Of a DNA stretch of 64,000 nt, positions 1 through 64,000 are shown in pieces. The stretch's first letter is position 1. Every line of letters begins with the position of its first letter. The stretch comes from Rhodobacterales bacterium RIFCSPHIGHO2_02_FULL_62_130. GTDB lineage: Bacteria; Pseudomonadota; Alphaproteobacteria; Rhodobacterales; Rhodobacteraceae. A program made the translations under genes and the position numbers. Location: assembly GCA_001828855.1 (NCBI GenBank), contig MHZT01000001.1, forward strand, positions 62,001-126,000, in the 5' to 3' direction. The notes under the pieces are model-generated. The model was not told where the DNA came from and did no database searches. It saw only the letters and a program-made list of their open reading frames with translations.

Positions 1-60
1 GCAGCGGGCAAAAGCCAAAGCGCCGAAAGACCCCGTGACGCGGGCGGGATGATGCGCTAA
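1..60 (+). CDS. 3' end of an upstream gene, possibly lspA
   Basis: Reading from base 1, an open frame of 19 codons ends at TAA 58-60 (tail residues AERPRDAGGMMR). A basic, flexible tail of this kind would suit the cytoplasmic C-terminus of signal peptidase II, which I recall lying before the DUF3035 lipoprotein gene in related Rhodobacteraceae. Too little is present to identify the product, and the frame is chosen only because it closes just before the next gene's ribosome binding site. Confidence 0.35.
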   Translation, partial: AAGKSQSAERPRDAGGMMR

Positions 61-91
61 GACGGGCAGGTAAGGCGGAACGGAGGCAGGA

Positions 92-622
92 ATGCAGTCA
101 ACACGGGTGGTTCTCGCAGCGGCGGGCGCGGCATTGCTGTTGCTTGCAGCATGCGGCGGGGACAAAGTGCCTCAGTTGATGAACATCCGTTCGACAACCA
201 ACGGGCCGGACGAATTTTCGATCCTTCCGCCCAAGGCATTGGAAATGCCCGAAGATTTGACCGCCCTGCCCGAACCCACTCCGGGCGGCGAGAATTTGAC
301 CGATCCGCGCCCCTTCGATGATGCCATCGTGGCACTGGGCGGCGCGCCGGGCAAGGCGGGTGGTATTCCGTCTGCGGATTCCGCACTTTACGCCGCAGCC
401 ACCCGCAAGGGCGTAACGGCGGGGATTCGCACCACGCTGGCCGAGGAAGATCTTGCATGGCGCCGCACGAATGACGGGCGCCTGCTTGAGCGGCTTTTTG
501 ACGTGAACGTCTATTTCAAGGCCTATCGCAAGATGTGGCTGGACCAGCAGGCCGAATTGGCGCGCTGGCGTAAAGCGGGTGCGAAGACGCCCTCTGCACC
601 GCCACCACAGGCGGGCGAATAG
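92..622 (+). CDS. DUF3035 / BamF-like outer-membrane lipoprotein
   Basis: A 176-residue lipoprotein. The N-terminus has a short basic start, a hydrophobic stretch (residues 6-20) and a lipobox ending LLAAC with Cys21 as the lipidated residue. The rest is proline-rich and soluble, with a SILPPKALEMPEDLTALPEPTPG stretch split here as SILPPKALEMP and EDLTALPEPTPG, typical of DUF3035 proteins. Pfam links this family to BamF, an alphaproteobacterial accessory of the beta-barrel assembly complex; that role is family knowledge, not visible here. A GGAGGCAGGA ribosome binding site precedes the ATG. It is followed by two M16 peptidase genes, so an envelope-maintenance role is consistent. Confidence 0.8.
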   Translation: MQSTRVVLAAAGAALLLLAACGGDKVPQLMNIRSTTNGPDEFSILPPKALEMPEDLTALPEPTPGGENLTDPRPFDDAIVALGGAPGKAGGIPSADSALYAAATRKGVTAGIRTTLAEEDLAWRRTNDGRLLERLFDVNVYFKAYRKMWLDQQAELARWRKAGAKTPSAPPPQAGE

Positions 623-701
623 CTCACATTCCCGTTGGTGGGGGTTGCAGCGGCGCACAGGCGGCGTAGCTTACCCTTTGAATTCTGAACGGGAGTCCGC
701 G

Positions 702-2036
702 ATGTTGCGCTTTATCGGTCTTGGTCTGGCCGCAGCCCTGTCTTGGACGGGGCAGGCGATGGCCGATGCTGTCAGCACCTTTACACTAGACAACGGGCTT
801 GAGGTGGTGGTCATCGAAGATCACCGCGCGCCCGTTGTGGTGCATATGGTCTGGTATCGCATCGGGGCTGCTGACGAATCCGCAGGCCATTCCGGCATCG
901 CGCATTTTCTGGAACACCTGATGTTCAAAGGCACCGACGAGGTGGCCTCGGGCGATTTCTCGGCCATCGTCGAGGCGCAGGGCGGCAATGACAACGCCTT
1001 TACCAGCCACGATTATACCGCCTATTTCCAGCGGGTTGCCGCCGACCGTCTTGATCTGATGATGAAGATGGAGGCCGACCGGATGCGCGATCTGCGGCTG
1101 ACAGAAGAGGATGTTCTGACCGAACGCGACGTGATCCTTGAAGAACGCGGCCAACGCACCGACAGCGATCCGGGGGCGCTTTTGTCGGAACAGATGTCGG
1201 CGGCGCAATTCCTGAACCATTCCTACGGTGTTCCGATCATCGGCTGGCGGCACGAGATTGGCGCCCTGTCGCGGCAGGATGCGCTGGATTTCTATCAGGC
1301 CAATTATGCGCCGAACAACGCGATCCTTGTGGTCGCGGGCGATGTGACGCCTGACGATGTGCTGGAATTGGCCAAGACCCATTACGGCCCGCTGGCCCCG
1401 TCTGACCGCATCACCCCGCGCGACCGCCCGTCCGAGCCACCGCAACTGACCGAACGCCGCATGGTTTTCGCGGATGAACGGGTTTCGGAACCCTACATGA
1501 TCCGCACCTATCTGGCACCGGAACGCAACGCGGGCGATCAATCCGAAGCTGCCGCGCTGACCATGCTGGCGGAATTGCTGGGCGGGTCCGGCACGACCTC
1601 GGTTTTCGCGCGGGCCTTGCAGTTTGAAACGCAAACGGCGGTTTGGGCTTCGGCGTTTTACAATGGCACTTCGGTTGATCCCGATACATTCGGTGTGGTG
1701 ATCATGCCGGCTCCGGGGATCAGCCTTGCCGATGCCGAGGCCGCTTTGGACGGGGTGATTGCCAAGTTCCTGAAAGATGGCGTCAATCCCGACGATTTTG
1801 CCCGCATCAAGGCGCAGGTCCGCGCCTCGGAAATCTATGCCCGAGATGACGCGCAGGCGCTTGCGCGCGAGTATGGCGAGGCTTTGGCGGTTGGTCTGAC
1901 GGTGCAGGATGTGCAGGACTGGCCCGCCGCCCTGCAGGCTGTGACCCCCGAAGATGTGATGGCAGCCGCGCATAAGGTGCTGGACCGCAAACAGGCCGTG
2001 ACCGGCTGGTTGACCCAAGAAGAGGCCGCAGAATGA
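702..2036 (+). CDS. M16 family zinc peptidase (catalytic subunit)
   Basis: A 444-residue insulinase/pitrilysin-type metalloprotease. The N-terminus (MLRFIGLGLAAALSWTGQAMA) is a signal peptide, so the enzyme should act in the periplasm. The inverted zinc motif HxxEH is intact (HFLEH, His68, Glu71, His72), with the usual downstream acidic segment around LEERGQR. I start at ATG 702 because the signal peptide begins there; the open frame extends upstream to 579 without homology. The next gene overlaps by four bases (ATGA) and encodes an M16 relative without the zinc motif, which suggests the two proteins form a heterodimer, as in mitochondrial processing peptidase-like pairs. Confidence 0.93.
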   Translation: MLRFIGLGLAAALSWTGQAMADAVSTFTLDNGLEVVVIEDHRAPVVVHMVWYRIGAADESAGHSGIAHFLEHLMFKGTDEVASGDFSAIVEAQGGNDNAFTSHDYTAYFQRVAADRLDLMMKMEADRMRDLRLTEEDVLTERDVILEERGQRTDSDPGALLSEQMSAAQFLNHSYGVPIIGWRHEIGALSRQDALDFYQANYAPNNAILVVAGDVTPDDVLELAKTHYGPLAPSDRITPRDRPSEPPQLTERRMVFADERVSEPYMIRTYLAPERNAGDQSEAAALTMLAELLGGSGTTSVFARALQFETQTAVWASAFYNGTSVDPDTFGVVIMPAPGISLADAEAALDGVIAKFLKDGVNPDDFARIKAQVRASEIYARDDAQALAREYGEALAVGLTVQDVQDWPAALQAVTPEDVMAAAHKVLDRKQAVTGWLTQEEAAE

Positions 2037-3343
2037 TGATGTTTCGTGCAGCACTGGTTCTGCTGGCGCTGGCAGCGCCGCTGCGGGCTGAGATTGCCAT
2101 TCAGGAAGTCACCTCGCCGGGCGGGATCAAGGCTTGGCTGGTTGAAGATCACGGCATCCCCTTTACCGCGCTGGAAATCCGGTTTCAGGGTGGTACCTCG
2201 CTGGATGCTGCGGGCAAGCGCGGGGCGGTGAACCTGATGACCGCGCTGATCGAGGAAGGCGCGGGCGATCTGGACGCGCAGGGCTTTGCCGCTGCCCGCG
2301 ATGCGCTGGCCGCCGAGTTCCGCTTTTCCTCGGATGCGGACGGGGTTTCGGTGTCGTCGCGGTTCCTGACCGAAAATCGGGATCAGGCCTTGGTGCTGCT
2401 GCAATCGGCGCTGATCCAGCCGCGCTTTGATCAGGACGCGGTGGACCGTGTGCGTGAGCAGGTCTTGGCGGGTCTGCGGTCGGATGCCAAAGATCCGGGC
2501 GCGATTGCGGGCGATCTGACGCGGGCGCGGTTTTACGGCAGCCACCCCTATGGCAGTTCGGGCGACGGCACGATTGACAGCGTGACCGCCCTGACCCGCG
2601 ATGACATCGTGGCCGCGCATCAGGCCGCGCTGGCCCGTGACCGTATCTATGTCGCGGCAGCGGGGGATATCAGCGCCACCGATCTGGGTGTTTTGCTGGA
2701 TAATCTTCTGGGGGATTTGCCCGCTACGGGTGCGCCGCAACCCGCCCGTGCCGACATGACGGTCAAGGGCGGTGTGCAGGTGCAGGATTTCCCCGGCCCG
2801 CAATCTGTGGTGATGTTCGGCCAAGGTGGCATCCGCTTTGACGACCCCGACTATTTCGCCGCCGTGATCCTGAACGAGGTGCTGGGCGGCGGCCGCTTTA
2901 GCGCGCGTCTGATGACCGAGGTGCGCGAAAAACGCGGTCTGACCTATGGCATCGGCACCAGCCTGTCGGTTTCGGACCACTCCGAGGAGTTGATGGGCCA
3001 GTTTCAGGCCAGCAATGACAAAGTGGCCGAGGCGATTGCCGTGATCCGCGAGGAATGGGCCAAGATCGCCCGCGATGGCATCACCCAGACCGAGCTGGAC
3101 AATGCCAAGACCTATATGACCGGATCCTATCCGCTGCGCTTTGATGGCAATGGCACGATTGCCTCGATTCTGGTGGGGATGCAGATCATTGGCCTGACCC
3201 CCGACTACCCGAAGACCCGCAATGAAAAGGTCGAAGCGGTGACTTTGGAGGATGTAAAGCGTGCCGCGGCGCGGCTGATCACACCCGATGATCTGGCCTT
3301 TATCGTGGTGGGCCAACCCGCTGGTGTGACCGCATCCGAATAA
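2033..3343 (+). CDS. M16 family peptidase-like protein lacking the zinc motif
   Basis: A 436-residue secreted M16 homologue (signal peptide MMMFRAALVLLALAAPLRA). Where the catalytic partner has HFLEH this protein has MTALIEEG, so the metal ligands are missing and it is probably a non-catalytic partner. The C-terminal M16 domain carries the conserved LGGGRFSARLMTEVREKRGLTYG region with the RxxxGLxY substrate-binding signature. Three in-frame ATG codons (2033, 2036, 2039) are possible starts; the first overlaps the stop of the upstream gene, indicating translational coupling. It is co-transcribed with the active M16 peptidase. Confidence 0.92.
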   Translation: MMMFRAALVLLALAAPLRAEIAIQEVTSPGGIKAWLVEDHGIPFTALEIRFQGGTSLDAAGKRGAVNLMTALIEEGAGDLDAQGFAAARDALAAEFRFSSDADGVSVSSRFLTENRDQALVLLQSALIQPRFDQDAVDRVREQVLAGLRSDAKDPGAIAGDLTRARFYGSHPYGSSGDGTIDSVTALTRDDIVAAHQAALARDRIYVAAAGDISATDLGVLLDNLLGDLPATGAPQPARADMTVKGGVQVQDFPGPQSVVMFGQGGIRFDDPDYFAAVILNEVLGGGRFSARLMTEVREKRGLTYGIGTSLSVSDHSEELMGQFQASNDKVAEAIAVIREEWAKIARDGITQTELDNAKTYMTGSYPLRFDGNGTIASILVGMQIIGLTPDYPKTRNEKVEAVTLEDVKRAAARLITPDDLAFIVVGQPAGVTASE

Positions 3344-3389
3344 CCCGAATCTGTGGCTCTGCCGTGCGGCACCTGCTAGGATTGGTGGC

Positions 3390-5222
3390 ATGACGCTGCA
3401 TGCCCCCAATATACGTCCCATCATCCGCCCGCTGGACGAAGCCGCCATCAATCGCATCGCGGCGGGTGAGGTGGTCGAACGGCCTGCTTCGGCGGTGAAG
3501 GAACTGGTCGAAAACGCGCTGGATGCGGGTGCGCGGCGCATCGCGGTGGACTATTCCGCAGGCGGCAAGCTGTTGATCCGCGTCACGGATGACGGCTGCG
3601 GCATGACTCCCGATGATCTGCCGCTGGCCGTGGCGCGCCATGCCACATCAAAAATCGACGGCTCTGATCTGCTGAACATCCGCTCTTTCGGGTTTCGCGG
3701 TGAGGCTTTGGCGTCATTGGGGTCTGTGGGCCGCCTGACCCTGACCTCGCGCGCCGAAGGCCATGACGGGTCTAGCCTGACCGTGGCGGGTGGCCGCATG
3801 GGGCCGGTTCGCCCTGCGGCAGCCACGCGCGGCACGGTGATCGAATTGCGCGACCTGTTCTATGCCACCCCTGCGCGGCTGAAATTTCTGCGCTCGGACC
3901 GTGCGGAATCGCAGGCGATTGCCGAGGTGGTGCGGCGTCTGGCGATGGCCGAACCGCAGGTTGGCTTTACTCTGTCAGAGGTGACCGAAGGCGAAGCCCC
4001 CCGCGTGATCTTCCGCGCCGATCCGTTGTCGGGCGATTTCTTTGAGTCGTTGCACGGGCGGCTGGCGGGTGTGCTGGGCGCGGATTTCATCGAAAACGCG
4101 CTGAAGATTGATGTCGAACGTGACGGCTTGCGGCTGACCGGATATGCCGCCCTGCCCACCTATTCGCGCGGCTCGTCTGTGCAGCAATTCGTCTTTGTAA
4201 ATGGCCGCCCCGTGCTGGACCGGATGCTTCTGGGGGCGCTGAGGGTGGCCTATTTTGACTTTCTGTCGCGCGACCGCCACCCCGCCGCCGTGCTGAACCT
4301 GATCTGCGATCCTGAACGGGTGGATGTGAACGTGCATCCCGCCAAATCCGAGGTGCGCTTTCGTGAACCCGAAGCCGCGCGCAGTCTGATCATCACCGGC
4401 CTTCGCACCGCCCTGTCCGGTGCAGGCCATCGCGCCAGCACCACTGTTGCCGATGCCACTCTGGCCGCCTTGCGCCCCGAACCTGTGACGCAACCCAGCT
4501 TTCCGCGCATCTACCAGATGGAGCGGCCCAGCCAATCGAGCCTGACCCGCTCTTTCGCCTATCAGGCCCCCGAAGCCCCGCAGGGCTTTGCCGAGGCCCC
4601 CACCGCCCGCGTCGAAACCCCCTTTACGCCCGATGACACCCTGCATCCCTTGGGCGCCGCCCGCGCGCAGGTGCATGAGAATTACATCATCGCCCAGACC
4701 GCCACCGGCATGGTGATCGTGGACCAGCACGCCGCACACGAGCGGCTGGTTTATGAACGCCTGAAACGCCAGATGGCCGAAACCGGCATCAAGGCGCAGA
4801 CACTGCTGATCCCTGAAATCGTTGAGCTTTCGCCCACCGATGCCAGCCGCCTGCTGGAAATCAGCGATGATCTGACCGCCCTTGGCCTGACCATCGAACC
4901 CTTTGGCGGCAATGCCATTGCCGTGCGGGAAACGCCTGCGATTCTTGGCAATGTCTCGGCGGCGGCTCTGTTGCGCGATGTGCTGGATGAATTGGCCGAT
5001 CTGGGCCAAAGCCAATCCCTGCGCGCCAAGATGGATGCGATCCTGTCGCGCATGGCCTGTCACGGCTCTATCCGGTCGGGTCGCCAGATGCGCGCCGAGG
5101 AAATGAACGCCCTGCTGCGCGAGATGGAGGCCACCCCCCATTCCGGCCAGTGCAACCACGGGCGGCCTACCTATGTCGAGTTGAAGCTGGCCGATATCGA
5201 ACGGCTGTTTGGCCGCAGATGA
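3390..5222 (+). CDS. mutL: DNA mismatch repair protein MutL (endonuclease type)
   Basis: A 610-residue MutL. The N-terminal GHKL ATPase motifs are all visible: ELVENALDAGA (motif I, Glu/Asn), DDGCGM (motif II) and GFRGEALAS (motif III). The C-terminal dimerisation domain contains DQHAxxExxxxE (Asp445, Gln446, His447, Ala448, then Glu451 and Glu456), the metal-binding motif of nicking MutL proteins, plus ACHGSIRSGR and a CNHGRP variant of the CPHGRP motif. MutL of this type cuts the daughter strand itself, as expected in bacteria without MutH. The stop overlaps the start of rmuC by four bases. Confidence 0.97.
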   Translation: MTLHAPNIRPIIRPLDEAAINRIAAGEVVERPASAVKELVENALDAGARRIAVDYSAGGKLLIRVTDDGCGMTPDDLPLAVARHATSKIDGSDLLNIRSFGFRGEALASLGSVGRLTLTSRAEGHDGSSLTVAGGRMGPVRPAAATRGTVIELRDLFYATPARLKFLRSDRAESQAIAEVVRRLAMAEPQVGFTLSEVTEGEAPRVIFRADPLSGDFFESLHGRLAGVLGADFIENALKIDVERDGLRLTGYAALPTYSRGSSVQQFVFVNGRPVLDRMLLGALRVAYFDFLSRDRHPAAVLNLICDPERVDVNVHPAKSEVRFREPEAARSLIITGLRTALSGAGHRASTTVADATLAALRPEPVTQPSFPRIYQMERPSQSSLTRSFAYQAPEAPQGFAEAPTARVETPFTPDDTLHPLGAARAQVHENYIIAQTATGMVIVDQHAAHERLVYERLKRQMAETGIKAQTLLIPEIVELSPTDASRLLEISDDLTALGLTIEPFGGNAIAVRETPAILGNVSAAALLRDVLDELADLGQSQSLRAKMDAILSRMACHGSIRSGRQMRAEEMNALLREMEATPHSGQCNHGRPTYVELKLADIERLFGRR

Positions 5223-6376
5223 TCACGCTGTTCGGCCAAAGCTATGCGTGGAACGCGCCCGAAGTGCTGCTGATCGGCGGTGCGGTGTTGGTTCTGGCGG
5301 GGCTGTTGCTGCTGACCCTGCGCGCGGCGGGCCGGTCGGCCACGATGGCAGCACCCTTGATGCGCGAGATGAACTGGCTGTCCAGCCGTGTGCAATCCCT
5401 GTCGGACGGGCAGGAGCGGCTTGCGGGTGGCCTGCACCATGTCTCGGAAAATCATGCTGTCAGCCAGACCGCGATGCTGCATGTGATGGAGCAACGTCTG
5501 GCCGAGGTGTCGCGCCAGATGAACGAATCCCTGCACGGCACATCCACCCGCACCGCGCGGTCCTTGGGGGAATTGCAGCAACGGCTGGAAACCATCGACA
5601 AGGCGCAGGCCAATATCGAAAAGCTGTCAGGCAACGTGCTGTCCTTGCAGGATATTCTGTCGAACAAGCAAACCCGCGGAGCCTTTGGCGAGATTCAGCT
5701 GCATGACATCGTGCAAAAGGCGCTGCCCTCGGATGCCTATACGATGCAGGCCACGCTTTCGAACGGCAAGCGCGCCGATTGCCTGATCCATTTGCCCAAC
5801 CCGCCCGGCCCGATCGTGGTGGACGCGAAATTCCCGCTTGAGGCCTATGAGGCGATGCGTCGCGCTGAAAACCCCGCGCAGGTGCGCGAGGCGGCGCAGC
5901 AGATGCGGGCGGCGGTGCGCGCCCATATCCGCGCGATTTCCGAGAAATATATCCTTGAGGGCGAAACGGCGGATGGCGCGCTGATGTTCCTGCCCTCCGA
6001 GGCCGTCTATGCCGAACTCCACGCGAACTTCCCCGATGTGGTGCGCGAAGGCTTTGCCGCCCGCGTCTGGATCGTGTCGCCGACCACCTGCATGGCCACG
6101 CTGAACACCATGCGTGCGGTGCTGAAAGATGCACGGATGCGCGAACAGGCTGGCGCAATCCGGCGCGAGTTATCCGAGCTTTACAAGGACGTGGAACGGT
6201 TGTCGGATCGCGTTGGTAATCTGGACCGCCACTTCGGGCAGGCCGCCAAGGACTTGGAAGAAATCAAGATTTCCTCGGACAAAGCCAGCCGACGCGCCCG
6301 CCGTCTGGACAATTTCGACTTTGAAGATATCGCCGCCGAACCCGTGGCGGTGCTGACACCGAAAGCCCTGCCATGA
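5219..6376 (+). CDS. rmuC: DNA recombination protein RmuC
   Basis: A 385-residue RmuC-family protein. It has an N-terminal membrane anchor (about residues 12-32, rich in Leu/Val), a coiled-coil stretch (about 50-135), then the conserved RmuC nuclease-like domain with GAFGEIQLHDIVQKALP, VVDAKFPLEAYEAM, and SPTTCMATLNTM. In E. coli RmuC limits inversion at short inverted repeats; its exact activity remains poorly defined. I use ATG 5219, which overlaps the mutL stop (ATGA) and gives the anchor a natural start, rather than the longer frame from 5150 that would run inside mutL. The next gene, hutD, also overlaps by four bases. Confidence 0.94.
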   Translation: MITLFGQSYAWNAPEVLLIGGAVLVLAGLLLLTLRAAGRSATMAAPLMREMNWLSSRVQSLSDGQERLAGGLHHVSENHAVSQTAMLHVMEQRLAEVSRQMNESLHGTSTRTARSLGELQQRLETIDKAQANIEKLSGNVLSLQDILSNKQTRGAFGEIQLHDIVQKALPSDAYTMQATLSNGKRADCLIHLPNPPGPIVVDAKFPLEAYEAMRRAENPAQVREAAQQMRAAVRAHIRAISEKYILEGETADGALMFLPSEAVYAELHANFPDVVREGFAARVWIVSPTTCMATLNTMRAVLKDARMREQAGAIRRELSELYKDVERLSDRVGNLDRHFGQAAKDLEEIKISSDKASRRARRLDNFDFEDIAAEPVAVLTPKALP

Positions 6377-6888
6377 TCCGACACCTGACCCCCGCCGATT
6401 ATACCACGATGCCTTGGGCGAATGGCAAAGGCGTGACGGTTGAGATGTTGCGGGTTGAGGAGGGCGGGCTGAAATGGCGGCTCTCTCGGGCTTCTGTGGT
6501 GGAGAACGGCGATTTCTCGGCCTTTCCGGGGATCGAGCGGAACCTGACCGTGATCAGCGGGCCGGGGTTTGATCTGGTGGCGCAGGGGCTGCATTTGCCC
6601 GCGTGTCCTTTGCAGCCAGTGGCCTTTGCGGGCGATGTGCCGATCCGGGCGGAAGGGGTGACTGCACCTTCGGATGATTTCAACGTGATGACTGCGCGGG
6701 GGCTGCCCTTGCCCGATGTCAGGGTGATCCACGGCGCAGAGGAATTGGCCACGGACGGCATGCTGGCGCTGTTTGCGCTGGATGCGGCGCGGGCCGCTGA
6801 TCTGGAACTTGGCCCCTATGATCTGGTGCTGACGGATCAGGCCGTTTCGGTTGCTGGCCCCATGATTGTGGTCAGGCTTTACGGGTAG
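6373..6888 (+). CDS. hutD: HutD/Ves family cupin protein
   Basis: A 171-residue protein of the HutD family, recognised by IRHLTPADYTTMPWANGKG near the start, WRLSRASVVENGDFSAFPGIERNLTVISG and the late FALDAA block. HutD proteins are double cupins associated with histidine use, where they may bind a pathway intermediate such as N-formylglutamate; some relatives (Ves) respond to cold. No hut genes lie nearby, so the link to histidine is not supported by context. It is translationally coupled to rmuC (ATGA at 6373). The TAG stop lies inside the first copy of the dispersed palindrome described at 6883-6910. Confidence 0.85.
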   Translation: MIRHLTPADYTTMPWANGKGVTVEMLRVEEGGLKWRLSRASVVENGDFSAFPGIERNLTVISGPGFDLVAQGLHLPACPLQPVAFAGDVPIRAEGVTAPSDDFNVMTARGLPLPDVRVIHGAEELATDGMLALFALDAARAADLELGPYDLVLTDQAVSVAGPMIVVRLYG

Positions 6889-6910
6889 GGTGCGTGCTGG
6901 CACGCACCTT
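6883..6910. repeat. Dispersed palindrome, copy 1
   Basis: Arms GGTGCGTGC (6889-6897) and GCACGCACC (6900-6908) form a perfect 9-bp stem with a 2-nt loop, flanked by GGGTA on the left and TT on the right. It lies between the convergent genes hutD and chrR, and the hutD stop codon TAG (6886-6888) is part of the flank. Six related copies occur in this window. A bidirectional terminator or REP-like role is inferred. Confidence 0.85.
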
Positions 6911-6919
6911 ACAGCTGCC

Positions 6920-7555
6920 TCAAATCCGGAAGATCGGCTGCAACAGGCGCGGGAGCATCGCGCGAAAGCGCAGGGGTGCGTCGGTCGCAGCAAGGCAGAT
7001 GCAATCCATGCCCGCCTCGGCCACGGGGGTATGCTCCAGGTCTTCGGTGGCTATTTCCACGTCACCCACGCCAAAGCGGTCGGACTCATCCCGGAACGCA
7101 CCTTGCAGCACCAGCGTCAATTCGGTGCCTCGGTGGCCGTGGTCCGGCACGGCCTGACCTGCCGGGATATACAAAAGCCGTGCCGATGCGCCGCGCGCAG
7201 TTGGCAGGATCGCCTGTCGCACACCCATGCCCAAGGGCCGCCAGTGAACCGCCGCCAGATCGCCGCCGACATAATCCGCCAATGGGGCGGGAAAAAAGCC
7301 GCGCTTGCGCGGGGCAGGGGCGGCATCTTGCGGACCCAACCGCGCCAGCACAGATTCAAGACTGCCATCGGCCATTGCCACCGTATCGGCACTGTCAACC
7401 ACGGCCCCGCCCACGGCCTCGAACGTCTCAAGCCGTGCGCGGCACTCGTCACAAAGCGAGATATGCGTGGCCACGACAAGGCCGAAGGCTTCGGACAGAT
7501 TGCCTGCCGCGTAAGCCATCAGCAAAGGGTTGGACAGGTGATGTCGGATGGTCAT
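6920..7555 (-). CDS. chrR: ChrR-type zinc anti-sigma factor
   Basis: A 211-residue anti-sigma factor that closely resembles R. sphaeroides ChrR. The N-terminal zinc-binding anti-sigma domain has His6, His31, Cys35 and Cys38 (HxxxCxxC), and the C-terminal cupin domain has His139, His141, Glu145 and His175, matching the known zinc ligands of both domains. ChrR holds RpoE inactive and releases it when singlet oxygen forms; the cupin domain is needed for that response. It lies directly downstream of rpoE with a gap of only nine bases, so the pair form an operon. It converges with hutD. Confidence 0.95.
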   Translation of the reverse strand: MTIRHHLSNPLLMAYAAGNLSEAFGLVVATHISLCDECRARLETFEAVGGAVVDSADTVAMADGSLESVLARLGPQDAAPAPRKRGFFPAPLADYVGGDLAAVHWRPLGMGVRQAILPTARGASARLLYIPAGQAVPDHGHRGTELTLVLQGAFRDESDRFGVGDVEIATEDLEHTPVAEAGMDCICLAATDAPLRFRAMLPRLLQPIFRI

Positions 7556-7564
7556 AGGTCAGCC

Positions 7565-8107
7565 TCAGGTCATTTTCTGGCGCAAACGGTCCAGCGCCAG
7601 ACGTATCCGCGATTTGATGGTGCCAAGCGGTAATCCCGTCTCGGCGGCGATTTCCGAATGGGAAAGATCGCCATAAAACGCCCGCTTTATCAGCGCGCGT
7701 TGCTTTTCCGGCAGATCCGCCAGCGCGGCAGACAGCCGCTTGGTTTCCTGATCGGCCTGATAGACATCGGCCTGATCCGGTTCCTCGTCCGGTCCCCAAA
7801 GCACGGCTTCCGGCTCGGGTCGGCGGGCTTTGCGGGCCATGTCGATACGGCGGTTGCGGGCGATGGTGAAAACCCAGGTGGCCACGCTGGCGCGGGCAGG
7901 GTCATAAAGATGCGATTTCTGCCACAGCGTCGCCATCACGTCCTGGGCGCATTCCTCGGCGGTGGCGGCGTCAGATCCGGCCTTCATCAGAAAGGCTTTC
8001 ACACGCGGGGCAAAGTGGCGGAAAAGCTGGGCGAATGCGTTGCGATCCTGCTTGTCCCGCACCGCCAGCATCAGGCTTGCCCAATCTGTTTCCGTTCCGC
8101 CCGACAC
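7565..8107 (-). CDS. rpoE: ECF sigma factor RpoE (singlet-oxygen response)
   Basis: A group IV (ECF) sigma factor. Region 2 has FRHFAPRVKAFLMKAG and VATWVFTIARNRRIDMARK; region 4 has LPEKQRALIKRAFYGDLSHSEIAAETGLPLGTIKSRI, the helix-turn-helix that reads the -35 element. An open frame reaches ATG 8275, but the predicted autoregulated promoter (8218-8246) lies inside that extension, so translation must begin further in. GTG 8107 gives about 180 residues, close to the R. sphaeroides protein, with AGAGG nine bases upstream; TTG 8110 and GTG 8125 are alternatives. It pairs with ChrR downstream and diverges from its likely target operon. Confidence 0.9.
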   Translation of the reverse strand: MSGGTETDWASLMLAVRDKQDRNAFAQLFRHFAPRVKAFLMKAGSDAATAEECAQDVMATLWQKSHLYDPARASVATWVFTIARNRRIDMARKARRPEPEAVLWGPDEEPDQADVYQADQETKRLSAALADLPEKQRALIKRAFYGDLSHSEIAAETGLPLGTIKSRIRLALDRLRQKMT

Positions 8108-8217
8108 CAAAGCCTGCCTCTTCACCCAGTCAAACGCGTTTGACCCTGTGATGACAGGGGCAACCGGCGCAGGGCCATAAATGGGGCGAAGTGGGGTGGC
8201 GTCAAGCAACATACCCA

Positions 8218-8246
8218 TTCTACGGCGGTCAATATCGGCTGGATCA
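8218..8246 (-). promoter_or_regulatory. Predicted RpoE-dependent promoter of rpoE-chrR
   Basis: On the minus strand TGATCC (8246-8241) is followed after 18 bases by TAGAA (8222-8218). The published R. sphaeroides RpoE consensus is TGATCC, 18 bases, TAAGA. The match and spacing suggest that the sigma factor drives its own operon, with a leader of roughly 100 bases if translation starts at 8107. Confidence 0.75.
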
Positions 8247-8289
8247 CCCTGCGGACAAAGATTTCCTGCCGTCACACCAAAGCAAAGAG

Positions 8290-8318
8290 TGATCCGATCG
8301 GCTTTGGGCTGCGTATGC
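8290..8318 (+). promoter_or_regulatory. Predicted RpoE-dependent promoter of the divergent oxidoreductase operon
   Basis: TGATCC (8290-8295) is followed after 18 bases by TATGC (8314-8318). The -35 element is a perfect match to the RpoE consensus and the -10 element is partial. Transcription would begin around 8325, about 20 bases before the ATG at 8346. It stands back-to-back with the rpoE promoter, 43 bases away. Confidence 0.65.
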
Positions 8319-8345
8319 TGTTAAAGTTACAGTCAGGAATGCTTG

Positions 8346-9638
8346 ATGCCCTTCGAAACTTTCGCAAGCCCCTCCCGCCGCATTGCTGTGATCGGAGGGG
8401 GCATAGCGGGTCTGTCCGCCGCGCATTTTCTGGCCGCCGACAATGCCGTGGTGCTGTTTGAATCCGAATCCCGTTTGGGTGGCCATGCCCGCACTGTAAT
8501 TGCAGGGCGGCGCGGGGATCAGCCGGTGGATACGGGCTTTATCGTCTATAACCGCGTCAATTATCCGCATCTGCTCAAGCTGTTCGAAAAGCTGGATGTG
8601 CCGGTGACCAAAAGCAACATGAGCTTTGGGGCATCCATCGGTGGCGGGCGTCTGGAATATGCGCTCGCCTCGCTGGATTCGATGTTTGCCCAGCGGCGCA
8701 ATCTGCTGTCTCCCGCCTTCCTGCGGATGTGCCGCGATATTCTGCACTTCAACAAACACGCTGCAGCCGTTGTGCGCCCCGACATGACCATCCGCGCGCT
8801 GCTGGCGCAGCTTGGGACAGGCCGGTATTTCCGCGATTATTACATCCTGCCTTTGTCCGGTGCGATCTGGTCGACGCCGTCTCATGGCATTCTCGACTTT
8901 CCGGCCAAGGCGCTGATCCGCTTTTTCCAGAACCATGCGCTGATGCAAGTCTCGGGGCAGCATCCGTGGTATACCGTCAAGGGCGGATCGGTCCAATATG
9001 TGCGGCGGCTTGAATCGGAACTGCAACGCCAAGGCGTGGAGTTGCGGCTTGCAACCCCGATTGCGGGCATCCGGCGCGAGGCCGACGGGGTGTTCGTCCG
9101 CGCGCGTGGCGGCGACTGGGAAGTGTTCGACGAGGTTGTGATGGCCACCCATTCCGATGACAGCCTTGCGCTTTTGTCCGATCCAAGCCCTGAAGAACGC
9201 GCCGCACTGGGTGCTGTACGCTATCAGCCAAATCAGGCCGTACTGCATGCCGATAGCAGCCTGATGCCGAAATCGCGCAAGTGCTGGGCATCCTGGGTCT
9301 ATGCCGAGCCGGACGGTGCGCGGCCTGACAAGATCGATCTGACCTATTGGATGAACTCGCTGCAACCCATCCCCAAGGATGACCCGATGTTCGTCACCTT
9401 GAACGCGAACCGCCCGATCCGCGAGAACATGATCTACGATCAGGTGACGTTCCGGCATCCGGTCTATGATCTGGCCGCCTTGGCTGCACAAGGGCAGGTA
9501 AAGGCAATGAATGGCACGCGGCATACATGGTTCTGCGGCGCGTGGATGCGGAACGGCTTCCACGAGGATGGCATCGCCAGCGCCGTCGATGTGGTCGAAG
9601 CCATGCGCCTCCGCAGCACGCTTCGGCAGGCGGCATGA
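8346..9638 (+). CDS. FAD-dependent oxidoreductase, probable furan-fatty-acid desaturase (UfaD-like)
   Basis: A 430-residue flavoprotein of the amine-oxidase superfamily. A Rossmann FAD-binding motif (VIGGGIAGLSAAHFLA, glycines 17-22) opens the protein and a C-terminal FCGAWMRNGFHEDGIASA segment closes the FAD site. Next to rpoE-chrR it matches the position of the R. sphaeroides RpoE-regulon gene that I recall as RSP_1091, linked to the desaturation step (UfaD) in furan fatty acid synthesis on membrane phospholipids. That assignment is from memory and synteny. The start at ATG 8346, not TTG 8343, has AGGA seven bases upstream. The next gene overlaps by four bases. Confidence 0.85.
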   Translation: MPFETFASPSRRIAVIGGGIAGLSAAHFLAADNAVVLFESESRLGGHARTVIAGRRGDQPVDTGFIVYNRVNYPHLLKLFEKLDVPVTKSNMSFGASIGGGRLEYALASLDSMFAQRRNLLSPAFLRMCRDILHFNKHAAAVVRPDMTIRALLAQLGTGRYFRDYYILPLSGAIWSTPSHGILDFPAKALIRFFQNHALMQVSGQHPWYTVKGGSVQYVRRLESELQRQGVELRLATPIAGIRREADGVFVRARGGDWEVFDEVVMATHSDDSLALLSDPSPEERAALGAVRYQPNQAVLHADSSLMPKSRKCWASWVYAEPDGARPDKIDLTYWMNSLQPIPKDDPMFVTLNANRPIRENMIYDQVTFRHPVYDLAALAAQGQVKAMNGTRHTWFCGAWMRNGFHEDGIASAVDVVEAMRLRSTLRQAA

Positions 9639-10384
9639 GCCGGGTTGATCATATCCGGGGGGAAACCTTTCATGGCCGCAAGGGGGCGGTGCAGAACAGC
9701 TTTCGCTATTCGGTGGATTATGTGCTGCTTAACCCTGAAACAGCGCGGGGTCCGGCGCTGTTCTCGCGCAATCGGGGCAACCTGACCTCGCTGCATGACA
9801 GCGATCACGGAGGTCCGCCCAAGCAGGGGCGTGGCATCGCTTGGGTGCGCGAGGTTCTGTCTGCCCATAACCTTCCCGGTGCCGAAAAGATCGAGCTTTT
9901 GGCCCAGCCCCGGTTTCTTGGCCATGTGTTCAACCCGGTGTCATTCTGGTTGTGTCAGGATTTCAAAGGCTTGCGCGTGGTGATTGCCGAGGTGTCGAAC
10001 ACCTTTGGCGACCGGCATTCCTATCTGTGCCACCGCGACGATCTGGCCCCGATCACCCGCGAAGATTTGCTGGTGGCGCAGAAGATCTTCCATGTCTCGC
10101 CGTTTCAGCCACTCGAGGGCGGCTACCAGTTCCGCTTTGACATCCGCGCGGACCGGATCGGCATCTGGATCGACTATACGGCGGGGCAGGGTGGGCTGGT
10201 GGCCACATTGACCGGCCCGCGCCGCCCTCTGACGAGTGCCGCGATCCTTTGGGCCGCCCTGCGCCGCCCCTTTGGCGCGCGGCGGGTGCTGGCCCTGATC
10301 CATTGGCAGGCGCTGAAATTGTGGTGGAAAGGCGCAGGCTATCGCCCCCACCCCAAGCCGCCTGCGGACGAGGTGACACGATGA
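9635..10384 (+). CDS. DUF1365 protein, probable UfaO-like
   Basis: A 249-residue DUF1365 protein, recognised by FHGRKGAVQNSFRYSVDYVLLN, HNLPGAEKIELLAQPRFLGHVFNPVSFW and HVSPFQPLEGGYQFRFD. The histidine-rich conserved blocks suggest a metal site, but no activity can be read from sequence. In R. sphaeroides the syntenic gene (RSP_1090, from memory) is required for oxygen insertion into furan fatty acids (UfaO) and for the ChrR response. The start at 9635 overlaps the upstream stop (ATGA), so the two products are made together; a longer frame from 9527 would overlap the oxidoreductase. Confidence 0.85.
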   Translation: MSRVDHIRGETFHGRKGAVQNSFRYSVDYVLLNPETARGPALFSRNRGNLTSLHDSDHGGPPKQGRGIAWVREVLSAHNLPGAEKIELLAQPRFLGHVFNPVSFWLCQDFKGLRVVIAEVSNTFGDRHSYLCHRDDLAPITREDLLVAQKIFHVSPFQPLEGGYQFRFDIRADRIGIWIDYTAGQGGLVATLTGPRRPLTSAAILWAALRRPFGARRVLALIHWQALKLWWKGAGYRPHPKPPADEVTR

Positions 10385-10418
10385 CCCCCTTCGCAAGAAG
10401 GGCTGCGGGGATGATGGC

Positions 10419-11153
10419 ATGAACTGGCAGGGCAAACGCTATTGGCTGGTTGGCGCAAGCGAAGGCTTGGGGCTGGCACTGGCGCAGCAAATGGCGGCGA
10501 AAGGGGCGCAAGTGATCCTGTCCGCCCGCGATCCGCTGCGGCTTGAACAGGCCGCTGCCCGGGTGCCGGGCGCGACTGCGGTGGTGGTCGATGTCGCCGA
10601 CAGGGTCTCGGTGGAACAGGCTGCGGCAGGGTTGGGCGCGCTTGACGGAATGGTGTTTCTGGCAGGGGTCTACTGGCCGATGCCCGCGCAAGCGCTGGAC
10701 CCTGACCGGCTTGAGTCGATGTGCGACATCAACTTCACCGGCTGCGCGCGGGTTCTGGGTGCGGTGCTGCCAGCCATGATCGTGCGCGGCACAGGGCATG
10801 TGGTCATCACAGGCTCGCTGTCCGGCTTCAGGGGGTTGCCGGGGGCGATGGGCTACGCGGCCTCCAAAGCCGGCGTGATGGCGCTTGCGGAAAGCCTTTA
10901 TGCCGATCTGCGCGGCACGGGGGTGCGGGTGCAACTCGCCAACCCCGGCTTCATTGCCACAAGGCTGACCGCCAAGAACGATTTCCAGATGCCGTTCCTG
11001 ATGCAACCCGAACAAGCCGCCGCCGCCATGATGTCCCATATGGAAAAAGGCGGGTTCAAGACCAGCTTTCCAATCGTATTTTCATGGCTGTTCCGCCTGT
11101 CCCAATTCTTGCCGGACTGGGCCTATTACCGGCTGTTCGCGCCAAGACCCTGA
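10419..11153 (+). CDS. Short-chain dehydrogenase/reductase
   Basis: A 244-residue classical SDR. The cofactor motif appears as GASEGLG near residue 9, the catalytic tetrad as a Ser in TGSLSG followed by YAASK (Tyr-x3-Lys). It follows the DUF1365 gene after 34 bases and is the third gene of the presumed RpoE-controlled operon; an SDR is also present in the R. sphaeroides operon. The substrate is unknown, possibly a lipid-derived carbonyl. A weakly hydrophobic C-terminus (FSWLFRLSQFLPDWAYYRLF) may touch the membrane. The stop lies three bases before palindrome copy 2. Confidence 0.85.
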   Translation: MNWQGKRYWLVGASEGLGLALAQQMAAKGAQVILSARDPLRLEQAAARVPGATAVVVDVADRVSVEQAAAGLGALDGMVFLAGVYWPMPAQALDPDRLESMCDINFTGCARVLGAVLPAMIVRGTGHVVITGSLSGFRGLPGAMGYAASKAGVMALAESLYADLRGTGVRVQLANPGFIATRLTAKNDFQMPFLMQPEQAAAAMMSHMEKGGFKTSFPIVFSWLFRLSQFLPDWAYYRLFAPRP

Positions 11154-11156
11154 CAC

Positions 11157-11184
11157 AAGGTGCGTGAAATCACGCACCCTACCC
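11157..11184. repeat. Dispersed palindrome, copy 2
   Basis: Arms GGTGCGTGA (11159-11167) and TCACGCACC (11170-11178), perfect 9-bp stem, 2-nt loop, followed by CTACCC. It begins three bases after the SDR stop and is inverted relative to copy 3, which lies at the 3' end of rsmB. Confidence 0.88.
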
Positions 11185-11211
11185 TTCATCCTGACAGGTT
11201 CCGTTCATCCC

Positions 11212-11283
11212 CTTTGTCCAAATATCCCCGCCGGAGGCAACGGCGTTTCAGGAGGGAATGACAGCATGAGTATTTGGGCCAAG
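11212..11283. repeat. Composite imperfect inverted repeat between palindrome copies 2 and 3
   Basis: CTTTGTCCAAATA (11212-11224) and TATTTGGGCCAAG (11271-11283) are complementary at 11 of 13 positions and enclose a GC-rich centre. Motifs like CAAATATCCCC and ATGAGTATTTGGGCCAAGATGAAG recur between genes in Rhodobacteraceae genomes as I remember them. The left arm reappears in part at 41471-41486. Function unknown; a structured 3'-end or mobile-repeat remnant is plausible. Confidence 0.6.
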
Positions 11284-11294
11284 ATGAAGCCCAA

Positions 11295-11323
11295 GGGTAG
11301 GGTGCGTGCTTGTCACGCACCTT
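11295..11323. repeat. Dispersed palindrome, copy 3
   Basis: Arms GGTGCGTG (11301-11308) and CACGCACC (11314-11321) with a 5-nt loop, preceded by GGGTA. The right arm encodes the last two residues and part of the stop of rsmB on the minus strand (GGT GCG TGA), so the gene ends inside the repeat. Confidence 0.85.
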
Positions 11324-12575
11324 TCTTCAGGCTGACCATGAAAAAGCCGTCTATCCCGCCTTTGTCCGCCCAGTAATCGGGGCGCAGGCGCAGGCCGCCT
11401 TCGGGGGTGATCCATGCGGGATCGATGCCGGGCAGGGCGGGCGGCAGCACGGACAGGTTCGGATGGCGTGCCAGTGCTGCGGTCAACTGTGCCTCGCCTT
11501 CGTCGGGCAGCAACGAGCAGGTGCAGAACACCAATCGTCCGCCCGGTTTCAGGAACCCCAAGGCGCGGTCAAGCAGGGCGGCTTGCAGCGCGGTCAGCTC
11601 TGCCAGTTCCGAGCCGTCTTTCAGGAAGGGCAGTTCCGGGTGACGCCGGATTGTTCCCGTGGCCGAGCAGGGTGCGTCCAGCAGGACAGCATCAAACAGC
11701 CCGTCGGGTGTCCAGTGCAGCGCGTCTGCCACCACCAGCCGTGCCGCAAGGCCGGTGCGCGCCAGATTTTCGGCCACCCGCGCCATGCGGGGTTCGGAAA
11801 TATCCAGCGCTGTGACATCGGCCCCCGCTGCGGCCAATTGCAACGTTTTGCCGCCCGGTGCGGCGCAAAGGTCCAGCACCTTTTCGGCCGGCACCACAGC
11901 CAGCATCCGTGCGGCCAAAGCGGCGGCGGCATCCTGCACCCACCAATCGCCACTGTCATAGCCGGGCAGGGCCGAAACCTGACCCGCATCGCGCAACCGG
12001 ATCGATCCTGTCGGCAAGACCTCTCCCTCGGGCAGCACCGTACCGCGCGGGGTGATGTCCAGCGGTGGGGCCACGGCCTGAACCGCCTCGATTGCAGTGA
12101 CAGCCTCGCGGCCATAGGCGTGAACCAGCGGTTGGCGCAGCCAGCGCGGCATGCGCTGTGGCGGACCAGAGAGCGGCGCGCCCGCCGGAATTTTCCGCAG
12201 CACCGCGTTGATCAGCCCGGCCATATGGGTGGTGCGCTTGCCTTGGCGGGCAAGTTCGACCGCCGCATTCACCACGCCATGCGCGGCAGCCCCGTCGTGC
12301 AATTCTGTTACGGCCAGCCGCAGGATGTTCATCACCGCCAAGGGCGGTTCTTTCCGCAGCAGGGGTTCCAGCAGCCTGTCAACCGGCTCCATCTGGCGGA
12401 TGACTTGCAGTGCCAACCTTTGCGCGCGGGCGCGGTCTTGTGGTGCGACGCCTTTCAATGGGCCATCGCGCAGCGCCAGCACTTGGGCAAAGGTCTGACC
12501 TTCCTCCATCACGCAGGCCATCAGCCCGAGTGCCGCACTTCGCGCGGCCAAACCCGCTGCCTTTGCTTCCGCCAT
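11313..12575 (-). CDS. rsmB: 16S rRNA m5C967 methyltransferase RsmB
   Basis: A 420-residue RsmB/Sun-family enzyme that methylates cytosine 967 of 16S rRNA. An N-terminal NusB-like RNA-binding domain (about residues 1-140) precedes a SAM-dependent methyltransferase domain with LDLCAAPGGKTLQLAAAG (SAM motif), LLDAPCSATGTIRRHPEL (Pro-Cys motif) and CTCSLL (catalytic Thr-Cys). It diverges from the small SDHAF4-like gene with only 67 bases between starts. Its final Gly-Ala-stop is encoded by palindrome copy 3. Confidence 0.95.
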   Translation of the reverse strand: MAEAKAAGLAARSAALGLMACVMEEGQTFAQVLALRDGPLKGVAPQDRARAQRLALQVIRQMEPVDRLLEPLLRKEPPLAVMNILRLAVTELHDGAAAHGVVNAAVELARQGKRTTHMAGLINAVLRKIPAGAPLSGPPQRMPRWLRQPLVHAYGREAVTAIEAVQAVAPPLDITPRGTVLPEGEVLPTGSIRLRDAGQVSALPGYDSGDWWVQDAAAALAARMLAVVPAEKVLDLCAAPGGKTLQLAAAGADVTALDISEPRMARVAENLARTGLAARLVVADALHWTPDGLFDAVLLDAPCSATGTIRRHPELPFLKDGSELAELTALQAALLDRALGFLKPGGRLVFCTCSLLPDEGEAQLTAALARHPNLSVLPPALPGIDPAWITPEGGLRLRPDYWADKGGIDGFFMVSLKKGA

Positions 12576-12642
12576 GTGCCAACCCTTGCCGCTGCCCCGT
12601 TTGGCCGTATATCAATGGCATCGCGACCGCAAGGAAACCGCT

Positions 12643-12834
12643 ATGTCAGATCTGCCCACCCCCGAGCGTCCCACCCCCGACCTGCCCCCCGCCGCGCTGC
12701 GCGCCTTGGCCGAGGCCGAGGAACGCCGCAAGATCGCCAGACCCGATCTGCCGCCGGAACTGGGCGGGCGCGACGGGCCTGAACCCGTGCGCTATGGCGA
12801 TTGGGAGAAAAAGGGGCTTGCTGTCGATTTCTAG
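12643..12834 (+). CDS. DUF1674 / SDHAF4-like protein
   Basis: A 63-residue protein with the DUF1674 hallmark at its C-terminus: GGRDGPEPVRYGDWEKKG followed by LAVDF. Eukaryotic members (SDHAF4/Sdh8) bind flavinated succinate dehydrogenase subunit A and help complete complex II assembly; bacterial members are assumed to act similarly. The N-terminal half is proline- and glutamate-rich and probably disordered. The ATG at 12643 follows AAGGAAACC; an upstream extension to 12574 has no family similarity. Confidence 0.85.
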   Translation: MSDLPTPERPTPDLPPAALRALAEAEERRKIARPDLPPELGGRDGPEPVRYGDWEKKGLAVDF

Positions 12835-12861
12835 CACAGCCGCGCCGGTCTGCAGGGCGCG

Positions 12862-13668
12862 TTACAGGCCCAGAACATCCATCATGTCATAACGACCGGG
12901 TTTCTGCCCTTGCCCCCAGAGTGCCGCCTTCAAGGCCCCGCGCGCAAAGATCGTTCGATCGGTGGCAAGATGGCGCAGCACGATGCGCTCGCCATCGGCC
13001 GCAAAGATCACATCATGCTCGCCCACGATGTCGCCCCCGCGAATCGCTGAAAAGCCGATGCTGCCCCGTACGCGCGCGCCTGTGATGCCATCGCGGCCCG
13101 AGACTTTCGCCTCGTCCAGTGTCACGCCGCGCCCGTCCGCCGCAGCCTGCCCCAGCATCAGCGCCGTGCCGGAAGGCGCGTCGACCTTCATGCGGTGATG
13201 CGCCTCGACCACCTCTACATCCCAATCGGCATCAAGCGCCTGCGCGACCTTTTGTGTCAGACGCACCAGCAGGTTGACGCCAAGGCTCATGTTGCCGGCC
13301 TGCACGATGACCGCATGACGGGCGGCGGCGTCCAGCTTGGCGTGATGCGCGGGTTCCAGCCCTGTCGTGCCAATTATATGTACGGCGCGGGCTTGGGCGG
13401 CCAATGCCGCAAATTCCACGGTTGCAGCGGGCGCGGTGAAATCGATCACGGCCTGGGCGCGGGAAAACGCCTCAAGCGGATCGTCGGTCACCAGCACACC
13501 GACGGGCGCGCCGCCCATGCATTCACCGATATCGCGCCCGATCCACGCATGGCCCGTGCGTTCCACGCAACCCGCCAGCATCGCGTGATCCGAGACCCCG
13601 ACGGCCCGCACCAGCATTTGCCCCATCCGTCCCGATGCGCCCGTGATCACGATACCCGGTTTTGACAT
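12862..13668 (-). CDS. dapB: 4-hydroxy-tetrahydrodipicolinate reductase
   Basis: A 268-residue DapB, the NAD(P)H-dependent reductase of the diaminopimelate and lysine pathway. [11 protein letters not shown] is the nucleotide-binding loop, and [16 protein letters not shown] contains the catalytic His-His pair and the Lys and DAPSGT substrate-binding residues. I start at ATG 13668 ([10 protein letters not shown]), giving the normal family length; the open frame runs on to 13716 without similarity. It diverges from rbfA across about 95 bases. Confidence 0.96.
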
Positions 13669-13763
13669 GGCAAATCCCCCTCTTTTTCTTGCCTTTAGCG
13701 CCTTCCCGCACGCCATGAAAGCCCGCCGTTGCGGGCGCCTGCGAATCCGCCTAAACGGTGCCT

Positions 13764-14195
13764 ATGTCAAACAAGCGTTCCAATGCCGGCAACGGCCCGT
13801 CCCAACGGCAACTTCGCGTCGGCGAATTGATCCGGCGCACCCTGTCGGATGTGCTGAACCGTGCCGAAATTCACGATCCCGACCTGAATCGCATGTCGAT
13901 CACGGTGGGCGAGGTGTCGATGTCCAACGATCTGAAGGTGGCCACAGTCTATGTGATGCCGCTGATGGGATCAGTTCCCGTCGAAGATGCCATTGCGGCG
14001 CTGGCGCGGAACAAGAACGAACTGCGCCACCGCGTCGTGCAGGACATGACGCTGAAATACGCCCCCGATCTGCGCTTCCGCCCCGATGAAACCTTTGATC
14101 GTCTGGACGAAACCCGCCGTCTGTTCTCTGATCCCATCGTGCAGCGTGATCTTGCCGCACCGGATGCGGATGACGAGGACGGGGAAGACGCCTGA
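13764..14195 (+). CDS. rbfA: 30S ribosome-binding factor RbfA
   Basis: A 143-residue RbfA, a KH-like fold protein that binds immature 30S subunits and helps process the 5' end of 16S rRNA. Conserved blocks are [41 protein letters not shown] and [27 protein letters not shown]. An acidic tail ([10 protein letters not shown]) ends the protein. ATG 13764 is preferred to GTG 13758. It opens the rbfA-truB-rpsO-pnp translation block. Confidence 0.95.
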
Positions 14196-14198
14196 CCC

Positions 14199-14978
14199 AT
14201 GCTGCGGCTTGTGATTCCTTTCGCGCTCCTGCTGCCGCAGGCCGCGTTGGCGGTGACATGCCGTGATCTGGAATTTGAGGGGCTGTCCTACACCGCCTGC
14301 TCGGTCGCGGCACCCGAGGATCTGCGGCTGTTTCTGAACGGCGCGGATGGCCCTTATGGCAGCTTTGCCGCCGTGGAAACCGCGCTGGAGCCGCAGGGGG
14401 GCATGCTGGCCTTTGCGATGAATGCGGGGATGTATCACGAAGACCTGCGCGCTGTTGGCCTTTATGTCGAAAACGGTGTCGAGTCCGCGCCGATTGTCAC
14501 CTCGGACGGGCCGGGTAATTTCGGGCTGCTGCCGAACGGTGTGTTCTGCATCACCGGAAATGGCGGGGTGTCGCTGTATGACGGGGCAACGGGCGAGTCA
14601 AAACCCGCGCCCGCCTTTGCTGTCATGGAATCGCGCCGCTTTGCCGATACAGGGGCAAGCTGTCGCTATGCCACCCAATCCGGCCCGATGCTGGTGATCG
14701 ATGGTGCGCTGCATCCGCGATTTCTGGCCACCTCGGATTCTTTGAATTATCGCAACGGGGTGGGCGTCAGTGCCGACGGTCAAACGGCCGAGTTTGTGAT
14801 CTCGAACGATGGCGTGAACTTTCACAGCTTTGCGCGGCTGTTCCGCGATGTGCTGGATACGCCCAACGCCCTGTTCCTCGATGGGTCGATCTCGCGGCTT
14901 TACGCGCCGCAACTTGATCGCAACGATGCGGGCTTTCCGATGGGGCCGATGGTGGGCGTGGTGGTGCCGCGCGGTTGA
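14199..14978 (+). CDS. Secreted DUF2233 / phosphodiester glycosidase-like protein
   Basis: A 259-residue exported protein (signal peptide MLRLVIPFALLLPQAALA). The body carries MLAFAMNAGMYHEDLRAVGLYVENG, GPGNFGLLPNGVFC, and FLDGSISRLYAP, the signature of the NAGPA/DUF2233 family. Relatives include the human uncovering enzyme that removes GlcNAc from phosphodiesters, and bacterial proteins thought to act on cell-wall or phosphodiester-linked sugars. The substrate here is unknown. It follows rbfA after three bases and lies upstream of truB, so it has joined the translation operon without an obvious link in function. Confidence 0.82.
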   Translation: MLRLVIPFALLLPQAALAVTCRDLEFEGLSYTACSVAAPEDLRLFLNGADGPYGSFAAVETALEPQGGMLAFAMNAGMYHEDLRAVGLYVENGVESAPIVTSDGPGNFGLLPNGVFCITGNGGVSLYDGATGESKPAPAFAVMESRRFADTGASCRYATQSGPMLVIDGALHPRFLATSDSLNYRNGVGVSADGQTAEFVISNDGVNFHSFARLFRDVLDTPNALFLDGSISRLYAPQLDRNDAGFPMGPMVGVVVPRG

Positions 14979-15029
14979 CGGCAGGCGCTGTCAGGTCTAG
15001 CAGGCGGGCTTTGCAAGACGGGGTGGATC

Positions 15030-15932
15030 ATGGCGCGCACGAAAAAAGGCAGGGCGGTTTCGGGCTGGCTGATTGTCGATAAACCGGCAGGGATCACCTC
15101 GACCGCCGTTGTGAACAAGGTGAAATGGGCGATGGACGCGCAAAAAGCGGGCCATGCCGGCACTCTGGACCCCGCCGCCACTGGCGTTCTGGCGATTGCG
15201 CTGGGCGAGGCGACCAAGACGGTTCCCTACATCACCGATGCGCTGAAATGCTACCGCTTCCGCGTGACGCTGGGGGCCGCGACCACCACCGATGACGCCG
15301 AGGGTAGCGTGATTGCCACCTCGGATCTGCGCCCGACCGATGCCGAAATCGAGTCGGCGCTGGCTGCCTTCCGTGGCGATATCCAGCAAGTCCCGCCGCA
15401 GTTCTCCGCCGTGAAGGTGGAAGGCGAGCGCGCCTACGACCTTGCCCGCGAAGGCGAGGCGATGGATCTGGCCGCCCGCCCGCTGTGGGTGGAGCGGTTG
15501 GACATCGTCGCGCGTCCCGATGCCGATCATGTCGATCTGGAAATGGTCTGCGGCAAGGGTGGCTATGTTCGCTCGATTGCGCGCGATCTGGGGCAGGCGC
15601 TGGGCTGTCTGGGGCATGTGGCGTGGCTGCGCCGTGAATGGTCGGGGCCTTTTACGGCAGCCGAAGGGATCAGCCTTGAGCAGATCGACGCGCTGGCGAA
15701 AACCGCAGCACTGGATGCCTGGCTGAAACCGCTGGAACTGGGGCTGGCCGATCTGCCGGAACTGCCTTGCACGCCGGAAGGCGCCGCACGGCTGAAGAAC
15801 GGCAATCCGGGCATGGTTCTGGCGTCCTCGGTTGGCTATGGTGACGAGGCCTGGGCCAGCTATCAGGGCCGCGCGATTGCGGTCGGCATCTACAAGGCGG
15901 GAGAATTGCACCCGTCGCGCGTCTTTAACTGA
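15030..15932 (+). CDS. truB: tRNA pseudouridine(55) synthase TruB
   Basis: A 300-residue TruB that makes pseudouridine 55 in the T-arm of tRNAs. It has [13 protein letters not shown] near the N-terminus, [14 protein letters not shown] with the catalytic Asp, [23 protein letters not shown] and the [14 protein letters not shown] block; a PUA-like C-terminal domain follows. A GC-rich hairpin (GGGGGC 15950-15955, GCCCCC 15961-15966) lies shortly after the stop but has no T-run. Confidence 0.96.
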
Positions 15933-16057
15933 AACAGGGGCCGGACTTGGGGGGCGTCGAGCCCCCGCGCGCCCGGGCTGTCGCGCCTGCTGCATCGGGG
16001 CTTGTCGATGCGGGGGGCCGGGCCTATCGCTGTGGCAGAAGATGCAAGGGGCGGCGC

Positions 16058-16579
16058 ATGATCACCAAGGACCACCTGAAGGGCGACGCGCAAAGTGTGG
16101 CGGTCTATTCCCCCTGCGAATCCTACCGGTATCTGTTGACGCGCGTCTGGGATGCGGCAGGGGATAAGGCCTTGTTTGTGATGCTGAACCCATCGACAGC
16201 CACCGAGATCCAGAACGACCCGACGGTCGAACGCTGCGAGCGTCGGGCGCGGGCCTTGGGCTTTGGCGGGTTTCGCGTTACCAATATTTTCGCGTATCGC
16301 GCCACCGATCCCAAGGTGATGCGGGCGCAGGCCGATCCGGTGGGACCGCAGAATGATGCGGCGATTCTGGACAGCGCGGCTTGGGCGGACCGGATCATTT
16401 GCGCTTGGGGCAGTCACGGCGCGCATATGGCGCGCGGGCCGCGGGTTGAAGCCTTGCTGCGCGCAACGGGCCTGCCGTTGTTTCATCTGGGGTTGAATCA
16501 GGACGGCCAGCCCAAACATCCGCTTTATATCAGCTATGCGGTGCAGCCGATGTTGTGGGATCAGGCCACGCGCAACTGA
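16058..16579 (+). CDS. DUF1643 domain protein
   Basis: A 173-residue DUF1643 protein of unknown function, recognised by LLTRVWDAAGDKALFVMLNPSTATEIQNDPTVERC, GFRVTNIFAYRATDP and IICAWGSHG. The conserved Asn-Pro-Ser-Thr and Asp-Pro-Thr residues look like an active or binding site, but no reaction is known to me. Start ATG 16058 gives the normal family N-terminus; the open frame from 15947 adds unrelated residues. The 3' end overlaps the convergent RTX gene by 19 bases. Confidence 0.82.
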   Translation: MITKDHLKGDAQSVAVYSPCESYRYLLTRVWDAAGDKALFVMLNPSTATEIQNDPTVERCERRARALGFGGFRVTNIFAYRATDPKVMRAQADPVGPQNDAAILDSAAWADRIICAWGSHGAHMARGPRVEALLRATGLPLFHLGLNQDGQPKHPLYISYAVQPMLWDQATRN

Positions 16580-17607
16580 ATTGAGTCCAGATCAATCCCC
16601 GCCACTCTGCCAAGGTTGACCAATGGCACCCCGTCCAGCAACAGGGTTGCTGCCCCGCCTTCGGGCTGATCAAGCGTCAGGATCGGGGTGGGGTGCAGGG
16701 TGGCGTCATAAAGCACCACCAGCGAATCTTCGACCGGATCGAAATCGGTGATTTGCGCCACAGGGTCACCCGCGCGAATTTCATGCAGGGCAAAAGCATC
16801 CGCGCCTTCACCGCCATTGCCATAATCGCCCGCAGCCATGAACAACAGATCGTCGCCCGCGCCCCCGTTCAGGAAATCGGCATCGCTGTCTGTGGTATCG
16901 GCATGGCTGCCGTGCAGCGTATCCGCGCCATCGCCACCATCAAGCACATCCGCGCCAAGGCCGCCCGCCATCAGGTCGGCCCCAAAGCCGCCCGACAAGG
17001 CATCCGCGCCGGTGCCGCCCGACAGGCTGTCATCGCCCGCCCCGCCCCAGAGCGAATCATCCCCGTCATCGCCGCCAAGACCGTCATCACCGTCGTGGCC
17101 ATAGATCGCATCCCCCCCCGCCCCGCCCGAAGCATGATCCGCGCCATCCTCGCCATGCAGCGTGTCGGTGCCATCGCCGCCGGTCAGCCAGTCATCCCCC
17201 TTGCCGCCATGCAGGTTGTCATTGCCATCGCCCCCAGCCAGATCATCCGCGCCATCGCGCCCGCCCAGCAGGTCATTGCCCGCGCCGCCGTCGAGACGGT
17301 CATCACCGCCTGATCCGTCCAGAATGTCATCCTCGTGACCGCCCGCCAGCGTCAGGTCGGCGTCGGCCGGATCTGCCAGATCATCCGAAACCGGCATTCC
17401 AGCAGGATCATCAAGCGGTTGCGGGTTTTCAGGCGGGGGGCCGTCCAGCAGGTTATAGGTGTCTGCGGTGACAAGATCGCCGTCCTCCTCCGGCAGATCG
17501 GTTTCCGGATTGCCGTCGTCATTGCTGACACCGGCGGGAACAGACATGAAGGAATCCACGATTCCACCGGCGAACAGCGCCCCCAATATACCCAGCAACC
17601 CAAGCAC
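16561..17607 (-). CDS. RTX calcium-binding repeat protein
   Basis: A 348-residue acidic protein. Residues about 90-265 are a run of glycine- and aspartate-rich nonapeptides of the GGxGxDxLx type (for example GGAGNDLLG, GGDGNDNLH, GGAGDDSLS), which fold into a calcium-loaded beta-roll. The N-terminus is a hydrophobic stretch (LGLLGILGALFAGGIVDSF) rather than a standard signal peptide. RTX proteins are usually exported by type I secretion using a C-terminal signal; no transporter is nearby. GTG 17607 is the start, with GGAGG eight bases upstream. Two CtrA-like half-sites lie upstream. Confidence 0.88.
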   Translation of the reverse strand: MLGLLGILGALFAGGIVDSFMSVPAGVSNDDGNPETDLPEEDGDLVTADTYNLLDGPPPENPQPLDDPAGMPVSDDLADPADADLTLAGGHEDDILDGSGGDDRLDGGAGNDLLGGRDGADDLAGGDGNDNLHGGKGDDWLTGGDGTDTLHGEDGADHASGGAGGDAIYGHDGDDGLGGDDGDDSLWGGAGDDSLSGGTGADALSGGFGADLMAGGLGADVLDGGDGADTLHGSHADTTDSDADFLNGGAGDDLLFMAAGDYGNGGEGADAFALHEIRAGDPVAQITDFDPVEDSLVVLYDATLHPTPILTLDQPEGGAATLLLDGVPLVNLGRVAGIDLDSIQLRVA

Positions 17608-17639
17608 GATACCAACCTCCGGCCCGCGCCGCTGTGCGC

Positions 17640-17649
17640 GTTAACCATA
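17640..17649. promoter_or_regulatory. CtrA-like half-site upstream of the RTX gene
   Basis: GTTAACCATA contains the 8-mer TTAACCAT, the half-site recognised by the alphaproteobacterial cell-cycle regulator CtrA. It lies about 34 bases before the RTX GTG and is mirrored by the site at 17756-17765. Confidence 0.45.
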
Positions 17650-17755
17650 TGTTCACCCAAGCCCCTGTCAATGCAGGAGAATTCAACACAGACCCTAGCA
17701 CGGAAAACCGGTCTGTTCTACAAATGTCCCCGGCCCGGCCACGGCTTTCTGCGGG

Positions 17756-17765
17756 TATGGTTAAC
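17756..17765. promoter_or_regulatory. Second CtrA-like half-site, inverted
   Basis: TATGGTTAAC is the exact reverse complement of the site at 17640-17649. The two lie 106 bases apart in the region between the divergent RTX and rpsO genes. Either gene could be the target. Confidence 0.42.
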
Positions 17766-17913
17766 GCCGCGGTCACATTTGCCGCGCCGCAAAATCGCTT
17801 CCCTTTTGCAGGAATTTCCCCTATACGCGCGCATCCGTCGGCTCCGGCGGATATACCGGCCTTGCTGGACGACATCCCGGCCTGCGCCTTCACCCTCTTA
17901 ACAGGAGATCACG

Positions 17914-18183
17914 ATGTCGATCACCGTCGAAGAAAAAGCCCGCTTGATCAAGGAATACGCGACCAAAGAGAACGACACCGGCTCGCCGGAAGTTCAGGTT
18001 GCGATCCTGTCGTCGCGGATTGCCACGCTGACCGAACACTTCAAGGGCCACAAGAAAGACAACCACTCGCGTCGTGGTCTGTTGATGATGGTCGCACAGC
18101 GCCGCAAACTGCTGGACTACCTGAAGGGCAAAGACGAAGCCCGCTACCAGTCGCTGATTTCGCGTCTCGGCCTGCGTCGCTAA
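17914..18183 (+). CDS. rpsO: 30S ribosomal protein S15
   Basis: An 89-residue S15 of full length, with the conserved [18 protein letters not shown] start, [30 protein letters not shown] and the terminal SRLGLRR. S15 binds the 16S rRNA central domain early in 30S assembly. AGGAG lies just upstream of the ATG. The rpsO-pnp order is conserved in bacteria, and a rho-independent terminator follows directly. Confidence 0.98.
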
Positions 18184-18190
18184 CAAAATC

Positions 18191-18220
18191 CGCGCCCCCC
18201 GATACGGTGGGGCGCGTTTT
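18191..18220 (+). terminator. Terminator after rpsO
   Basis: CGCGCCCC (18191-18198) pairs with GGGGCGCG (18209-18216), with an inner CCG/CGG pairing, and is followed by TTTT (18217-18220). It should end or attenuate rpsO transcripts before pnp. Confidence 0.8.
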
Positions 18221-18225
18221 GCTTT

Positions 18226-18252
18226 ACAGCTCCGGTCCGCCGGAGTGGCTGT
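18226..18252 (+). promoter_or_regulatory. pnp leader stem-loop
   Basis: ACAGC (18226-18230) pairs with GCTGT (18248-18252) and TCCGG (18231-18235) with CCGGA (18240-18244), a hairpin with a three-base bulge. In E. coli an RNase III-cut leader hairpin mediates PNPase autoregulation; a similar role here is inferred only. Confidence 0.4.
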
Positions 18253-18363
18253 TGCCCTGCCAAGGCTCTGCGGGGCAGCCTTCCGCTAGACAAAATGAGC
18301 CACGGGCATCTGGCCCGTACGCAAAAGCCGGTGGGAGGGTCCCCCGGCAGGATAGGAAAAACG

Positions 18364-20502
18364 ATGTTCAACGTTACCAAGAAATCAATCCAGTGGGGCA
18401 ATGAAACGCTTACGCTGGAATCCGGCAAGGTCGCCCGTCAGGCCGACGGCTCGGTGATCGCCACCTATGGCGAAACCTCTGTCATGGCCAACGTGACCTA
18501 TGCACGCGCGCCGAAGCCCGGTCAGGACTTCTTCCCGCTGACCGTGCATTATCAGGAAAAATACTACGCTGCGGGCAAGATCCCCGGTGGCTTCTTCAAA
18601 CGCGAAGCCCGCCCGTCGGAAAAAGAGACGCTGACCTCGCGTCTGATCGACCGTCCGTGCCGCCCGCTGTTCGTCGAAGGCTTCAAGAACGAAGTCCTCG
18701 TGATGGCAACCGTGCTGTCGCATGACCTTGTGAACGATCCCGATATCGTGGCGATGGTGGCCGTGTCCGCCGCGCTGACGATTTCCGGCGTGCCGTTCAT
18801 GGGTCCGATCGGCGCTGCGCGCGTTGGCTTCTCGGGCGGCAACTATGTGCTGAACCCGTCGGTCGACGACATGCAGGGCCTGCGGAACAACCCCGACCAG
18901 CGCCTTGATCTGGTCATCGCAGGCACTAAAGACGCCGTGATGATGGTGGAATCCGAAGCCTACGAGCTGACCGAAGAGGAAATGCTGGGCGCGGTGAAGT
19001 TCGGCCATGACGCCATGCAGCCGGTGATCGACCTGATCATCGACTTCGCGGAAGATTGCGCCAAAGAGCCGTTCAACTTCCACGCCCCCGACTATTCCGA
19101 TCTCTATGCCCGCGTCAAAGCGGCTGGCGAAACCCAGATGCGCGCCGCCTTTGCGATCAAGGACAAGCAAGAGCGTAGCAATGCGATCTCGGCTGCCGTG
19201 ACCGCAATCAAGGGCGCGCTGGACGAATCCGATCTGGCCGACATCAACCTTGGCTCGGCGATCAAAAAGCTGGAATCCTCGATCCTGCGCGGCGACATCA
19301 TCAACGGTGGCGCGCGTATTGACGGACGTGACAACAAGACCGTCCGCCCGATCGTGGCCGAAACCGGCATCCTGCCGCGCACCCATGGCTCGGCCCTGTT
19401 CACCCGTGGTGAAACCCAAGGTCTGGTCGTGACCACGCTTGGCACCGGCGAGGATGAGCAGATCATCGACGCCCTGCACGGCAATTCGCGCTCGAACTTC
19501 CTGCTGCACTACAACTTCCCGCCCTATTCGGTTGGCGAAGTGGGTCGTGTCGGCAGCCCCGGTCGTCGTGAAATCGGCCACGGCAAACTGGCATGGCGCG
19601 CGCTTCAGGCGGTTCTGCCTGCGGCCACCGATTTCCCCTACACCATCCGTCTGGTCTCCGAGATCACTGAATCCAACGGCTCGTCGTCGATGGCTTCGGT
19701 CTGCGGCGGCAGCTTGTCGATGATGGACGCGGGCGTTCCGCTGAAATCGCCGGTGGCTGGTGTGGCCATGGGTCTGATCCTTGAAGATGATGGCCGCTTT
19801 GCCGTTCTGACCGACATCCTTGGCGATGAAGATCACCTTGGCGACATGGACTTCAAGGTTGCCGGCACCGCGAACGGCATCACCACCATGCAGATGGACA
19901 TCAAGATTGCTGGCATCACGCCGGAAATCATGGCGCAGGCTTTGGCCCAAGCCCGCGATGGCCGCCTGCACATTCTGGGCGAGATGAACAAATCGCTGTC
20001 CGCGCCGCAAGGCTTCAGCGAATACGCGCCCAAGATCGAAACCCTGCAAATCCCGACCGACAAGATCCGTGAAGTGATCGGCTCGGGCGGCAAGGTCATC
20101 CGCGAAATCGTGGAAGTCTCGGGGGCCAAGGTTGATATCAACGACGATGGCGTGATCAAGATCGCCTCGAACGATCAAGCTGCGATCAAGAAGGCCTATG
20201 ACATGATCTGGTCGATCGTGGCAGAGCCCGAAGAAGGCCATGTCTACACCGGCAAAGTGGTGAAACTGGTCGATTTCGGCGCCTTCGTGAACTTCTTCGG
20301 CAAGCGTGACGGTCTGGTTCACGTGTCGCAGATCGCGAACAAGCGTCTGAACCACCCGAACGAAATCCTGAAGGAAGGCCAAGAGGTTAAGGTCAAACTT
20401 CTGGGATTTGACGATCGCGGCAAGGTGCGCCTTGGCATGAAGATGGTCGATCAGGAAACCGGCGAAGAAATCGTCGAGAAGAAAGACGAAGCCGAGGCGT
20501 AA
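18364..20502 (+). CDS. pnp: Polyribonucleotide nucleotidyltransferase
   Basis: A 712-residue PNPase, the phosphorolytic 3'-5' exoribonuclease of the degradosome. Two RNase PH domains are present ([12 protein letters not shown] with [11 protein letters not shown]; then [16 protein letters not shown] and [19 protein letters not shown] with the catalytic Asp residues), followed by a KH domain ([16 protein letters not shown], GxxG loop) and an S1 domain ([20 protein letters not shown]). The tail is acidic and lysine-rich (EKKDEAEA). The ATG at 18364 is chosen over the in-frame extension to 18295. Confidence 0.98.
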
Positions 20503-20526
20503 GCCCTTCGCTTTGTGCAGGATCGG

Positions 20527-20556
20527 CCCCGGAGAAATCCGGGGTCTTTTCTTTTT
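20527..20556 (+). terminator. Terminator after pnp
   Basis: CCCCGGA (20527-20533), loop GAAA, TCCGGGG (20538-20544), then a T-rich tail TCTTTTCTTTTT. This is a textbook intrinsic terminator with a GNRA tetraloop. Confidence 0.92.
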
Positions 20557-20736
20557 CCGCCCATAATTTGTGCGGCGGTATCTTGCTGTGATTTGCAGAA
20601 GAGTGGTTGAATCTCCTGACATATGGCTATTTTCCGAAGATTAATTGCTATAATGATGTGAAAACCTTAGAAGATCACCAAGAACTCCCACGCAAAATCC
20701 CTATCCTGCCCGCAACACCCTTGCAGGAGAAACCCA

Positions 20737-22038
20737 ATGCGGATCGTGATTCTTGGTGCTGGCGTTATCGGCGTCACTTCGGCTTGGTATCTGGCCCGCG
20801 CGGGTCATGAGGTGACGGTGATCGACCGTCAGCCAGCTTCGGCGCTGGAGACCAGCTTTGCCAATGCGGGCGAAATCTCGCCCGGCTATGCCTCGCCTTG
20901 GGCTGCCCCCGGTATCCCGCAAAAGGCGATGAAGTGGCTGTTCATGAAACACGCCCCGCTGATCATCCAGCCTCGCCCCGATCTGGCCAAGATTTCATGG
21001 GTCGCGCAGATGCTGATGAACTGCACCTCTGCCGCCTATGCCACCAACAAAAGCCGCATGGTGCGCCTTGCCGAATACTCGCGCGATTGCCTGATGGACC
21101 TGCGCCGCGACACCGGCATTACCTATGACGAGCGCACCCAAGGCACGCTGCAGGTTTTCCGCACGCAAAAGCAGGTCGATGCCGCCTGCAAGGACATCGC
21201 CGTATTGAAGGCCGATGGCGTGCCGTTCGAGGTGCTGGACGCCGATGGCTGCATTGCCGCCGAACCGGGCCTTGCGCCCTCGCGCGACAAGATCGCGGGA
21301 GGGTTGCGCCTGCCGGGGGACGAGACCGGCGATTGCTTCAAGTTCACCACCTCCTTGGCCGCGATGGCCGAGGCGGCGGGTGTGACCTTCCGCTATGGTG
21401 TTGATATTCAAGCCCTTGAAGCCGATCTGGGCCGCATCACCGCCGTCCGCACCAGCATGGGCCGCGTCACCGCCGATGCTTTCGTGGTGGCCTTGGGCAG
21501 CTATTCCCCCGCCTTGGTGAAATCGCTGGGCATCCGCCTGCCGGTCTATCCGGTGAAGGGCTATTCGATCACCGTGCCGATCGTGGACGCCTCCCGCGCG
21601 CCCGTTTCCACCGTGATGGACGAGACCTTCAAGATCGCCATTACCCGTCTGGGCGACCGTATCCGCGTCGGCGGTATGGCCGAGATTGCGGGTTTCGACC
21701 ACTCGCTCCCTGCCAAGCGTCAAGCCACGCTGCAACATTCGGTCGAGGATCTGTTCGGCGGCGCGGGCGACCAGTCGCAGGCGACCTTCTGGACCGGCCT
21801 GCGCCCGATGACCCCCGATGGCACGCCGGTCGTCGGCAAAACCCACCTGCCGAACCTGTTCCTGAACACGGGCCACGGCACCTTGGGCTGGACGATGGCG
21901 GCGGGATCGGGCCGCGTGCTGGCCGATATTGTTTCAAACCGCGTTGCCGATATCGACACGTCTGATCTGGGTCTGCTGCGCTATGCGCGTTCGCGCAAAA
22001 CGCACCACACGGCTCCATCGGCGGTGCCTGCGGAATGA
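20737..22038 (+). CDS. dadA: D-amino acid dehydrogenase
   Basis: A 433-residue DadA, a membrane-associated flavoenzyme that oxidises D-amino acids (mainly D-alanine) to oxo acids. It has the FAD motif [22 protein letters not shown], the DadA-specific [22 protein letters not shown] and [11 protein letters not shown], and the C-terminal [15 protein letters not shown] and [12 protein letters not shown]. It stands alone: an AT-rich 180-base region with a TATAAT box (20649-20654) precedes it and a terminator follows. No alanine racemase gene is adjacent. Confidence 0.93.
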
Positions 22039-22042
22039 TAAT

Positions 22043-22070
22043 GGGGCGGGGCAAGCAATTGCCCCGCCCT
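22043..22070. terminator. Bidirectional terminator between dadA and the peroxiredoxin gene
   Basis: GGGCGGGGCAA (22044-22054), loop GCAA, TTGCCCCGCCC (22059-22069): a perfect 11-bp stem between two convergent genes. T-tracts are weak on both strands. Confidence 0.75.
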
Positions 22071-22086
22071 AATTCTGTTGCCAGCC

Positions 22087-22746
22087 TTACTTCGTCGGCT
22101 GCTTGGCAAAGCGCAGATAGGGCAGCTTGATATCCAGCGGGCCAAATTTCTCCGCCGCCTGCGCGTCGTTCAGGCTGAGTGCCACAATCACATCCTGACC
22201 CGGCTGCCAGTTTGCGGGCGTTGCAATCGGCACGCCGTCGGTGGCCTGCACGGCATCCAGCGCCCGCAGAATCTCGGCGAAATTGCGCCCCACGCTCATC
22301 GGATAGGTCATCGACAGGCGCACCTTCTTGTCCGGCCCGATGATGTAAACTGTCCGCACCGTCGCGGTATTGGCGGGGGTGCGGCCTTCGGTCGGCAGGT
22401 AGAATTCCGCCGGAAGCATGTCAAACGCCTTGGCCACCGTCAGCGAGGTGTCGTCGATAATCGGGAAATCGGCTGGTGCGCCGCCAAAAGCCTCAATATC
22501 CCGCTTCCACTTGCCATGATCTTCGACCGAGTCGACCGAGACGCCCAAAACCTTGGTGTTGCGCTTTTTCCACTCGGCCGCCAACTGCGCCACGGCCCCG
22601 AATTCGGTGGTGCAAACCGGGGTGAAATCGCGGGGATGCGAGAAAATGATGGCATAGCCGCCTGCCAGCCAGTCATGGAACTGGATCGTGCCAGCGGTCG
22701 AGTCGGCGGTGAAATCGGGGGCAATGTCATTGATGCGGATAGACAT
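22087..22746 (-). CDS. 1-Cys peroxiredoxin (Prx6 family)
   Basis: A 219-residue peroxiredoxin. The peroxidatic cysteine lies in HPRDFTPVCTTE (Cys45), and no other cysteine exists in the protein, so it is a 1-Cys enzyme that needs an external thiol. The long C-terminal part (AIDAVQATDGVPIATPANWQPGQDVIV region) is typical of the Prx6 group. It reduces hydrogen peroxide or lipid hydroperoxides in the cytoplasm. It diverges from the aldehyde dehydrogenase gene across about 226 bases that hold repeated GAATTTC motifs. Confidence 0.93.
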   Translation of the reverse strand: MSIRINDIAPDFTADSTAGTIQFHDWLAGGYAIIFSHPRDFTPVCTTEFGAVAQLAAEWKKRNTKVLGVSVDSVEDHGKWKRDIEAFGGAPADFPIIDDTSLTVAKAFDMLPAEFYLPTEGRTPANTATVRTVYIIGPDKKVRLSMTYPMSVGRNFAEILRALDAVQATDGVPIATPANWQPGQDVIVALSLNDAQAAEKFGPLDIKLPYLRFAKQPTK

Positions 22747-22793
22747 GGGTTCTCCTGCGTCTGTCTGATGGGGTCTATCTAAGGGATTCAGAA

Positions 22794-22876
22794 CGGAATT
22801 TCATCATCCCGTGGTACTTTGCTGCAAAAAGGGAGAGAAATTCTGCCATTGGTGCGACGATGCGGAATTTCTTCTC
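22794..22876. promoter_or_regulatory. Three repeated GAATTTC-type sites between divergent genes
   Basis: CGGAATTTCATC (22794-22805), the inverted GAGAGAAATTCTGCC (22833-22847) and GCGGAATTTCTTCTC (22862-22876) share the core GAATTTC. The second and third form an imperfect inverted repeat. Such an arrangement suggests operators for a regulator of the peroxiredoxin gene, the aldehyde dehydrogenase gene or both. Confidence 0.4.
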
Positions 22877-22972
22877 TGCCACCCATATTCAAGAGCGACA
22901 TTTCCTGTCGGGCAAGCGCTTGTGGCATCGATCCCATCCTGTCACTATATGATCAAATTATTGGAGGCCGAC

Positions 22973-24430
22973 ATGATCACCAGACGCGACTTCTACATCA
23001 ACGGCCGCTGGGTTGCCCCCATGACCCCGCGTGATGCCGAGGTGATTGACCCTTCGACCGAAGAACCCTGTGCTATCATCTCGCTAGGGTCCGAGGCCGA
23101 TACAAACGCCGCTGTTGCCGCCGCCAAAGCGGCCTTTCCGGCTTGGGCCGCAACATCGCCCGCCGAACGTCGGGCCGTGGTGGTGCGAATCCTTGAGCAA
23201 TATGAAGCGCGCAAAGAAGATCTCGCCCAAGCGATTTCTGTCGAAATGGGCGCCCCCATCGACATGGCGCGCGACTCCCAAGCCCCCTGTCTGCCGTGGC
23301 ACGCGCAGAACTTTCTGACCGCCTTCGACCACATCGAATGGATTCGCCCGCTTGGTCCCCACGCCCCGAATGACCGGATTGCGCTGGAACCCATCGGCGT
23401 GGTCGGGCTGATCACGCCATGGAATTGGCCGATGAACCAGATTGCGTTGAAGGCCATTCCGGCGATTCTGGCAGGCTGTACTTGCGTTCTGAAGCCGTCC
23501 GAGGAAAGCCCGCTGAACGCGATGATTTTCGCCGAATTCTGCCATGATGCGGGCCTTCCGCCGGGTGTGTTCAATCTTGTGAACGGTGACGGTGCGGGCG
23601 TTGGCGCTGTTTTGTCCGCACATCCTGATGTCGAGATGATCTCCTTTACCGGTTCGACCCGTGCAGGTCGGGCGATTTCGATAGCAGCGGCGCAGACGTT
23701 GAAACGTGTGACGCTGGAACTGGGCGGCAAGGGCGCGAACCTGATCTTTGCCGATGCCGATGATCGTGCGGTAGAACGTGGCGTGCGCCACATGATGAAC
23801 AACTCGGGTCAGTCCTGCAACGCGCCGTCGCGCATGCTGGTCGAACGTCCTGCCTATGATCGCGCCGTCGAGATTGCGGCGCAGGTTGCGGCTTCCATTA
23901 AGGTCGGGTCGGCGCATGACAGCGGCAAGCATATCGGTCCCGTGGTGAACAAACGCCAATGGGAGCAGATTCAGGGCTATATCCAGAAAGGCATCGACGA
24001 AGGCGCGCGGCTTGTCGCTGGCGGTTTGGGTCTGCCTGACGGGTTCAATCGTGGCTATTACGTCAAGCCCACCGTCTTTGCAGACGTGACCCCCGGCATG
24101 ACGATTGAGCGGGAAGAGATTTTCGGTCCTGTTTTGTCGATCATTCCTTTCGATTCTGAAGAAGATGCGGTTCGCATCGCCAACGATACGCCCTATGGCT
24201 TAACGAATTATGTACAATCGCTGGATGGCGCGCGCCGCAATCGGCTTGCAAGGCAGTTGCGGTCGGGCATGGTCGAGATGAACGGCAAATCGCGGGCTGC
24301 AGGGTCGCCCTTTGGCGGGGTGAAATCCTCGGGCCGCGCCCGCGAAGGCGGGCATTGGGGGCTGGAGGAATTTCTGGAGGTCAAGGCAATCTCTGGCTGG
24401 GAGACGGCGCTCGACACTGCGGCCGAGTGA
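22973..24430 (+). CDS. NAD(P)-dependent aldehyde dehydrogenase
   Basis: A 485-residue ALDH superfamily enzyme that oxidises an aldehyde to an acid. Visible motifs are TPWNWPMNQIALKAIPAILAGCTCVLKPSE (cofactor binding), SFTGSTRAGR, LELGGKGANLIF (general base Glu) and NNSGQSCNAPSR (nucleophile Cys). The substrate cannot be read from sequence. The ATG at 22973 has GGAGG upstream; an earlier ATG at 22949 would add eight residues. A strong hairpin terminator follows. The next gene is a TMADH-like flavoprotein, so the two may act in one catabolic route, the flavoprotein releasing an aldehyde. Confidence 0.92.
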   Translation: MITRRDFYINGRWVAPMTPRDAEVIDPSTEEPCAIISLGSEADTNAAVAAAKAAFPAWAATSPAERRAVVVRILEQYEARKEDLAQAISVEMGAPIDMARDSQAPCLPWHAQNFLTAFDHIEWIRPLGPHAPNDRIALEPIGVVGLITPWNWPMNQIALKAIPAILAGCTCVLKPSEESPLNAMIFAEFCHDAGLPPGVFNLVNGDGAGVGAVLSAHPDVEMISFTGSTRAGRAISIAAAQTLKRVTLELGGKGANLIFADADDRAVERGVRHMMNNSGQSCNAPSRMLVERPAYDRAVEIAAQVAASIKVGSAHDSGKHIGPVVNKRQWEQIQGYIQKGIDEGARLVAGGLGLPDGFNRGYYVKPTVFADVTPGMTIEREEIFGPVLSIIPFDSEEDAVRIANDTPYGLTNYVQSLDGARRNRLARQLRSGMVEMNGKSRAAGSPFGGVKSSGRAREGGHWGLEEFLEVKAISGWETALDTAAE

Positions 24431-24446
24431 TTTGATCCATGATCCG

Positions 24447-24475
24447 AAGCGCCGCCGATGATCCGGCGGCGCTTT
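24447..24475 (+). terminator. Terminator after the aldehyde dehydrogenase gene
   Basis: AAGCGCCGCCG (24447-24457), loop ATGATC, CGGCGGCGCTT (24464-24474): a perfect 11-bp stem followed by a short T-rich stretch. Confidence 0.8.
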
Positions 24476-24483
24476 GCATTTCT

Positions 24484-24506
24484 GCACAATGCGCGCCGAA
24501 TTGTGC
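24484..24506. promoter_or_regulatory. 23-bp inverted repeat, candidate operator
   Basis: GCACAAT (24484-24490) and ATTGTGC (24500-24506) are perfect inverted 7-mers separated by nine bases, spacing suited to a dimeric regulator binding adjacent major grooves. Confidence 0.5.
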
Positions 24507-24518
24507 GAAAATCGCGTG

Positions 24519-24551
24519 ACCACGGAAGCACCACGGAAAAACCACAGAAAA
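24519..24551. repeat. Three tandem 11-bp repeats
   Basis: ACCACGGAAGC, ACCACGGAAAA and ACCACAGAAAA follow each other without gaps at 24519, 24530 and 24541. The 11-bp period places all copies on one face of the helix, as for iterated regulator sites. Confidence 0.6.
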
Positions 24552-24582
24552 TGCACCCTCCGATTCTGGGTGCAAACCAAAC

Positions 24583-24611
24583 TTGACACATGTGTCGATT
24601 GTCGCTTTGCT
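24583..24611 (+). promoter_or_regulatory. Candidate promoter overlapped by a 12-bp palindrome
   Basis: TTGACA (24583-24588) is a consensus -35 box; 17 bases later TTTGCT (24606-24611) is a weak -10. The perfect palindrome GACACATGTGTC (24585-24596) overlaps the -35 box. Just upstream GCACCC (24553-24558) and GGGTGC (24568-24573) form another inverted repeat. The promoter would serve the flavoprotein gene at 24638. Confidence 0.5.
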
Positions 24612-24637
24612 GTGGCTGAACCGGTGCAGGAGTCGCC

Positions 24638-26614
24638 ATGTCCAGCCATCCCAGACTGCTTTCCCCGCTGCAATTGCGCGGCCAGACCTTGCGGAATCGC
24701 ATCGTGTTCGGCGCCCATACCAACAACATGTCAGATCAAGGGATTCCCGGCCCGCGTTATGGAAAATACCTTTTGGAACGCGCACTTGGCGGGGCAGGGA
24801 TGATCGTGTCCGAGCCGATGCCGGTGCATCGCACGGGTGTTTTGACGCGGGGCAATTTCCTGCATTCGACCGATGAGGTGATCCCACATTTCCGTCGCGT
24901 TACGGATGAGGTGAAGGACGCGGGCGCGGTGATCCTGCAACAGCTTTACCACGTTGGCGCGCATGGCGATTCGGACCTTAGCTTTGCGCCGCATTGGTCG
25001 CCTTCGGGTGGTCCCAGCTATCACGATTCCGACGGCTCGCATCGGATGACCGAGAATGAAATCAACGAGTTGCTGGATGCCCATCTGGCCGCTGCCATCC
25101 GCTGCAAAGAGGCCGGTTTTCAGGGCGTCGAGGTTTGGGCGGCCTATCATTCGCTGCTGGATCAGTTCTGGACGCCGTGGTCCAACACGCGGGATGACAA
25201 GTGGGGCGGCAGCCTTGAAAATCGCTCGCGATTTTCGAGAAATTTGATCGAAAACATCCGCCGGGCCTGTGGCGAAGATTTTATCGTGGGTCTGGCGATC
25301 AGCTATTCACCGGCCTATCCGGTCACGCTGTCGGCGGAATCTTTGTGTGAAATCATTGCTCTGCATGATGCAACCGGCCATATCGACTATGTAACCTGCG
25401 GCTACGGCAGCTATCTGGAGTTTGAAGGCATCATCCCGCCTTTTACCCATGGCGAAAAGCTTTCAACGCCGCTGACCTCCCAGCTTAAGGGAATTGTTAA
25501 ACATGCGGTGATAACCTCCGAGGCGGGAATAAGAACGCCGGAGAATGCGGAAACCATCATTGCAAGTGGCGAGGCCGATCTTGTCTCGATCGTGCGGGGG
25601 CAAATTGCCGATCCGCATCTGGCGCGTAAGACGATGGAAGGACGGGTGGAAGATATTCGCGGCTGTATTTCTTGTAACCAGATGTGCTGGGGCCGCCGCA
25701 GTCGTGACTATTGGATTTCTTGCCTGATCAATCCTTCCGTCGGGCGAGAGTTTGAATGGGGGGGCGACCGGTTTACGAAGGCTCCTGCGTCGAAATCCGT
25801 GCTAGTGGTGGGGGCTGGCCCAGCGGGGCTTGAGGCGGCACGGGCGGCTGCGGAATGTGGTCATCACGTTGAAATTGTTGAGGCTTTGCCGGTTATCGGC
25901 GGTCAGTTCCGTTTGGCGGGTTTGCAACCGCGGCGCGCACAAATCCTTGATCTGATGGGGTGGTATGAAGGTCAGTTTGCCAAGTTGGGGGTTACGCTGC
26001 GCCTGAACACCTATCTCGATGAGGCAGAGATCGCGGCCCACCCTGCCGATACCATCATCATTGCAACCGGCTCATTACCCGATGAAAATGGTTTTCAAAG
26101 ATGGATGCCGCATGAGCCGAAGCTGCCGGGCATAGATCTGGCTGGCGTTTGGTCGCCCGAAGCTGTGATGCGGCGCGAGGCGCGGCTTGGTGATACCGTT
26201 TTGGTGTATGATGAGGGCAGCAATTGGCGCGGCGTCGGAACCGCCTGGGCTTTGGCAGAACAGGGCAAGAAAGTGACCATCGTGACACCCGAGGCCTTTG
26301 TCGGAAAAGAGATTGCCCGCACGGCAGCCGATGGCCCTGCAAGGCGGCGTATGGCCAAGCTTGGGGTGAAAATGCTGACAGAACATTGTGTTACCCGTTG
26401 GCATGGGAATGGCGCGACCCTCCGCAATCTGCTGACTGGTGAAGAAGAAACGGTTGCGGCCTCGGGTTTGATCATGTCCACCACCAACCGCGCGTTTGAT
26501 CCGTTTCCCGAGTCCTTTGCAGGCAAAACCACCCATCGCATCGGTGATTGCACTGCACCACGGCTTGCGGCCTATGCTTTCCACGAAGGCCGCAAACTGG
26601 CGCTTTCACTTTAG
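24638..26614 (+). CDS. TMADH-like FMN/4Fe-4S/FAD oxidoreductase
   Basis: A 658-residue flavoprotein. Residues 1 to about 370 form an Old Yellow Enzyme-type FMN barrel (RNRIVFGAHTNNMSDQG; GGSLENRSRFSRNLIENIRRACG). A 4Fe-4S cluster motif follows, CxxCxxxC then Cys eleven residues later (CISCNQMCW...SC). The C-terminal half has a nucleotide-binding fold (VLVVGAGPAGLEAARAAAECGHHVEIVE). This architecture is shared by trimethylamine dehydrogenase, N-methylproline demethylases and 2,4-dienoyl-CoA reductase. Pairing with an aldehyde dehydrogenase favours oxidative N-demethylation or amine oxidation, but the substrate is unknown. Confidence 0.88.
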   Translation: MSSHPRLLSPLQLRGQTLRNRIVFGAHTNNMSDQGIPGPRYGKYLLERALGGAGMIVSEPMPVHRTGVLTRGNFLHSTDEVIPHFRRVTDEVKDAGAVILQQLYHVGAHGDSDLSFAPHWSPSGGPSYHDSDGSHRMTENEINELLDAHLAAAIRCKEAGFQGVEVWAAYHSLLDQFWTPWSNTRDDKWGGSLENRSRFSRNLIENIRRACGEDFIVGLAISYSPAYPVTLSAESLCEIIALHDATGHIDYVTCGYGSYLEFEGIIPPFTHGEKLSTPLTSQLKGIVKHAVITSEAGIRTPENAETIIASGEADLVSIVRGQIADPHLARKTMEGRVEDIRGCISCNQMCWGRRSRDYWISCLINPSVGREFEWGGDRFTKAPASKSVLVVGAGPAGLEAARAAAECGHHVEIVEALPVIGGQFRLAGLQPRRAQILDLMGWYEGQFAKLGVTLRLNTYLDEAEIAAHPADTIIIATGSLPDENGFQRWMPHEPKLPGIDLAGVWSPEAVMRREARLGDTVLVYDEGSNWRGVGTAWALAEQGKKVTIVTPEAFVGKEIARTAADGPARRRMAKLGVKMLTEHCVTRWHGNGATLRNLLTGEEETVAASGLIMSTTNRAFDPFPESFAGKTTHRIGDCTAPRLAAYAFHEGRKLALSL

Positions 26615-26712
26615 CAGACCAAGGGAAAGGGCCGGTTCTATTGCGGCCTTCACCCGTGACAGGCCTGCAAGGCGGCTATTTTGTGTAACCATGCAAACAA
26701 GCGCTTTGCTGC

Positions 26713-27366
26713 CTAGAAGGGGCAGGGGGCCGCAAATTCCACCCATTGCAATGTTGCCGGATGGTGGAGCGCCAAAGTCTCGGCATGCAGCATCAGTCGC
26801 GGGAAATCGCGCGCAGCACCAGTGGCGTAAATCGGGTCGCCCAAGATCGGATGGCCCATTTCCAGCATATGCACCCGCAACTGATGGCTTCGCCCTGTCA
26901 GGGGATGCAGACGCACGCGGGTTGTTTCTTCTTCATAACCAAGCACTTGCCAGTCTGTTTGTGCAGGGCGGCCATGGGTGTGATCGACATGCTGGCGCGG
27001 ACGGTTCGGCCAATCGGTGCAAAGCGGCAGGTCAACCCGCCCTGTCTCGGGCTTCAAATGCCCCCAAAGCCGCGCAACATAGGTCTTTTCGGCGCGGCGT
27101 TTTTCGAACTCTTGCCCCAGAAACCCTTGCGCTTGCTTTGTGCGTGCAAAGATCATCACGCCAGAGGTGTCGCAATCCAGCCGATGGACCAGCAGGGCAT
27201 CCCAATATTCGGCCAGAAGCCGCGACATCAGGCAATCCGACCTCCCCTCGGTCTTGCCCGGCACCGACAGCAATCCCGCAGGTTTGTCGGCCACAATGAT
27301 CTGCGAGTCCTCGAAGACGATCCGTAAAGGCACGTCGGGCGGGTTATAGATGAAGTCGGGTATCAT
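26713..27366 (-). CDS. RluA-family pseudouridine synthase
   Basis: A 217-residue RNA pseudouridine synthase. It has VFEDSQIIVADKPAGLLSVPG, the catalytic motif HRLDCDTSGVMIFART, EKTYVARLWG, and the C-terminal RVRLHPLTGRSHQLRVHMLEMGHPILGDPIYA. It lacks an S4 domain, so it is nearest RluA-type enzymes acting on 23S rRNA or tRNA. ATG 27366 overlaps the stop of the upstream methyltransferase gene (ATGA), making it the last gene of the six-gene minus-strand operon; longer frames to 27471 read into that gene. Confidence 0.9.
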   Translation of the reverse strand: MIPDFIYNPPDVPLRIVFEDSQIIVADKPAGLLSVPGKTEGRSDCLMSRLLAEYWDALLVHRLDCDTSGVMIFARTKQAQGFLGQEFEKRRAEKTYVARLWGHLKPETGRVDLPLCTDWPNRPRQHVDHTHGRPAQTDWQVLGYEEETTRVRLHPLTGRSHQLRVHMLEMGHPILGDPIYATGAARDFPRLMLHAETLALHHPATLQWVEFAAPCPF

Positions 27367-28259
27367 ACGATCTGATGGCCCGCCGCCGTGAGGCTGGCTG
27401 CAAGATGGCGGATATGGGCGGGGCCGACATCGCAGCAGCCGCCTACAATTGTGGCGCCAGAATTGATCCAACCCATTGCGAAATCGGTATATTTTTCTGG
27501 TGTCAGATCATGGCGGTGGGTCAGTTCCCTGACCGTTGGCGCGTCTTTCAGGAAGTTGCCCGAGATATGGGTAAAGCCATTGGCATAGGCCCCGAAGGGC
27601 AGGCCAAGCGTGGCCAATTCGGCCATCGCGTCCGTCATTGCCTCGGGGACCGAACAATTGGCCAGCACAGCGGCGACGGGATACTTCGCAACGATCCGCG
27701 CGAGATCGGCAATCGCCTCGCCCGAGCGCAGAACCTTGCCGTTATGATCATCGACCGAAACCGAAAGCCAGACCGGCTTGCCCGCCGCCTGTGCCCCTGC
27801 CACGGCCCCTTCGGCCATCTCGACCGAGGCCATCGTCTCGCACAGGATCATATCGACATGCGCGCCAAGGATGGTGGAGATTTCCGCATATTTAGGCGCT
27901 GCAATATCAACGGGTTGTGTGACTTCTGGCCGATACGTTGCCACCAGAGGCCCCATTGAGCCGGCGATCCGCCCCGATCCATGTGCCGCGCGGGCCTCAT
28001 GCGCTTCGGCCAAAGCGCGCAGGTGCAGGGCGTGAAACATCGGGTCAAGACCAAACCGCTCTAGCCGATCATGGTGAATGGCATAGGTGTTGGTGGTTGC
28101 CACTGTCGCGCCCGCAGCAAAATAATCGGCGTGAATCTCGCGCACCATGCCGGGATGGTCCAGCATGACGCGGGTCGCCCAAAGCGGCGTCGGCTCATCC
28201 CCCGAGCGGGCCACGAGTTCTTGGCCCATGCCACCATCAAGAAGCGTAATCTTAGCCAC
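27363..28259 (-). CDS. Homocysteine S-methyltransferase family protein
   Basis: A 298-residue zinc-dependent methyltransferase of the homocysteine S-methyltransferase family (Pfam S-methyl_trans), which makes methionine from homocysteine using S-methylmethionine, SAM or betaine. LLDGGMGQELVARSG opens the barrel; zinc ligands are the Cys in VLANCSVPEAM and the two Cys in IVGGCCDVGPAHI. It starts at GTG 28259 with GGAG six bases upstream. Upstream is a LysE exporter, downstream an RluA enzyme. The methyl donor cannot be told from sequence. Confidence 0.9.
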   Translation of the reverse strand: MAKITLLDGGMGQELVARSGDEPTPLWATRVMLDHPGMVREIHADYFAAGATVATTNTYAIHHDRLERFGLDPMFHALHLRALAEAHEARAAHGSGRIAGSMGPLVATYRPEVTQPVDIAAPKYAEISTILGAHVDMILCETMASVEMAEGAVAGAQAAGKPVWLSVSVDDHNGKVLRSGEAIADLARIVAKYPVAAVLANCSVPEAMTDAMAELATLGLPFGAYANGFTHISGNFLKDAPTVRELTHRHDLTPEKYTDFAMGWINSGATIVGGCCDVGPAHIRHLAASLTAAGHQIV

Positions 28260-28262
28260 CGG

Positions 28263-28889
28263 TCACTCCGCCAGAATAAGGCGGGCCGCCAGACCCGCAA
28301 AAAGCACAGCCGCCACCTTGTTCAGCAGCCCCATCCGCGCCCCGATAGCACGTCCGGCATGGCCAGCAACATAGCCAAATCCCGCCGTCACACAGGTTCC
28401 CGTGATCCCGAACACAGTCCCGAGCAGAACAATCTGCATCCAGACCGGACCCAGCGCGGGGATCACGAATTGCGGTAGAAATGCCAGCATGAACAGGATC
28501 GGCTTGGGGTTCAGCATATTGGTCAAGGCTCCGCGCCGGAACGCGGCCCATCCGGTGCGCGCGCCTTTTCCGGCGCTGATCTGTCCGCTGTCGCGCCAGC
28601 TTTTCCATGCCAGAACAAGAAGATAGGATGCACCCGCATATTTAATGGCGACCAAGGCTTCGGGGTGGCCAGCGATCAGCGCCGACAGACCAAGCGCCGC
28701 CAAGGCAACGTGCCACAGCGCGCCCAACCCCACGCCAAGACCCGCCATCATCCCCACGCGCGGCCCGCCTTGGATGCCCGAGGCGGTGGCAAAAAAGATG
28801 TCTTGACCGGGGGTCAGGTTCACCACCAGACCACCGCCGAGAAAGGCCAGAAAGCTTTCAGCCGGATAGTTGCCCAGAATCTCCCACAT
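28263..28889 (-). CDS. LysE/RhtB family exporter
   Basis: A 208-residue membrane protein with about six hydrophobic segments and the LysE signature near the start (VVNLTPGQDIFFATASGIQGGPRVGMMAGLGVGLG). These exporters release amino acids such as lysine, threonine, homoserine or leucine. Between a homocysteine methyltransferase and glutathione-related genes, a sulfur amino acid or related metabolite is a possible substrate (inference). It is separated by three and six bases from its neighbours. Confidence 0.9.
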   Translation of the reverse strand: MWEILGNYPAESFLAFLGGGLVVNLTPGQDIFFATASGIQGGPRVGMMAGLGVGLGALWHVALAALGLSALIAGHPEALVAIKYAGASYLLVLAWKSWRDSGQISAGKGARTGWAAFRRGALTNMLNPKPILFMLAFLPQFVIPALGPVWMQIVLLGTVFGITGTCVTAGFGYVAGHAGRAIGARMGLLNKVAAVLFAGLAARLILAE

Positions 28890-28895
28890 CCGCCG

Positions 28896-29276
28896 CTACA
28901 CCGTTTTATGCTGAACGGCGTCGCCATCGATGTCGTAGTAATCGCCCTTGTCCTGCACAAACCAATGCTCCGCAATGTGCAAGCCCGTCGGCCCATCCAA
29001 GGCACCGCCCGCCATATGCATGGTGTCGCCGTCGGTCGGTTCCCAGAACAGGCTGGAGCCGCAGTTGCCGCAGAACCCGCGCCGCGCCGTGTCTGATGAC
29101 TGAAACCAGCGCAGACCCGCGCTTTCGATCAGACGGAAGCGGGTTTTCGGCACCGAAGTCGCAGCCCAGAAATGACCCGAAGTCTTGCGGCATTGCGTGC
29201 AATGGCAGGCGATCACATCGCGCAGGGGGGCGTCCACCTCAAACCGGACCTGACCGCACAAACAACTTCCCTTCAT
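28896..29276 (-). CDS. GFA-family zinc protein
   Basis: A 126-residue protein of the GFA (glutathione-dependent formaldehyde-activating) family. Zinc-binding cysteines appear in the usual order: CLCGQVRFEVD near the start, ACHCTQCRKTSG, then FCGNCGSSLFWEP. Family members were named for binding glutathione and formaldehyde, though that activity has been questioned. I start at ATG 29276 (MKGSCLCGQ), which overlaps the stop of the upstream gene by four bases; the frame extends to 29318 without support. Confidence 0.9.
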   Translation of the reverse strand: MKGSCLCGQVRFEVDAPLRDVIACHCTQCRKTSGHFWAATSVPKTRFRLIESAGLRWFQSSDTARRGFCGNCGSSLFWEPTDGDTMHMAGGALDGPTGLHIAEHWFVQDKGDYYDIDGDAVQHKTV

Positions 29277-29719
29277 TCCGCGCTCCTGAACACTTCGGCC
29301 AGCAATGGCACCAGCCAATCTTCATCCGCCTTGGTGAACGCGGCGGGCGTGTCGCTGTCGATGTCCAGCACGCCCAACAGCCGACCCGCGCCGTTCCGGA
29401 TCGGCAGCACCAGCTCCGATCTGGTGGTGGAGGAGCAGGCGATATGGTCCGCAAACGCCTCGACATCAGGGACATTCTGCACCTGCCCGGTGCGGGCGCA
29501 AGCGCCGCAGACCCCGCGCGAAAACGGGATGACAAGGCAACCGTGGTGCCCTTGATAGGGACCGATTTTCAACAGGTTAGGCTCTGTGACCCGATAGAAA
29601 CCCGTCCAATCCGCAAAGGGGTGGGCATGGTGAATTTCGCAGGCCACCGTGGCCATCAAGGCAACAGTGTCCGTCTCGCCATGGGTCAGGGCAAGAATGG
29701 CGTCGGTGATGTCTTTCAT
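29273..29719 (-). CDS. msrC: GAF-domain free methionine-R-sulfoxide reductase
   Basis: A 148-residue GAF-domain protein that fits the fRMsr enzymes reducing free methionine-R-sulfoxide. The three catalytic or resolving cysteines are all present with the E. coli spacing: Cys61 (HHGCLVIPF), Cys71 (RGVCGACARTG) and Cys95 (DHIACSSTTRSELVLPI), that is 10 and 24 residues apart. ATG 29719 lies one base after the ggt stop and has GGGG eight bases upstream; an alternative start at 29743 overlaps ggt. It shares an operon with ggt and the GFA gene. Confidence 0.88.
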   Translation of the reverse strand: MKDITDAILALTHGETDTVALMATVACEIHHAHPFADWTGFYRVTEPNLLKIGPYQGHHGCLVIPFSRGVCGACARTGQVQNVPDVEAFADHIACSSTTRSELVLPIRNGAGRLLGVLDIDSDTPAAFTKADEDWLVPLLAEVFRSAE

Positions 29720-29720
29720 C

Positions 29721-31292
29721 TTAGTACCCCAAGGCGCAGCCATCCTTGCGCGGGTCGGATGCCCCGATCAGGATGCCGCTGTCGTCGATCAGGATGGACT
29801 GCGCGCCGCCGATCGGCTCTGGCGAAATCGCCACCTGATGCCCCATCTGCGCCAATTCTGCGCCGACCTGCGGCGAATAACCGGTTTCCACCATCATACC
29901 CTCGGCCCCCGAAAAACAGCGCGGCGCATCAATGGCGTCCTGCGCTTCAAGGCCGTAATCGACCATATTGGTGACAAACCGCGCGTGGCCGCAGGGTTGA
30001 TACGCCCCGCCCATCACGCCAAAGGGCATAATCACACGGCCGTCTTTCTTGAGCATACCCGGAATGATCGTATGCATCGGCCGCTTGCCGCCGCCCGCCT
30101 CGTTCGGGTGGCCCTCCTCCAACGTAAAGCCCGCACCGCGGTTCTGAAAGTTGATCCCGAATTTTGCCGAGGCCAGACCCGAGCCAAACCCCCAGAAAAT
30201 AGAGTAAATCAGCGAAACCGCCATGCGGTCGCGGTCCGCGACGGTGATATAGATGGTATCCTTATGGACCGCCTCGGTCAGCGGAGCCGCCTGCGCCATC
30301 GCGCGTTTTGGATCGATCAGAGCCGCGAGTTTTGCGGCGGTTTCGTCGGAAAGCATGTGATCAAGGCAGGGTGCAGCCTCGGCGATAAAGCGGTTCCGGG
30401 CATCATAGGCCAGCTTGGCCGCCTCGGCCTCGATATGCGCGCGCTGGGTTCCGAAAGGGTCCATCGCGGTCAGATCAAAATGTTTCAGGATGTTCAGCAT
30501 CAGAATGGCGGTGGCACCCTGACCATTCGGCGGATGTTCCACCAGTTCAATCCCCTTGTAGGGGCCGGAAATCGGATCGGTGTAAGTGCATGACGTCGCG
30601 GCAAAATCATCCAGAGTGTGCGATCCGCCAAGCGCCTGCAGCGAAGCAACCATATCCTCGGCAACCTCGCCTTCGTAGAAGCCGGAGCGGCCTTGGCGGG
30701 CGATACGGCGTAGCACCTCGGCCTGACCGGGGGCGCGGAAGATCTGGCCCGCACGCGGGATTTGCCCGTCAAGCAGGTAGAATCTGCGGGCATCACCCAT
30801 CAGGGCGGGGCCATCCTCCGCCCAGTCGAAAGCGACGCGTGGGGCGACTGGCACGCCTTCGTCGGCGTAGCGGATGGCAGGTGCAAGAACGCGGTCCAGC
30901 CCCAGTTTGCCCCAATCGGCAGACAAACGGCAAAATGCATCCATCGCGCCGGGGATTGTGACGGGATCGATACCGCGCAGGGGAACCGCCCCGAGTTGGC
31001 GTTCGCGCAATGCGGCGGCCGACAGGCCCGCAGGCGCGCGGCCCGATCCGTTCAGCGCGATCACACGGTCTTCCCCTGCCGGTTTCAGCAGCACAAAGCA
31101 ATCGCCGCCGATTCCGGTCATTTGCGGTTCGCAAATGCCAAGCAGCACAGCGCCGGCAATCGCCGCGTCTACGGCATTTCCACCTGCCTCCAGCGTCTCA
31201 ATCGCCACTTTGGCCGCAAGCGGATGCGAGGTCGCACAGACCCCGTTGCTGGCATAGACCGCAGAGCGACCGGGCCTTTGAAAATCGCGCAT
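29721..31292 (-). CDS. ggt: Gamma-glutamyltransferase family protein
   Basis: A 523-residue member of the gamma-glutamyltranspeptidase (Ntn-hydrolase) family. It is expected to self-cleave before Thr346 in HKDTIYITVADRDRMAVS, the new N-terminal nucleophile. Other conserved parts are GGNAVDAAIAG, MTGIGGDCFVL, and HPNEAGGGKRPMHTIIP. There is no evident signal peptide, so it may be a cytoplasmic member rather than a periplasmic glutathione hydrolase. It is the first gene of the operon running to 26713, and 213 bases without genes lie upstream. Confidence 0.88.
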   Translation of the reverse strand: MRDFQRPGRSAVYASNGVCATSHPLAAKVAIETLEAGGNAVDAAIAGAVLLGICEPQMTGIGGDCFVLLKPAGEDRVIALNGSGRAPAGLSAAALRERQLGAVPLRGIDPVTIPGAMDAFCRLSADWGKLGLDRVLAPAIRYADEGVPVAPRVAFDWAEDGPALMGDARRFYLLDGQIPRAGQIFRAPGQAEVLRRIARQGRSGFYEGEVAEDMVASLQALGGSHTLDDFAATSCTYTDPISGPYKGIELVEHPPNGQGATAILMLNILKHFDLTAMDPFGTQRAHIEAEAAKLAYDARNRFIAEAAPCLDHMLSDETAAKLAALIDPKRAMAQAAPLTEAVHKDTIYITVADRDRMAVSLIYSIFWGFGSGLASAKFGINFQNRGAGFTLEEGHPNEAGGGKRPMHTIIPGMLKKDGRVIMPFGVMGGAYQPCGHARFVTNMVDYGLEAQDAIDAPRCFSGAEGMMVETGYSPQVGAELAQMGHQVAISPEPIGGAQSILIDDSGILIGASDPRKDGCALGY

Positions 31293-31505
31293 GACTATCT
31301 CCCTTTGGCGGGCAGCCTAGGGGGAATGGCGCAGATTTCCAAGCAAAGAGGAGCACGGCTTGCCGGACCAAGTGGGGGGTAAAGCCCGGCGCATCATGGG
31401 AAGTATTGGCCGCTACAGCCCATATACCGGCATTCGATGCGAAGACTTTATCGGGAAATTCTGCCCATGACGTGACCGTGGTGCTGTATTCGACACAACT
31501 GTCGC

Positions 31506-31964
31506 CTAGACCATTGCTTGCTGTGTATTCAGCCGGAAACTAAGCAGATTGCGGCCCCCGACCCGTCGATAATCCAGATCGCGTGACAAGGCGCGAATCA
31601 AGAACCAGCCAAAACCACCCTCTGGAAGATTTGAGACGTCGGCCCGCGCTATAAGGCGGCCTTCGGGCAGGGTTTCCTTTGGCATCGGCAACCCGCTGTC
31701 CAGAATGCGGCACACCAGATCCGGCCCCCTCAGATCAAGTGTGATCTCGATATCGCCGCTGTGACGGGCGTAGGCATGTTCGACGATGTTGTTCAACGCT
31801 TCGGCCAGAACGATTTCAGCCGTCCCGCGCCTGTCTTCAGGCAATGAGCGGAGCAGGATCGTGTCAAACAAGGCTTTCAACCCTTCGCGCACCGCCAAAG
31901 GATCGGCCGGAATAACAACCTGCGCGCAGAGGTGCGCGGCGGAGGGATAAGCCATGCAGGCCAT
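31506..31964 (-). CDS. HATPase_c anti-sigma factor / serine kinase (RsbW-like)
   Basis: A protein of about 152 residues with a GHKL ATPase fold. ILAEALNNIVEHAYARHSGDI (here VLAEALNNIVEHAY) is the N-box, and ILDSGLPMP and GGFGWFLIRALSRDLDY are the G1 and G2 boxes. RsbW-type proteins bind a sigma factor or phosphorylate a STAS partner. ATG 31964 is preferred because AAGGG lies just upstream and it begins four bases after the STAS gene; ATG 31979 and 32021 would overlap that gene. No PP2C phosphatase or cognate sigma factor is adjacent. Confidence 0.85.
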   Translation of the reverse strand: MACMAYPSAAHLCAQVVIPADPLAVREGLKALFDTILLRSLPEDRRGTAEIVLAEALNNIVEHAYARHSGDIEITLDLRGPDLVCRILDSGLPMPKETLPEGRLIARADVSNLPEGGFGWFLIRALSRDLDYRRVGGRNLLSFRLNTQQAMV

Positions 31965-31968
31965 GCCC

Positions 31969-32304
31969 TTACCCTGCATGCCGCAAGCCGTCGGGAACCT
32001 CGGCGTGGATGACGAAAACACTGTCCATCCGGGTCAGACGAAACACCTTTTGCACATTGGCTGTCAGGCCAGACAATTCCAGCCTGCGATCCGGGGCCAG
32101 CGCCTTCATCACCGCCACCACAGCGCCCAAGCCGCTGCTGTCCAGAAACGCGACGCGTGCCATGTCCAGCACCACGCGCGGGCAGTTGTCTTGCGTGATT
32201 TCGCGCATACGGTCTTTGAATTGAATGGCACAGGCGGCATCGATGCGATCTTCCATCGCGCGCACCACCAAAATCTCGCCGTTTTGTTCGGCCACTAGCC
32301 GCAT
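31969..32304 (-). CDS. STAS-domain anti-anti-sigma factor
   Basis: A 111-residue single-domain STAS protein. VVLDMARVAFLDSSGLGAVVAVMKAL contains the conserved phospho-acceptor (Ser56 or Ser57) used by SpoIIAA/RsbV-type proteins. It should be phosphorylated by the kinase encoded immediately downstream and, when unphosphorylated, bind that kinase to release its target. The two form a minimal partner-switch pair. Confidence 0.9.
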   Translation of the reverse strand: MRLVAEQNGEILVVRAMEDRIDAACAIQFKDRMREITQDNCPRVVLDMARVAFLDSSGLGAVVAVMKALAPDRRLELSGLTANVQKVFRLTRMDSVFVIHAEVPDGLRHAG

Positions 32305-32375
32305 CGGACATCCCCTTTTCGCTATCTTTCAGTCAACCTAAGCGAGAGGTGTTACTGATTGGTAAGCGCGGATGC

Positions 32376-32702
32376 CTAGTTCAGCTGGAATTGCAGAGGA
32401 TAACGCCCGTCTTCAAAATCACCGAACAAATCCGGGAGGTCGGGATGGCTTACAGGTTCGCCGGTTTCATCCGGCACCAGATTTTGCTCGGACACATAAG
32501 CGACGTAATAGCTTTGGTCGTTTTCGGCCAGAAGGTGATAGAAGGGCTGATTGCGCGCGGGGCGGCTGTCTTCGGGAATGGCCGCATACCATTCCTCGGT
32601 GTTCGAGAACATTGCATCGACGTCAAAAACCACACCCCGGAACGGATGCTTGCGATGGCGCAGCACCTGACCGATGTGATATTTTGCGGCGGTCTTCAGC
32701 AT
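32376..32702 (-). CDS. hspQ: HspQ family heat-shock protein
   Basis: A 108-residue HspQ/YccV-type hemimethylated-DNA-binding domain protein. Conserved are KYHIGQVLRHRKHPFRGVVFDVD, NQPFYHLLAENDQSYYVAYVSEQNLVPD. In enterobacteria HspQ is a heat-induced protein that modulates DnaA stability and acts as a Lon specificity enhancer. ATG 32702 gives the normal N-terminus; an upstream ATG at 32738 would add 12 residues. Frames continuing to 33173 are artefacts over the next gene. Confidence 0.9.
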   Translation of the reverse strand: MLKTAAKYHIGQVLRHRKHPFRGVVFDVDAMFSNTEEWYAAIPEDSRPARNQPFYHLLAENDQSYYVAYVSEQNLVPDETGEPVSHPDLPDLFGDFEDGRYPLQFQLN

Positions 32703-32942
32703 CACGATTGTTCCCTCATATCGGGTTAGTAATCCCATGCGGGGGCGGTTGTCTATCGCACAGGCGCGGTGCGGGGGAAACAGTCTGTGGCCCCTGCCCT
32801 GACAGTTCCGCCAAAACCCGCCGAGCCTTGGCAAGCTTTCGCCGCTGGCTCGCGGATTTCTGATGCGGCGTGGGGTGCTTGCCCATTTCCTTGGACGAGA
32901 TTTTCCCCTATCCTTACAGACAAAAGAACACACGAGGGGCAG

Positions 32943-33524
32943 ATGAGCAGACTTCTCCGTGCGTCGATTCTGTTGTTGGCCCTTGCGTCTTGCGGGGGTG
33001 GCAACTTTTCGGCGCCGCGCAACCTGGACGATGCCTGCGCGATCTTGCGCCAGCGTCCGGCCTATTGGAAAGCCCTGCGGGCGACGGAACGGAAATGGGG
33101 CATCCCCGTTCACGTCCAGATGGCTGCGATCTATCAGGAATCCAAGTTCATCGGCAATGCCCGCACCCCGCATCGCTATGCGCTGGGTGTGATCCCGATG
33201 GGGCGGCAGTCGTCAGCCTATGGCTATAGTCAGGCGCTGGATGGCACTTGGGAGGAGTATCAGCGCGATCAGCGGCGGCGCGGTGCCAAGCGGGACCGGA
33301 TCACCGATGCGACCGATTTCATGGGCTGGTATATGAATGAAAGCAGCGTCGAGCTGGGGATTCCTCGCAATGATGCCGAGGCGCAGTATCTGGCATATCA
33401 CGAGGGCCGCACCGGTTATGCCAACCAGAGCTATCTGGGCAAGCCGTGGCTGGTTGATGTCGCCGCCGCAATCGGGGCGCGGTCCGAGATGTATGCCGAG
33501 CAACTGGCCTATTGCCGCCGCTAG
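32943..33524 (+). CDS. Lytic transglycosylase-like lipoprotein
   Basis: A 193-residue lipoprotein (lipobox LALASC, Cys17). The soluble part resembles an SLT lysozyme-like fold: WGIPVHVQMAAIYQESKFIGNARTP, with Glu66 in the usual catalytic position, and YGYSQALDGTWEEYQRDQ. It should cleave peptidoglycan glycan strands at the outer membrane. The gene has GGGGCAG before its ATG and converges with lolA, only two bases separating the stops. Confidence 0.85.
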   Translation: MSRLLRASILLLALASCGGGNFSAPRNLDDACAILRQRPAYWKALRATERKWGIPVHVQMAAIYQESKFIGNARTPHRYALGVIPMGRQSSAYGYSQALDGTWEEYQRDQRRRGAKRDRITDATDFMGWYMNESSVELGIPRNDAEAQYLAYHEGRTGYANQSYLGKPWLVDVAAAIGARSEMYAEQLAYCRR

Positions 33525-33526
33525 CC

Positions 33527-34129
33527 CTATTTGGCGCGGCGGTTCACTTCATCGGTGATGCTGAACAGGGACGGTTTGAAATCGGCCCCCTGTTGCAGGG
33601 TGCCAAGGATCACCGTGGTCTGCTGACCCAGATCGTCGGTGATCACCCATTGCCGCAGGGTGGTGGGTGCGGCGGTGAAAACCAACTCGATGGTGCCGTA
33701 TTCCGGGTGTTCGGGATCTTGGGCCTGCACGCGGGTGGTGGCTTTGACCTCTTGGTGGCCTACCACCATTCTGGCGCGGGCGAGGTCTACCTTGTCGTCG
33801 AGGATCAGATTCAGCGGTGTGCGGGACAGGGGATACTGTTCGGGCGGCTGGTTCGACTTGGCGTCAAAAATCGCCACCTGCCCGCCCGAGGCCAGCACGA
33901 GGCTGCGGTCTGGCGGGGCGTATTCGAAGCGGACGCGGCCGGGGCGCTTGATGAACAGCTTGCCCGTGGCGATGGAGCCGTCGGCGTTCACCTGCGTGAA
34001 GTCGGTCTGGGCTGTGGTCAGGCTGTTCAGATAGGCGGACAGGTCCTTCAACGGGATTTTCTCGGCCATCGCGGGGAAGGCGAGGGCGAAGAAGGCGAGC
34101 GGGGCGATCAGGGTGCGAAGCGGTTTCAT
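33527..34129 (-). CDS. lolA: Outer-membrane lipoprotein carrier LolA
   Basis: A 200-residue LolA, the periplasmic chaperone that ferries lipoproteins from LolCDE to the outer membrane. A signal peptide (MKPLRTLIAPLAFFALAFPAMA) is followed by LTTAQTDFTQVNADGSIATGKLFIKRPGRVRFEY, the typical LolA start, and ITDDLGQQTTVILGTLQQG near the end. ATG 34129 is the start; the open frame beyond has no signal. It lies downstream of ftsK, as in many alphaproteobacteria, but with its own 291-base upstream region holding a CtrA-type box. Confidence 0.92.
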   Translation of the reverse strand: MKPLRTLIAPLAFFALAFPAMAEKIPLKDLSAYLNSLTTAQTDFTQVNADGSIATGKLFIKRPGRVRFEYAPPDRSLVLASGGQVAIFDAKSNQPPEQYPLSRTPLNLILDDKVDLARARMVVGHQEVKATTRVQAQDPEHPEYGTIELVFTAAPTTLRQWVITDDLGQQTTVILGTLQQGADFKPSLFSITDEVNRRAK

Positions 34130-34247
34130 GGGCCTAATATAGGGCAGGGGAGGGGGGGCTGCATCCCCCTGTGACCTGACTTGGCGGAGAGGTGCCGAGA
34201 GGGGTTTCAAAGGGCGGTTCCAACGCGGGACCAAATTTTATTTATAT

Positions 34248-34287
34248 TTATCAATGATATAGCGGTTCGGCGTTAAGGGTTCGTTAA
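34248..34287 (-). promoter_or_regulatory. CtrA-type box and AT-rich promoter region upstream of lolA
   Basis: On the minus strand TTAACGAACCCTTAAC (34287-34272) fits the full CtrA consensus TTAA-N7-TTAAC exactly. It is followed by an AT-rich stretch with possible -10 boxes (TATATC 34261-34256; TGATAA 34253-34248). The lolA ATG lies about 120 bases further. Confidence 0.6.
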
Positions 34288-34340
34288 GGATTGACGCCTG
34301 CAGACGCGGGTTTGGACGTGAAATCCGGCTTGCAGCACGG

Positions 34341-34369
34341 GGGTAGGGTGCGTGATTTCACGCAGCTTT
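34341..34369. repeat. Dispersed palindrome, copy 4
   Basis: GGTGCGTGA (34347-34355) and TCACGCAGC (34358-34366) pair with one mismatch; the left flank is GGGTAG. It is inverted relative to copy 5, 39 bases downstream. Confidence 0.8.
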
Positions 34370-34392
34370 GATGCGGCTGTGATGGGGCGGGC

Positions 34393-34418
34393 AAGGTGCG
34401 TGAGATCACGCATCCTAC
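34393..34418. repeat. Dispersed palindrome, copy 5
   Basis: GGTGCGTGA (34395-34403) and TCACGCATC (34406-34414) pair with one mismatch, followed by CTAC. It ends two or three bases before the ftsK stop codon complement at 34421, so it is the first structure in the ftsK 3' untranslated region. Confidence 0.8.
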
Positions 34419-34420
34419 AC

Positions 34421-37408
34421 TTAATGCTCGGGCAGCAGGATTTCGCGCTTGCCGACGTGGTTGGCGGTGGTGACGACGTGGTTCTCTTCCATCTGTTCCA
34501 CCAGACGCGCGGCCTTGTTATAGCCGATGCCCAGTTTGCGCTGGATATAAGAGGTCGAGCATTTGCGGTCCTTGGCGACGATCGCCACGGCCTGATCGTA
34601 AAGCGCATCATCCGACGCCTCGCCCGACCCCAGACCCAGCACCATGTCGATGTCAGATGCCGCGTCGTCTTCCGGCCCTTCCACCACGCCCGACATATAG
34701 CTGGGCGGGCCGAAGGATTTCAGGTGGTTGACGATCTCTTCAACCTCTTCATCCGACACGAAAGGCCCGTGGATACGGGTGATCTTGGCCCCGCCTGCCA
34801 TATAGAGCATGTCACCCATGCCCAAAAGCTGTTCGGCCCCCTGTTCGCCAAGGATAGTGCGGCTGTCGATCTTCGACGTCACCTGAAACGAAATCCGCGT
34901 CGGGAAGTTCGCCTTGATCGTGCCGGTGATCACGTCGACCGAGGGGCGCTGGGTGGCCATGATCAGGTGGATGCCAGAGGCCCGCGCCATCTGGGCAAGA
35001 CGCTGGATGCAGGCTTCGATTTCCTTGCCTGCAACCATCATCAGGTCGGCCATCTCGTCCACCACCACCACGATATAGGGGATGGTGACGGGCATGTATT
35101 CATCGGTCTCGAACACAGGTTCGCCCGAGTCTTCATCAAATCCGGTCTGGATGGTGCGCTTGAAGGTTTCGCCCTTGGCCAGTGCTTCGCGCACGCGGCC
35201 ATTGAAGCCTTCGATGTTCCGCACGCCCATCTTGGACATCTTGCGGTAACGCTCTTCCATCTCGCCCACGACCCATTTCAGGGCGACAACCGCCTTCTTC
35301 GGATCGGTCACAACGGGCGACAGCAGGTGCGGGATGCCGTCGTAAACCGACAGTTCCAGCATCTTGGGGTCGATCATGATCAGGCGGCATTCGTCGGGTG
35401 TCAGCTTATACAGCAGAGACAGGATCATCGTGTTGATCGCCACCGATTTGCCCGACCCAGTGGTGCCTGCAATCAGAAGGTGGGGCATCTTGGCAAGGTT
35501 TGCCACGATGGGATCGCCGCCAATATCCTTGCCCAAGGCCAGCGGCAGGCGCAGGTTTGAATCGCCAAAGTCGCGGGCGGCCAGAATTTCGCGCAGCACC
35601 ACCTTTTCGCGGGTGGCGTTGGGCAATTCGATCCCGATGACGGTGCGGCCCGGAACGGTGGACACGCGGGCCGACAGCGCCGACATGCTGCGGGCGATGT
35701 CATCGGCCAGACCGATCACGCGGGACGCCTTCAGGCCGGGCGCGGGTTCCAACTCATACATGGTGACGACGGGGCCGGGGCGGACCGAGACGATTTCGCC
35801 TTTGACGCCGTAGTCGTCCAGCACCGATTCCAGCATCCGTGCATTTTCCTCCAGCGATTCCACCGAAAGCTGGTTGCGCTGGATATGGATCGGGTTCGAC
35901 AGCAACGACAGCGGCGGCAGTTCATAGGCCGGTGCCGGATCGTCAAAGCGCAGGCGGGGTTGCGATTCCTGCTGGGCCTGACGCGAGGGGGCCGCGGGCT
36001 TTTTGACCGGCTGTTGCACCACGGCGCGGCGGGTTTCACCGGCCAGATGGATGCGCGGGGCAGGGGCGGGGGTCGGGTCGTAATCCGGCATATAATCGTC
36101 GGCCAGATCGTCTTCGGGCTGCCAGTCGGTCGTGCTGTCCAGATCATCCGCCGCAGCAAAGGCCGTGTGGAGCGGCGCAGGATCGTGGGCGGGTGTGGTG
36201 ATCACGCGCTTGGAGGCGAAAGCGGGGGCTACGGCGGCAGTCACAGCCGCGACAGAGGCAACTGCGGCGGGGGCCACCACGGGCGGCTCGATCCGCAGGC
36301 CTGCGGCGGGTTGCGGACGGGTGTCGGCAATCAGCGGAACGGGGCCGCGCGGGCGGGCCACCACGGGCGGTTCGCGGCGCAGGATGGCGGCGGTGATCGG
36401 AGAGACGTTTTCGGCGGGCGCATGGGTGCGGGTGCGGATCGCCTCGGAGATGCGGGATTTGATGCGGTCATCGCTGGGCATTTCCGACAGGTCGGCGGCC
36501 TCGGACAGCATCGGTTCCACCAGTTCGGGTTCAGGCTCGACAGCGCGGCGCATCAGGGCAGGCATGCGGGCCAGCAGGCTCATTTTCTCGCGCGGGGCGG
36601 CGTAGTGGGGGGCCTCGGCCAGCGGCTCGCCATAGCGCGGATCGGCGCGCAGCGAGGAGGGGCGGCCCCAGTCATTTGCATCGGCGCTGCGCTGCGTGGG
36701 GATCTGGGATTCGGCGGCGGTGCGGCGGCGGTCTTGAATGGCCTGAGTTGCGCCTTGCGCGCCTTTGCCGGCGGTGTTCAGCAGGGTGGAATAGGTCAGG
36801 ATCAGGCTGGTGGTCAGAAAGCGGAAAGTGCTGCGGATTTCGTGCAGGTCAAAGCCGGTGACGAACAGCATCATGGCAACAAGGCTGAAACCAGAGGCAA
36901 CCGAGATCAGTTTCAGGCCGATGCCTGCGCCGGTGGGGATCAGGCCCAAGAGCGCGCCCAGAACGGTATCGCCGAACAACCCGCCAAGACCGAAGGATTG
37001 CGCCCAGGTGGCAGGTGGCACCAAGGTTGCGGCATAGACAGAGCTGAGGGCGATGGCCAGAACCGCAAACACCATCCGCCCCAGCGCACGCTCGGCCCCG
37101 CGGTGCAGCACAAAGCGCAGGCCCCATGCCGACAGCACCACCGGAATCCCCCACGCCCCTTTGCCACCGATTATGATCAGTGTTGACGCCAGTGCCGCGC
37201 CAAAGCGGCCAAGGGTGTTGGCGGCAGGCTCGTCCGTGGCGACCATCCAGCCCGGATCATCGGGGGAATAGCTGCCCAGCATCAGTGCGAAAGCAACGCC
37301 CGCAAGGATCAGCGCGATGCCGAACAGCTCGCGCCCGCGTTTTTCCAGCATTGCCTGAGTGCCTTGATCCAAGAGGGGATCGCGTTGGCGTGCCTGATAG
37401 GATGCCAT
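34421..37408 (-). CDS. ftsK: DNA translocase FtsK
   Basis: A 995-residue FtsK that links division to chromosome dimer resolution. The N-terminal 200 residues hold about four membrane spans; a proline- and arginine-rich linker (about 200-500) follows; the motor domain has [20 protein letters not shown] (Walker A) and [15 protein letters not shown] (Walker B); the C-terminal gamma winged helix ([40 protein letters not shown]) reads KOPS sites. The gene lies 11 bases after the aminotransferase gene in the same direction. Confidence 0.97.
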
Positions 37409-37419
37409 TTGCCCTGTCC

Positions 37420-38598
37420 TTAACCGTAGAGACAGTCACGAAGCTGAACCAGCCCGCGCTGCATTTCTTCTTTGGGGGCCACAAGGGCGACCCGAATATA
37501 GGCCTTGCCGGGGTTGTCCCCGTTCACGTCGCGCGAAAGATAAGCGCCCGGAAGCACCCGCACGCCGGTTTTCTGCCACAGCGTCAGCGCGGCGGTTTCG
37601 CCATCCTCCACCGGCAACCAGAGGAAAAAACCGCCCTCTGGCACCTGAAAGCCTTGCAGGCCTGCGAAGACTTTGGCGGCGGTGTTGAATTTTTCCTGAT
37701 AAAGTGCGCGGCTGACGTCCACATGCGCCTCATCCGCCCAAGCGGCGGCGGAAACGGCCTGTATCGGCTGCGGCAGAGGTGCGCCTGCGAAAGAGCGCAG
37801 TTTGCGGATCTGGGCGATGCCTGCGCGGCCACCTGCGACAAAGCCGGACCGCAATCCGGGCAGGTTCGAGCGTTTTGACAGCGAGTGGAAGGAAAACACC
37901 CGTTCGGGGTTGGTGCCGGTGGCGGCTGCCACCTCCAGCACGCCGGGGGGCGGCGCGCTGCGCCAGATTTCGGAATAACATTCGTCCGCGAAGACGGTGA
38001 AATCGTGTTTTTCGGCCAAGGCCAACAGGGTGGCCCAATAGTCGCGGCTGGCAACAGCCCCCTGCGGGTTCGCGGGAGAGCAGATATAGGCCACGGTCAC
38101 GCGGTCCAGCACATCGACGGGCAGGGCGGCGTAATCGGGCAGAAATCCGGTGGCGGCGGTGGCAGGCACATAGACCGGATCGGCCCCGACGGTCAGCGCT
38201 GCCACAGCGTAAACCTGATAGAACGGGTTCGGCATCAGCACGACGGGCTTTTTGCCCGCTTTGGTTTCGGGCGAAAGTGCTACAAGCGCGTTGAACAGCC
38301 CTTCGCGGGTGCCATTCAGCACCATCAGATTGTCAGCCGCCAGCGTCACGCCATAGCGCCGCCCGATCCAAGCGGAAATCGCTGCCAGCAATTCGGGCGT
38401 GCCGTCATTGTTGGGATAGACCGCAAAGCCGTCCAGATTGGCGGCCAGAATCGGGCCGACGAAATCGGGCATCGGGTGGCGCGGTTCGCCAATGGTCATG
38501 GCAATGGGCGCACCGCCGGGTGCGTGATGATCGAGCAACTTCCGCAAGCGCGGGAATGCGTAATCCGGCAGGTTCGAGAACCGCTCTGGAAATGCCAT
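37420..38598 (-). CDS. Class I/II aminotransferase (possibly DapC-like)
   Basis: A 392-residue PLP-dependent aminotransferase. The PLP lysine is in [19 protein letters not shown]; other fold I landmarks are [36 protein letters not shown] and [10 protein letters not shown]. Similar alphaproteobacterial proteins are annotated as succinyldiaminopimelate transaminase (DapC), which would complement dapB in this window, but the substrate is not proven by sequence. ATG 38598 is used; the frame to 38703 has no similarity. The preceding 148 bases hold no gene, only a CGGGG/CCCCG hairpin near 38613-38630. Confidence 0.88.
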
Positions 38599-38746
38599 GT
38601 CTGCCTCATATCGGGGTCGTCTCGCCCCGTTTGATCCGACGATAACCACAAGCGGCGGGCGGGTCCAGAAAAACCCATGTGCCGCGCAGGGGAGGGTCCG
38701 CAAATTGTGTCTTTTTAGCCCCGCCGATCAAGCCCTTGGGGGTGTT

Positions 38747-40078
38747 TCAAGCCAAAGCGCGCTCGGCTGCGGTGCCAAGGCGCAAAAGGCGCTCTTCCTG
38801 CCCCGGCCCCGCCATGATCGAGATGCCACAAGACGGCTGCGCGGTGGGGAGGGTCAGCACGCAACCGCCCATCAGATTGCCGATACGGGTATTCCGCAGC
38901 GCCAGCAGGTTTTCGGTGACGTAATAGGCGTTGTCGGTCATCAGCCGATGCGCGTCGGGCGGCAGAATCGGCGAGGTGGGCAGCAAAACCGCGTCAAAAC
39001 CTGCGGTCAGATCGGCCCAGTTTGCGCGGATGGTTTCCAGCCTGCGCCAGCCCGCGACGTAATCGGCGGCGGCGATGGTGGCCCCCGAGCGGAAGCGTTC
39101 AAGGATGCGCGGGAACATCTTTTCGGGCGCGGCTTCGATGGTGGTGGCCCAGATGCCATAGGCCTCGGCGGTGAAGAGGATGCCTGCAAGCTGCATCGCC
39201 TCGATGATTTCGGGGGCGGCGATGCGGCTGATCTGTGCGCCCGCGCGGCCAAGGCGGGTCAGGGCGTCGTCAAAGCCCTTGGCGGGGCGGTCGCGCAGAT
39301 CATCAAGGGCAACGGTTTCCAGCACGGCAAGGCGGCTGCCGGACAGGCTGGCCCCTGTCAGATCGGCGGGCTTGCGGCCCTCCAGTGCGGCCAGAAGCAG
39401 GCCGCAATCTTCAACGCTGCGGGCCAGCGGGCCGATGGTATCAAAGCGTTCGCACAGTGGCACAACGCCGGTCAAAGGCAGGCGGCCCGAGGTGGTTTTC
39501 AGGCCGACAAGATCGTTCCACGCCGCAGGGATACGCACCGATCCGCCGGTGTCTGATCCGATGGCGGCAGGGGCAAGGCCAAAGGCCACCGATGTGGCCG
39601 CACCAGAGGATGAGCCGCCCGCAACCGCCTTGGGATCGTTGACGCAAGGCGAAGTGGCGGTGACGGGGTTCAGGCCAAGGCCGGAAAACGCCAGTTCCGA
39701 CATATGGGTTTTGCCAAGGCAAACAAGGCCTTCGCGGGTGGCGGTTTTCAGCACGGCGGCATCTTGGGTGGGCGTGCGGTTGCGGAGCAGGGCCGATCCG
39801 GCCTCGGTCGCCGTGCCTGCGGAATCGAACAGGTCTTTCCAGCTGACCGGCACGCCATCCAGCAAACCATGACGTTGGCCTGATTTTGCGCGGGCGGCAG
39901 CGGCCATCGCCTCGCCCCGCGCGCGGGCAGGGGTGACGCGGGCATAGATGCGGGTTGACACCTCATGCACGGCGATTTTCTCAAGGAACACTTCGGTCAG
40001 CTCGACCGGATTGATCCGCCCCGCGCCGATTTCGCGGCCCAGATCGGCGGCTGTCATGTTGGACCATGTTTTCGACAT
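38747..40078 (-). CDS. Amidase (amidase signature family)
   Basis: A 443-residue amidase. The Ser-cisSer-Lys triad is visible in VSWKDLFDSAGT (Lys), GGSSSGAATSVAFGLAPAAIGSDTGGSVRIPAAW (cis-Ser and nucleophile Ser), the defining amidase signature. It hydrolyses an amide; family members include GatA-like, indoleacetamide and aryl amide hydrolases. No gatB/gatC neighbours are present, so a GatA role is unlikely. ATG 40078 gives the standard start. It diverges from the UbiH-like gene across 76 bases. Confidence 0.9.
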   Translation of the reverse strand: MSKTWSNMTAADLGREIGAGRINPVELTEVFLEKIAVHEVSTRIYARVTPARARGEAMAAAARAKSGQRHGLLDGVPVSWKDLFDSAGTATEAGSALLRNRTPTQDAAVLKTATREGLVCLGKTHMSELAFSGLGLNPVTATSPCVNDPKAVAGGSSSGAATSVAFGLAPAAIGSDTGGSVRIPAAWNDLVGLKTTSGRLPLTGVVPLCERFDTIGPLARSVEDCGLLLAALEGRKPADLTGASLSGSRLAVLETVALDDLRDRPAKGFDDALTRLGRAGAQISRIAAPEIIEAMQLAGILFTAEAYGIWATTIEAAPEKMFPRILERFRSGATIAAADYVAGWRRLETIRANWADLTAGFDAVLLPTSPILPPDAHRLMTDNAYYVTENLLALRNTRIGNLMGGCVLTLPTAQPSCGISIMAGPGQEERLLRLGTAAERALA

Positions 40079-40154
40079 TGCAGGCTCCTGTTTGGCACAG
40101 GCTAGCGGCAAGGCGGCGCATGGACAATCCTGCGCGGTGGGCCATATTGGGGGA

Positions 40155-41384
40155 ATGGAACGGGACGCAGATATTCTGATCGTGGGTGGCGGGCTGAACG
40201 GCCCCGCCTTGGGGCTGGCACTGGCGCAGGGGGGGCTGCGCGTGACGGTGATCGACGCGCGACCGGCGCCTTCGCGGGCAGAGGCGGGATTTGACGGGCG
40301 GGCCTATGCGCTGGCAATTGCGTCAAAGCGGCTGCTGTCGGTGATCGGGGTCTGGGCGCGGCTGGCGGACAAGGTGCAGCCAATCCTGAAGATCAAGGCC
40401 AGCGACGGGCTGGCGGGGCAGGGGCCTGCGCCGTTCTTCCTGACCTTTGATCATGCCGAGTTGGAAGAAGGCCCGATGGGCTTTATGGCCGAGGATCGGT
40501 TCCTGTATGCGGCGTTTCTGGATGCGATGCAGGACTGCGCGGGCCTGACGCTGTTGTCGGGCGAAAGCGTGGTGGATCAGTCGGTTACCGGTGCAGGGGT
40601 GGCGGTGACGCTGGCTTCGGGTCGGGTGCTGAAGGCCTCGGTTCTGGTTGGCTGCGACGGGCGCGGATCAGGGACGGCCGCGCGGGCGGGGATCAAGCGC
40701 AGCGGCTGGGGCTATGGCCAGACCGCGCTTGTCACCGCGATCCGGCACGAGCATGACCACCAAGGCATCGCGCATCAGTTCTTCATGCCCGCAGGTCCGC
40801 TGGCGATCCTGCCGCTGCCGGGCGGGCATCACTCCTCCATCGTGTGGAGCGAGACCGACGCCACCGCGCAGGCGATCCAAGCGCTGCCGGATGACCAATA
40901 TCTGCAGGCGCTGCGGCCCCGCTTTGGCGATTTTCTGGGCGAGATCGCGCTTGCGGGGGATCGGTTCACCTATCCGCTGTCGCTGAGCCTCGCCAACAGC
41001 TTTACCGCGCCGCGCGTGGCTTTGGTCGGCGATGCCGCGCATGGGGTGCATCCGATTGCAGGGCAGGGGTTGAACCTTGGCTTCCGCGATGTCGGCGCGT
41101 TGGCGCAGGTGTTGGTCGAGGCGCATCGGCGCGGCGAGGATATTGGCGCGCCGGATGTGCTGGAGCGCTACCAACGCTGGCGCAGGTTCGACAGCACCGC
41201 GCTGGCCCTGGGGATGGACAGCGTCAACCGGCTGTTTTCCAACGACAACCCGATCCTGCGCGCGGGGCGCGATATTGGGCTTGGCCTTGTCAACGCCATC
41301 CCAGCGCTGCGCCGTGGCTTCATGCGGCAAGCAGCGGGGTTGAAGGCGGATGTTCCGAAGTTGTTGGCGGGAAAGGCGATCTGA
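40155..41384 (+). CDS. UbiH/UbiF/VisC/COQ6 family FAD hydroxylase
   Basis: A 409-residue FAD-dependent aromatic hydroxylase. ILIVGGGLNGPALGLALAQGGLRVTVID binds ADP of FAD, and VALVGDAAHGVHPIAGQGLNLGFRDV is the GD motif and ubiquinone-hydroxylase signature. It probably hydroxylates the ubiquinone ring (UbiH-, UbiF- or UbiL-type position not distinguishable). ATG 40155 is preceded by GGGGGA; the open frame to 39948 runs antisense to the amidase gene. Two tandem repeats and a terminator follow the stop. Confidence 0.92.
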   Translation: MERDADILIVGGGLNGPALGLALAQGGLRVTVIDARPAPSRAEAGFDGRAYALAIASKRLLSVIGVWARLADKVQPILKIKASDGLAGQGPAPFFLTFDHAELEEGPMGFMAEDRFLYAAFLDAMQDCAGLTLLSGESVVDQSVTGAGVAVTLASGRVLKASVLVGCDGRGSGTAARAGIKRSGWGYGQTALVTAIRHEHDHQGIAHQFFMPAGPLAILPLPGGHHSSIVWSETDATAQAIQALPDDQYLQALRPRFGDFLGEIALAGDRFTYPLSLSLANSFTAPRVALVGDAAHGVHPIAGQGLNLGFRDVGALAQVLVEAHRRGEDIGAPDVLERYQRWRRFDSTALALGMDSVNRLFSNDNPILRAGRDIGLGLVNAIPALRRGFMRQAAGLKADVPKLLAGKAI

Positions 41385-41393
41385 CAGGGCCGA

Positions 41394-41416
41394 GTCGGGG
41401 TGAACCCTGACCTACG
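41394..41416. repeat. Tandem 23-bp repeat, copy A
   Basis: A GTCGGGGTGAACCCTGAC core followed by CTACG. The related copy B at 41437-41459 differs at one base. It begins nine bases after the UbiH-like stop codon. Confidence 0.75.
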
Positions 41417-41436
41417 CTTGCGGCACGGCTAACCAT

Positions 41437-41459
41437 GTCGGGGTGAACCCCGACCTACG
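41437..41459. repeat. Tandem 23-bp repeat, copy B
   Basis: Contains the perfect interrupted palindrome TCGGGGTGAACCCCGA followed by CCTACG. Copies A and B are in direct orientation, 43 bases apart. Confidence 0.78.
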
Positions 41460-41515
41460 TTCCCCATCCTCTTTGCACAAATATCCTGCGGGGGGAAAGG
41501 CTGCGGCGCAGCCTT

Positions 41516-41538
41516 GGGGGGCGCAAAGCCCCCCTTTT
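41516..41538 (+). terminator. Terminator after the UbiH-like gene
   Basis: GGGGGGC (41516-41522), loop GCAAA, GCCCCCC (41528-41534), TTTT. It points along the plus strand and lies just before the convergent Trm112 gene. Confidence 0.8.
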
Positions 41539-41542
41539 GCTG

Positions 41543-41725
41543 TCAGTCGATCTGGCGCGCCTCTGACACCAGCATGATCGGAATCCCGTCGCGGATCGGG
41601 AAGGCCAGATGCGCGGCCTTGGAAATCAACTCGGCTTTTTCGGCGTCATAGGTCAGGATGGCTTGGGTGACGGGACAAACCAGCGCTTCCAGCATGCGGC
41701 GGTCGAAGGGGGGTGTTTCAGTCAT
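41543..41725 (-). CDS. Trm112 family protein
   Basis: A 60-residue Trm112/YcaR-type protein: [44 protein letters not shown] is the full family pattern. Eukaryotic and archaeal Trm112 activates methyltransferases acting on tRNA, rRNA and release factors; bacterial members are presumed to be similar partners. Its start overlaps the LON-domain gene stop by four bases, placing it last in the ybbN-LON-trm112 operon. Confidence 0.9.
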
Positions 41726-42369
41726 TGCATCGCCTCGTCCATGGAATCGCCACCGCGCAGGGCGAATTCGATCAGCGTTACCAAGGTTTCGCGGCGGGTG
41801 ACAAGAGAGGGCGCCTCAAGCAGGGCCTGTTTGTCTTCGGGCGCGATGGGCAGCAGCATCGACAGCGAGTTGATCAGCAATTCGGGATCGGCCTCGGACA
41901 GGCTGGACCAATCGGTTTCCATTCCGCGCGCGGCAAAGAAGCGGGCCAGCACGGCGAGAAAGGCGGGGCGGTCAAAGGCGGGGTCGGTTTCCTCATCGCC
42001 CAGATCGCGGGTGAAGGGAGACCAATCAACGGTGCAGCGACGGTAGGGGGTGAAACCCTGCACCTCATCGCGCAGCCGGAAGCGGGAGATGCCGGTCAGG
42101 GTGACCATATAGCGACCATCCTCGGTTTCCGAAAACGCCGTCAGCCTGCCCGCGCAGCCGATGGCTGACAGGCGCTTTTCGCCCGATCCCGGCACCTCGC
42201 GGGGTTGGATCATGCCGATCAGGCGGGTCTGGGTTTTCATGCAGTCTTCCAGCATGGCGCGATAGCGCGGCTCGAAGATATGCAGCGGCAGGCGGGCGCG
42301 CGGCAGCAGCAGCGCGCCCGAAAGCGGGAAAACCGGAATGGTGTCGGGCAAGTCTGTCAGTTTCATCAT
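41722..42369 (-). CDS. LON substrate-binding-domain protein
   Basis: A 215-residue protein that consists of the N-terminal (LAN/PUA-like) domain of Lon protease alone: [35 protein letters not shown] is diagnostic. It has no ATPase or protease domain. Such stand-alone proteins are common but of unknown role, perhaps substrate recognition. It lies 26 bases after the YbbN-like gene; starts at 42369 or 42366 are equivalent. Confidence 0.92.
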
Positions 42370-42395
42370 GCCCTGTAGTTAGGACGCCAAAGGCA

Positions 42396-43328
42396 TCAGG
42401 CAAATATCATCGACGACAGGCGGCGGCGGCCTTTCAGCACGATGGGGTCTTGCGGTTTCAGCGCATCAAAGATGATGAACAGTTGCGCGCGGGCCGCCCC
42501 GTCGTTCCATTCGCGGTCAAGTTTGAACAGGTCAAGCAGGGTATCGACGGCCTCATCCACCTTGCCTGCCGCGTGCAGGGCAAGTGCGAGATCAAAGCGG
42601 GCTTGGCGGTTGGCGGGGTCTTTTTCCACGGCGGCGCGCAGATCGTCTTCGGGACCGGCTTTGGCGGCTTGGCGGGCCAGTTCGATCTGGGCGCGGGCGG
42701 CGTCCAGTTCCTTGGATTTGGCCACGGGCGCGGGGGCGGCATCGACCAGCGCCTGTGCTGCGTCGATATCACCCAAGGCAAGCTGGGTGCGGATCAGGCC
42801 GGTGTAGGCGGCGATGTTCTCGGGTTCTTCTTCCAGAATGGCGGCGAAGGTTTCCTTGGCGTCGTCGAAGGCACCTTCGTCCAGCATCGCTTCGGCGGCG
42901 ATGATGGCATCGGCAAGGCCATTGTCAGGCTCGCCCGCAAGGCCCGCCATATGATCGACAAAGCGTTTGATTTCCGAAGGGGCAACCGCGCCTTGAAAGC
43001 CATCCACCGGCTGGCCTTGCCAGAAGGCATAGACGGTGGGGATGGACTGAATCCGCAGTTGTGCCGCAAGCGCCTGATTCTGGTCGACGTTGATCTTGAC
43101 CATGCGCACGCGGCCTTTGGCGGCGATCACGGCGGCCTCAAGCGCGGGGCCAAGGGTTTTGCACGGGCCGCACCACGGCGCCCAGAAATCGACGATCACC
43201 GGAACCGTTGCGGACGGTTCGATCACGTCTTTCATGAAGTTCGCCTCGGTGCCGTCGATGATCAGATCAGCGGCGGGGGCTGCGACAGCGGCGGTCGGGG
43301 TCGGGGTGCCGAACATTCTCGTCCTCAT
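42396..43328 (-). CDS. Thioredoxin-like co-chaperone (YbbN/CnoX family)
   Basis: A 310-residue protein with an N-terminal thioredoxin fold (VIVDFWAPWCGPCKTLGPALE, redox-active CGPC) and a C-terminal helical TPR-like region (about residues 135-300), the architecture of YbbN/CnoX. CnoX proteins hold oxidised clients and hand them to GroEL or DnaK. Here the CxxC is intact, so thiol exchange is also possible. Start at ATG 43328 (or 43316). It heads a minus-strand operon and diverges from the SGNH esterase gene. Confidence 0.92.
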   Translation of the reverse strand: MRTRMFGTPTPTAAVAAPAADLIIDGTEANFMKDVIEPSATVPVIVDFWAPWCGPCKTLGPALEAAVIAAKGRVRMVKINVDQNQALAAQLRIQSIPTVYAFWQGQPVDGFQGAVAPSEIKRFVDHMAGLAGEPDNGLADAIIAAEAMLDEGAFDDAKETFAAILEEEPENIAAYTGLIRTQLALGDIDAAQALVDAAPAPVAKSKELDAARAQIELARQAAKAGPEDDLRAAVEKDPANRQARFDLALALHAAGKVDEAVDTLLDLFKLDREWNDGAARAQLFIIFDALKPQDPIVLKGRRRLSSMIFA

Positions 43329-43446
43329 AAGCCAAGGGATTTGCCCTTATATGCGCGCGGGGCGGGCGGAATTGAAGGGGGGTCTTGGGGGTTTACAGCC
43401 GGTGCGCTGCGGCCCTAGCCTTGGGGCGCATTCAGGGAGGTGCCGC

Positions 43447-44079
43447 ATGACCGTTCTTCTGACCTATGGCGACAGCAATACCCACGGCACGCCGCCCATT
43501 CTGGAGCTGGGCGAATACCGCCGCTTTGATGCCGCGACGCGCTGGCCCGCGCTGGTGGGGCAGGCCTTGGGATGGGAGGTGGTCGAGGAAGGCTTGCCGG
43601 GGCGGACAGCGCAGTTCGATGATCCGGTGATGGGGCCGCATATGAACGGGCAGGACGGGCTGAAGATCGCGCTGCAAAGTCACGGGCCGATTGATGCGCT
43701 GACGATCATGCTGGGGACGAATGACGTGAAGGCGCGGTTCGGGGCCTCACCCGAACTGGTGACGGGCGGTGTGGCGCGGTTGCTGGACATTGCGTTTTCC
43801 GAGGAATTGCAGGCGCGGCATGGCGGGTTTCAGGTGCTGCTGATCTGCCCGCCGCCGGTGGTCGAGGTGGGGCCGATCAAGACGCAGTTCTATGGCGGGC
43901 GGGCGCGGTCCTTGGCGCTGCCGCCGCTTTATGCGGGGCTGGCGGCGGCTTATGGCGCGGCGTTTCTGGATGCGGGGCAGCATATCGAGGTCAGCATGAT
44001 TGACGGTGTGCATTTCGAGCCAGAAGCGCATGGGGTGTTGGCGGCAGCGGTGGCGGATAAGCTGCGGTCGATGATGTAA
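43447..44079 (+). CDS. SGNH/GDSL-family esterase
   Basis: A 210-residue SGNH hydrolase. The four blocks are clear: LLTYGDSNTHGTPP (block I Ser), LPGRTAQFDDP with the oxyanion Gly, IMLGTNDVKARF (block III Asn) and MIDGVHFEPEAH (block V Asp and His). No signal peptide is present. Closest in pattern are the small aryl esterases and acyltransferases of the Mycobacterium smegmatis Act type. GGAGGTGCCGC precedes the ATG. The stop is followed after one base by palindrome copy 6. Confidence 0.9.
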   Translation: MTVLLTYGDSNTHGTPPILELGEYRRFDAATRWPALVGQALGWEVVEEGLPGRTAQFDDPVMGPHMNGQDGLKIALQSHGPIDALTIMLGTNDVKARFGASPELVTGGVARLLDIAFSEELQARHGGFQVLLICPPPVVEVGPIKTQFYGGRARSLALPPLYAGLAAAYGAAFLDAGQHIEVSMIDGVHFEPEAHGVLAAAVADKLRSMM

Positions 44080-44080
44080 G

Positions 44081-44109
44081 GGGGTGGGGTGCGTGATCTC
44101 ACGCACCTT
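44081..44109. repeat. Dispersed palindrome, copy 6
   Basis: GGTGCGTGA (44088-44096), loop TC, TCACGCACC (44099-44107): perfect 9-bp stem, left flank GGGGTGG. It follows the esterase stop directly. Confidence 0.88.
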
Positions 44110-44122
44110 GCTTGCGGGCGGA

Positions 44123-44150
44123 AAGGTGCGTGAGATCACGCACCCTACCC
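44123..44150. repeat. Dispersed palindrome, copy 7
   Basis: GGTGCGTGA (44125-44133), loop GA, TCACGCACC (44136-44144), right flank CTACCC. It is inverted relative to copy 6 and ends one base before the stop complement of the convergent glycosyltransferase gene. Confidence 0.88.
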
Positions 44151-44151
44151 T

Positions 44152-44940
44152 TTACTCTGTGGCGGTTGTCAGGTTGGACCAGCCGCAGAGTTCGGCCAGC
44201 CGTTCGGGGCTGTGGCCGGTGCCGACGGCCATGTTTTCGCGGAAGGCTTTCGAGGTCAGATCTTTCCAGCGGTTGCGGTAAAGGTGCAGGCCGGAGCGGC
44301 TGATCTTGATGATCGGGGTTCGCAACGGCAGCATGGTCTGCCATTTGCGGCGCATATAGGTGTAACATTCCACGAAGTCGGATTGCAGCGCCTCGTGGTA
44401 GCGGTCGTTGTGGATGGTGGGCAGCGCGCCCGCATAGGCATGCAGGCCACGCGCGCGGGCGGTGGTGACGATATCGGTGCCATACATGTGCCAACCGGGC
44501 GCATTGTCATCAAAGCGCAGGTCAGAGGCGCGGCGCAGCACGATCAGCAGTTCGTCGAAGGATTGCACGCGGGTTGGCCCCATTGGCACGCGGCCGACGA
44601 TCTGGCCGATGGACGAGGACCAGACCGGGCCGATGTGGCTGGCATCCAGCCCGACGCCGAAGGCCCCGAACAGCGCCCAGTCGGGGTCATGGGCGGCCAC
44701 TTCGGCAAGGCGTTCTGCCAGCACGGTTTCCCAGCCTTGGGGCAGGTAGACATCGTGATGGGCAAAGACCACCACGGGCGCGGTTGTGGCATCCAGCGCG
44801 CGGTTATAGGCGATGGCGGCGCTGGGGGCATCGCGTTCAAGGTGCAGCGGGATACCTGCCGCGAAGAGGGGCGAGCGGGCGAGGTTGGCGTTCAGGATCG
44901 TGTCCGAATTGCTGGCACAGGCAACGGTGAAGTCCATCAT
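44152..44940 (-). CDS. Glycosyltransferase-like protein (GT-A, StrF-like)
   Basis: A 262-residue protein that looks like a small GT-A glycosyltransferase: FTVACASNSDTILNANLARSP at the start, VVVFAHHDVYLPQGWETVLAERLAEV (nucleotide-sugar region with HHD), and DDNAPGWHMYGTDIVTTARARG. This pattern recalls the StrF-like branch of family 2. The donor and acceptor are unknown. Its start overlaps the stop of the GT4 gene by four bases, so the two are translated together. It is the outermost gene of the polysaccharide locus. Confidence 0.72.
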   Translation of the reverse strand: MMDFTVACASNSDTILNANLARSPLFAAGIPLHLERDAPSAAIAYNRALDATTAPVVVFAHHDVYLPQGWETVLAERLAEVAAHDPDWALFGAFGVGLDASHIGPVWSSSIGQIVGRVPMGPTRVQSFDELLIVLRRASDLRFDDNAPGWHMYGTDIVTTARARGLHAYAGALPTIHNDRYHEALQSDFVECYTYMRRKWQTMLPLRTPIIKISRSGLHLYRNRWKDLTSKAFRENMAVGTGHSPERLAELCGWSNLTTATE

Positions 44941-46160
44941 GCCCCCCTGTATCGGGAAAAGAGGGCGGCGAGTTTTGCGGCCTCGGTGTCGATGTTGTGG
45001 CGGGCAAAGACGCGGGTGCGGGCGGCGCTTCCCATCATCATCAGCGTCGCGCGAGGGGTGTCGGCAAGGGTCTGGATCGCTTCGGCAAGTGCCGCCGGAT
45101 CGCCTGCCGGAACCAGCCAGCCGGTATCGGGGGTGACAAGCTCGGGGATGCCTGCGATTGCGGTGGCGATGATCGGGCGGCCACAGGCCATCGCCTCCAT
45201 CACCACCATTGGCAAGCCTTCTGCCAGCGAGGGCAGGATCAGCGCATGGGACGCGGCGATGGCGGCGCGGATGCCTGCCTCGCTGATCCAGCCGGTGATG
45301 GTGATGCGGTCTGTCAGACCGTGGCGGGCGATTTCGGAGTCGACCAGACCGCGCAGATCACCATCGCCGCAGATGGTCAGGCGCAGGTCTGGCAGGCGGG
45401 TGCAAGCCATTGCCATGGTTTCGATCAGCAGCGGGAAGCCCTTTTGTTCGGACAGCCTGCCGATGGCCACAAGATGCGGGCCGCCTTCGGGCATGGGCGC
45501 AGGCGGATCAAAGCGGGTGGTGTCCACACCGCAATGCACGACGGCGATGCGCGGCCAGTCGGCAATCGCGGACCAGCGCAAAAGCTGGCTGCGGCCAAAG
45601 CTGCTGACCGCGACGGTAAAGCGGGCCTCGTGCATTTTCTGGGGGAAAGAAAAGGCGCGTGGGGCGTCAAATTCCTCGGGACCATGCACGGTAAAGCTGT
45701 AGCCCGCTGCACCAAGCCGATGCGCCAGCAGGGCGACGGTGGCCGAGTTGGTGCCGAAATGCGCGTGCAGATGTGTTGCGCCCAATGCGGTGCAGCGGCG
45801 GGCCACATGGGCGGCCTCAAGCAGATAGGCCAGATGGCGCAGCCGCCCGCCGGTTCCCGCCCCACCTGCCTTGCCCTTGGAGCCAAAGCGAAGGGCGGTC
45901 CACAGCGCGGACAGGCTTTGGCGCGGATGCGTCGCAAGCCAGCCAAGCGCCGAGCGCAAAAAGGCCATCTTGCTGCCCTCAAGCACATGTTCGGTCTTGG
46001 TGTCTTCGTCAAAATCCTGCGGGTCCACCAGTGATCCGCGATCCGAGCGCATGGCAATGCGATGCACGGTGAGGCCCTGCCGCTCCAGCGCCAGAATCTC
46101 GCGCCGGATAAAGCTGTGCGAGGCACGCGGGTAGGTGTTGACGATATAGGCGACAGTCAC
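44937..46160 (-). CDS. Family 4 glycosyltransferase
   Basis: A 407-residue GT-B glycosyltransferase of family 4. The N-terminal half has YIVNTYPRASHSFIRREILALERQG, typical of colanic-acid-type transferases (WcaL/AmsK), and HLHAHFGTNSATVA; the C-terminal half has VAIGRLSEQKGFPLLIE and the EX7E motif in LAEGLPMVVMEAMACGRPII. It adds a sugar to a lipid-linked repeat unit on the cytoplasmic side. It diverges from the flippase gene with 139 bases between starts. Confidence 0.92.
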   Translation of the reverse strand: MTVAYIVNTYPRASHSFIRREILALERQGLTVHRIAMRSDRGSLVDPQDFDEDTKTEHVLEGSKMAFLRSALGWLATHPRQSLSALWTALRFGSKGKAGGAGTGGRLRHLAYLLEAAHVARRCTALGATHLHAHFGTNSATVALLAHRLGAAGYSFTVHGPEEFDAPRAFSFPQKMHEARFTVAVSSFGRSQLLRWSAIADWPRIAVVHCGVDTTRFDPPAPMPEGGPHLVAIGRLSEQKGFPLLIETMAMACTRLPDLRLTICGDGDLRGLVDSEIARHGLTDRITITGWISEAGIRAAIAASHALILPSLAEGLPMVVMEAMACGRPIIATAIAGIPELVTPDTGWLVPAGDPAALAEAIQTLADTPRATLMMMGSAARTRVFARHNIDTEAAKLAALFSRYRGA

Positions 46161-46299
46161 GCGAAACCCTCGGAAATTTGCGCCAGTCTAGTCATGGCTT
46201 GGGGCAAGAGTAAGGCCCAAGCTGGGCAATTCCTGCGGCACGTTGACGGCCTCCGGCCATGCGCCTAGGGTCCGTCGGGTTTGAGAAGGAATGGCATAG

Positions 46300-47646
46300 A
46301 TGCAGGAAACCAAAGGGCAAAAAGGCCGCGGGTTGTTCGCAAGGGCAATGCGCGGATCTGCCTTTACTGCGGGGTCCTATGTGATCGCGCAGGTCTTGCG
46401 TCTTGGCTCGAACCTGATCCTGACGCGGCTTCTGGCCCCCGAGGCTTTTGGCGTGATGACGCTGGTGTCGGTGGTGCTGGTGGGCATGGTGATGTTTTCG
46501 GATGTGGGTGTCAGCGCCTCGATCAGCCAAAGCAAGCGCGGGGATGATGCGGATTTCCTGAACACGGCTTTCACGATCCATGCCTTTCGCGGCACGATGC
46601 TGTGGCTGGCGACCTGTGCGCTGGCGTGGCCCTTGGCGCAATTCTACCATGCGCCAGAGCTGGCGTGGCTGCTGCCCGTTGCGGGGATTTCGCTGTTCAT
46701 CTCGGGCTTTAACCCGACGCGGATCGAAACGGCGACACGGCATTTGCTGCTGGGGCGGGTGACGCTGCTGGACCTGATCTCGCAGGCGATCGGGATCGCG
46801 GCGATGGTGGGGTTGTCGATGGTCCTCGTCTCGGTCTGGGGGCTGGTGATCGGGGCCATTGTCGGATCGCTGGCCAAGCTGGTGCTGACTTGGGTTTATC
46901 TGCCCGGACCTGCGAACCGGTTTCACTGGGACAGAACGGCTGGGCATGAGTTGATCCATTTCGGCAAGTGGATTTTCCTGTCTACCGCCTGCGGCTTTGC
47001 GCTTGCACAGGGGGACAAGGCGATTTTCGGCCATTTCCTGACGCTTGAAGAGTTGGGGATTTATAACATCGGGTATTTTCTGGCGTCCTTCCCGCTGTTG
47101 CTGGTGCGGGCGGTGAACAGCCGGATCATGATTCCGCTGTATCGGGATCATCATCCGGCCAGTTCGGCAGCGAATTTTGCCCGGATGCGGAAGCTGCGGC
47201 TGATCATGTCGGGCGGGGCTTTGGTGATGCTGGGCGGGCTGTCGATGATCGGCGTGCCGCTGGTGGGGATCATGTATGACGGGCGCTATGCGGCGGCGGG
47301 GCTGATCGTGGCGGCGGTGGCGCTGATCCAGATGCCCGAGGTGATCGGGATCACCTATGACCAATCCGCGCTGGCTGTCGGGGATTCGCGCAATTATTTC
47401 TGGCTTCAGGCCGTGAAGGCGGGGGTGCAGACCGTGGCGCTGCTGGTGGGGGTCGAGATTGCGGGGCTGCAAGGTGCGCTGATCGGGCAGGCCGTGGCCT
47501 TGGTTGCGCTGCATCCGGCGGTGGTGGTGCTGGCGCGCAAGCACAAGGCATGGGATGCGTTGAACGATCTGGTTCTGGTGGTTCTGGCGCTGGTTCTGGT
47601 GGCGGGGTCGTGGTGGGTGAACTCGGTGCTGCTGGGGATGTTCTGA
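46300..47646 (+). CDS. Oligosaccharide flippase (Wzx-like)
   Basis: A 448-residue integral membrane protein with about 12 to 14 hydrophobic segments, of the polysaccharide transporter branch of the MOP superfamily. Characteristic early segments are SAFTAGSYVIAQVLRLGSNLILTRLL (here GSAFTAGSYVIAQVLRLG) and LLAPEAFGVMTLV. It should flip the undecaprenyl-linked repeat unit to the periplasm for Wzy-type polymerisation. ATG 46300 has GAAGGA about ten bases upstream. The rml genes follow in the same direction after 66 bases. Confidence 0.9.
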   Translation: MQETKGQKGRGLFARAMRGSAFTAGSYVIAQVLRLGSNLILTRLLAPEAFGVMTLVSVVLVGMVMFSDVGVSASISQSKRGDDADFLNTAFTIHAFRGTMLWLATCALAWPLAQFYHAPELAWLLPVAGISLFISGFNPTRIETATRHLLLGRVTLLDLISQAIGIAAMVGLSMVLVSVWGLVIGAIVGSLAKLVLTWVYLPGPANRFHWDRTAGHELIHFGKWIFLSTACGFALAQGDKAIFGHFLTLEELGIYNIGYFLASFPLLLVRAVNSRIMIPLYRDHHPASSAANFARMRKLRLIMSGGALVMLGGLSMIGVPLVGIMYDGRYAAAGLIVAAVALIQMPEVIGITYDQSALAVGDSRNYFWLQAVKAGVQTVALLVGVEIAGLQGALIGQAVALVALHPAVVVLARKHKAWDALNDLVLVVLALVLVAGSWWVNSVLLGMF

Positions 47647-47712
47647 TGCCGCTTTGACGGCTTTGATGCGCCTTGGTTTCGCGCTATGCGGGGCGGGTAT
47701 TGGAGTATAGCC

Positions 47713-48276
47713 ATGAAGATTGAAACCACGGCCCTTGACGGTGTGCTGATCCTGACTCCGCAGCGGTTTGGCGATGATCGTGGCTGGTTTTCCGAAACCT
47801 ATAACGCGCAACGGATGGCCGAGGCGGGGGTCTCGGTGGTCTTTGTGCAGGACAATCATTCGATGTCGGGGGCGGTTGGCACCCTGCGCGGCCTGCATTA
47901 CCAACGCCCGCCGCACGCGCAGGACAAGCTGGTGCGCTGTTCGCGCGGGGTAATTTTCGATGTGGCGGTGGATTTCCGGCGCGGGTCGGCGACGTTCGGG
48001 GCCTGGGTCGGGGTCGAGCTTTCGGCGGAAAACGGGCGGCAGTTGCTGGTGCCGAAGGGGTTTCTGCACGGCTTTGTGACGCGGGTGCCGGATACCGAGG
48101 TGCAGTATAAATGCTCGGACATTTATGCGCCCGATTGCGATGGCGGCATCCGCTGGGATGATCCGGATATCGGGATTGACTGGGGGCTGACGGGCGATCC
48201 GGTGCTGTCGGCCAAGGACCGCGTGGCACCGTTACTGCGGGATGTGGCGTCACCGTTCGGGATGGGTGCGGCATGA
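47713..48276 (+). CDS. rfbC: dTDP-4-dehydrorhamnose 3,5-epimerase
   Basis: A 187-residue RmlC, the cupin-fold epimerase that acts at C3 and C5 of dTDP-4-keto-6-deoxyglucose. Conserved are [42 protein letters not shown] (catalytic His and Lys) and [16 protein letters not shown] 47713 is chosen; 47686 would add nine unrelated residues. Its stop overlaps rfbB by four bases; order C-B-D-A differs from the common B-D-A-C. Confidence 0.96.
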
Positions 48277-49313
48277 AGCTGCTGGTGACAGGGGGCGCGG
48301 GGTTTATCGGGTCGGCGGTGGTGCGGCTGGCGATTGCGCGGGGGCATCAGGTGGTGAACCTTGATGCGCTGACCTATGCCGCCTGTCTTGAGAATGTGGC
48401 GAGTGTGGCAGGATCGCCGGATTACGCCTTTGTGCAGGCCGATATCCGCGACCGCGCCGCACTGGACGCGGTGTTTGCCGCGCACCGCCCCGATGCGGTG
48501 ATGCATCTGGCAGCGGAATCGCATGTCGATCGCAGTATCGACGGGCCGGGCGACTTCATCCAGACCAACATCACCGGCACCTTCAACATGCTTGAGGCCG
48601 CGCGCGCCTATTGGGGTGGCGCGGGGCGGCCTGCGGGGTTCCGGTTCCACCATATTTCCACGGATGAGGTTTTTGGTTCATTGGGTGCTGTGGGCAAGTT
48701 CACCGAGGACACGCCCTATGCGCCGAACAGCCCCTATTCGGCCTCAAAAGCGGCCAGCGACCATCTGGTGCGGGCGTGGCATGAAACCTATGGCCTGCCG
48801 GTGGTTTTGACGAATTGTTCCAACAATTACGGCCCCTACCACTTTCCCGAAAAGCTGATCCCCGTGGTGATCCTGAATGCCTTGGCGGGGCGGCCCATTC
48901 CGGTTTACGGCGCGGGTGAAAACGTGCGTGACTGGCTTTACGTCGAGGATCACGCCGATGCGCTGCTCTGTGTGCTGCAAAACGGCGCGCTGGGCCGCAG
49001 CTATAACATCGGCGGCGAGAACGAGGCCCGCAACATCGACATCGTGCGGATGATCTGCGCGCTGCTGGATGAAATGGCTCCGGCGGGTGCGCCGCATGAC
49101 CGGCTGATCAGTTTTGTGACCGACAGGCCGGGGCATGATCTGCGCTATGCCATTGATCCTGCACGGATACGGGCGGAACTGGGCTGGCGGCCTTCGGTGA
49201 CGTTGCAGGAAGGTTTGCGGAAAACCGTGCGCTGGTATCTGGATAATGCGGCATGGTGGCAGCCCTTGCAGGCGCGGGCGGGCGTCGGCGTGCGGCTGGG
49301 AGCCAAGGCATGA
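48273..49313 (+). CDS. rfbB: dTDP-glucose 4,6-dehydratase
   Basis: A 346-residue RmlB, an extended SDR that converts dTDP-glucose to dTDP-4-keto-6-deoxyglucose. It has [17 protein letters not shown] (NAD motif), [27 protein letters not shown] with the catalytic Asp-Glu, and [14 protein letters not shown] (Tyr-x3-Lys). It overlaps both rfbC and rfbD by four bases, giving a fully coupled rhamnose operon. Confidence 0.97.
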
Positions 49314-50164
49314 GAGTGCTGGTGTTCGGGCGCACGGGGCAGGTCGCGCGGGAGTTGGCGCGGCGGGTTCCTGCGGGGGTGAGCGTGGAATTTCTGGGCC
49401 GCGATCAGGCCGATCTGATGCATCCCGATGCCTGTGCGGCGGTGATTGCGGCCTCGGCGGCGGATGTGGTGATCAATGCGGCGGCTTGGACGGCGGTGGA
49501 TCTGGCCGAAGCGCAAGAGGCCTCGGCGACGGTAGTGAACGGCGATGCGCCTGCCGCGATGGCGCGGGCCTGTGCGGCGCGCGGGCTGCCGTTCGTGCAG
49601 ATCTCGACGGATTATGTCTTTGATGGTGCAGGGAATTTGCCGTTTGGCGTGGATGATCCTGTGGGTCCGCTGGGCGCCTATGGGCGGTCCAAGCTGCGCG
49701 GTGAAGTGGGCGTGCGTGCGGCGGGCGGGGTGCATGTGATCCTGCGGACCTCGTGGGTGGTGTCGGCGCATGGCAGCAATTTCGTGAAAACCATGCTCCG
49801 TCTGGGGGCTGCGCGCGACAGCCTGAACGTGGTCGCGGATCAGATCGGCGGACCGACCCCTGCGGCGGCGATTGCAGACGCTTGCTATGTGATTGCGGCG
49901 GCGCTGCTGGCGGGCGCACGGGGCGGCACCTATCATTTTAGCGGCGCGCCGGACGTGTCCTGGGCCGATTTCGCGCGCGCGATCATGGCGCGGGCGGGGC
50001 TTGCCTGCGTGGTGCAGGATATTCCGTCGCGGGATTATCCGACGCCCGCGCGAAGGCCTTTGAATTCGCGGCTGGATTGCACGGGCTTGCAGGATTTTTC
50101 GCTGTCGCGGCCCGATTGGCAGGCAGGATTGCAAGACATTCTTAACGAGTTGGGGGCAGCATGA
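49310..50164 (+). CDS. rfbD: dTDP-4-dehydrorhamnose reductase
   Basis: A 284-residue RmlD that makes dTDP-L-rhamnose, the last step of the pathway. [17 protein letters not shown] is the cofactor loop, [35 protein letters not shown] (Tyr-x3-Lys) and [18 protein letters not shown] are all RmlD-specific. The start at 49310 overlaps the rfbB stop; the frame from 49253 runs inside rfbB. The stop overlaps rfbA. Confidence 0.96.
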
Positions 50165-51036
50165 CAGGGCGTAAGGGAATCATTCTGGCGGGCGGTTCCG
50201 GCACGCGGCTTTGGCCAATTACGATGGGGGTCTCGAAACAGCTTTTACCGATCTATGACAAGCCGATGATCTACTATCCGCTGTCGGTGCTGATGCTGGG
50301 CGGCATCCGCGAGATTGCGGTGATCACCACGCCGGAGGATCAACCGCAGTTCATCCGCTTGCTGGGCGATGGCAGCCAATGGGGGTTGTCCCTGACCTAT
50401 ATCGTGCAACCCTCGCCGGACGGTCTGGCGCAGGCCTATCTGTTGGCGCGTGATTTTCTGGCGGGCGCGCCTTCGGTGCTGGTCTTGGGCGATAACATCT
50501 TTTTCGGGCATGGCCTGACCGAGATGTTGGCGGTGGCGGACGCAAAAGATTATGGCGGAACTGTGTTCGGCTATCGTGTGGCTGATCCAGAGCGCTATGG
50601 CGTTGTGGATTTTGATAAGGACGGCACGGTGCGGGCGATTGTCGAAAAACCGCAGATGCCGCCCTCGAACTTTGCGGTGACGGGGCTGTATTATCTGGAC
50701 GGGCGCGCGCCAGCCCTTGCGGCGCAGGTGCAGCCATCGGCGCGGGGTGAATTGGAAATTGCCGATCTGCTAGAGATCTATCGGGCCGAAGGTTGCCTGT
50801 CGGTCGAAAAGATGGGGCGCGGTTTTGCATGGCTGGATACCGGCACGCATGGCAGCCTGCTGGATGCCGGCAATTTCGTCCGCACACTTGAGGCGCGACA
50901 GGGGCTTCAGGTGGGGTGTCCTGACGAGATTGCCTATCGCATCGGATGGATCGACAAGACAGCACTGGCCGCGCGGGCGGAAATCTTTCGCAAGAACGAT
51001 TATGGCCGCTATCTGTCGTCAATTGTTGCCGAGTAA
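50161..51036 (+). CDS. rfbA: Glucose-1-phosphate thymidylyltransferase
   Basis: A 291-residue RmlA that joins glucose-1-phosphate and dTTP, the first step to dTDP-rhamnose. [35 protein letters not shown] is the nucleotide-binding signature; [11 protein letters not shown] and [18 protein letters not shown] hold catalytic residues. It is last of the four coupled rml genes. About 130 bases separate it from the small membrane protein gene. Confidence 0.97.
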
Positions 51037-51169
51037 CCGCAGATTGCAGGCGACAACCGGCAGATGTGCCGGATTAGGCCTGATTTGAATGATTTTCTGC
51101 TGGCATTGTTTCGAATTCGTGCAAAGATTCGGGGCGCGTCTGGTGAGTCCCCAAGGAAAACGGATTTCG

Positions 51170-51382
51170 ATGTTTATCGTCGGCCATATGCTAAGTGCTG
51201 CTCTCGGCGGTGTTGCCGGGGTGGGATGGTCTGCGCTGTCGGGTAGCACGGCTTTGGGTCTGCTTGCCTCTTATCCGATTGGCGGGGTGCTGGGGATCGC
51301 GGCCTTTGTCTTGTGGTGTGAATATCGGGTGCATGTGTTGGGTCACATCCTGAAGCACCATCACCCCGATCACGGTCTTTGA
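51170..51382 (+). CDS. Small membrane protein, unknown
   Basis: A 70-residue hydrophobic protein, possibly two membrane spans: one around AALGGVAGVGWSALSG and one around YPIGGVLGIAAFVLWC, with a histidine-rich tail (HILKHHHPDHGL). I do not recognise a family. ATG 51170 is preceded by AAGGAAA about 11 bases upstream; the open frame extends to 51089 but the added part is not membrane-like. Its place between rfbA and the initiating transferase suggests a role in polysaccharide assembly or its control, but this is only context. Confidence 0.55.
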   Translation: MFIVGHMLSAALGGVAGVGWSALSGSTALGLLASYPIGGVLGIAAFVLWCEYRVHVLGHILKHHHPDHGL

Positions 51383-51773
51383 CCCGCGCGTTTCTTGAAA
51401 CAATCGCAAAACAGCGCCTGTCGGGCCGGATTGGCCGTGACAGGGCGAATCGGTTTTGACGGAACTTGCCCGCGAATTAAGTCCTTACAATCCTTGATTG
51501 TGTCGCCCTTAATTGTGGCAAGAAGAAGGTGAGCGTGTGGCAAGATTTCACGGTTAATCGGGCGCAAATGAGATGCATGCTATCGAATGTATATCGCCAA
51601 GGCTCTGCGACTTCGCCTAAAATGATCCTTGGGGGCGTACTTGTTGAGTGCGACAAATGTGCTGCAAATCGAACGAAATAGACCCGTTTTTCGGGACTGG
51701 AATCTGCATTCACGTTCCTGAGACCTTGTTGGTCTTGGGAAGCGCGCTCGACATTGTCACCGAGTAACCGACA
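51383..51773. other. 391-base intergenic region upstream of the ExoY-like gene
   Basis: No credible gene. It holds an inverted repeat CCTGTC/GACAGG (51417-51444), direct repeats CCTTGATTGTG and CCTTAATTGTG (51492, 51507), a small AGACC/GGTCT hairpin (51721-51735) and a stem that includes the ExoY start codon. It is more AT-rich than its surroundings and is probably the main control region of this part of the locus. Confidence 0.6.
51492..51517. repeat. Direct repeats CCTTRATTGTG
   Basis: CCTTGATTGTG (51492-51502) and CCTTAATTGTG (51507-51517) start 15 bases apart and differ at one base; candidate regulator sites. Confidence 0.4.
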
Positions 51774-51776
51774 ATG
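51752..51776 (+). promoter_or_regulatory. Stem enclosing the ExoY-like start codon
   Basis: CATTGTC (51752-51758) is complementary to GACAATG (51770-51776); the last three bases are the ATG start. The loop is ACCGAGTAACC. As RNA it could mask initiation; as DNA it could be an operator. Confidence 0.4.
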
Positions 51777-52487
51777 ACGATGACTTTTCCCGAGTTCAAT
51801 TCGGTGCGCTCTGGCGCGAAAGATGTGCCATTGGATTTTGGCGTGGCAACGCCTCTTCCTCCGGCGAAAGCGCGCAGGTTCGGCGTATATCGCCACCTGC
51901 TGAAGCGGGTCTTTGATGTGTCGGCCATCGTGCTTGCCGCGCCTGTTGTGGCACCGGTGGTTCTGGGGCTGGCCTTGGCTGTGGCCCTTGAAGGCGGGCG
52001 GCCGTTCTATACCCAGATGCGTGTCGGCAAGGGCGGGCGGGTGTTTCGGATGTGGAAGCTTCGCAGCATGGTGATCGACGCCGATGCGCGGATGGAGACC
52101 TATCTGGACGGAAATCCGGCAGCGCGGACCGAATGGGACAGCACGCAAAAGCTGCAGGAAGATCCGCGTGTTACGCCGCTGGGGCAGTTCTTGCGGCGGT
52201 CATCGCTGGATGAATTGCCGCAACTGTGGAACGTGCTAATCGGCGACATGAGTCTGGTTGGACCGCGACCGATGCTGCCGAACCAGCAGGTCATGTATCC
52301 CGGGACAGCCTATTACGCGCTGCGGCCCGGCATTACCGGCTATTGGCAAACCGCGGGTCGAAGCCGCACGACTTTCGAGGCGCGTGCGGAATTTGATGCG
52401 GCCTATGAGGCGGACCTGTCGCTTGTGACCGACATCAGGATCTTGGCGCGCACAGTGGGCGTGGTGTTGCACGGCACCGGCGTCTAG
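51774..52487 (+). CDS. ExoY-like sugar transferase (initiating phosphoglycosyltransferase)
   Basis: A 237-residue bacterial sugar transferase. One membrane segment (VFDVSAIVLAAPVVAPVVLGLALAVAL, about residues 45-70) is followed by the catalytic domain with GRVFRMWKLRSMVIDADARM, LRRSSLDELPQLWNVLIGDMSLVGPRPM and GITGYWQTAGRSRTTFEAR. These monotopic enzymes put the first sugar-phosphate (often galactose or glucose) on undecaprenyl phosphate, starting repeat-unit assembly. It has its own long upstream region and ends in a strong terminator. Confidence 0.95.
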   Translation: MTMTFPEFNSVRSGAKDVPLDFGVATPLPPAKARRFGVYRHLLKRVFDVSAIVLAAPVVAPVVLGLALAVALEGGRPFYTQMRVGKGGRVFRMWKLRSMVIDADARMETYLDGNPAARTEWDSTQKLQEDPRVTPLGQFLRRSSLDELPQLWNVLIGDMSLVGPRPMLPNQQVMYPGTAYYALRPGITGYWQTAGRSRTTFEARAEFDAAYEADLSLVTDIRILARTVGVVLHGTGV

Positions 52488-52504
52488 CCTTCATGCAGAA
52501 ACGC

Positions 52505-52542
52505 AAAAGGCCCGCGCCCCGATCAACGGGCGCGGGCCTTTT
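52505..52542. terminator. Bidirectional terminator between the ExoY-like and Wzz-like genes
   Basis: AAAAGGCCCGCGCCC (52505-52519), 8-nt loop, GGGCGCGGGCCTTTT (52528-52542): a perfect 15-bp stem with U-tracts on both strands, serving two convergent genes. Confidence 0.93.
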
Positions 52543-52556
52543 GGCGCGTGTGCGGC

Positions 52557-53897
52557 CTAGCTGATGGCGGCGGCGGCAACCAGCAAAAGCACTGTGGCCG
52601 CCCCTGCAAACAGCGCAAAGCGGGGCAGGCCCAGCAGCGGTTTGGCGGGATCATCCGGCAACTTCATCCCACCCCGTGCCGCAGGTTTGGCGGGCGTCAG
52701 TTCCGGGATCGTGATCACGGGGCGCAGGTCAAGCTGACGTTCCATCTGGGCGGCGGTGCGAACCACGGGGCGCATCAGGTCAAGCAGAAAGGCCAGCCCG
52801 AACGCGCCCAGAATGCTTGCCATCGCCCCAGCCACAGCGATCTTTTTGCTGCTGCCGCCGGTGGGATATTCCGGCGTCACGGCCCGTTCCAGCAGGGTAT
52901 AACGTTCGGCCTTCTGGCGTTCCGCCAGCTTTTGCGCGGTTTGGGCGGCGGCAAGATTGGAGGCCACCACGTCATGCTGACCCTGAAGCAAGGTCAGTTT
53001 GCGGTCGTAATTGCCCATGACGCGATCCACCTCGGGGGCCATCGCCAGATCGGCCTCGATGTCGGCGTGGCGGTCGGCGAGGGCGGAAATCTGCGTCTCC
53101 AGCACCCCGATCCGGCTTTGCAGGACGGCGAGTTGACGGCGATCGGTTTCGCGCAGGGTTTCGGTGGTTTGAATTGTGGCCATCTCGGCCTCAAGCCCCA
53201 GTTTTTCCTGAAGTGCGGTGCGCTGGTCGTCCTCGATGCTGACCAATTCATCACGGCGGGCGTCGCGGATGGAAGGCAAAGAGTGATTGTTGGCGGTCTT
53301 GTAGGCCTCGATCTCGGCCTCAAGCGCGCTGATTTCCTGCCACAGCCGGGATTCTTCCTCGGTGTAAAAGGTCACGTTTTCATCGGTGCGGTTGCGCTGA
53401 CCCGCAGCAGATTGATCAAGGATGCCTTGCGCGAGATCATTGGCCACGCGCGCGGCCTGATCGCCGTTGCCCAAGCGGGCATAGATGATAATTGCGGAGA
53501 CGCCGACAACCTGCCCGAAGGCCTGACTGCCTTCGGTGGCCACGGTCTGAAACTGGACCGAGGCGCGCAGCAGGTCGATTTTCTTGTCAGGCGAGAGGGC
53601 GGGCAGATCGGCGAACAGGCCGTGACGGTCGATCATTGCGACCAGTTGTTCCCGTGTGGTCAGGCGTTGCTGGATCGTTTGCAGAATCTGCGCCGACCCA
53701 TTGCTTGCGGGGGCGCCATCGGTTCCGGTGACGGTGGGCATTTCCACCTGAATCACGGCGGCGGCTTCGTAGACATCCGGTCGGGTCTTGGCGAAGACGC
53801 CCGACAGGAGGAGGCCCAGAACGGTCACGGTAATGATCAGCCAGCGTCGGCGTGACAGCAGGTTGAGGAATTCATCAAGGGATTGGATCTGGCCCAA
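52557..53897 (-). CDS. Wzz-like chain-length determinant protein
   Basis: A 446-residue polysaccharide co-polymerase. It has a first membrane span (WLIITVTVLGLLLSGVFA, about residues 19-37), a long periplasmic coiled-coil part (about 180-330), a proline-rich PEYPTGGSSKK motif before a second span (IAVAGAMASILGAFGLAFLL) and an additional hydrophobic C-terminus (FALFAGAATVLLLVAAAAIS). It lacks the cytoplasmic kinase domain, which is encoded separately by the gene two bases upstream at 53900-54835. Confidence 0.9.
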   Translation of the reverse strand: MGQIQSLDEFLNLLSRRRWLIITVTVLGLLLSGVFAKTRPDVYEAAAVIQVEMPTVTGTDGAPASNGSAQILQTIQQRLTTREQLVAMIDRHGLFADLPALSPDKKIDLLRASVQFQTVATEGSQAFGQVVGVSAIIIYARLGNGDQAARVANDLAQGILDQSAAGQRNRTDENVTFYTEEESRLWQEISALEAEIEAYKTANNHSLPSIRDARRDELVSIEDDQRTALQEKLGLEAEMATIQTTETLRETDRRQLAVLQSRIGVLETQISALADRHADIEADLAMAPEVDRVMGNYDRKLTLLQGQHDVVASNLAAAQTAQKLAERQKAERYTLLERAVTPEYPTGGSSKKIAVAGAMASILGAFGLAFLLDLMRPVVRTAAQMERQLDLRPVITIPELTPAKPAARGGMKLPDDPAKPLLGLPRFALFAGAATVLLLVAAAAIS

Positions 53898-53899
53898 AG

Positions 53900-54835
53900 C
53901 TAGTCCTTCCCATAGCGATACTGGGCCGCCTTGCGGTCTTGTGCGCGGTTCAAGACCACACCCATCAGCGGCAAGCGACCCTCGAACAACCGTTCACAGG
54001 CGCGGATGTCTTCGGGGGAGGTGCGGGTGCCGTCGGTCACCAGCAGCACCGCGTCGATACAGGGTGCCAGCGCCAGCACGTCATCGCCGACAAGGGCCGG
54101 AGGCATGTCATACAGCACCACCTCGGGATCAAGCTGTTCCAGCATGGCATCAAGGGCCATCACGGTGTCAGGGTTGTGCAGGCGTTCCGAGGCGTGTTCG
54201 ACCGCTTCGCCGTTCATGCCCAAAGCCAGCGTGCGGCCAAAGCGGCGGAACTGCGCTTCGAGCGGTTGATCGCCTGACAGAAACTCTTCCAGCGGGGCGG
54301 CGTCGGGGACACCCAGAAGATCGGCGAGCCTTGGGCGGCGCAGATCAAGGTCGATCAGGGCGGTGCGGCTGCCGGGGCGGCGCGCAAGCGAAAGGGCAAG
54401 GTTGGTGGCGACAAAGGATTTGCCACAGCCATGGGTCGGCGATGTGACGGCGATCCGCCGCCAGCCCTTGTCGGCCAGCCCGTGCAAAAGCCGCGTGCGA
54501 AGCACATCAAACGCGGCGGCGGCAGGGTCGGAGCCTGATTGCGGGAACAAACCGTTTCCAGCCAGATGTTTCGCCGAAAGCGAAAGCGGGCCGAGCGATT
54601 CCCAGACTTTGGACGGGTTGAAATAGGGCGTCGGAGCAAGGCCGGTGAAAACGTCGCGTCCGGCATCAAGATCAAGGGCAGACCTTGGCTGTTCGATGAC
54701 ATGACCGGGACGGAATACGGAAACTCCGAGGTGTTTGCCGCCTTGCCGTGGATCGGACTTGTCTGCGGGCATGACCCCAAACTCCATATCTGCGCCATTA
54801 ACGGGGCGCGACATCAACATACTGTGTTTGGGCAT
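53900..54835 (-). CDS. CpsD/CapB-like ATPase (BY-kinase family)
   Basis: About 311 residues. The C-terminal two-thirds is a P-loop domain: TSPTHGCGKSFVATNLALSLAR (Walker A), ALIDLDLRRPRLADLLG (BY-kinase Walker A') and VVLYDMPPALVGDD (Walker B). The tail is short (AAQYRYGKD), with two tyrosines rather than the usual tyrosine cluster, so autophosphorylation may be limited. The first 90 residues are low-complexity. ATG 54835 is chosen; GTG 54880 lacks a ribosome binding site, and ATG 54820 or 54814 are possible. It partners the Wzz-like protein. Confidence 0.85.
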   Translation of the reverse strand: MPKHSMLMSRPVNGADMEFGVMPADKSDPRQGGKHLGVSVFRPGHVIEQPRSALDLDAGRDVFTGLAPTPYFNPSKVWESLGPLSLSAKHLAGNGLFPQSGSDPAAAAFDVLRTRLLHGLADKGWRRIAVTSPTHGCGKSFVATNLALSLARRPGSRTALIDLDLRRPRLADLLGVPDAAPLEEFLSGDQPLEAQFRRFGRTLALGMNGEAVEHASERLHNPDTVMALDAMLEQLDPEVVLYDMPPALVGDDVLALAPCIDAVLLVTDGTRTSPEDIRACERLFEGRLPLMGVVLNRAQDRKAAQYRYGKD

Positions 54836-54893
54836 CCAGACACCGGGCTCCTGCAACAGCGCGGCCACGAAGGACGTCACCGAATGAAATGGG

Positions 54894-54909
54894 CCTGTCT
54901 TGCGACAGG
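54894..54909. repeat. Hairpin CCTGTC-TTGC-GACAGG
   Basis: A perfect 6-bp stem in the divergent region between the CpsD-like and GT2 genes. The arms CCTGTC and GACAGG also appear at 51417-51444 upstream of the ExoY-like gene. Confidence 0.4.
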
Positions 54910-55041
54910 TTTCGCGCCGGATTTCGCCCGTGATTCATATGGCGCTGCCGCCAATACCTTCAAGGGAATCGCCCGGGCCCCCGCCCAGTTCAGAGGTAAA
55001 TAGCAGAGATACCATTAAAATGGAAGTCTGCGCCCCGCCGT

Positions 55042-55069
55042 GCGGGTCATGGTAAAGCCATGATCCTGC
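55042..55069 (+). promoter_or_regulatory. Leader hairpin upstream of the GT2 gene
   Basis: TCATGG (55047-55052) pairs with CCATGA (55058-55063) around TAAAG, and the stem extends outward through GCGGG/CCTGC with one bulge. It lies about 40 bases before the glycosyltransferase start. Confidence 0.4.
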
Positions 55070-55109
55070 GCGTAATCTGCACCAGTTACGGGGGGCTGAC
55101 AGGGTTGTG

Positions 55110-56075
55110 ATGACGCAGGATGGCGTGCCGATAGATGCGGTGGTGATCGGGCGCAACGAGGGCGCGCGGCTGCTGGCCTGTCTGCAATCGCTGGCGGGTC
55201 AGGTGCGGCGGCTGGTCTATGTGGATTCGGGGTCCGGCGACGGATCGTTGGTGGCGGCGCGGGCCTTGGGGGCCGAGGTGGTGGTGCTGGACATGACGCT
55301 GCCCTTCACGGCGGCGCGGGCGCGCAATGCGGGTCTGGCGGTGCTGGCGGATGATCCGCCGGCCTTTGTGCAGATGGTGGATGGCGATTGCGCGGTGCAG
55401 GCGGGCTGGCTTGCGGTGTCGGCGCAGTTTCTGGCGGCGCATCCGCAGGCGGCTTTGGTCTTTGGCAGGCGGCGCGAGCGGTTTCCCGAGGCTTCGATTT
55501 ACAACCGGCTGTGTGATTGGGAATGGGATACGCCCTTGGGACTGGCTGCGGCCTGCGGTGGCGATATGCTGATCCGCTGGGTGGCGGTGGATCAGGTGGG
55601 CGGCTATCGCAACGAGGTGATTGCAGCCGAAGACGACGAGATGTGCCAGCGCCTGCGCGGCGCAGGGTGGGAGTTGTGGCGGATCGGACAGGAGATGACG
55701 CTGCATGATGCGGCGATCTTGCGGTTCGGTCAGTGGTGGCGCCGCGCGGTGCGGGCGGGGCATGGCTTTGCCCAAGTGGGTGCGCTGCAGCCGCAGCACT
55801 TTGTTGCCGAGCGGCGGCGGGTCTGGATGTGGGGCGCGGTTTTGCCGGTGCTGGCGCTGGTTTGGGGACCGCTGACGCTGGGGGTGGCGCTGCTTTATGC
55901 GACGTCGTTTGCGCGGGGGGCGTGGCGGTTTTCGCGCAAAGGGGCGGGCGCGCGGCAGGCCTTGGCGGCGTCTGCGCTGATCACCTTGTCGAAATTTCCG
56001 AATTTGCAGGGTGTTCTGACCTATCATTGGCGCAAGCGGCGCGGGGCTGTGGCGCGGATTATCGAGTATAAGTGA
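55110..56075 (+). CDS. Family 2 glycosyltransferase
   Basis: A 321-residue GT-A enzyme. IDAVVIGRNEGARLLACLQSL starts the nucleotide-binding fold, YVDSGSGDGS and QMVDGDCAVQAGW hold the DxD-type residues, and IAAEDDEMCQRLRGAGWELW is the acceptor-side ED motif. Two hydrophobic segments near the C-terminus (VWMWGAVLPVLALVWGPLTLGVALLYA) anchor it in the membrane. ATG 55110 is preferred to the adjoining GTG 55107. It begins the plus-strand operon that contains the fusion oxidoreductase. Confidence 0.92.
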   Translation: MTQDGVPIDAVVIGRNEGARLLACLQSLAGQVRRLVYVDSGSGDGSLVAARALGAEVVVLDMTLPFTAARARNAGLAVLADDPPAFVQMVDGDCAVQAGWLAVSAQFLAAHPQAALVFGRRRERFPEASIYNRLCDWEWDTPLGLAAACGGDMLIRWVAVDQVGGYRNEVIAAEDDEMCQRLRGAGWELWRIGQEMTLHDAAILRFGQWWRRAVRAGHGFAQVGALQPQHFVAERRRVWMWGAVLPVLALVWGPLTLGVALLYATSFARGAWRFSRKGAGARQALAASALITLSKFPNLQGVLTYHWRKRRGAVARIIEYK

Positions 56076-56088
56076 CAAAGGGTCAGGC

Positions 56089-58164
56089 ATGGTCATTCGG
56101 GTAGGATTTGTCGGCGCGGGCTATATCGCGCAATGGCACGCCGAGGCTTTGGCAGCCGCAGGTGCGCGGCTGGTGGCGGTGGCAGATCCGGCGGGGGCGG
56201 AGGGGTTTGCGGCGGCTTGGGGGGCGGTGGCCTATCGGTCGATCGACAAGATGCTGGCGGCGGGCGGATTGGACGCCGTGCATGTGCTGACCCCGCCGCA
56301 TCTGCATTGCGCCCATGCGCTAAAAGCGCTGGATGCGGGGCTGCATGTGCTGGTGGAAAAGCCGTTTGCGGTGACGCGGGCCGAGGCCGAGGCGATGGTG
56401 CTGGCGGCGGGTCGTGCGGGTAAGGTCATTGCGGTGAACCACAATTTTCTGGCCCTGCCAGCCTATCAGCGCCTGAAACGGGCGTTGGCCGAGGGCGTTC
56501 CGGGGGGCATCGACAGTGTCGATATACGCTGGCGGTTTCCGCTGTCGCCGCTGCGCTCGGGGCCGTTCGGGCTGTGGATGCTGCGCGAACCTGCGAACCT
56601 GCTGCTGGAACTTGGGCCGCATCTGTTTGCCTTTGCCCATGATCTTGTCGGTCCATTGACCGAGATTGATCTGCGCCTGTCCAAGCCTGTGACGCTGCCC
56701 GGCGGGAGGGTGCAGTATCAGGGCTGGCATATGCGCGCCAAGGCAGGGGCGGTGGATGTGGTGCTGAACCTGTCCTTGGTCGAGGGGGCCGAGGATCGGT
56801 CGGTCGAGGTGCGCGGCGTCACTGCGGTGGCGCGGCTGGATTACGGCAATGATCTGCTGGTGATGGATCGGCCAAATGCGTCGGATATTGTGGTGAACCC
56901 GCTGCGGGCGCAGGTTTCGCTGGCGGGGCAGCATCTGCGCGAGGGGCTAAGGAACGCCGCGCGGCAAGGGCTGTCGCTGAACCGCAAATCGCCCTACGGG
57001 CTTGGCTTTCGCGGCGCGGTTTCGGCGTTTCATCGCGCGGTAGCGGGGGGCGTTCTGCCGCCCGCCTTTTCGGGGGACTCGGCGGTTGCGGTGATGGCGG
57101 GGATCGAGGCGGCAGTTGCCTTGGTGCCAATGCAGGCGGTGGCGGCGGTGGAACCGCGCGATCTGGGGCCGGCGCGGGTGCTGGTGATCGGCGGGACGGG
57201 CTTTATCGGGCGGGCGCTGACGCGGGCGCTGGTGGATCAAGGGCGGCGGGTGCGGGTGCTAAGCCGTGGTCGCGCCAACCCCTTTGCCGATCTGGGCGAC
57301 GGGGTCGAGGTGGTGGCGGGATCGCTGTCTGATCCGGTAGCGTTGCAGGCGGCGATGGCGGGGATTTCGGTCGTCTATCATCTGGCAAAGGCCGAGGAAA
57401 CGTCTTGGGAGAGCTATCTGCACAACGATGTGGCGGTGGTGGAACGGGTGGCCGAGGCTGCCTTGGCGGCGGGGGTGGCGCGGTTTGTCTATACCGGCAC
57501 GATTGCCTCGTATGATGCTTCGGATGCGGCTGTGCCGATCACCGAGGCGACCCCATTTGGTCCGATGGAAAACCGCAACCTTTATGCGCGGTCCAAGGCA
57601 CTGTGCGAGGCGCGGCTGCAAGAGATGCACCGCCTGCGCGGGCTGCCCTTGGTGATTGCAAGGCCGGGGATCGTGCTGGGGGAGGGCGGGCCGTTCCAGC
57701 ATTGGGGGATTGGTCGCTGGCACGGGGCGGGGGCGGTGCGGATCTGGGGCGCGGGGCGCAATCTGCTGCCCTTTGTGCTGATCGATGATGTGGCCGATGG
57801 GCTGGTGAGGATGGGCGAGGTGGCGGGGATTGAAGGCCAGTCGTTCAATCTGGTGGGAGAGCCTTTGCTGACGGCGCAGGGGTATTTCGCGGCGATCCGG
57901 CGTCTGACAGGGGTGCAGATCCGCGTGGCGCGGGGCAATCTGGTGGTGTTTTATCTGGTGGATGTGGGGAAGTATCTGCTGAAGCGGTTTGCCTTGCGGA
58001 AGACAGGGTTACGCAAGCCCCTGCTGGTTGATTGGAAATCGCGCGCGCATCTGTCTGCCTTTCGGAACGACAAGGCCAAGGCGGCGCTTGGCTGGCAACC
58101 TGAAGCGGATCGTGCAGCGTTCGAGGCGCGGGCGGTTGGCTATCCGGGGCTGTTCGGGTTCTAG
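56089..58164 (+). CDS. Fusion of Gfo/Idh/MocA dehydrogenase and extended SDR/epimerase
   Basis: A 691-residue two-domain protein. Residues 1 to about 350 are a Gfo/Idh/MocA oxidoreductase: VGFVGAGYIAQWHAEAL binds NAD(P) and VLVEKPFAVT holds the EKP motif (Glu90, Lys91, Pro92). From about residue 363 an extended SDR begins: VLVIGGTGFIGRALTRALV, a TGTIASYD region, and NLYARSKALCEARL with Tyr499 and Lys503. Each domain looks complete. In this locus it probably makes or modifies a nucleotide sugar by successive oxidation and reduction or epimerisation. No frame break is seen at the junction. Confidence 0.9.
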   Translation: MVIRVGFVGAGYIAQWHAEALAAAGARLVAVADPAGAEGFAAAWGAVAYRSIDKMLAAGGLDAVHVLTPPHLHCAHALKALDAGLHVLVEKPFAVTRAEAEAMVLAAGRAGKVIAVNHNFLALPAYQRLKRALAEGVPGGIDSVDIRWRFPLSPLRSGPFGLWMLREPANLLLELGPHLFAFAHDLVGPLTEIDLRLSKPVTLPGGRVQYQGWHMRAKAGAVDVVLNLSLVEGAEDRSVEVRGVTAVARLDYGNDLLVMDRPNASDIVVNPLRAQVSLAGQHLREGLRNAARQGLSLNRKSPYGLGFRGAVSAFHRAVAGGVLPPAFSGDSAVAVMAGIEAAVALVPMQAVAAVEPRDLGPARVLVIGGTGFIGRALTRALVDQGRRVRVLSRGRANPFADLGDGVEVVAGSLSDPVALQAAMAGISVVYHLAKAEETSWESYLHNDVAVVERVAEAALAAGVARFVYTGTIASYDASDAAVPITEATPFGPMENRNLYARSKALCEARLQEMHRLRGLPLVIARPGIVLGEGGPFQHWGIGRWHGAGAVRIWGAGRNLLPFVLIDDVADGLVRMGEVAGIEGQSFNLVGEPLLTAQGYFAAIRRLTGVQIRVARGNLVVFYLVDVGKYLLKRFALRKTGLRKPLLVDWKSRAHLSAFRNDKAKAALGWQPEADRAAFEARAVGYPGLFGF

Positions 58165-58913
58165 CGGTTCCGCAGTCTGATCGCGGCAACGATCTGCGCG
58201 GGCAGGATTGCCGCACAGCTTGCATAGCGGGGGATCAGGCGGCGCGGGCTGGTGGCGGCGCGCCACAGCCATTCCAGCGCCAGTTTGCGCGCCCAAAGCG
58301 GCGCACGGGTCTGGGTGCCTGCGATGAAATCAAGGCCCGCGCCAATGGAGGCAAAGCCGATGGTCGGGGCAAGCTCGCGGCCACGGGCAGCGAAGATTTC
58401 CTGCTTTGGCGCACCAAGGGCAATCAGGCACAGGCCGGTGTCACGGGCGGAAAGTTCGGCCAGAATACGCGCCGCCTCGGCACCTGTGGGATCAAAGCCC
58501 ATTGCGGGGGCGATGCGGGCGGTGATCCTCAGGTCGGGAATGTCCTGCATCAGTCTGGTCGCGGCGGCAGACAGTGCGGCATCGCTGCTGCCGACAAGTG
58601 CAACGCCCACACCCGCTTTGGCGGCAAGTTGGGCAAGGGGGCGCACAAGGTCCGATCCCGGCACCAGATGCACGGGGCGGCGGGCAAGGCGCGACAGCCA
58701 CACGACGGGATTGCCATCGGCCACCACCAGATCCTGTGCAGCATAAGCGGCGCGGAACGGGGCCGAGCGCGACAGTTTCACCAGATGATCCAGATTGATC
58801 GTGGCCAGTGCAAAGCCGCGACGGGCGGCAAATCGCGCCCCCACGCTGGAGAGCAGGGCGGCAGTCGAGCCGATATTCACGGCTATCACGGTGGTGCCAA
58901 AGCGGAATTGCAC
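58161..58913 (-). CDS. WecB/TagA/CpsF family glycosyltransferase
   Basis: A 250-residue GT26 enzyme that transfers N-acetylmannosamine, its uronic acid or glucose to a lipid-linked sugar. Family landmarks are FALATINLDHLVKLSRS, VVADGNPVVWLSRLARRP, VALVGSSDAALSAAATRL and LCLIALGAPKQEIFAARG. It runs against the neighbouring genes and overlaps the end of the fusion gene by four bases tail to tail. It has its own 148-base upstream region with 13-bp direct repeats. Confidence 0.93.
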   Translation of the reverse strand: MQFRFGTTVIAVNIGSTAALLSSVGARFAARRGFALATINLDHLVKLSRSAPFRAAYAAQDLVVADGNPVVWLSRLARRPVHLVPGSDLVRPLAQLAAKAGVGVALVGSSDAALSAAATRLMQDIPDLRITARIAPAMGFDPTGAEAARILAELSARDTGLCLIALGAPKQEIFAARGRELAPTIGFASIGAGLDFIAGTQTRAPLWARKLALEWLWRAATSPRRLIPRYASCAAILPAQIVAAIRLRNR

Positions 58914-58931
58914 GGGCGCGTCCTTTGCAAG

Positions 58932-58983
58932 TTGCGCGATTGCATAGCAGATGCAGGATCGGTGTCACGTTTGCGCGATTGCA
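58932..58983. repeat. Two 13-bp direct repeats TTGCGCGATTGCA
   Basis: Perfect copies at 58932-58944 and 58971-58983, 39 bases apart, in the region between the divergent WecB-like and acyltransferase genes. The first is preceded by TGCAA, forming TGCAA/TTGCA inverted halves. Candidate operator. Confidence 0.55.
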
Positions 58984-59061
58984 GGGCTGGCAACAATCCG
59001 TTTCGTGGCTTTTACGGAACAAGTCGTTGCGGGAGGGCGCGGGCTGAATTAGTCCATTGCC

Positions 59062-59955
59062 ATGAAAAAGCAGGTGCAGCACCGCCAGTCTATTGATCTT
59101 GCCCGATTCTGCGCGGCGTTTGGCGTGGTGTTCTCGCATGCTTTTCCGACGACCGAGGATTGGGTCGGGCATTTGTCGGTGGGGCTGTTTCTGATCCTGA
59201 CGGCTTTTCTGGCGATGCAGTCGATGCAGCGGGCGGGCGGGCGCTATGGCTTTGTGGCGCGGGCGCAAAAGCTGGTGGTGCCGTGGCTGTTGTGGTCTGC
59301 GTTCTTTCGGGTGGTTGATCTTGTGGTGTCCGATACTGCGGACAGGTTCATCCTGCTGGAAAATCCGTGGACGCTGCTGATCGGGTCAAGCATCCATCTG
59401 TGGTTTTTGCCTTTCATCATGGGCGCTATGGCTTTTGTGCAGCCGGTCGGTCGGCAGATCAATTCGCCCGCGCGGCTGATCCGGGCTTGTGCGGGATTGG
59501 TGGCGCTGTCTGTGCCGTTCTTTTGGGCGCATGACAGGCTGGGGCTGCCCGAGCCGTTGCCGCAATGGCTGATCGCGCTGCCGGTCTATCTGCTGGGGCT
59601 GCTGATGGGGATCGCGCAGGCGATGGGGCGGCCATTGCCGACCTTGGCGGCGGCGGCGGGGATGTCCCTGGTGGCCTATATCGTGACAGGGGGGGCGCCG
59701 TGGTTCTTCACACCTTTGGCGGCGGTTCTGGTGTTCGAGGTGCTGTGGCGGCTGCCGATGCAGGCGCGGTTTTTGCCCGCATTGGGGCAGGCGGCCTTTG
59801 GCATCTACCTTTTGCATCCCTTTATGATGCTGGTGGTTTACAAGCTGTTTGGCAGTGGCGTGGCCCCGATGTTCTCGGCGGTGGCGGCGTTTCTCATGTC
59901 TTGGGCCGGCGTGGTGGTTGCGCGGAAAATCCCTCTGGTTGCACGTCTGATGTAG
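59062..59955 (+). CDS. Acyltransferase family 3 membrane protein
   Basis: A 297-residue integral membrane acyltransferase with about eight to ten hydrophobic segments. The N-terminal HRQSIDLARFCAAFGVVFSHAFP includes the Arg-x10-His type motif of the family (here Arg in LAR and His in SHAF). Such enzymes add acetyl or other acyl groups to sugars of O-antigens and exopolysaccharides, so it is a likely tailoring enzyme for the polymer made by this locus. Confidence 0.88.
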   Translation: MKKQVQHRQSIDLARFCAAFGVVFSHAFPTTEDWVGHLSVGLFLILTAFLAMQSMQRAGGRYGFVARAQKLVVPWLLWSAFFRVVDLVVSDTADRFILLENPWTLLIGSSIHLWFLPFIMGAMAFVQPVGRQINSPARLIRACAGLVALSVPFFWAHDRLGLPEPLPQWLIALPVYLLGLLMGIAQAMGRPLPTLAAAAGMSLVAYIVTGGAPWFFTPLAAVLVFEVLWRLPMQARFLPALGQAAFGIYLLHPFMMLVVYKLFGSGVAPMFSAVAAFLMSWAGVVVARKIPLVARLM

Positions 59956-60024
59956 GCATCAAAAGATACAGATGCTTCCTTAAGTTGGTCGCATTTCTGC
60001 GCTAACCTGCCCCAGAGCCGCGCG

Positions 60025-61461
60025 TTGAAAGTCCGCCCAAAAGTGCCGTCACCGAATATCCTTGCCTATCTGATGATCGCGATCTGGCCGATCGTGTCTT
60101 GGCAGCTTTGGGCCCGGCTGGACCCTGCGCGGGCGCTGGTCTGGACTATTCTGGCGGGCTATCTGCTGTTGCCGCCGCTGACGGTTTACAATCTGCCTGT
60201 CGTGCCGGATCTGGACAAAGTATCGGTTCCCAATTTGGCCGCGCTGTTTTTTGCGCTGTATTTGCGGCGGGACAGAATATCGGTCCTTCCCACGTCAGCC
60301 CTTGGCAAGGCTTTGATCGGCCTGTTCGTCATCTCGCCCTTTGCGACGGTATTGGCCAATACGGACCCGCTGGAATTCCTGTTGAACAATGTCAGGGGGA
60401 TGCAGATTTACGATTCTGTCGCGGCGGTGACCAACCAGTTTATCATGCTGCTGCCGTTCTTTCTGGCGCGCCGCTATCTTGGCTCGCCCGAGGGGATGCG
60501 CGTGGTGATGGTGGCTTTGATACTGGCGGGGCTTGCCTATTCGCTGCCGATGCTGGTCGAGGCGCGGTTGTCGCCGCAGATGAATGTGTGGGTTTACGGC
60601 TTTTTCCAGCATGATTTCTTCCAGACCATCCGCTTTGGCGGGTATCGCCCGATGGTGTTCCTGCAACACGGGCTTTGGCTGGCGTTCTTCACGCTGATGT
60701 GCCTGTTTTCGGGGATGGTTCTGTTCCGCAACACCGAACCCGAGGCGCGACCAAGGGCGCTGGTGGTGATGCTTTATCTGGCCTTCATGCTGGTGGTCTG
60801 CAAAAGCGTGGGGCCAGCGGTTTATGCGCTGGCGATTTCGCCTTTGCTGTTGCTGTTCAATGTGCGCTGGCAAATGCTGGCGGCGGGGGCGATTGCGGTG
60901 CTGGTTGTCGGGTATCCGTTGCTGCGCGGGCTGCATCTTGTTCCGATTGATGCCATTCTGGAGTTTGCGATCAGCCTAAGTCCCGAACGCGGCGAATCCT
61001 TGGGGTATCGCTTTGAAAACGAAGAGCTGCTGCTGGCGCGCGCCGAACTGCGGCCGTGGTTTGGCTGGGGTGGCTACGGGCGCAACTTCATTCACGATCC
61101 GGTCACCGGCGAGATGGCCAATATCGCCGACGGGATGTGGATCATCACCTTGGGGACTTCCGGCTGGACCGGTTATATCGCGCAATTCGGCCTGCCTGCG
61201 CTGCCGTTGCTGCTGCTGGCCCGCGAGGCTTGGGTGGCTCCGGCAAAGGTGCTGTCACCTTATGTTGCGGGGCTGGGATTGATCCTTGCGGCGAACCTGC
61301 TGGATTTATTGCCGAATGCAACACTCATTCCCTTTACGTGGTTGATGGCGGGGGCTTTGCTGGGCGAGGCCGAGCGATTGGCGCTGTTGCGGCGGGATCG
61401 GGAGATGGAGGCGGCGCGGCAGGGTATGCATGCGGGCCGGCCAAGGCGGACGGTGATCTGA
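60025..61461 (+). CDS. Wzy/O-antigen ligase-like membrane protein
   Basis: A 478-residue polytopic protein with about 11 to 13 hydrophobic segments and a large loop around SPERGESLGYRFENEELLLARAELRPWFGWGGYGRNFIHD, a pattern shared by Wzy polymerases and O-antigen ligases. It should polymerise or ligate the repeat unit in the periplasm. Start TTG 60025 gives the longest frame; GTG 60043 is an alternative that still precedes the first membrane span. Given the flippase and chain-length protein, a polymerase role is favoured. Confidence 0.8.
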   Translation: MKVRPKVPSPNILAYLMIAIWPIVSWQLWARLDPARALVWTILAGYLLLPPLTVYNLPVVPDLDKVSVPNLAALFFALYLRRDRISVLPTSALGKALIGLFVISPFATVLANTDPLEFLLNNVRGMQIYDSVAAVTNQFIMLLPFFLARRYLGSPEGMRVVMVALILAGLAYSLPMLVEARLSPQMNVWVYGFFQHDFFQTIRFGGYRPMVFLQHGLWLAFFTLMCLFSGMVLFRNTEPEARPRALVVMLYLAFMLVVCKSVGPAVYALAISPLLLLFNVRWQMLAAGAIAVLVVGYPLLRGLHLVPIDAILEFAISLSPERGESLGYRFENEELLLARAELRPWFGWGGYGRNFIHDPVTGEMANIADGMWIITLGTSGWTGYIAQFGLPALPLLLLAREAWVAPAKVLSPYVAGLGLILAANLLDLLPNATLIPFTWLMAGALLGEAERLALLRRDREMEAARQGMHAGRPRRTVI

Positions 61462-61607
61462 TGGTGCGGAAATGTCCGGGGGTTTGGCAAAAGCAAGGCG
61501 CAACCGCTGCGCCGCTTGTCCGTGGGGGGGGGCGGGTAGGGCAAAGCTTGAAAATACCTTGCATTATAGGCGCTTGCGCGGACGGCGGCGGGCAGAGAAG
61601 GCAGTAA

Positions 61608-64000
61608 ATGGGTGACGGTGTGACACGGGACGCGATCAGCGAGACCGATATTGCGGTGGTCGGCATGGCGGCACACCTGCCGGGTGCGGCGGATATTGCG
61701 GAATACTGGGCGAACCTTGCGGGCGGTGTTGAGTCGATCCGCGTGCTGTCAGAAGCGGATTTGTTGGCGGCAGTTGAAAGCCCCGCCAAAATGCGGAAGG
61801 CGAATTATGTGCCTTCGGCCGCCGTGCTGGAGGGGTTTGAACAGTTTGACGCCGATTTCTTCGGGTTTTCGCCAAAAGAGGCGGCAACTCTGGACCCCCA
61901 GCACCGCCAGTTCCTTGAGGTGGCGTGGGAGGCGCTGGAAAACGCGGGCCATCCGCCGGAGAATTTCAAGGGCAGCATCGGGGTCTATGCGGGCTGCGGC
62001 ATGGGCAGCTATTTCTATTTCAACCTGTGTTCCAACCCTGATCTGGTCGAACAGACCGGCATGTTCCTGCTGCGCCATACCGGCAATGACAAGGATTTCC
62101 TGTCCACCCGCGTCAGCCATATCTTCGATCTGAAAGGCCCATCGATCAACCTGCAAACGGCCTGTTCCACGTCTTTGGTGGCGGTGCATTATGCCGCGCA
62201 AAGCCTGCTGAACGGCGAATGTGACATGGCGCTGGCGGGGGGCGTGACCATCGAGTTGCCCCATGCGCGCGGCTATCTTTACACCGAGGGCGAGATTTTG
62301 TCGCCGGACGGTCATTGCCACGCCTTTGACCATCGCGCGCAAGGCACGGTGTTCGGGTCGGGCGCGGGCAGTGTGGTGCTGCGACGGGCAAAGGATGCGC
62401 TGCGCGATGGCGATCATATCTGGGCGATCCTGAAAGGGTCGGCGGTGAACAATGATGGCGCGGCCAAGGCGGGCTATCTGGCTCCATCGGTTGACGGGCA
62501 GGCGCGCTGCATCGCCGAAGCGCAGGCGATTGCGGGCGTGACGGGCGATGAGGTGAGTTATGTCGAGTGTCATGGCACCGGCACATACTTGGGTGATCCG
62601 ATCGAGGTGGCGGCGCTGACGGCGGCCTTCCGCGAGACGACCGCTGCGGTTGGGACGTGCCGGATCGGGTCGGTGAAAACCAATATCGGGCATCTGGATA
62701 CGGCGGCGGGGGTGGCCAGCCTGATCAAGGTGGCGCTGTCGCTGCATCACCGGCAGATGCCGCCTAGTCTGGGGTATGAGGCACCGAACCCGTCGATTGA
62801 TTTCGCCGCAAGTCCGTTTGCGGTGAATGACCGGCTGACCGATTGGGCGGCGGATGGGCCGCGGGTGGCGGGGGTGAACTCGCTTGGGGTTGGTGGGACC
62901 AATGCCCATGCGGTGCTGCAAGAAGCGCCTGCGCGGGCGGCGTCAGAGGAAAGCCTGTGGCCGTTTCAGCCGCTGGTGATCTCGGCCAAGTCGCGCGGGG
63001 CGCTGGAGGATGGCGCGCGGCGGCTTGCGGCGCATCTGCGCAGCCATCCCGAACAGGATCTGGCCGATGTGGCCTATACGCTGAAGGAAGGCCGCCGCGC
63101 GTTTGAACGGCGGCGGGTGCTGGTGGCGTCCACCCATGAGGAGGCGGCGGAGTTGCTGGAAGGCGGCGATCCGCGCGGTGTGTTCACCCATGACTATTTG
63201 GGCGATAATCCCGAGGTCGTCTTCATGTTCCCCGGCGGCGGCGCGCAATATGCGGGCATGGCGCGGGATCTGTATGAAACAGAGCCGGTCTTTGCCGACT
63301 GGATGGAGCGCGGGTTGGCGGTGTTGCAGCCGAAACTGGACTACGACCTGCGCGCGGTCTGGCTGCCCGTGAAGGGCGACGAGGCTGCGGCGGCGGATCG
63401 GCTGAAGCGGCCATCGGTGCAACTGCCGCTGATCATGATTACCGAATACGCGCTGGCCAAGCTGTATGAAAGCTGGGGCGTAGTGCCTGCTGCGCTGGTC
63501 GGTCATTCGATGGGCGAGAATACCGCCGCTGCCTTGGCGGGGGTGATGTCGTTTGAAGATTGCATCGGTCTGGTGCTGCTGCGCGGGCAATTGTTCGATA
63601 CGGTGCCAGCGGGGGGGATGCTGTCGGTGCCGCTGGCAGAAGCGCAGGTGCGGGCGCTGCTGACGGGTGATCTGGATATGGCCTCGGTGAATGCGCCGGG
63701 GCTGTGCGTGGTGTCGGGGCCGGATGCGGCGCTGGATGGCTTGGCTTTGCGGTTGGCGGCGGAGGGGGTGGAAACCCAGCGCATCCAGATCGACATCGCG
63801 GCGCATAGCCGGATGCTGGAGCCGATCCTGTCGCGCTTTGGCGATTATCTGCGCGGGGTTGCGCTGCACGCGCCTGCGGTGCCGATCATCTCGAACCGGA
63901 CGGGGGTTGCCTTGACGGCGGCGCAGGCGACGGACCCAGACTATTGGGTCGCGCATCTGCGGAATACGGTGAATTTTCAGGCCTGTATGGCCACGCTGAC
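61608..64000 (+). CDS. Type I polyketide synthase (KS-AT..., truncated by window)
   Basis: The open frame runs from ATG 61608 past the window edge, 797 codons visible. Residues about 12-440 are a ketosynthase with all three active-site residues: Cys186 (TACSTSLVAVH), His322 (ECHGTGT) and His362 (NIGHLD). An acyltransferase follows: VFMFPGGGAQYAGMARDLYE and VGHSMGENTAA with Ser634. The specificity stretch reads IAAHS rather than HAFH (malonyl) or YASH (methylmalonyl). Downstream domains are not visible. RkpA (Sinorhizobium) and WcbR (Burkholderia) are capsule-locus relatives, so it may build a lipid part of the polymer. Confidence 0.93.
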   Translation, partial: MGDGVTRDAISETDIAVVGMAAHLPGAADIAEYWANLAGGVESIRVLSEADLLAAVESPAKMRKANYVPSAAVLEGFEQFDADFFGFSPKEAATLDPQHRQFLEVAWEALENAGHPPENFKGSIGVYAGCGMGSYFYFNLCSNPDLVEQTGMFLLRHTGNDKDFLSTRVSHIFDLKGPSINLQTACSTSLVAVHYAAQSLLNGECDMALAGGVTIELPHARGYLYTEGEILSPDGHCHAFDHRAQGTVFGSGAGSVVLRRAKDALRDGDHIWAILKGSAVNNDGAAKAGYLAPSVDGQARCIAEAQAIAGVTGDEVSYVECHGTGTYLGDPIEVAALTAAFRETTAAVGTCRIGSVKTNIGHLDTAAGVASLIKVALSLHHRQMPPSLGYEAPNPSIDFAASPFAVNDRLTDWAADGPRVAGVNSLGVGGTNAHAVLQEAPARAASEESLWPFQPLVISAKSRGALEDGARRLAAHLRSHPEQDLADVAYTLKEGRRAFERRRVLVASTHEEAAELLEGGDPRGVFTHDYLGDNPEVVFMFPGGGAQYAGMARDLYETEPVFADWMERGLAVLQPKLDYDLRAVWLPVKGDEAAAADRLKRPSVQLPLIMITEYALAKLYESWGVVPAALVGHSMGENTAAALAGVMSFEDCIGLVLLRGQLFDTVPAGGMLSVPLAEAQVRALLTGDLDMASVNAPGLCVVSGPDAALDGLALRLAAEGVETQRIQIDIAAHSRMLEPILSRFGDYLRGVALHAPAVPIISNRTGVALTAAQATDPDYWVAHLRNTVNFQACMATL

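Follow-up and report, generated by a model that had tools for sequence, protein, structure and literature searches.

The palindromes at the locus

Seven copies of a short palindrome lie in the window, which is the whole 64,000-nucleotide stretch of DNA analysed here (Table 1). All seven copies reported in a first-pass annotation are real: a loop-tolerant search recovers every one and finds none in the reversed window. The pattern GGTGCGTGA-NN-TCACGCACC, with up to 3 mismatches, retrieves six, whereas 100 shuffles averaged 0.04 matches; the copy at 11301 has a longer loop and is therefore missed by this fixed-length pattern. The flanks described as GGGTA or CTACCC are genuine and contain a GTAG tag, carried by six copies, the one at 44082 having GTGG instead. 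Searching the window against Rfam gave no match at gathering scores.

According to gene calls made in this analysis, the tagged elements, taken in order, lie -6, 5, -9, 54, 0, 2, and 1 nt from the nearest gene end. Six had been placed within about three bases of a stop codon; this is accurate for five of the seven (overlaps included), whereas the sixth comes within 5 nt only. The inverted pairs noted at three sites are of two kinds, with GTAG inside (11159/11295) or outside (34341/34395 and 44082/44125).

Table 1. REP elements of family A and the B element in the window.
Feature	Position	Strand	Context
REP A, single	6883..6908	+	GTAG gives the TAG stop of + gene 6373-6888; convergent gene ends at 6920
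REP A, left member of GTAG-inside (TT) dimer	11159..11184	-	5 nt past stop of gene 10419-11153
B element GCCTCCGGCGGGGATATTT, within TT dimer	11220..11238	-	decayed inverted partner at ~11266-11287
REP A, right member of TT dimer	11295..11321	+	holds stop codon of - gene 11313-12521
REP A, one stem mismatch, left member of GTAG-outside (HH) dimer	34341..34366	+	
REP A, one stem mismatch, right HH member	34395..34420	-	directly at stop of - gene 34421-37351
REP A, tag GTGG, left HH member	44082..44107	+	2 nt past stop of gene 43447-44079
REP A, right HH member	44125..44150	-	1 nt from stop of - gene 44152-44940

A family of GTAG-tagged REP elements

The palindromes are GTAG-tagged REP elements of one family, here called A. 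In each unit, GTAG tags one end of a stem-loop and is followed without a gap by the stem GGTGCGTG...CACGCACC, of 8-9 bp, which is closed by a short loop. Across the whole 4.97-Mb Rhodobacteraceae genome, the tagged form GTAGGGTGCGTG-N2-6-CACGCACC has 126 exact matches (70 + 56), a count in which a palindrome bearing tags at both sides would score twice. This is the highest number among the 149 genomes of the family that were searched. The genome-wide core search proposed at first pass, with up to two mismatches, yields 59 palindromes, and the directional pattern GGGTAGGGTGCGTG, with at most one mismatch, 82 + 74 matches. Reversed-pattern controls in the same genome gave zero for the palindrome, directional, and tagged patterns alike.

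Placement was scored in an 804-kb sample of the genome, about 89% of it coding, which holds 44 A copies. Scatter through coding regions, the outcome named at first pass as contrary evidence, is not seen: none of the 44 is centred in coding sequence, and enrichment at 3' ends is strong. Six copies reach 1-9 nt into the end of a gene, and 29 are no more than 15 nt from a gene 3' end, versus 9.5% expected from random intergenic placement. Convergent gene pairs enclose 25 of the 44, while convergent gaps make up 12.06 of the 83.3 kb of intergenic DNA. High copy number is combined here with extragenic position, both marks of the REP class.

These traits recur in the GTAG REPs described in the text of Di Nocera et al. 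(2013, PMC3733652), where GTAG likewise marks one end of a short hairpin, stems are mostly 6-9 bp with short loops, HH and TT dimers occur and tandem (HT) ones are rare, elements sit between convergent and unidirectional genes, and the TAG of GTAG often serves as a stop codon. The host differs: according to the same text, GTAG REPs are mainly gammaproteobacterial and CGTC REPs alphaproteobacterial, while family A, in a likeness that leaves stem identity aside, has an alphaproteobacterial host. The body text of that paper, figures excluded, makes no mention of Rhodobacter, Roseobacter, Paracoccus, Ruegeria, or Dinoroseobacter. Family A is a further member of the known GTAG REP class.

Dimers and the B element

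Neighbouring A elements form 15 pairs among the 44 sampled copies, separated by a variable spacer. Twelve are TT and three HH, and none is HT, the rarity of HT being a further mark of the class. The TT dimer of the window is a composite of about 165 bp arranged A-B-loop-B-A, with relatives of about full length elsewhere in the genome at 73-85% identity, and in 11 of the 12 TT dimers the two A elements stand 95-112 nt apart. Both observations would fit a single MITE-like unit, A and B being moved together by some other transposase with the RAYT as a bystander. This explanation is improbable, as the parts are found separately: 12 of 44 A copies have no B inside 120 nt, 29 of 64 B copies have no A, and B is present in 69 of the 149 family genomes versus 25 for A. 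The central 20 nt of the composite also vary.

The dimers resemble the REPINs of Pseudomonas fluorescens SBW25 as presented in the sections consulted of Bertels and Rainey (2011, PMC3116915): two inverted REPs flank a spacer, one long hairpin can form, and a specific RAYT is linked. Unlike those REPINs, the longer dimer encloses the B repeat, which is itself widespread without A.

The inner B inverted repeat has a GC stem with an A-rich lead and a T-rich tail, and the window TT composite, folded as RNA, reaches -77.8 kcal/mol (z -6.3). Together with the strong bias of A toward 3' ends and convergent gaps, these features recall a bidirectional terminator or an mRNA 3'-end hairpin, one retained by selection between convergent genes and amplified for such a role. 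The limited tests made here gave no positive support to the shared bidirectional terminator of the first-pass annotation. A scan of positions 11000-11500, the one region scanned, returned zero terminator-like sites, and the tails listed hold at most 4 consecutive T past the stem. Stem mismatches in 96 distinct copies, which are not independent of each other, comprise 11 G-T on the GTAG strand, 2 A-C, and 7 others. The G-T mismatches lean toward the GTAG strand, yet the strand transcribed from both genes of a convergent TT composite is the opposite one. At the two window loci compared, most of the congeners examined have no A between the corresponding genes (6/7 and 8/9); G003 carries an A element at both loci. 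A terminator role also does not explain why the element has a GTAG tag, is linked to a RAYT, and forms dimers in two orientations, and it has little chance of accounting for the family. At the 6888 site, two congeners without A bear a different GTAG palindrome at the same place, with a perfect 6-bp stem (GGTGGG) in G005 and an imperfect palindrome in G001. Judging by these sequences, the site may hold a diverged REP there rather than being empty.

The linked RAYT gene

A RAYT (Y1-Tnp) gene in the genome had been named at first pass as support for a REP origin. The RAYT model NF047646 does detect one, an open gene at C1:152227-152703, on the same contig and 26 kb beyond the window, while Pfam Y1_Tnp (PF01797) has zero matches in this genome. 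The empty PF01797 search had suggested "REPs without RAYT", a verdict rejected once NF047646 found the gene; Pfam alone would have made it stand, falsely, for this genome. The gene scores 157 bits against a curated cut-off of 80 and matches E. coli TnpArep (4er8) at 5e-37; 4er8 is also the best fold match of its predicted model. An A element lies at either side, which bears out the REP-like reading and links a RAYT to the family within the same genome. One, at C1:152030-152054 (-), has one stem mismatch, and the TAG of the other, at C1:152703-152726 (+), is the RAYT stop codon. A second RAYT, on C40, is broken and was excluded from the RAYT gene set.

The HUH motif of the linked RAYT is intact (PDHLHAIW). 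At the positions of the E. coli catalytic Tyr Y115 and the metal-binding NP Asn N119, it carries F127 and D131. By sequence and predicted fold the protein is a RAYT, yet it is catalytically incomplete. It shares family, fold, and HUH motif with the RAYT/TnpAREP proteins in the accounts consulted (Nunvar, 2010, PMC2817692; E. coli, PMC8266576; PDB 4er8), as well as a REP at each side and one directly at the stop codon (PMC2817692, PMC8266576). In contrast to what those two accounts describe, the catalytic Tyr and Asn are replaced here and in three congeners, with the frame still open.

Pairing of A and RAYT across the Rhodobacteraceae

Family A also adjoins RAYTs in five other genera (G032, G061, G100, G117, and G146) and in the named loci of Marivita, Cribrihabitans, and Pseudorhodobacter. 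In G146, the A-flanked RAYT gene also contains another REP type internally. By hand-tallied counts, a RAYT over the cut-off is present in 15 of 25 A-bearing family genomes versus 31 of 124 others (p 0.0015). Only six of these 15 have it directly beside A; the RAYTs of the others among the 15 have other REP types or none. No RAYT over the cut-off was found in G072 and G171, two of the ten family genomes with at least 5 A matches.

The wider association was measured on 50 RAYT genes, made up of three from congeners and 47 sites from the NF047646 list, a set short of every gene over the cut-off (G157 and G184, for example, are absent). In the 250-nt flanks, GTAG palindromes reach about 70 times the density found at distances above 500 nt (72 in 25.0 kb versus 4 in 96.5 kb). 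They flank 32 of the 50 genes, or 37 when palindromes inside the genes are counted. A single clade of A-type RAYTs was unsupported in a tree with an unresolved backbone, where labels that included in-gene palindromes gave 4 changes and 9 of 500 shuffles were equally low. PF01797 has matches in 15 of the 149 family genomes. At six such loci (L205-L210) the matching frames resemble IS200 transposases, and a search for GTAG palindromes with stems of at least 7 found none.

Proposed origin

Family A has very probably spread, as single units and dimers, through its cognate RAYT on the same contig, an HUH/Y1 enzyme of single-strand DNA. By analogy with known RAYT biology, the enzyme would recognise the folded GTAG strand, cut next to it, and move or copy it. 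Insertions would persist chiefly downstream of genes, where damage is smallest, at times supplying a new stop codon. Movement by this RAYT has probably ceased, since the catalytic Tyr is now Phe.

Near-perfect twofold symmetry and a conserved stem are also what a protein-binding DNA site merely resembling a REP would have, the bound protein being, for instance, a regulator, a nucleoid protein, or gyrase, for which E. coli REPs are targets according to the text of PMC3733652. A plain site does not need a directional tag, nor would its recurrence next to RAYTs of several genera be anticipated, which makes this origin most improbable. Protein binding could still be a secondary use of A. The findings add a REP-RAYT system for the Rhodobacteraceae, for which no earlier description was found in the literature searched.

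Loss of the catalytic tyrosine in the genus

Without the catalytic Tyr (F127) and N119 (D131), the linked RAYT is not expected to act today by the known mechanism. Three congeners also lack this Tyr: the residue is Phe in this genome (G000), Cys in G006, and Ser in G004 and G005, encoded by TTT, TGC, and AGT, respectively. These codons are compatible with one loss or two. Tentatively, and with the odds somewhat against it, the A-type RAYT of the genus may have gone from a transposase to a cutting-dead, putative REP-binding protein, with more than 100 gene-end REPs as binding sites, its HUH motif and open frame being held under purifying selection in the Tyr-less forms. Between the two Ser-bearing genes (G004 and G005), dN/dS is about 0.26. 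No A element was found within about 1.5 kb on each side of the RAYTs of G004, G005, and G006. A large REP population beside a nucleophile-less RAYT makes it testable whether domesticated RAYTs have a role beyond moving REPs. A Tyr-bearing RAYT relative with flanking A occurs in a MAG labelled Pseudorhodobacter antarcticus.

A GTAG-tagged REP family behind genes

The seven dispersed palindromes that the first-pass annotation placed at gene 3' ends, and read as a REP-like element or a shared bidirectional terminator, are all present: six match a fixed pattern with at most three mismatches (0.04 expected), and the loop of the seventh is longer. They belong to a family, here called A, whose directional consensus, drawn by eye, reads GGGTAG, GGTGCGTG, a loop, and CACGCACC, then often CTT or CTTT. 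It draws on 71 pattern matches in 36 fetched loci and the window; a few of these are chance matches or the wrong strand of another match. Since the consensus has GGGTAG before the stem, the flank initially described as GGGTA or CTACCC is a GTAG tag that the stem carries on one of its sides. The window lies at G000:C1:62001-126000, and its own genome (4.97 Mb, 53 contigs) holds 59 palindromes at up to two mismatches, 156 matches to the directional 14-mer at up to one mismatch, and 126 exact GTAG-stem-loop-stem matches, with 0 in each reversed-pattern control. This last count is the highest among 149 Rhodobacteraceae genomes, the next being 52 in G100. Exact palindromes number 44 here vs 0-15 in 14 congeners, with at least one in 10 of them. 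The genus also includes Cypionkella aquatica NBRC 111766 (G007), and G004 is probably the MAG labelled Pseudorhodobacter sp. PARRP1. Outside the Rhodobacteraceae, Foetidibacter luteolus (L045, L055, L061, L075) is rich in GGTGCGTG-CACGCACC palindromes, but their setting differs: the opening 1.4 kb of L045 has eight, none with GTAG.

Placement was examined in 804 kb, made up of the window and two contig stretches (400 and 340 kb), where a home-made codon-usage caller gave 726 genes. This sample contains 44 A elements, and its reversed sequence none. Scattering through coding DNA and a lack of 3'-end enrichment had been named as evidence against the annotation, and neither is seen: no element is centred in a gene (six overlap a gene end by 1-9 nt), and 29 of the 44 are no more than 15 nt from a 3' end, where random intergenic placement would put 9.5%. 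The gaps are convergent for 25, tandem for 15 and divergent for 4; convergent gaps make up 12.06 of the sample's 83.3 kb of intergenic DNA, and A is enriched there (binomial p 8e-11). Every testable feature listed for GTAG REPs in PMC3733652 is found in A. A literature search on such repeats or RAYTs (REP-associated tyrosine transposases) in Rhodobacter, Rhodobacteraceae or Rhodobacterales returned nothing relevant by title, most subscription journals lying outside its coverage. A second GTAG REP family, GTAGGTCGGGGTTCACCCCGAC, absent from the first-pass annotation, has 18 copies in the sample, of which 14 lie in convergent gaps.

Neighbouring A elements in the sample form two kinds of pairs: 12 with GTAG inside, separated by 95-112 nt in 11 cases and 153 nt in one, and three with GTAG outside, separated by 11-28 nt. 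The longer, GTAG-inside pairs usually enclose a second inverted repeat, B, made of GCCTCCGGCGGGAGTATTT and its complement with about 20 variable nt between. The RNA fold predicted for window positions 11154-11325 has -77.8 kcal/mol (z -6.3), and the seven single window hairpins folded as DNA give z from -4.1 to -6.0. B itself occurs 64 times in the sample, 34 times in convergent gaps and never centred in coding DNA, and exact B is present in 69 of the 149 genomes; its inverted pairs resemble a bidirectional terminator.

Coordinates of repeats and RAYT genes in the window's own genome (G000)
Feature	Location	Strand	Remarks
GTAG-inside (TT) dimer of A with B	window 11159-11321		window example
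B element	window 11220-11238		GCCTCCGGCGGGAGTATTT
Second GTAG REP family	window 41394-41415, 41437-41458	(-), both	GTAGGTCGGGGTTCACCCCGAC
Own RAYT, open gene	C1:152227-152703		159 codons from ATG; NF047646
Second RAYT, broken in two pieces	L257 = G000:C40:190500-194100

Variable presence at two sites

Between the window genes ending at 11153 and 11313, A is absent in six of seven congeners compared (G001, G002, G004, G005, G007, G009), and between those at 6888 and 6920 in eight of nine (G001, G002, G004, G005, G006, G007, G009, G014), the genes overlapping or nearly touching in two and three of these congeners, respectively; G003 has A at both. Because other GTAG palindromes stand at the 6888/6920 spot in G005 (stem GGTGGG) and, imperfectly, in G001, these are possibly diverged REPs and not empty sites. 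The two sites are variable; this is expected of a repeat that moves or decays, not of a fixed terminator of those genes. The G004 gap orthologous to window 11154-11312 (L227) holds a different inverted repeat, of GCCCCGGACTTGATCCGGGGC type.

The RAYT gene and its link to A

A nearby transposase had been proposed as support for a REP origin, and the genome does contain one. The Pfam Y1_Tnp profile has no match in the own genome and borderline matches in three congeners. NCBIfam NF047646 identifies these three proteins as RAYTs (133-150 bits, cut-off 80), and a PDB comparison of one of them gave E. coli TnpArep as a match. The own RAYT, found with NF047646, sits 26 kb past the window's end. It is flanked by A on both sides (the left copy has one stem mismatch), and the downstream copy supplies the gene's stop codon, the TAG of its GTAG. 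A also adjoins RAYTs in G032, G061, G100, G117 and G146, each of another genus. Among 117 named loci, which had been picked for carrying the palindrome, seven have a RAYT match, and A lies no more than 400 nt away in six: Marivita hallyeonensis, a MAG labelled Pseudorhodobacter antarcticus, Rhodosalinus halophilus (the G100 record), Marivita sp. XM-24bin2, Rhodobacteraceae MAG D96SM.bin.44 (the G146 record) and Cribrihabitans marinus. The Cognatishimia activa RAYT locus has no A within that distance.

NF047646 matches 59 of the 149 genomes, 46 over cut-off, and A and RAYT co-occur across them: a RAYT over cut-off is found in 15 of 25 A-bearing genomes vs 31 of 124 others (p 0.0015), and in 8 of 10 with at least five A matches vs 38 of 139 others (p 0.0014). 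G072 (12 A matches) and G171 (9) are exceptions. In 50 RAYT genes read, a GTAG palindrome with a perfect stem of at least 7 lies within 250 nt outside the gene in 32 (on both sides in 10), and its TAG is the stop codon in 19; such palindromes number 72 in 25.0 kb of flank vs 4 in 96.5 kb further out. REP stems vary from RAYT to RAYT, and the label "A" clusters weakly on the RAYT tree.

In 19 of the 50 genes (L262, L263, L267, L269, L271, L277, L285, L290 and others), the open reading frame itself contains a GTAG palindrome, at roughly one shared position (residue 87-90 of the own RAYT). It is an inverted pair in nine, with starts about 45-85 nt apart, and in 12 its stem is identical to the stem of a REP flanking the gene. 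No such in-frame palindrome occurs in the own A-type RAYT. We know of no report of RAYTs with their own REP in frame. At the broken RAYT, GTAGGTCGGGGTTCACCCCGAC-family palindromes stand beside the gene and between its two pieces.

State of the enzyme and a model for spread

In an alignment to the TnpArep structure 4er8, the own RAYT keeps HUH intact and has F127 at Y115 and D131 at N119 (residue numbers follow the alignment). Work on the E. coli enzyme used Y115F as its catalytic mutant (PMC8266576), and a metal-binding role is assigned to N119 (PMC6006769). The predicted structure (mean pLDDT 74, tail unreliable) has 4er8 as its first match. The catalytic position is Phe (TTT) in the own gene, Ser (AGT) in G004 and G005, and Cys (TGC) in G006, these three congeners forming its sister group on the RAYT tree; the codons fit one loss of the tyrosine or two. 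The RAYT of the Pseudorhodobacter antarcticus MAG (L035) has retained Tyr, and its Asn position is occupied by Asp. Since dN is 0.24 and dS 0.94 between G004 and G005, the Tyr-less genes are not decaying freely, though the constraint is weaker than on the neighbouring dehydrogenase gene (dN 0.04, dS 0.75).

We suggest that an ancestral Tyr-bearing RAYT spread A by acting on the folded GTAG strand, and that insertions behind genes would persist because they are harmless there. In 96 distinct A copies, 11 of 20 stem mismatches are G-T vs 2 A-C, an excess that agrees with selection on the GTAG strand, though the copies share ancestry. Across the 45 RAYTs with both HUH histidines, the catalytic column holds Tyr in 34 and another residue in 11 (F, S, C, L, Q, A, H or W); Tyr-less RAYTs occur in several branches of the tree, and some are still flanked by REPs.
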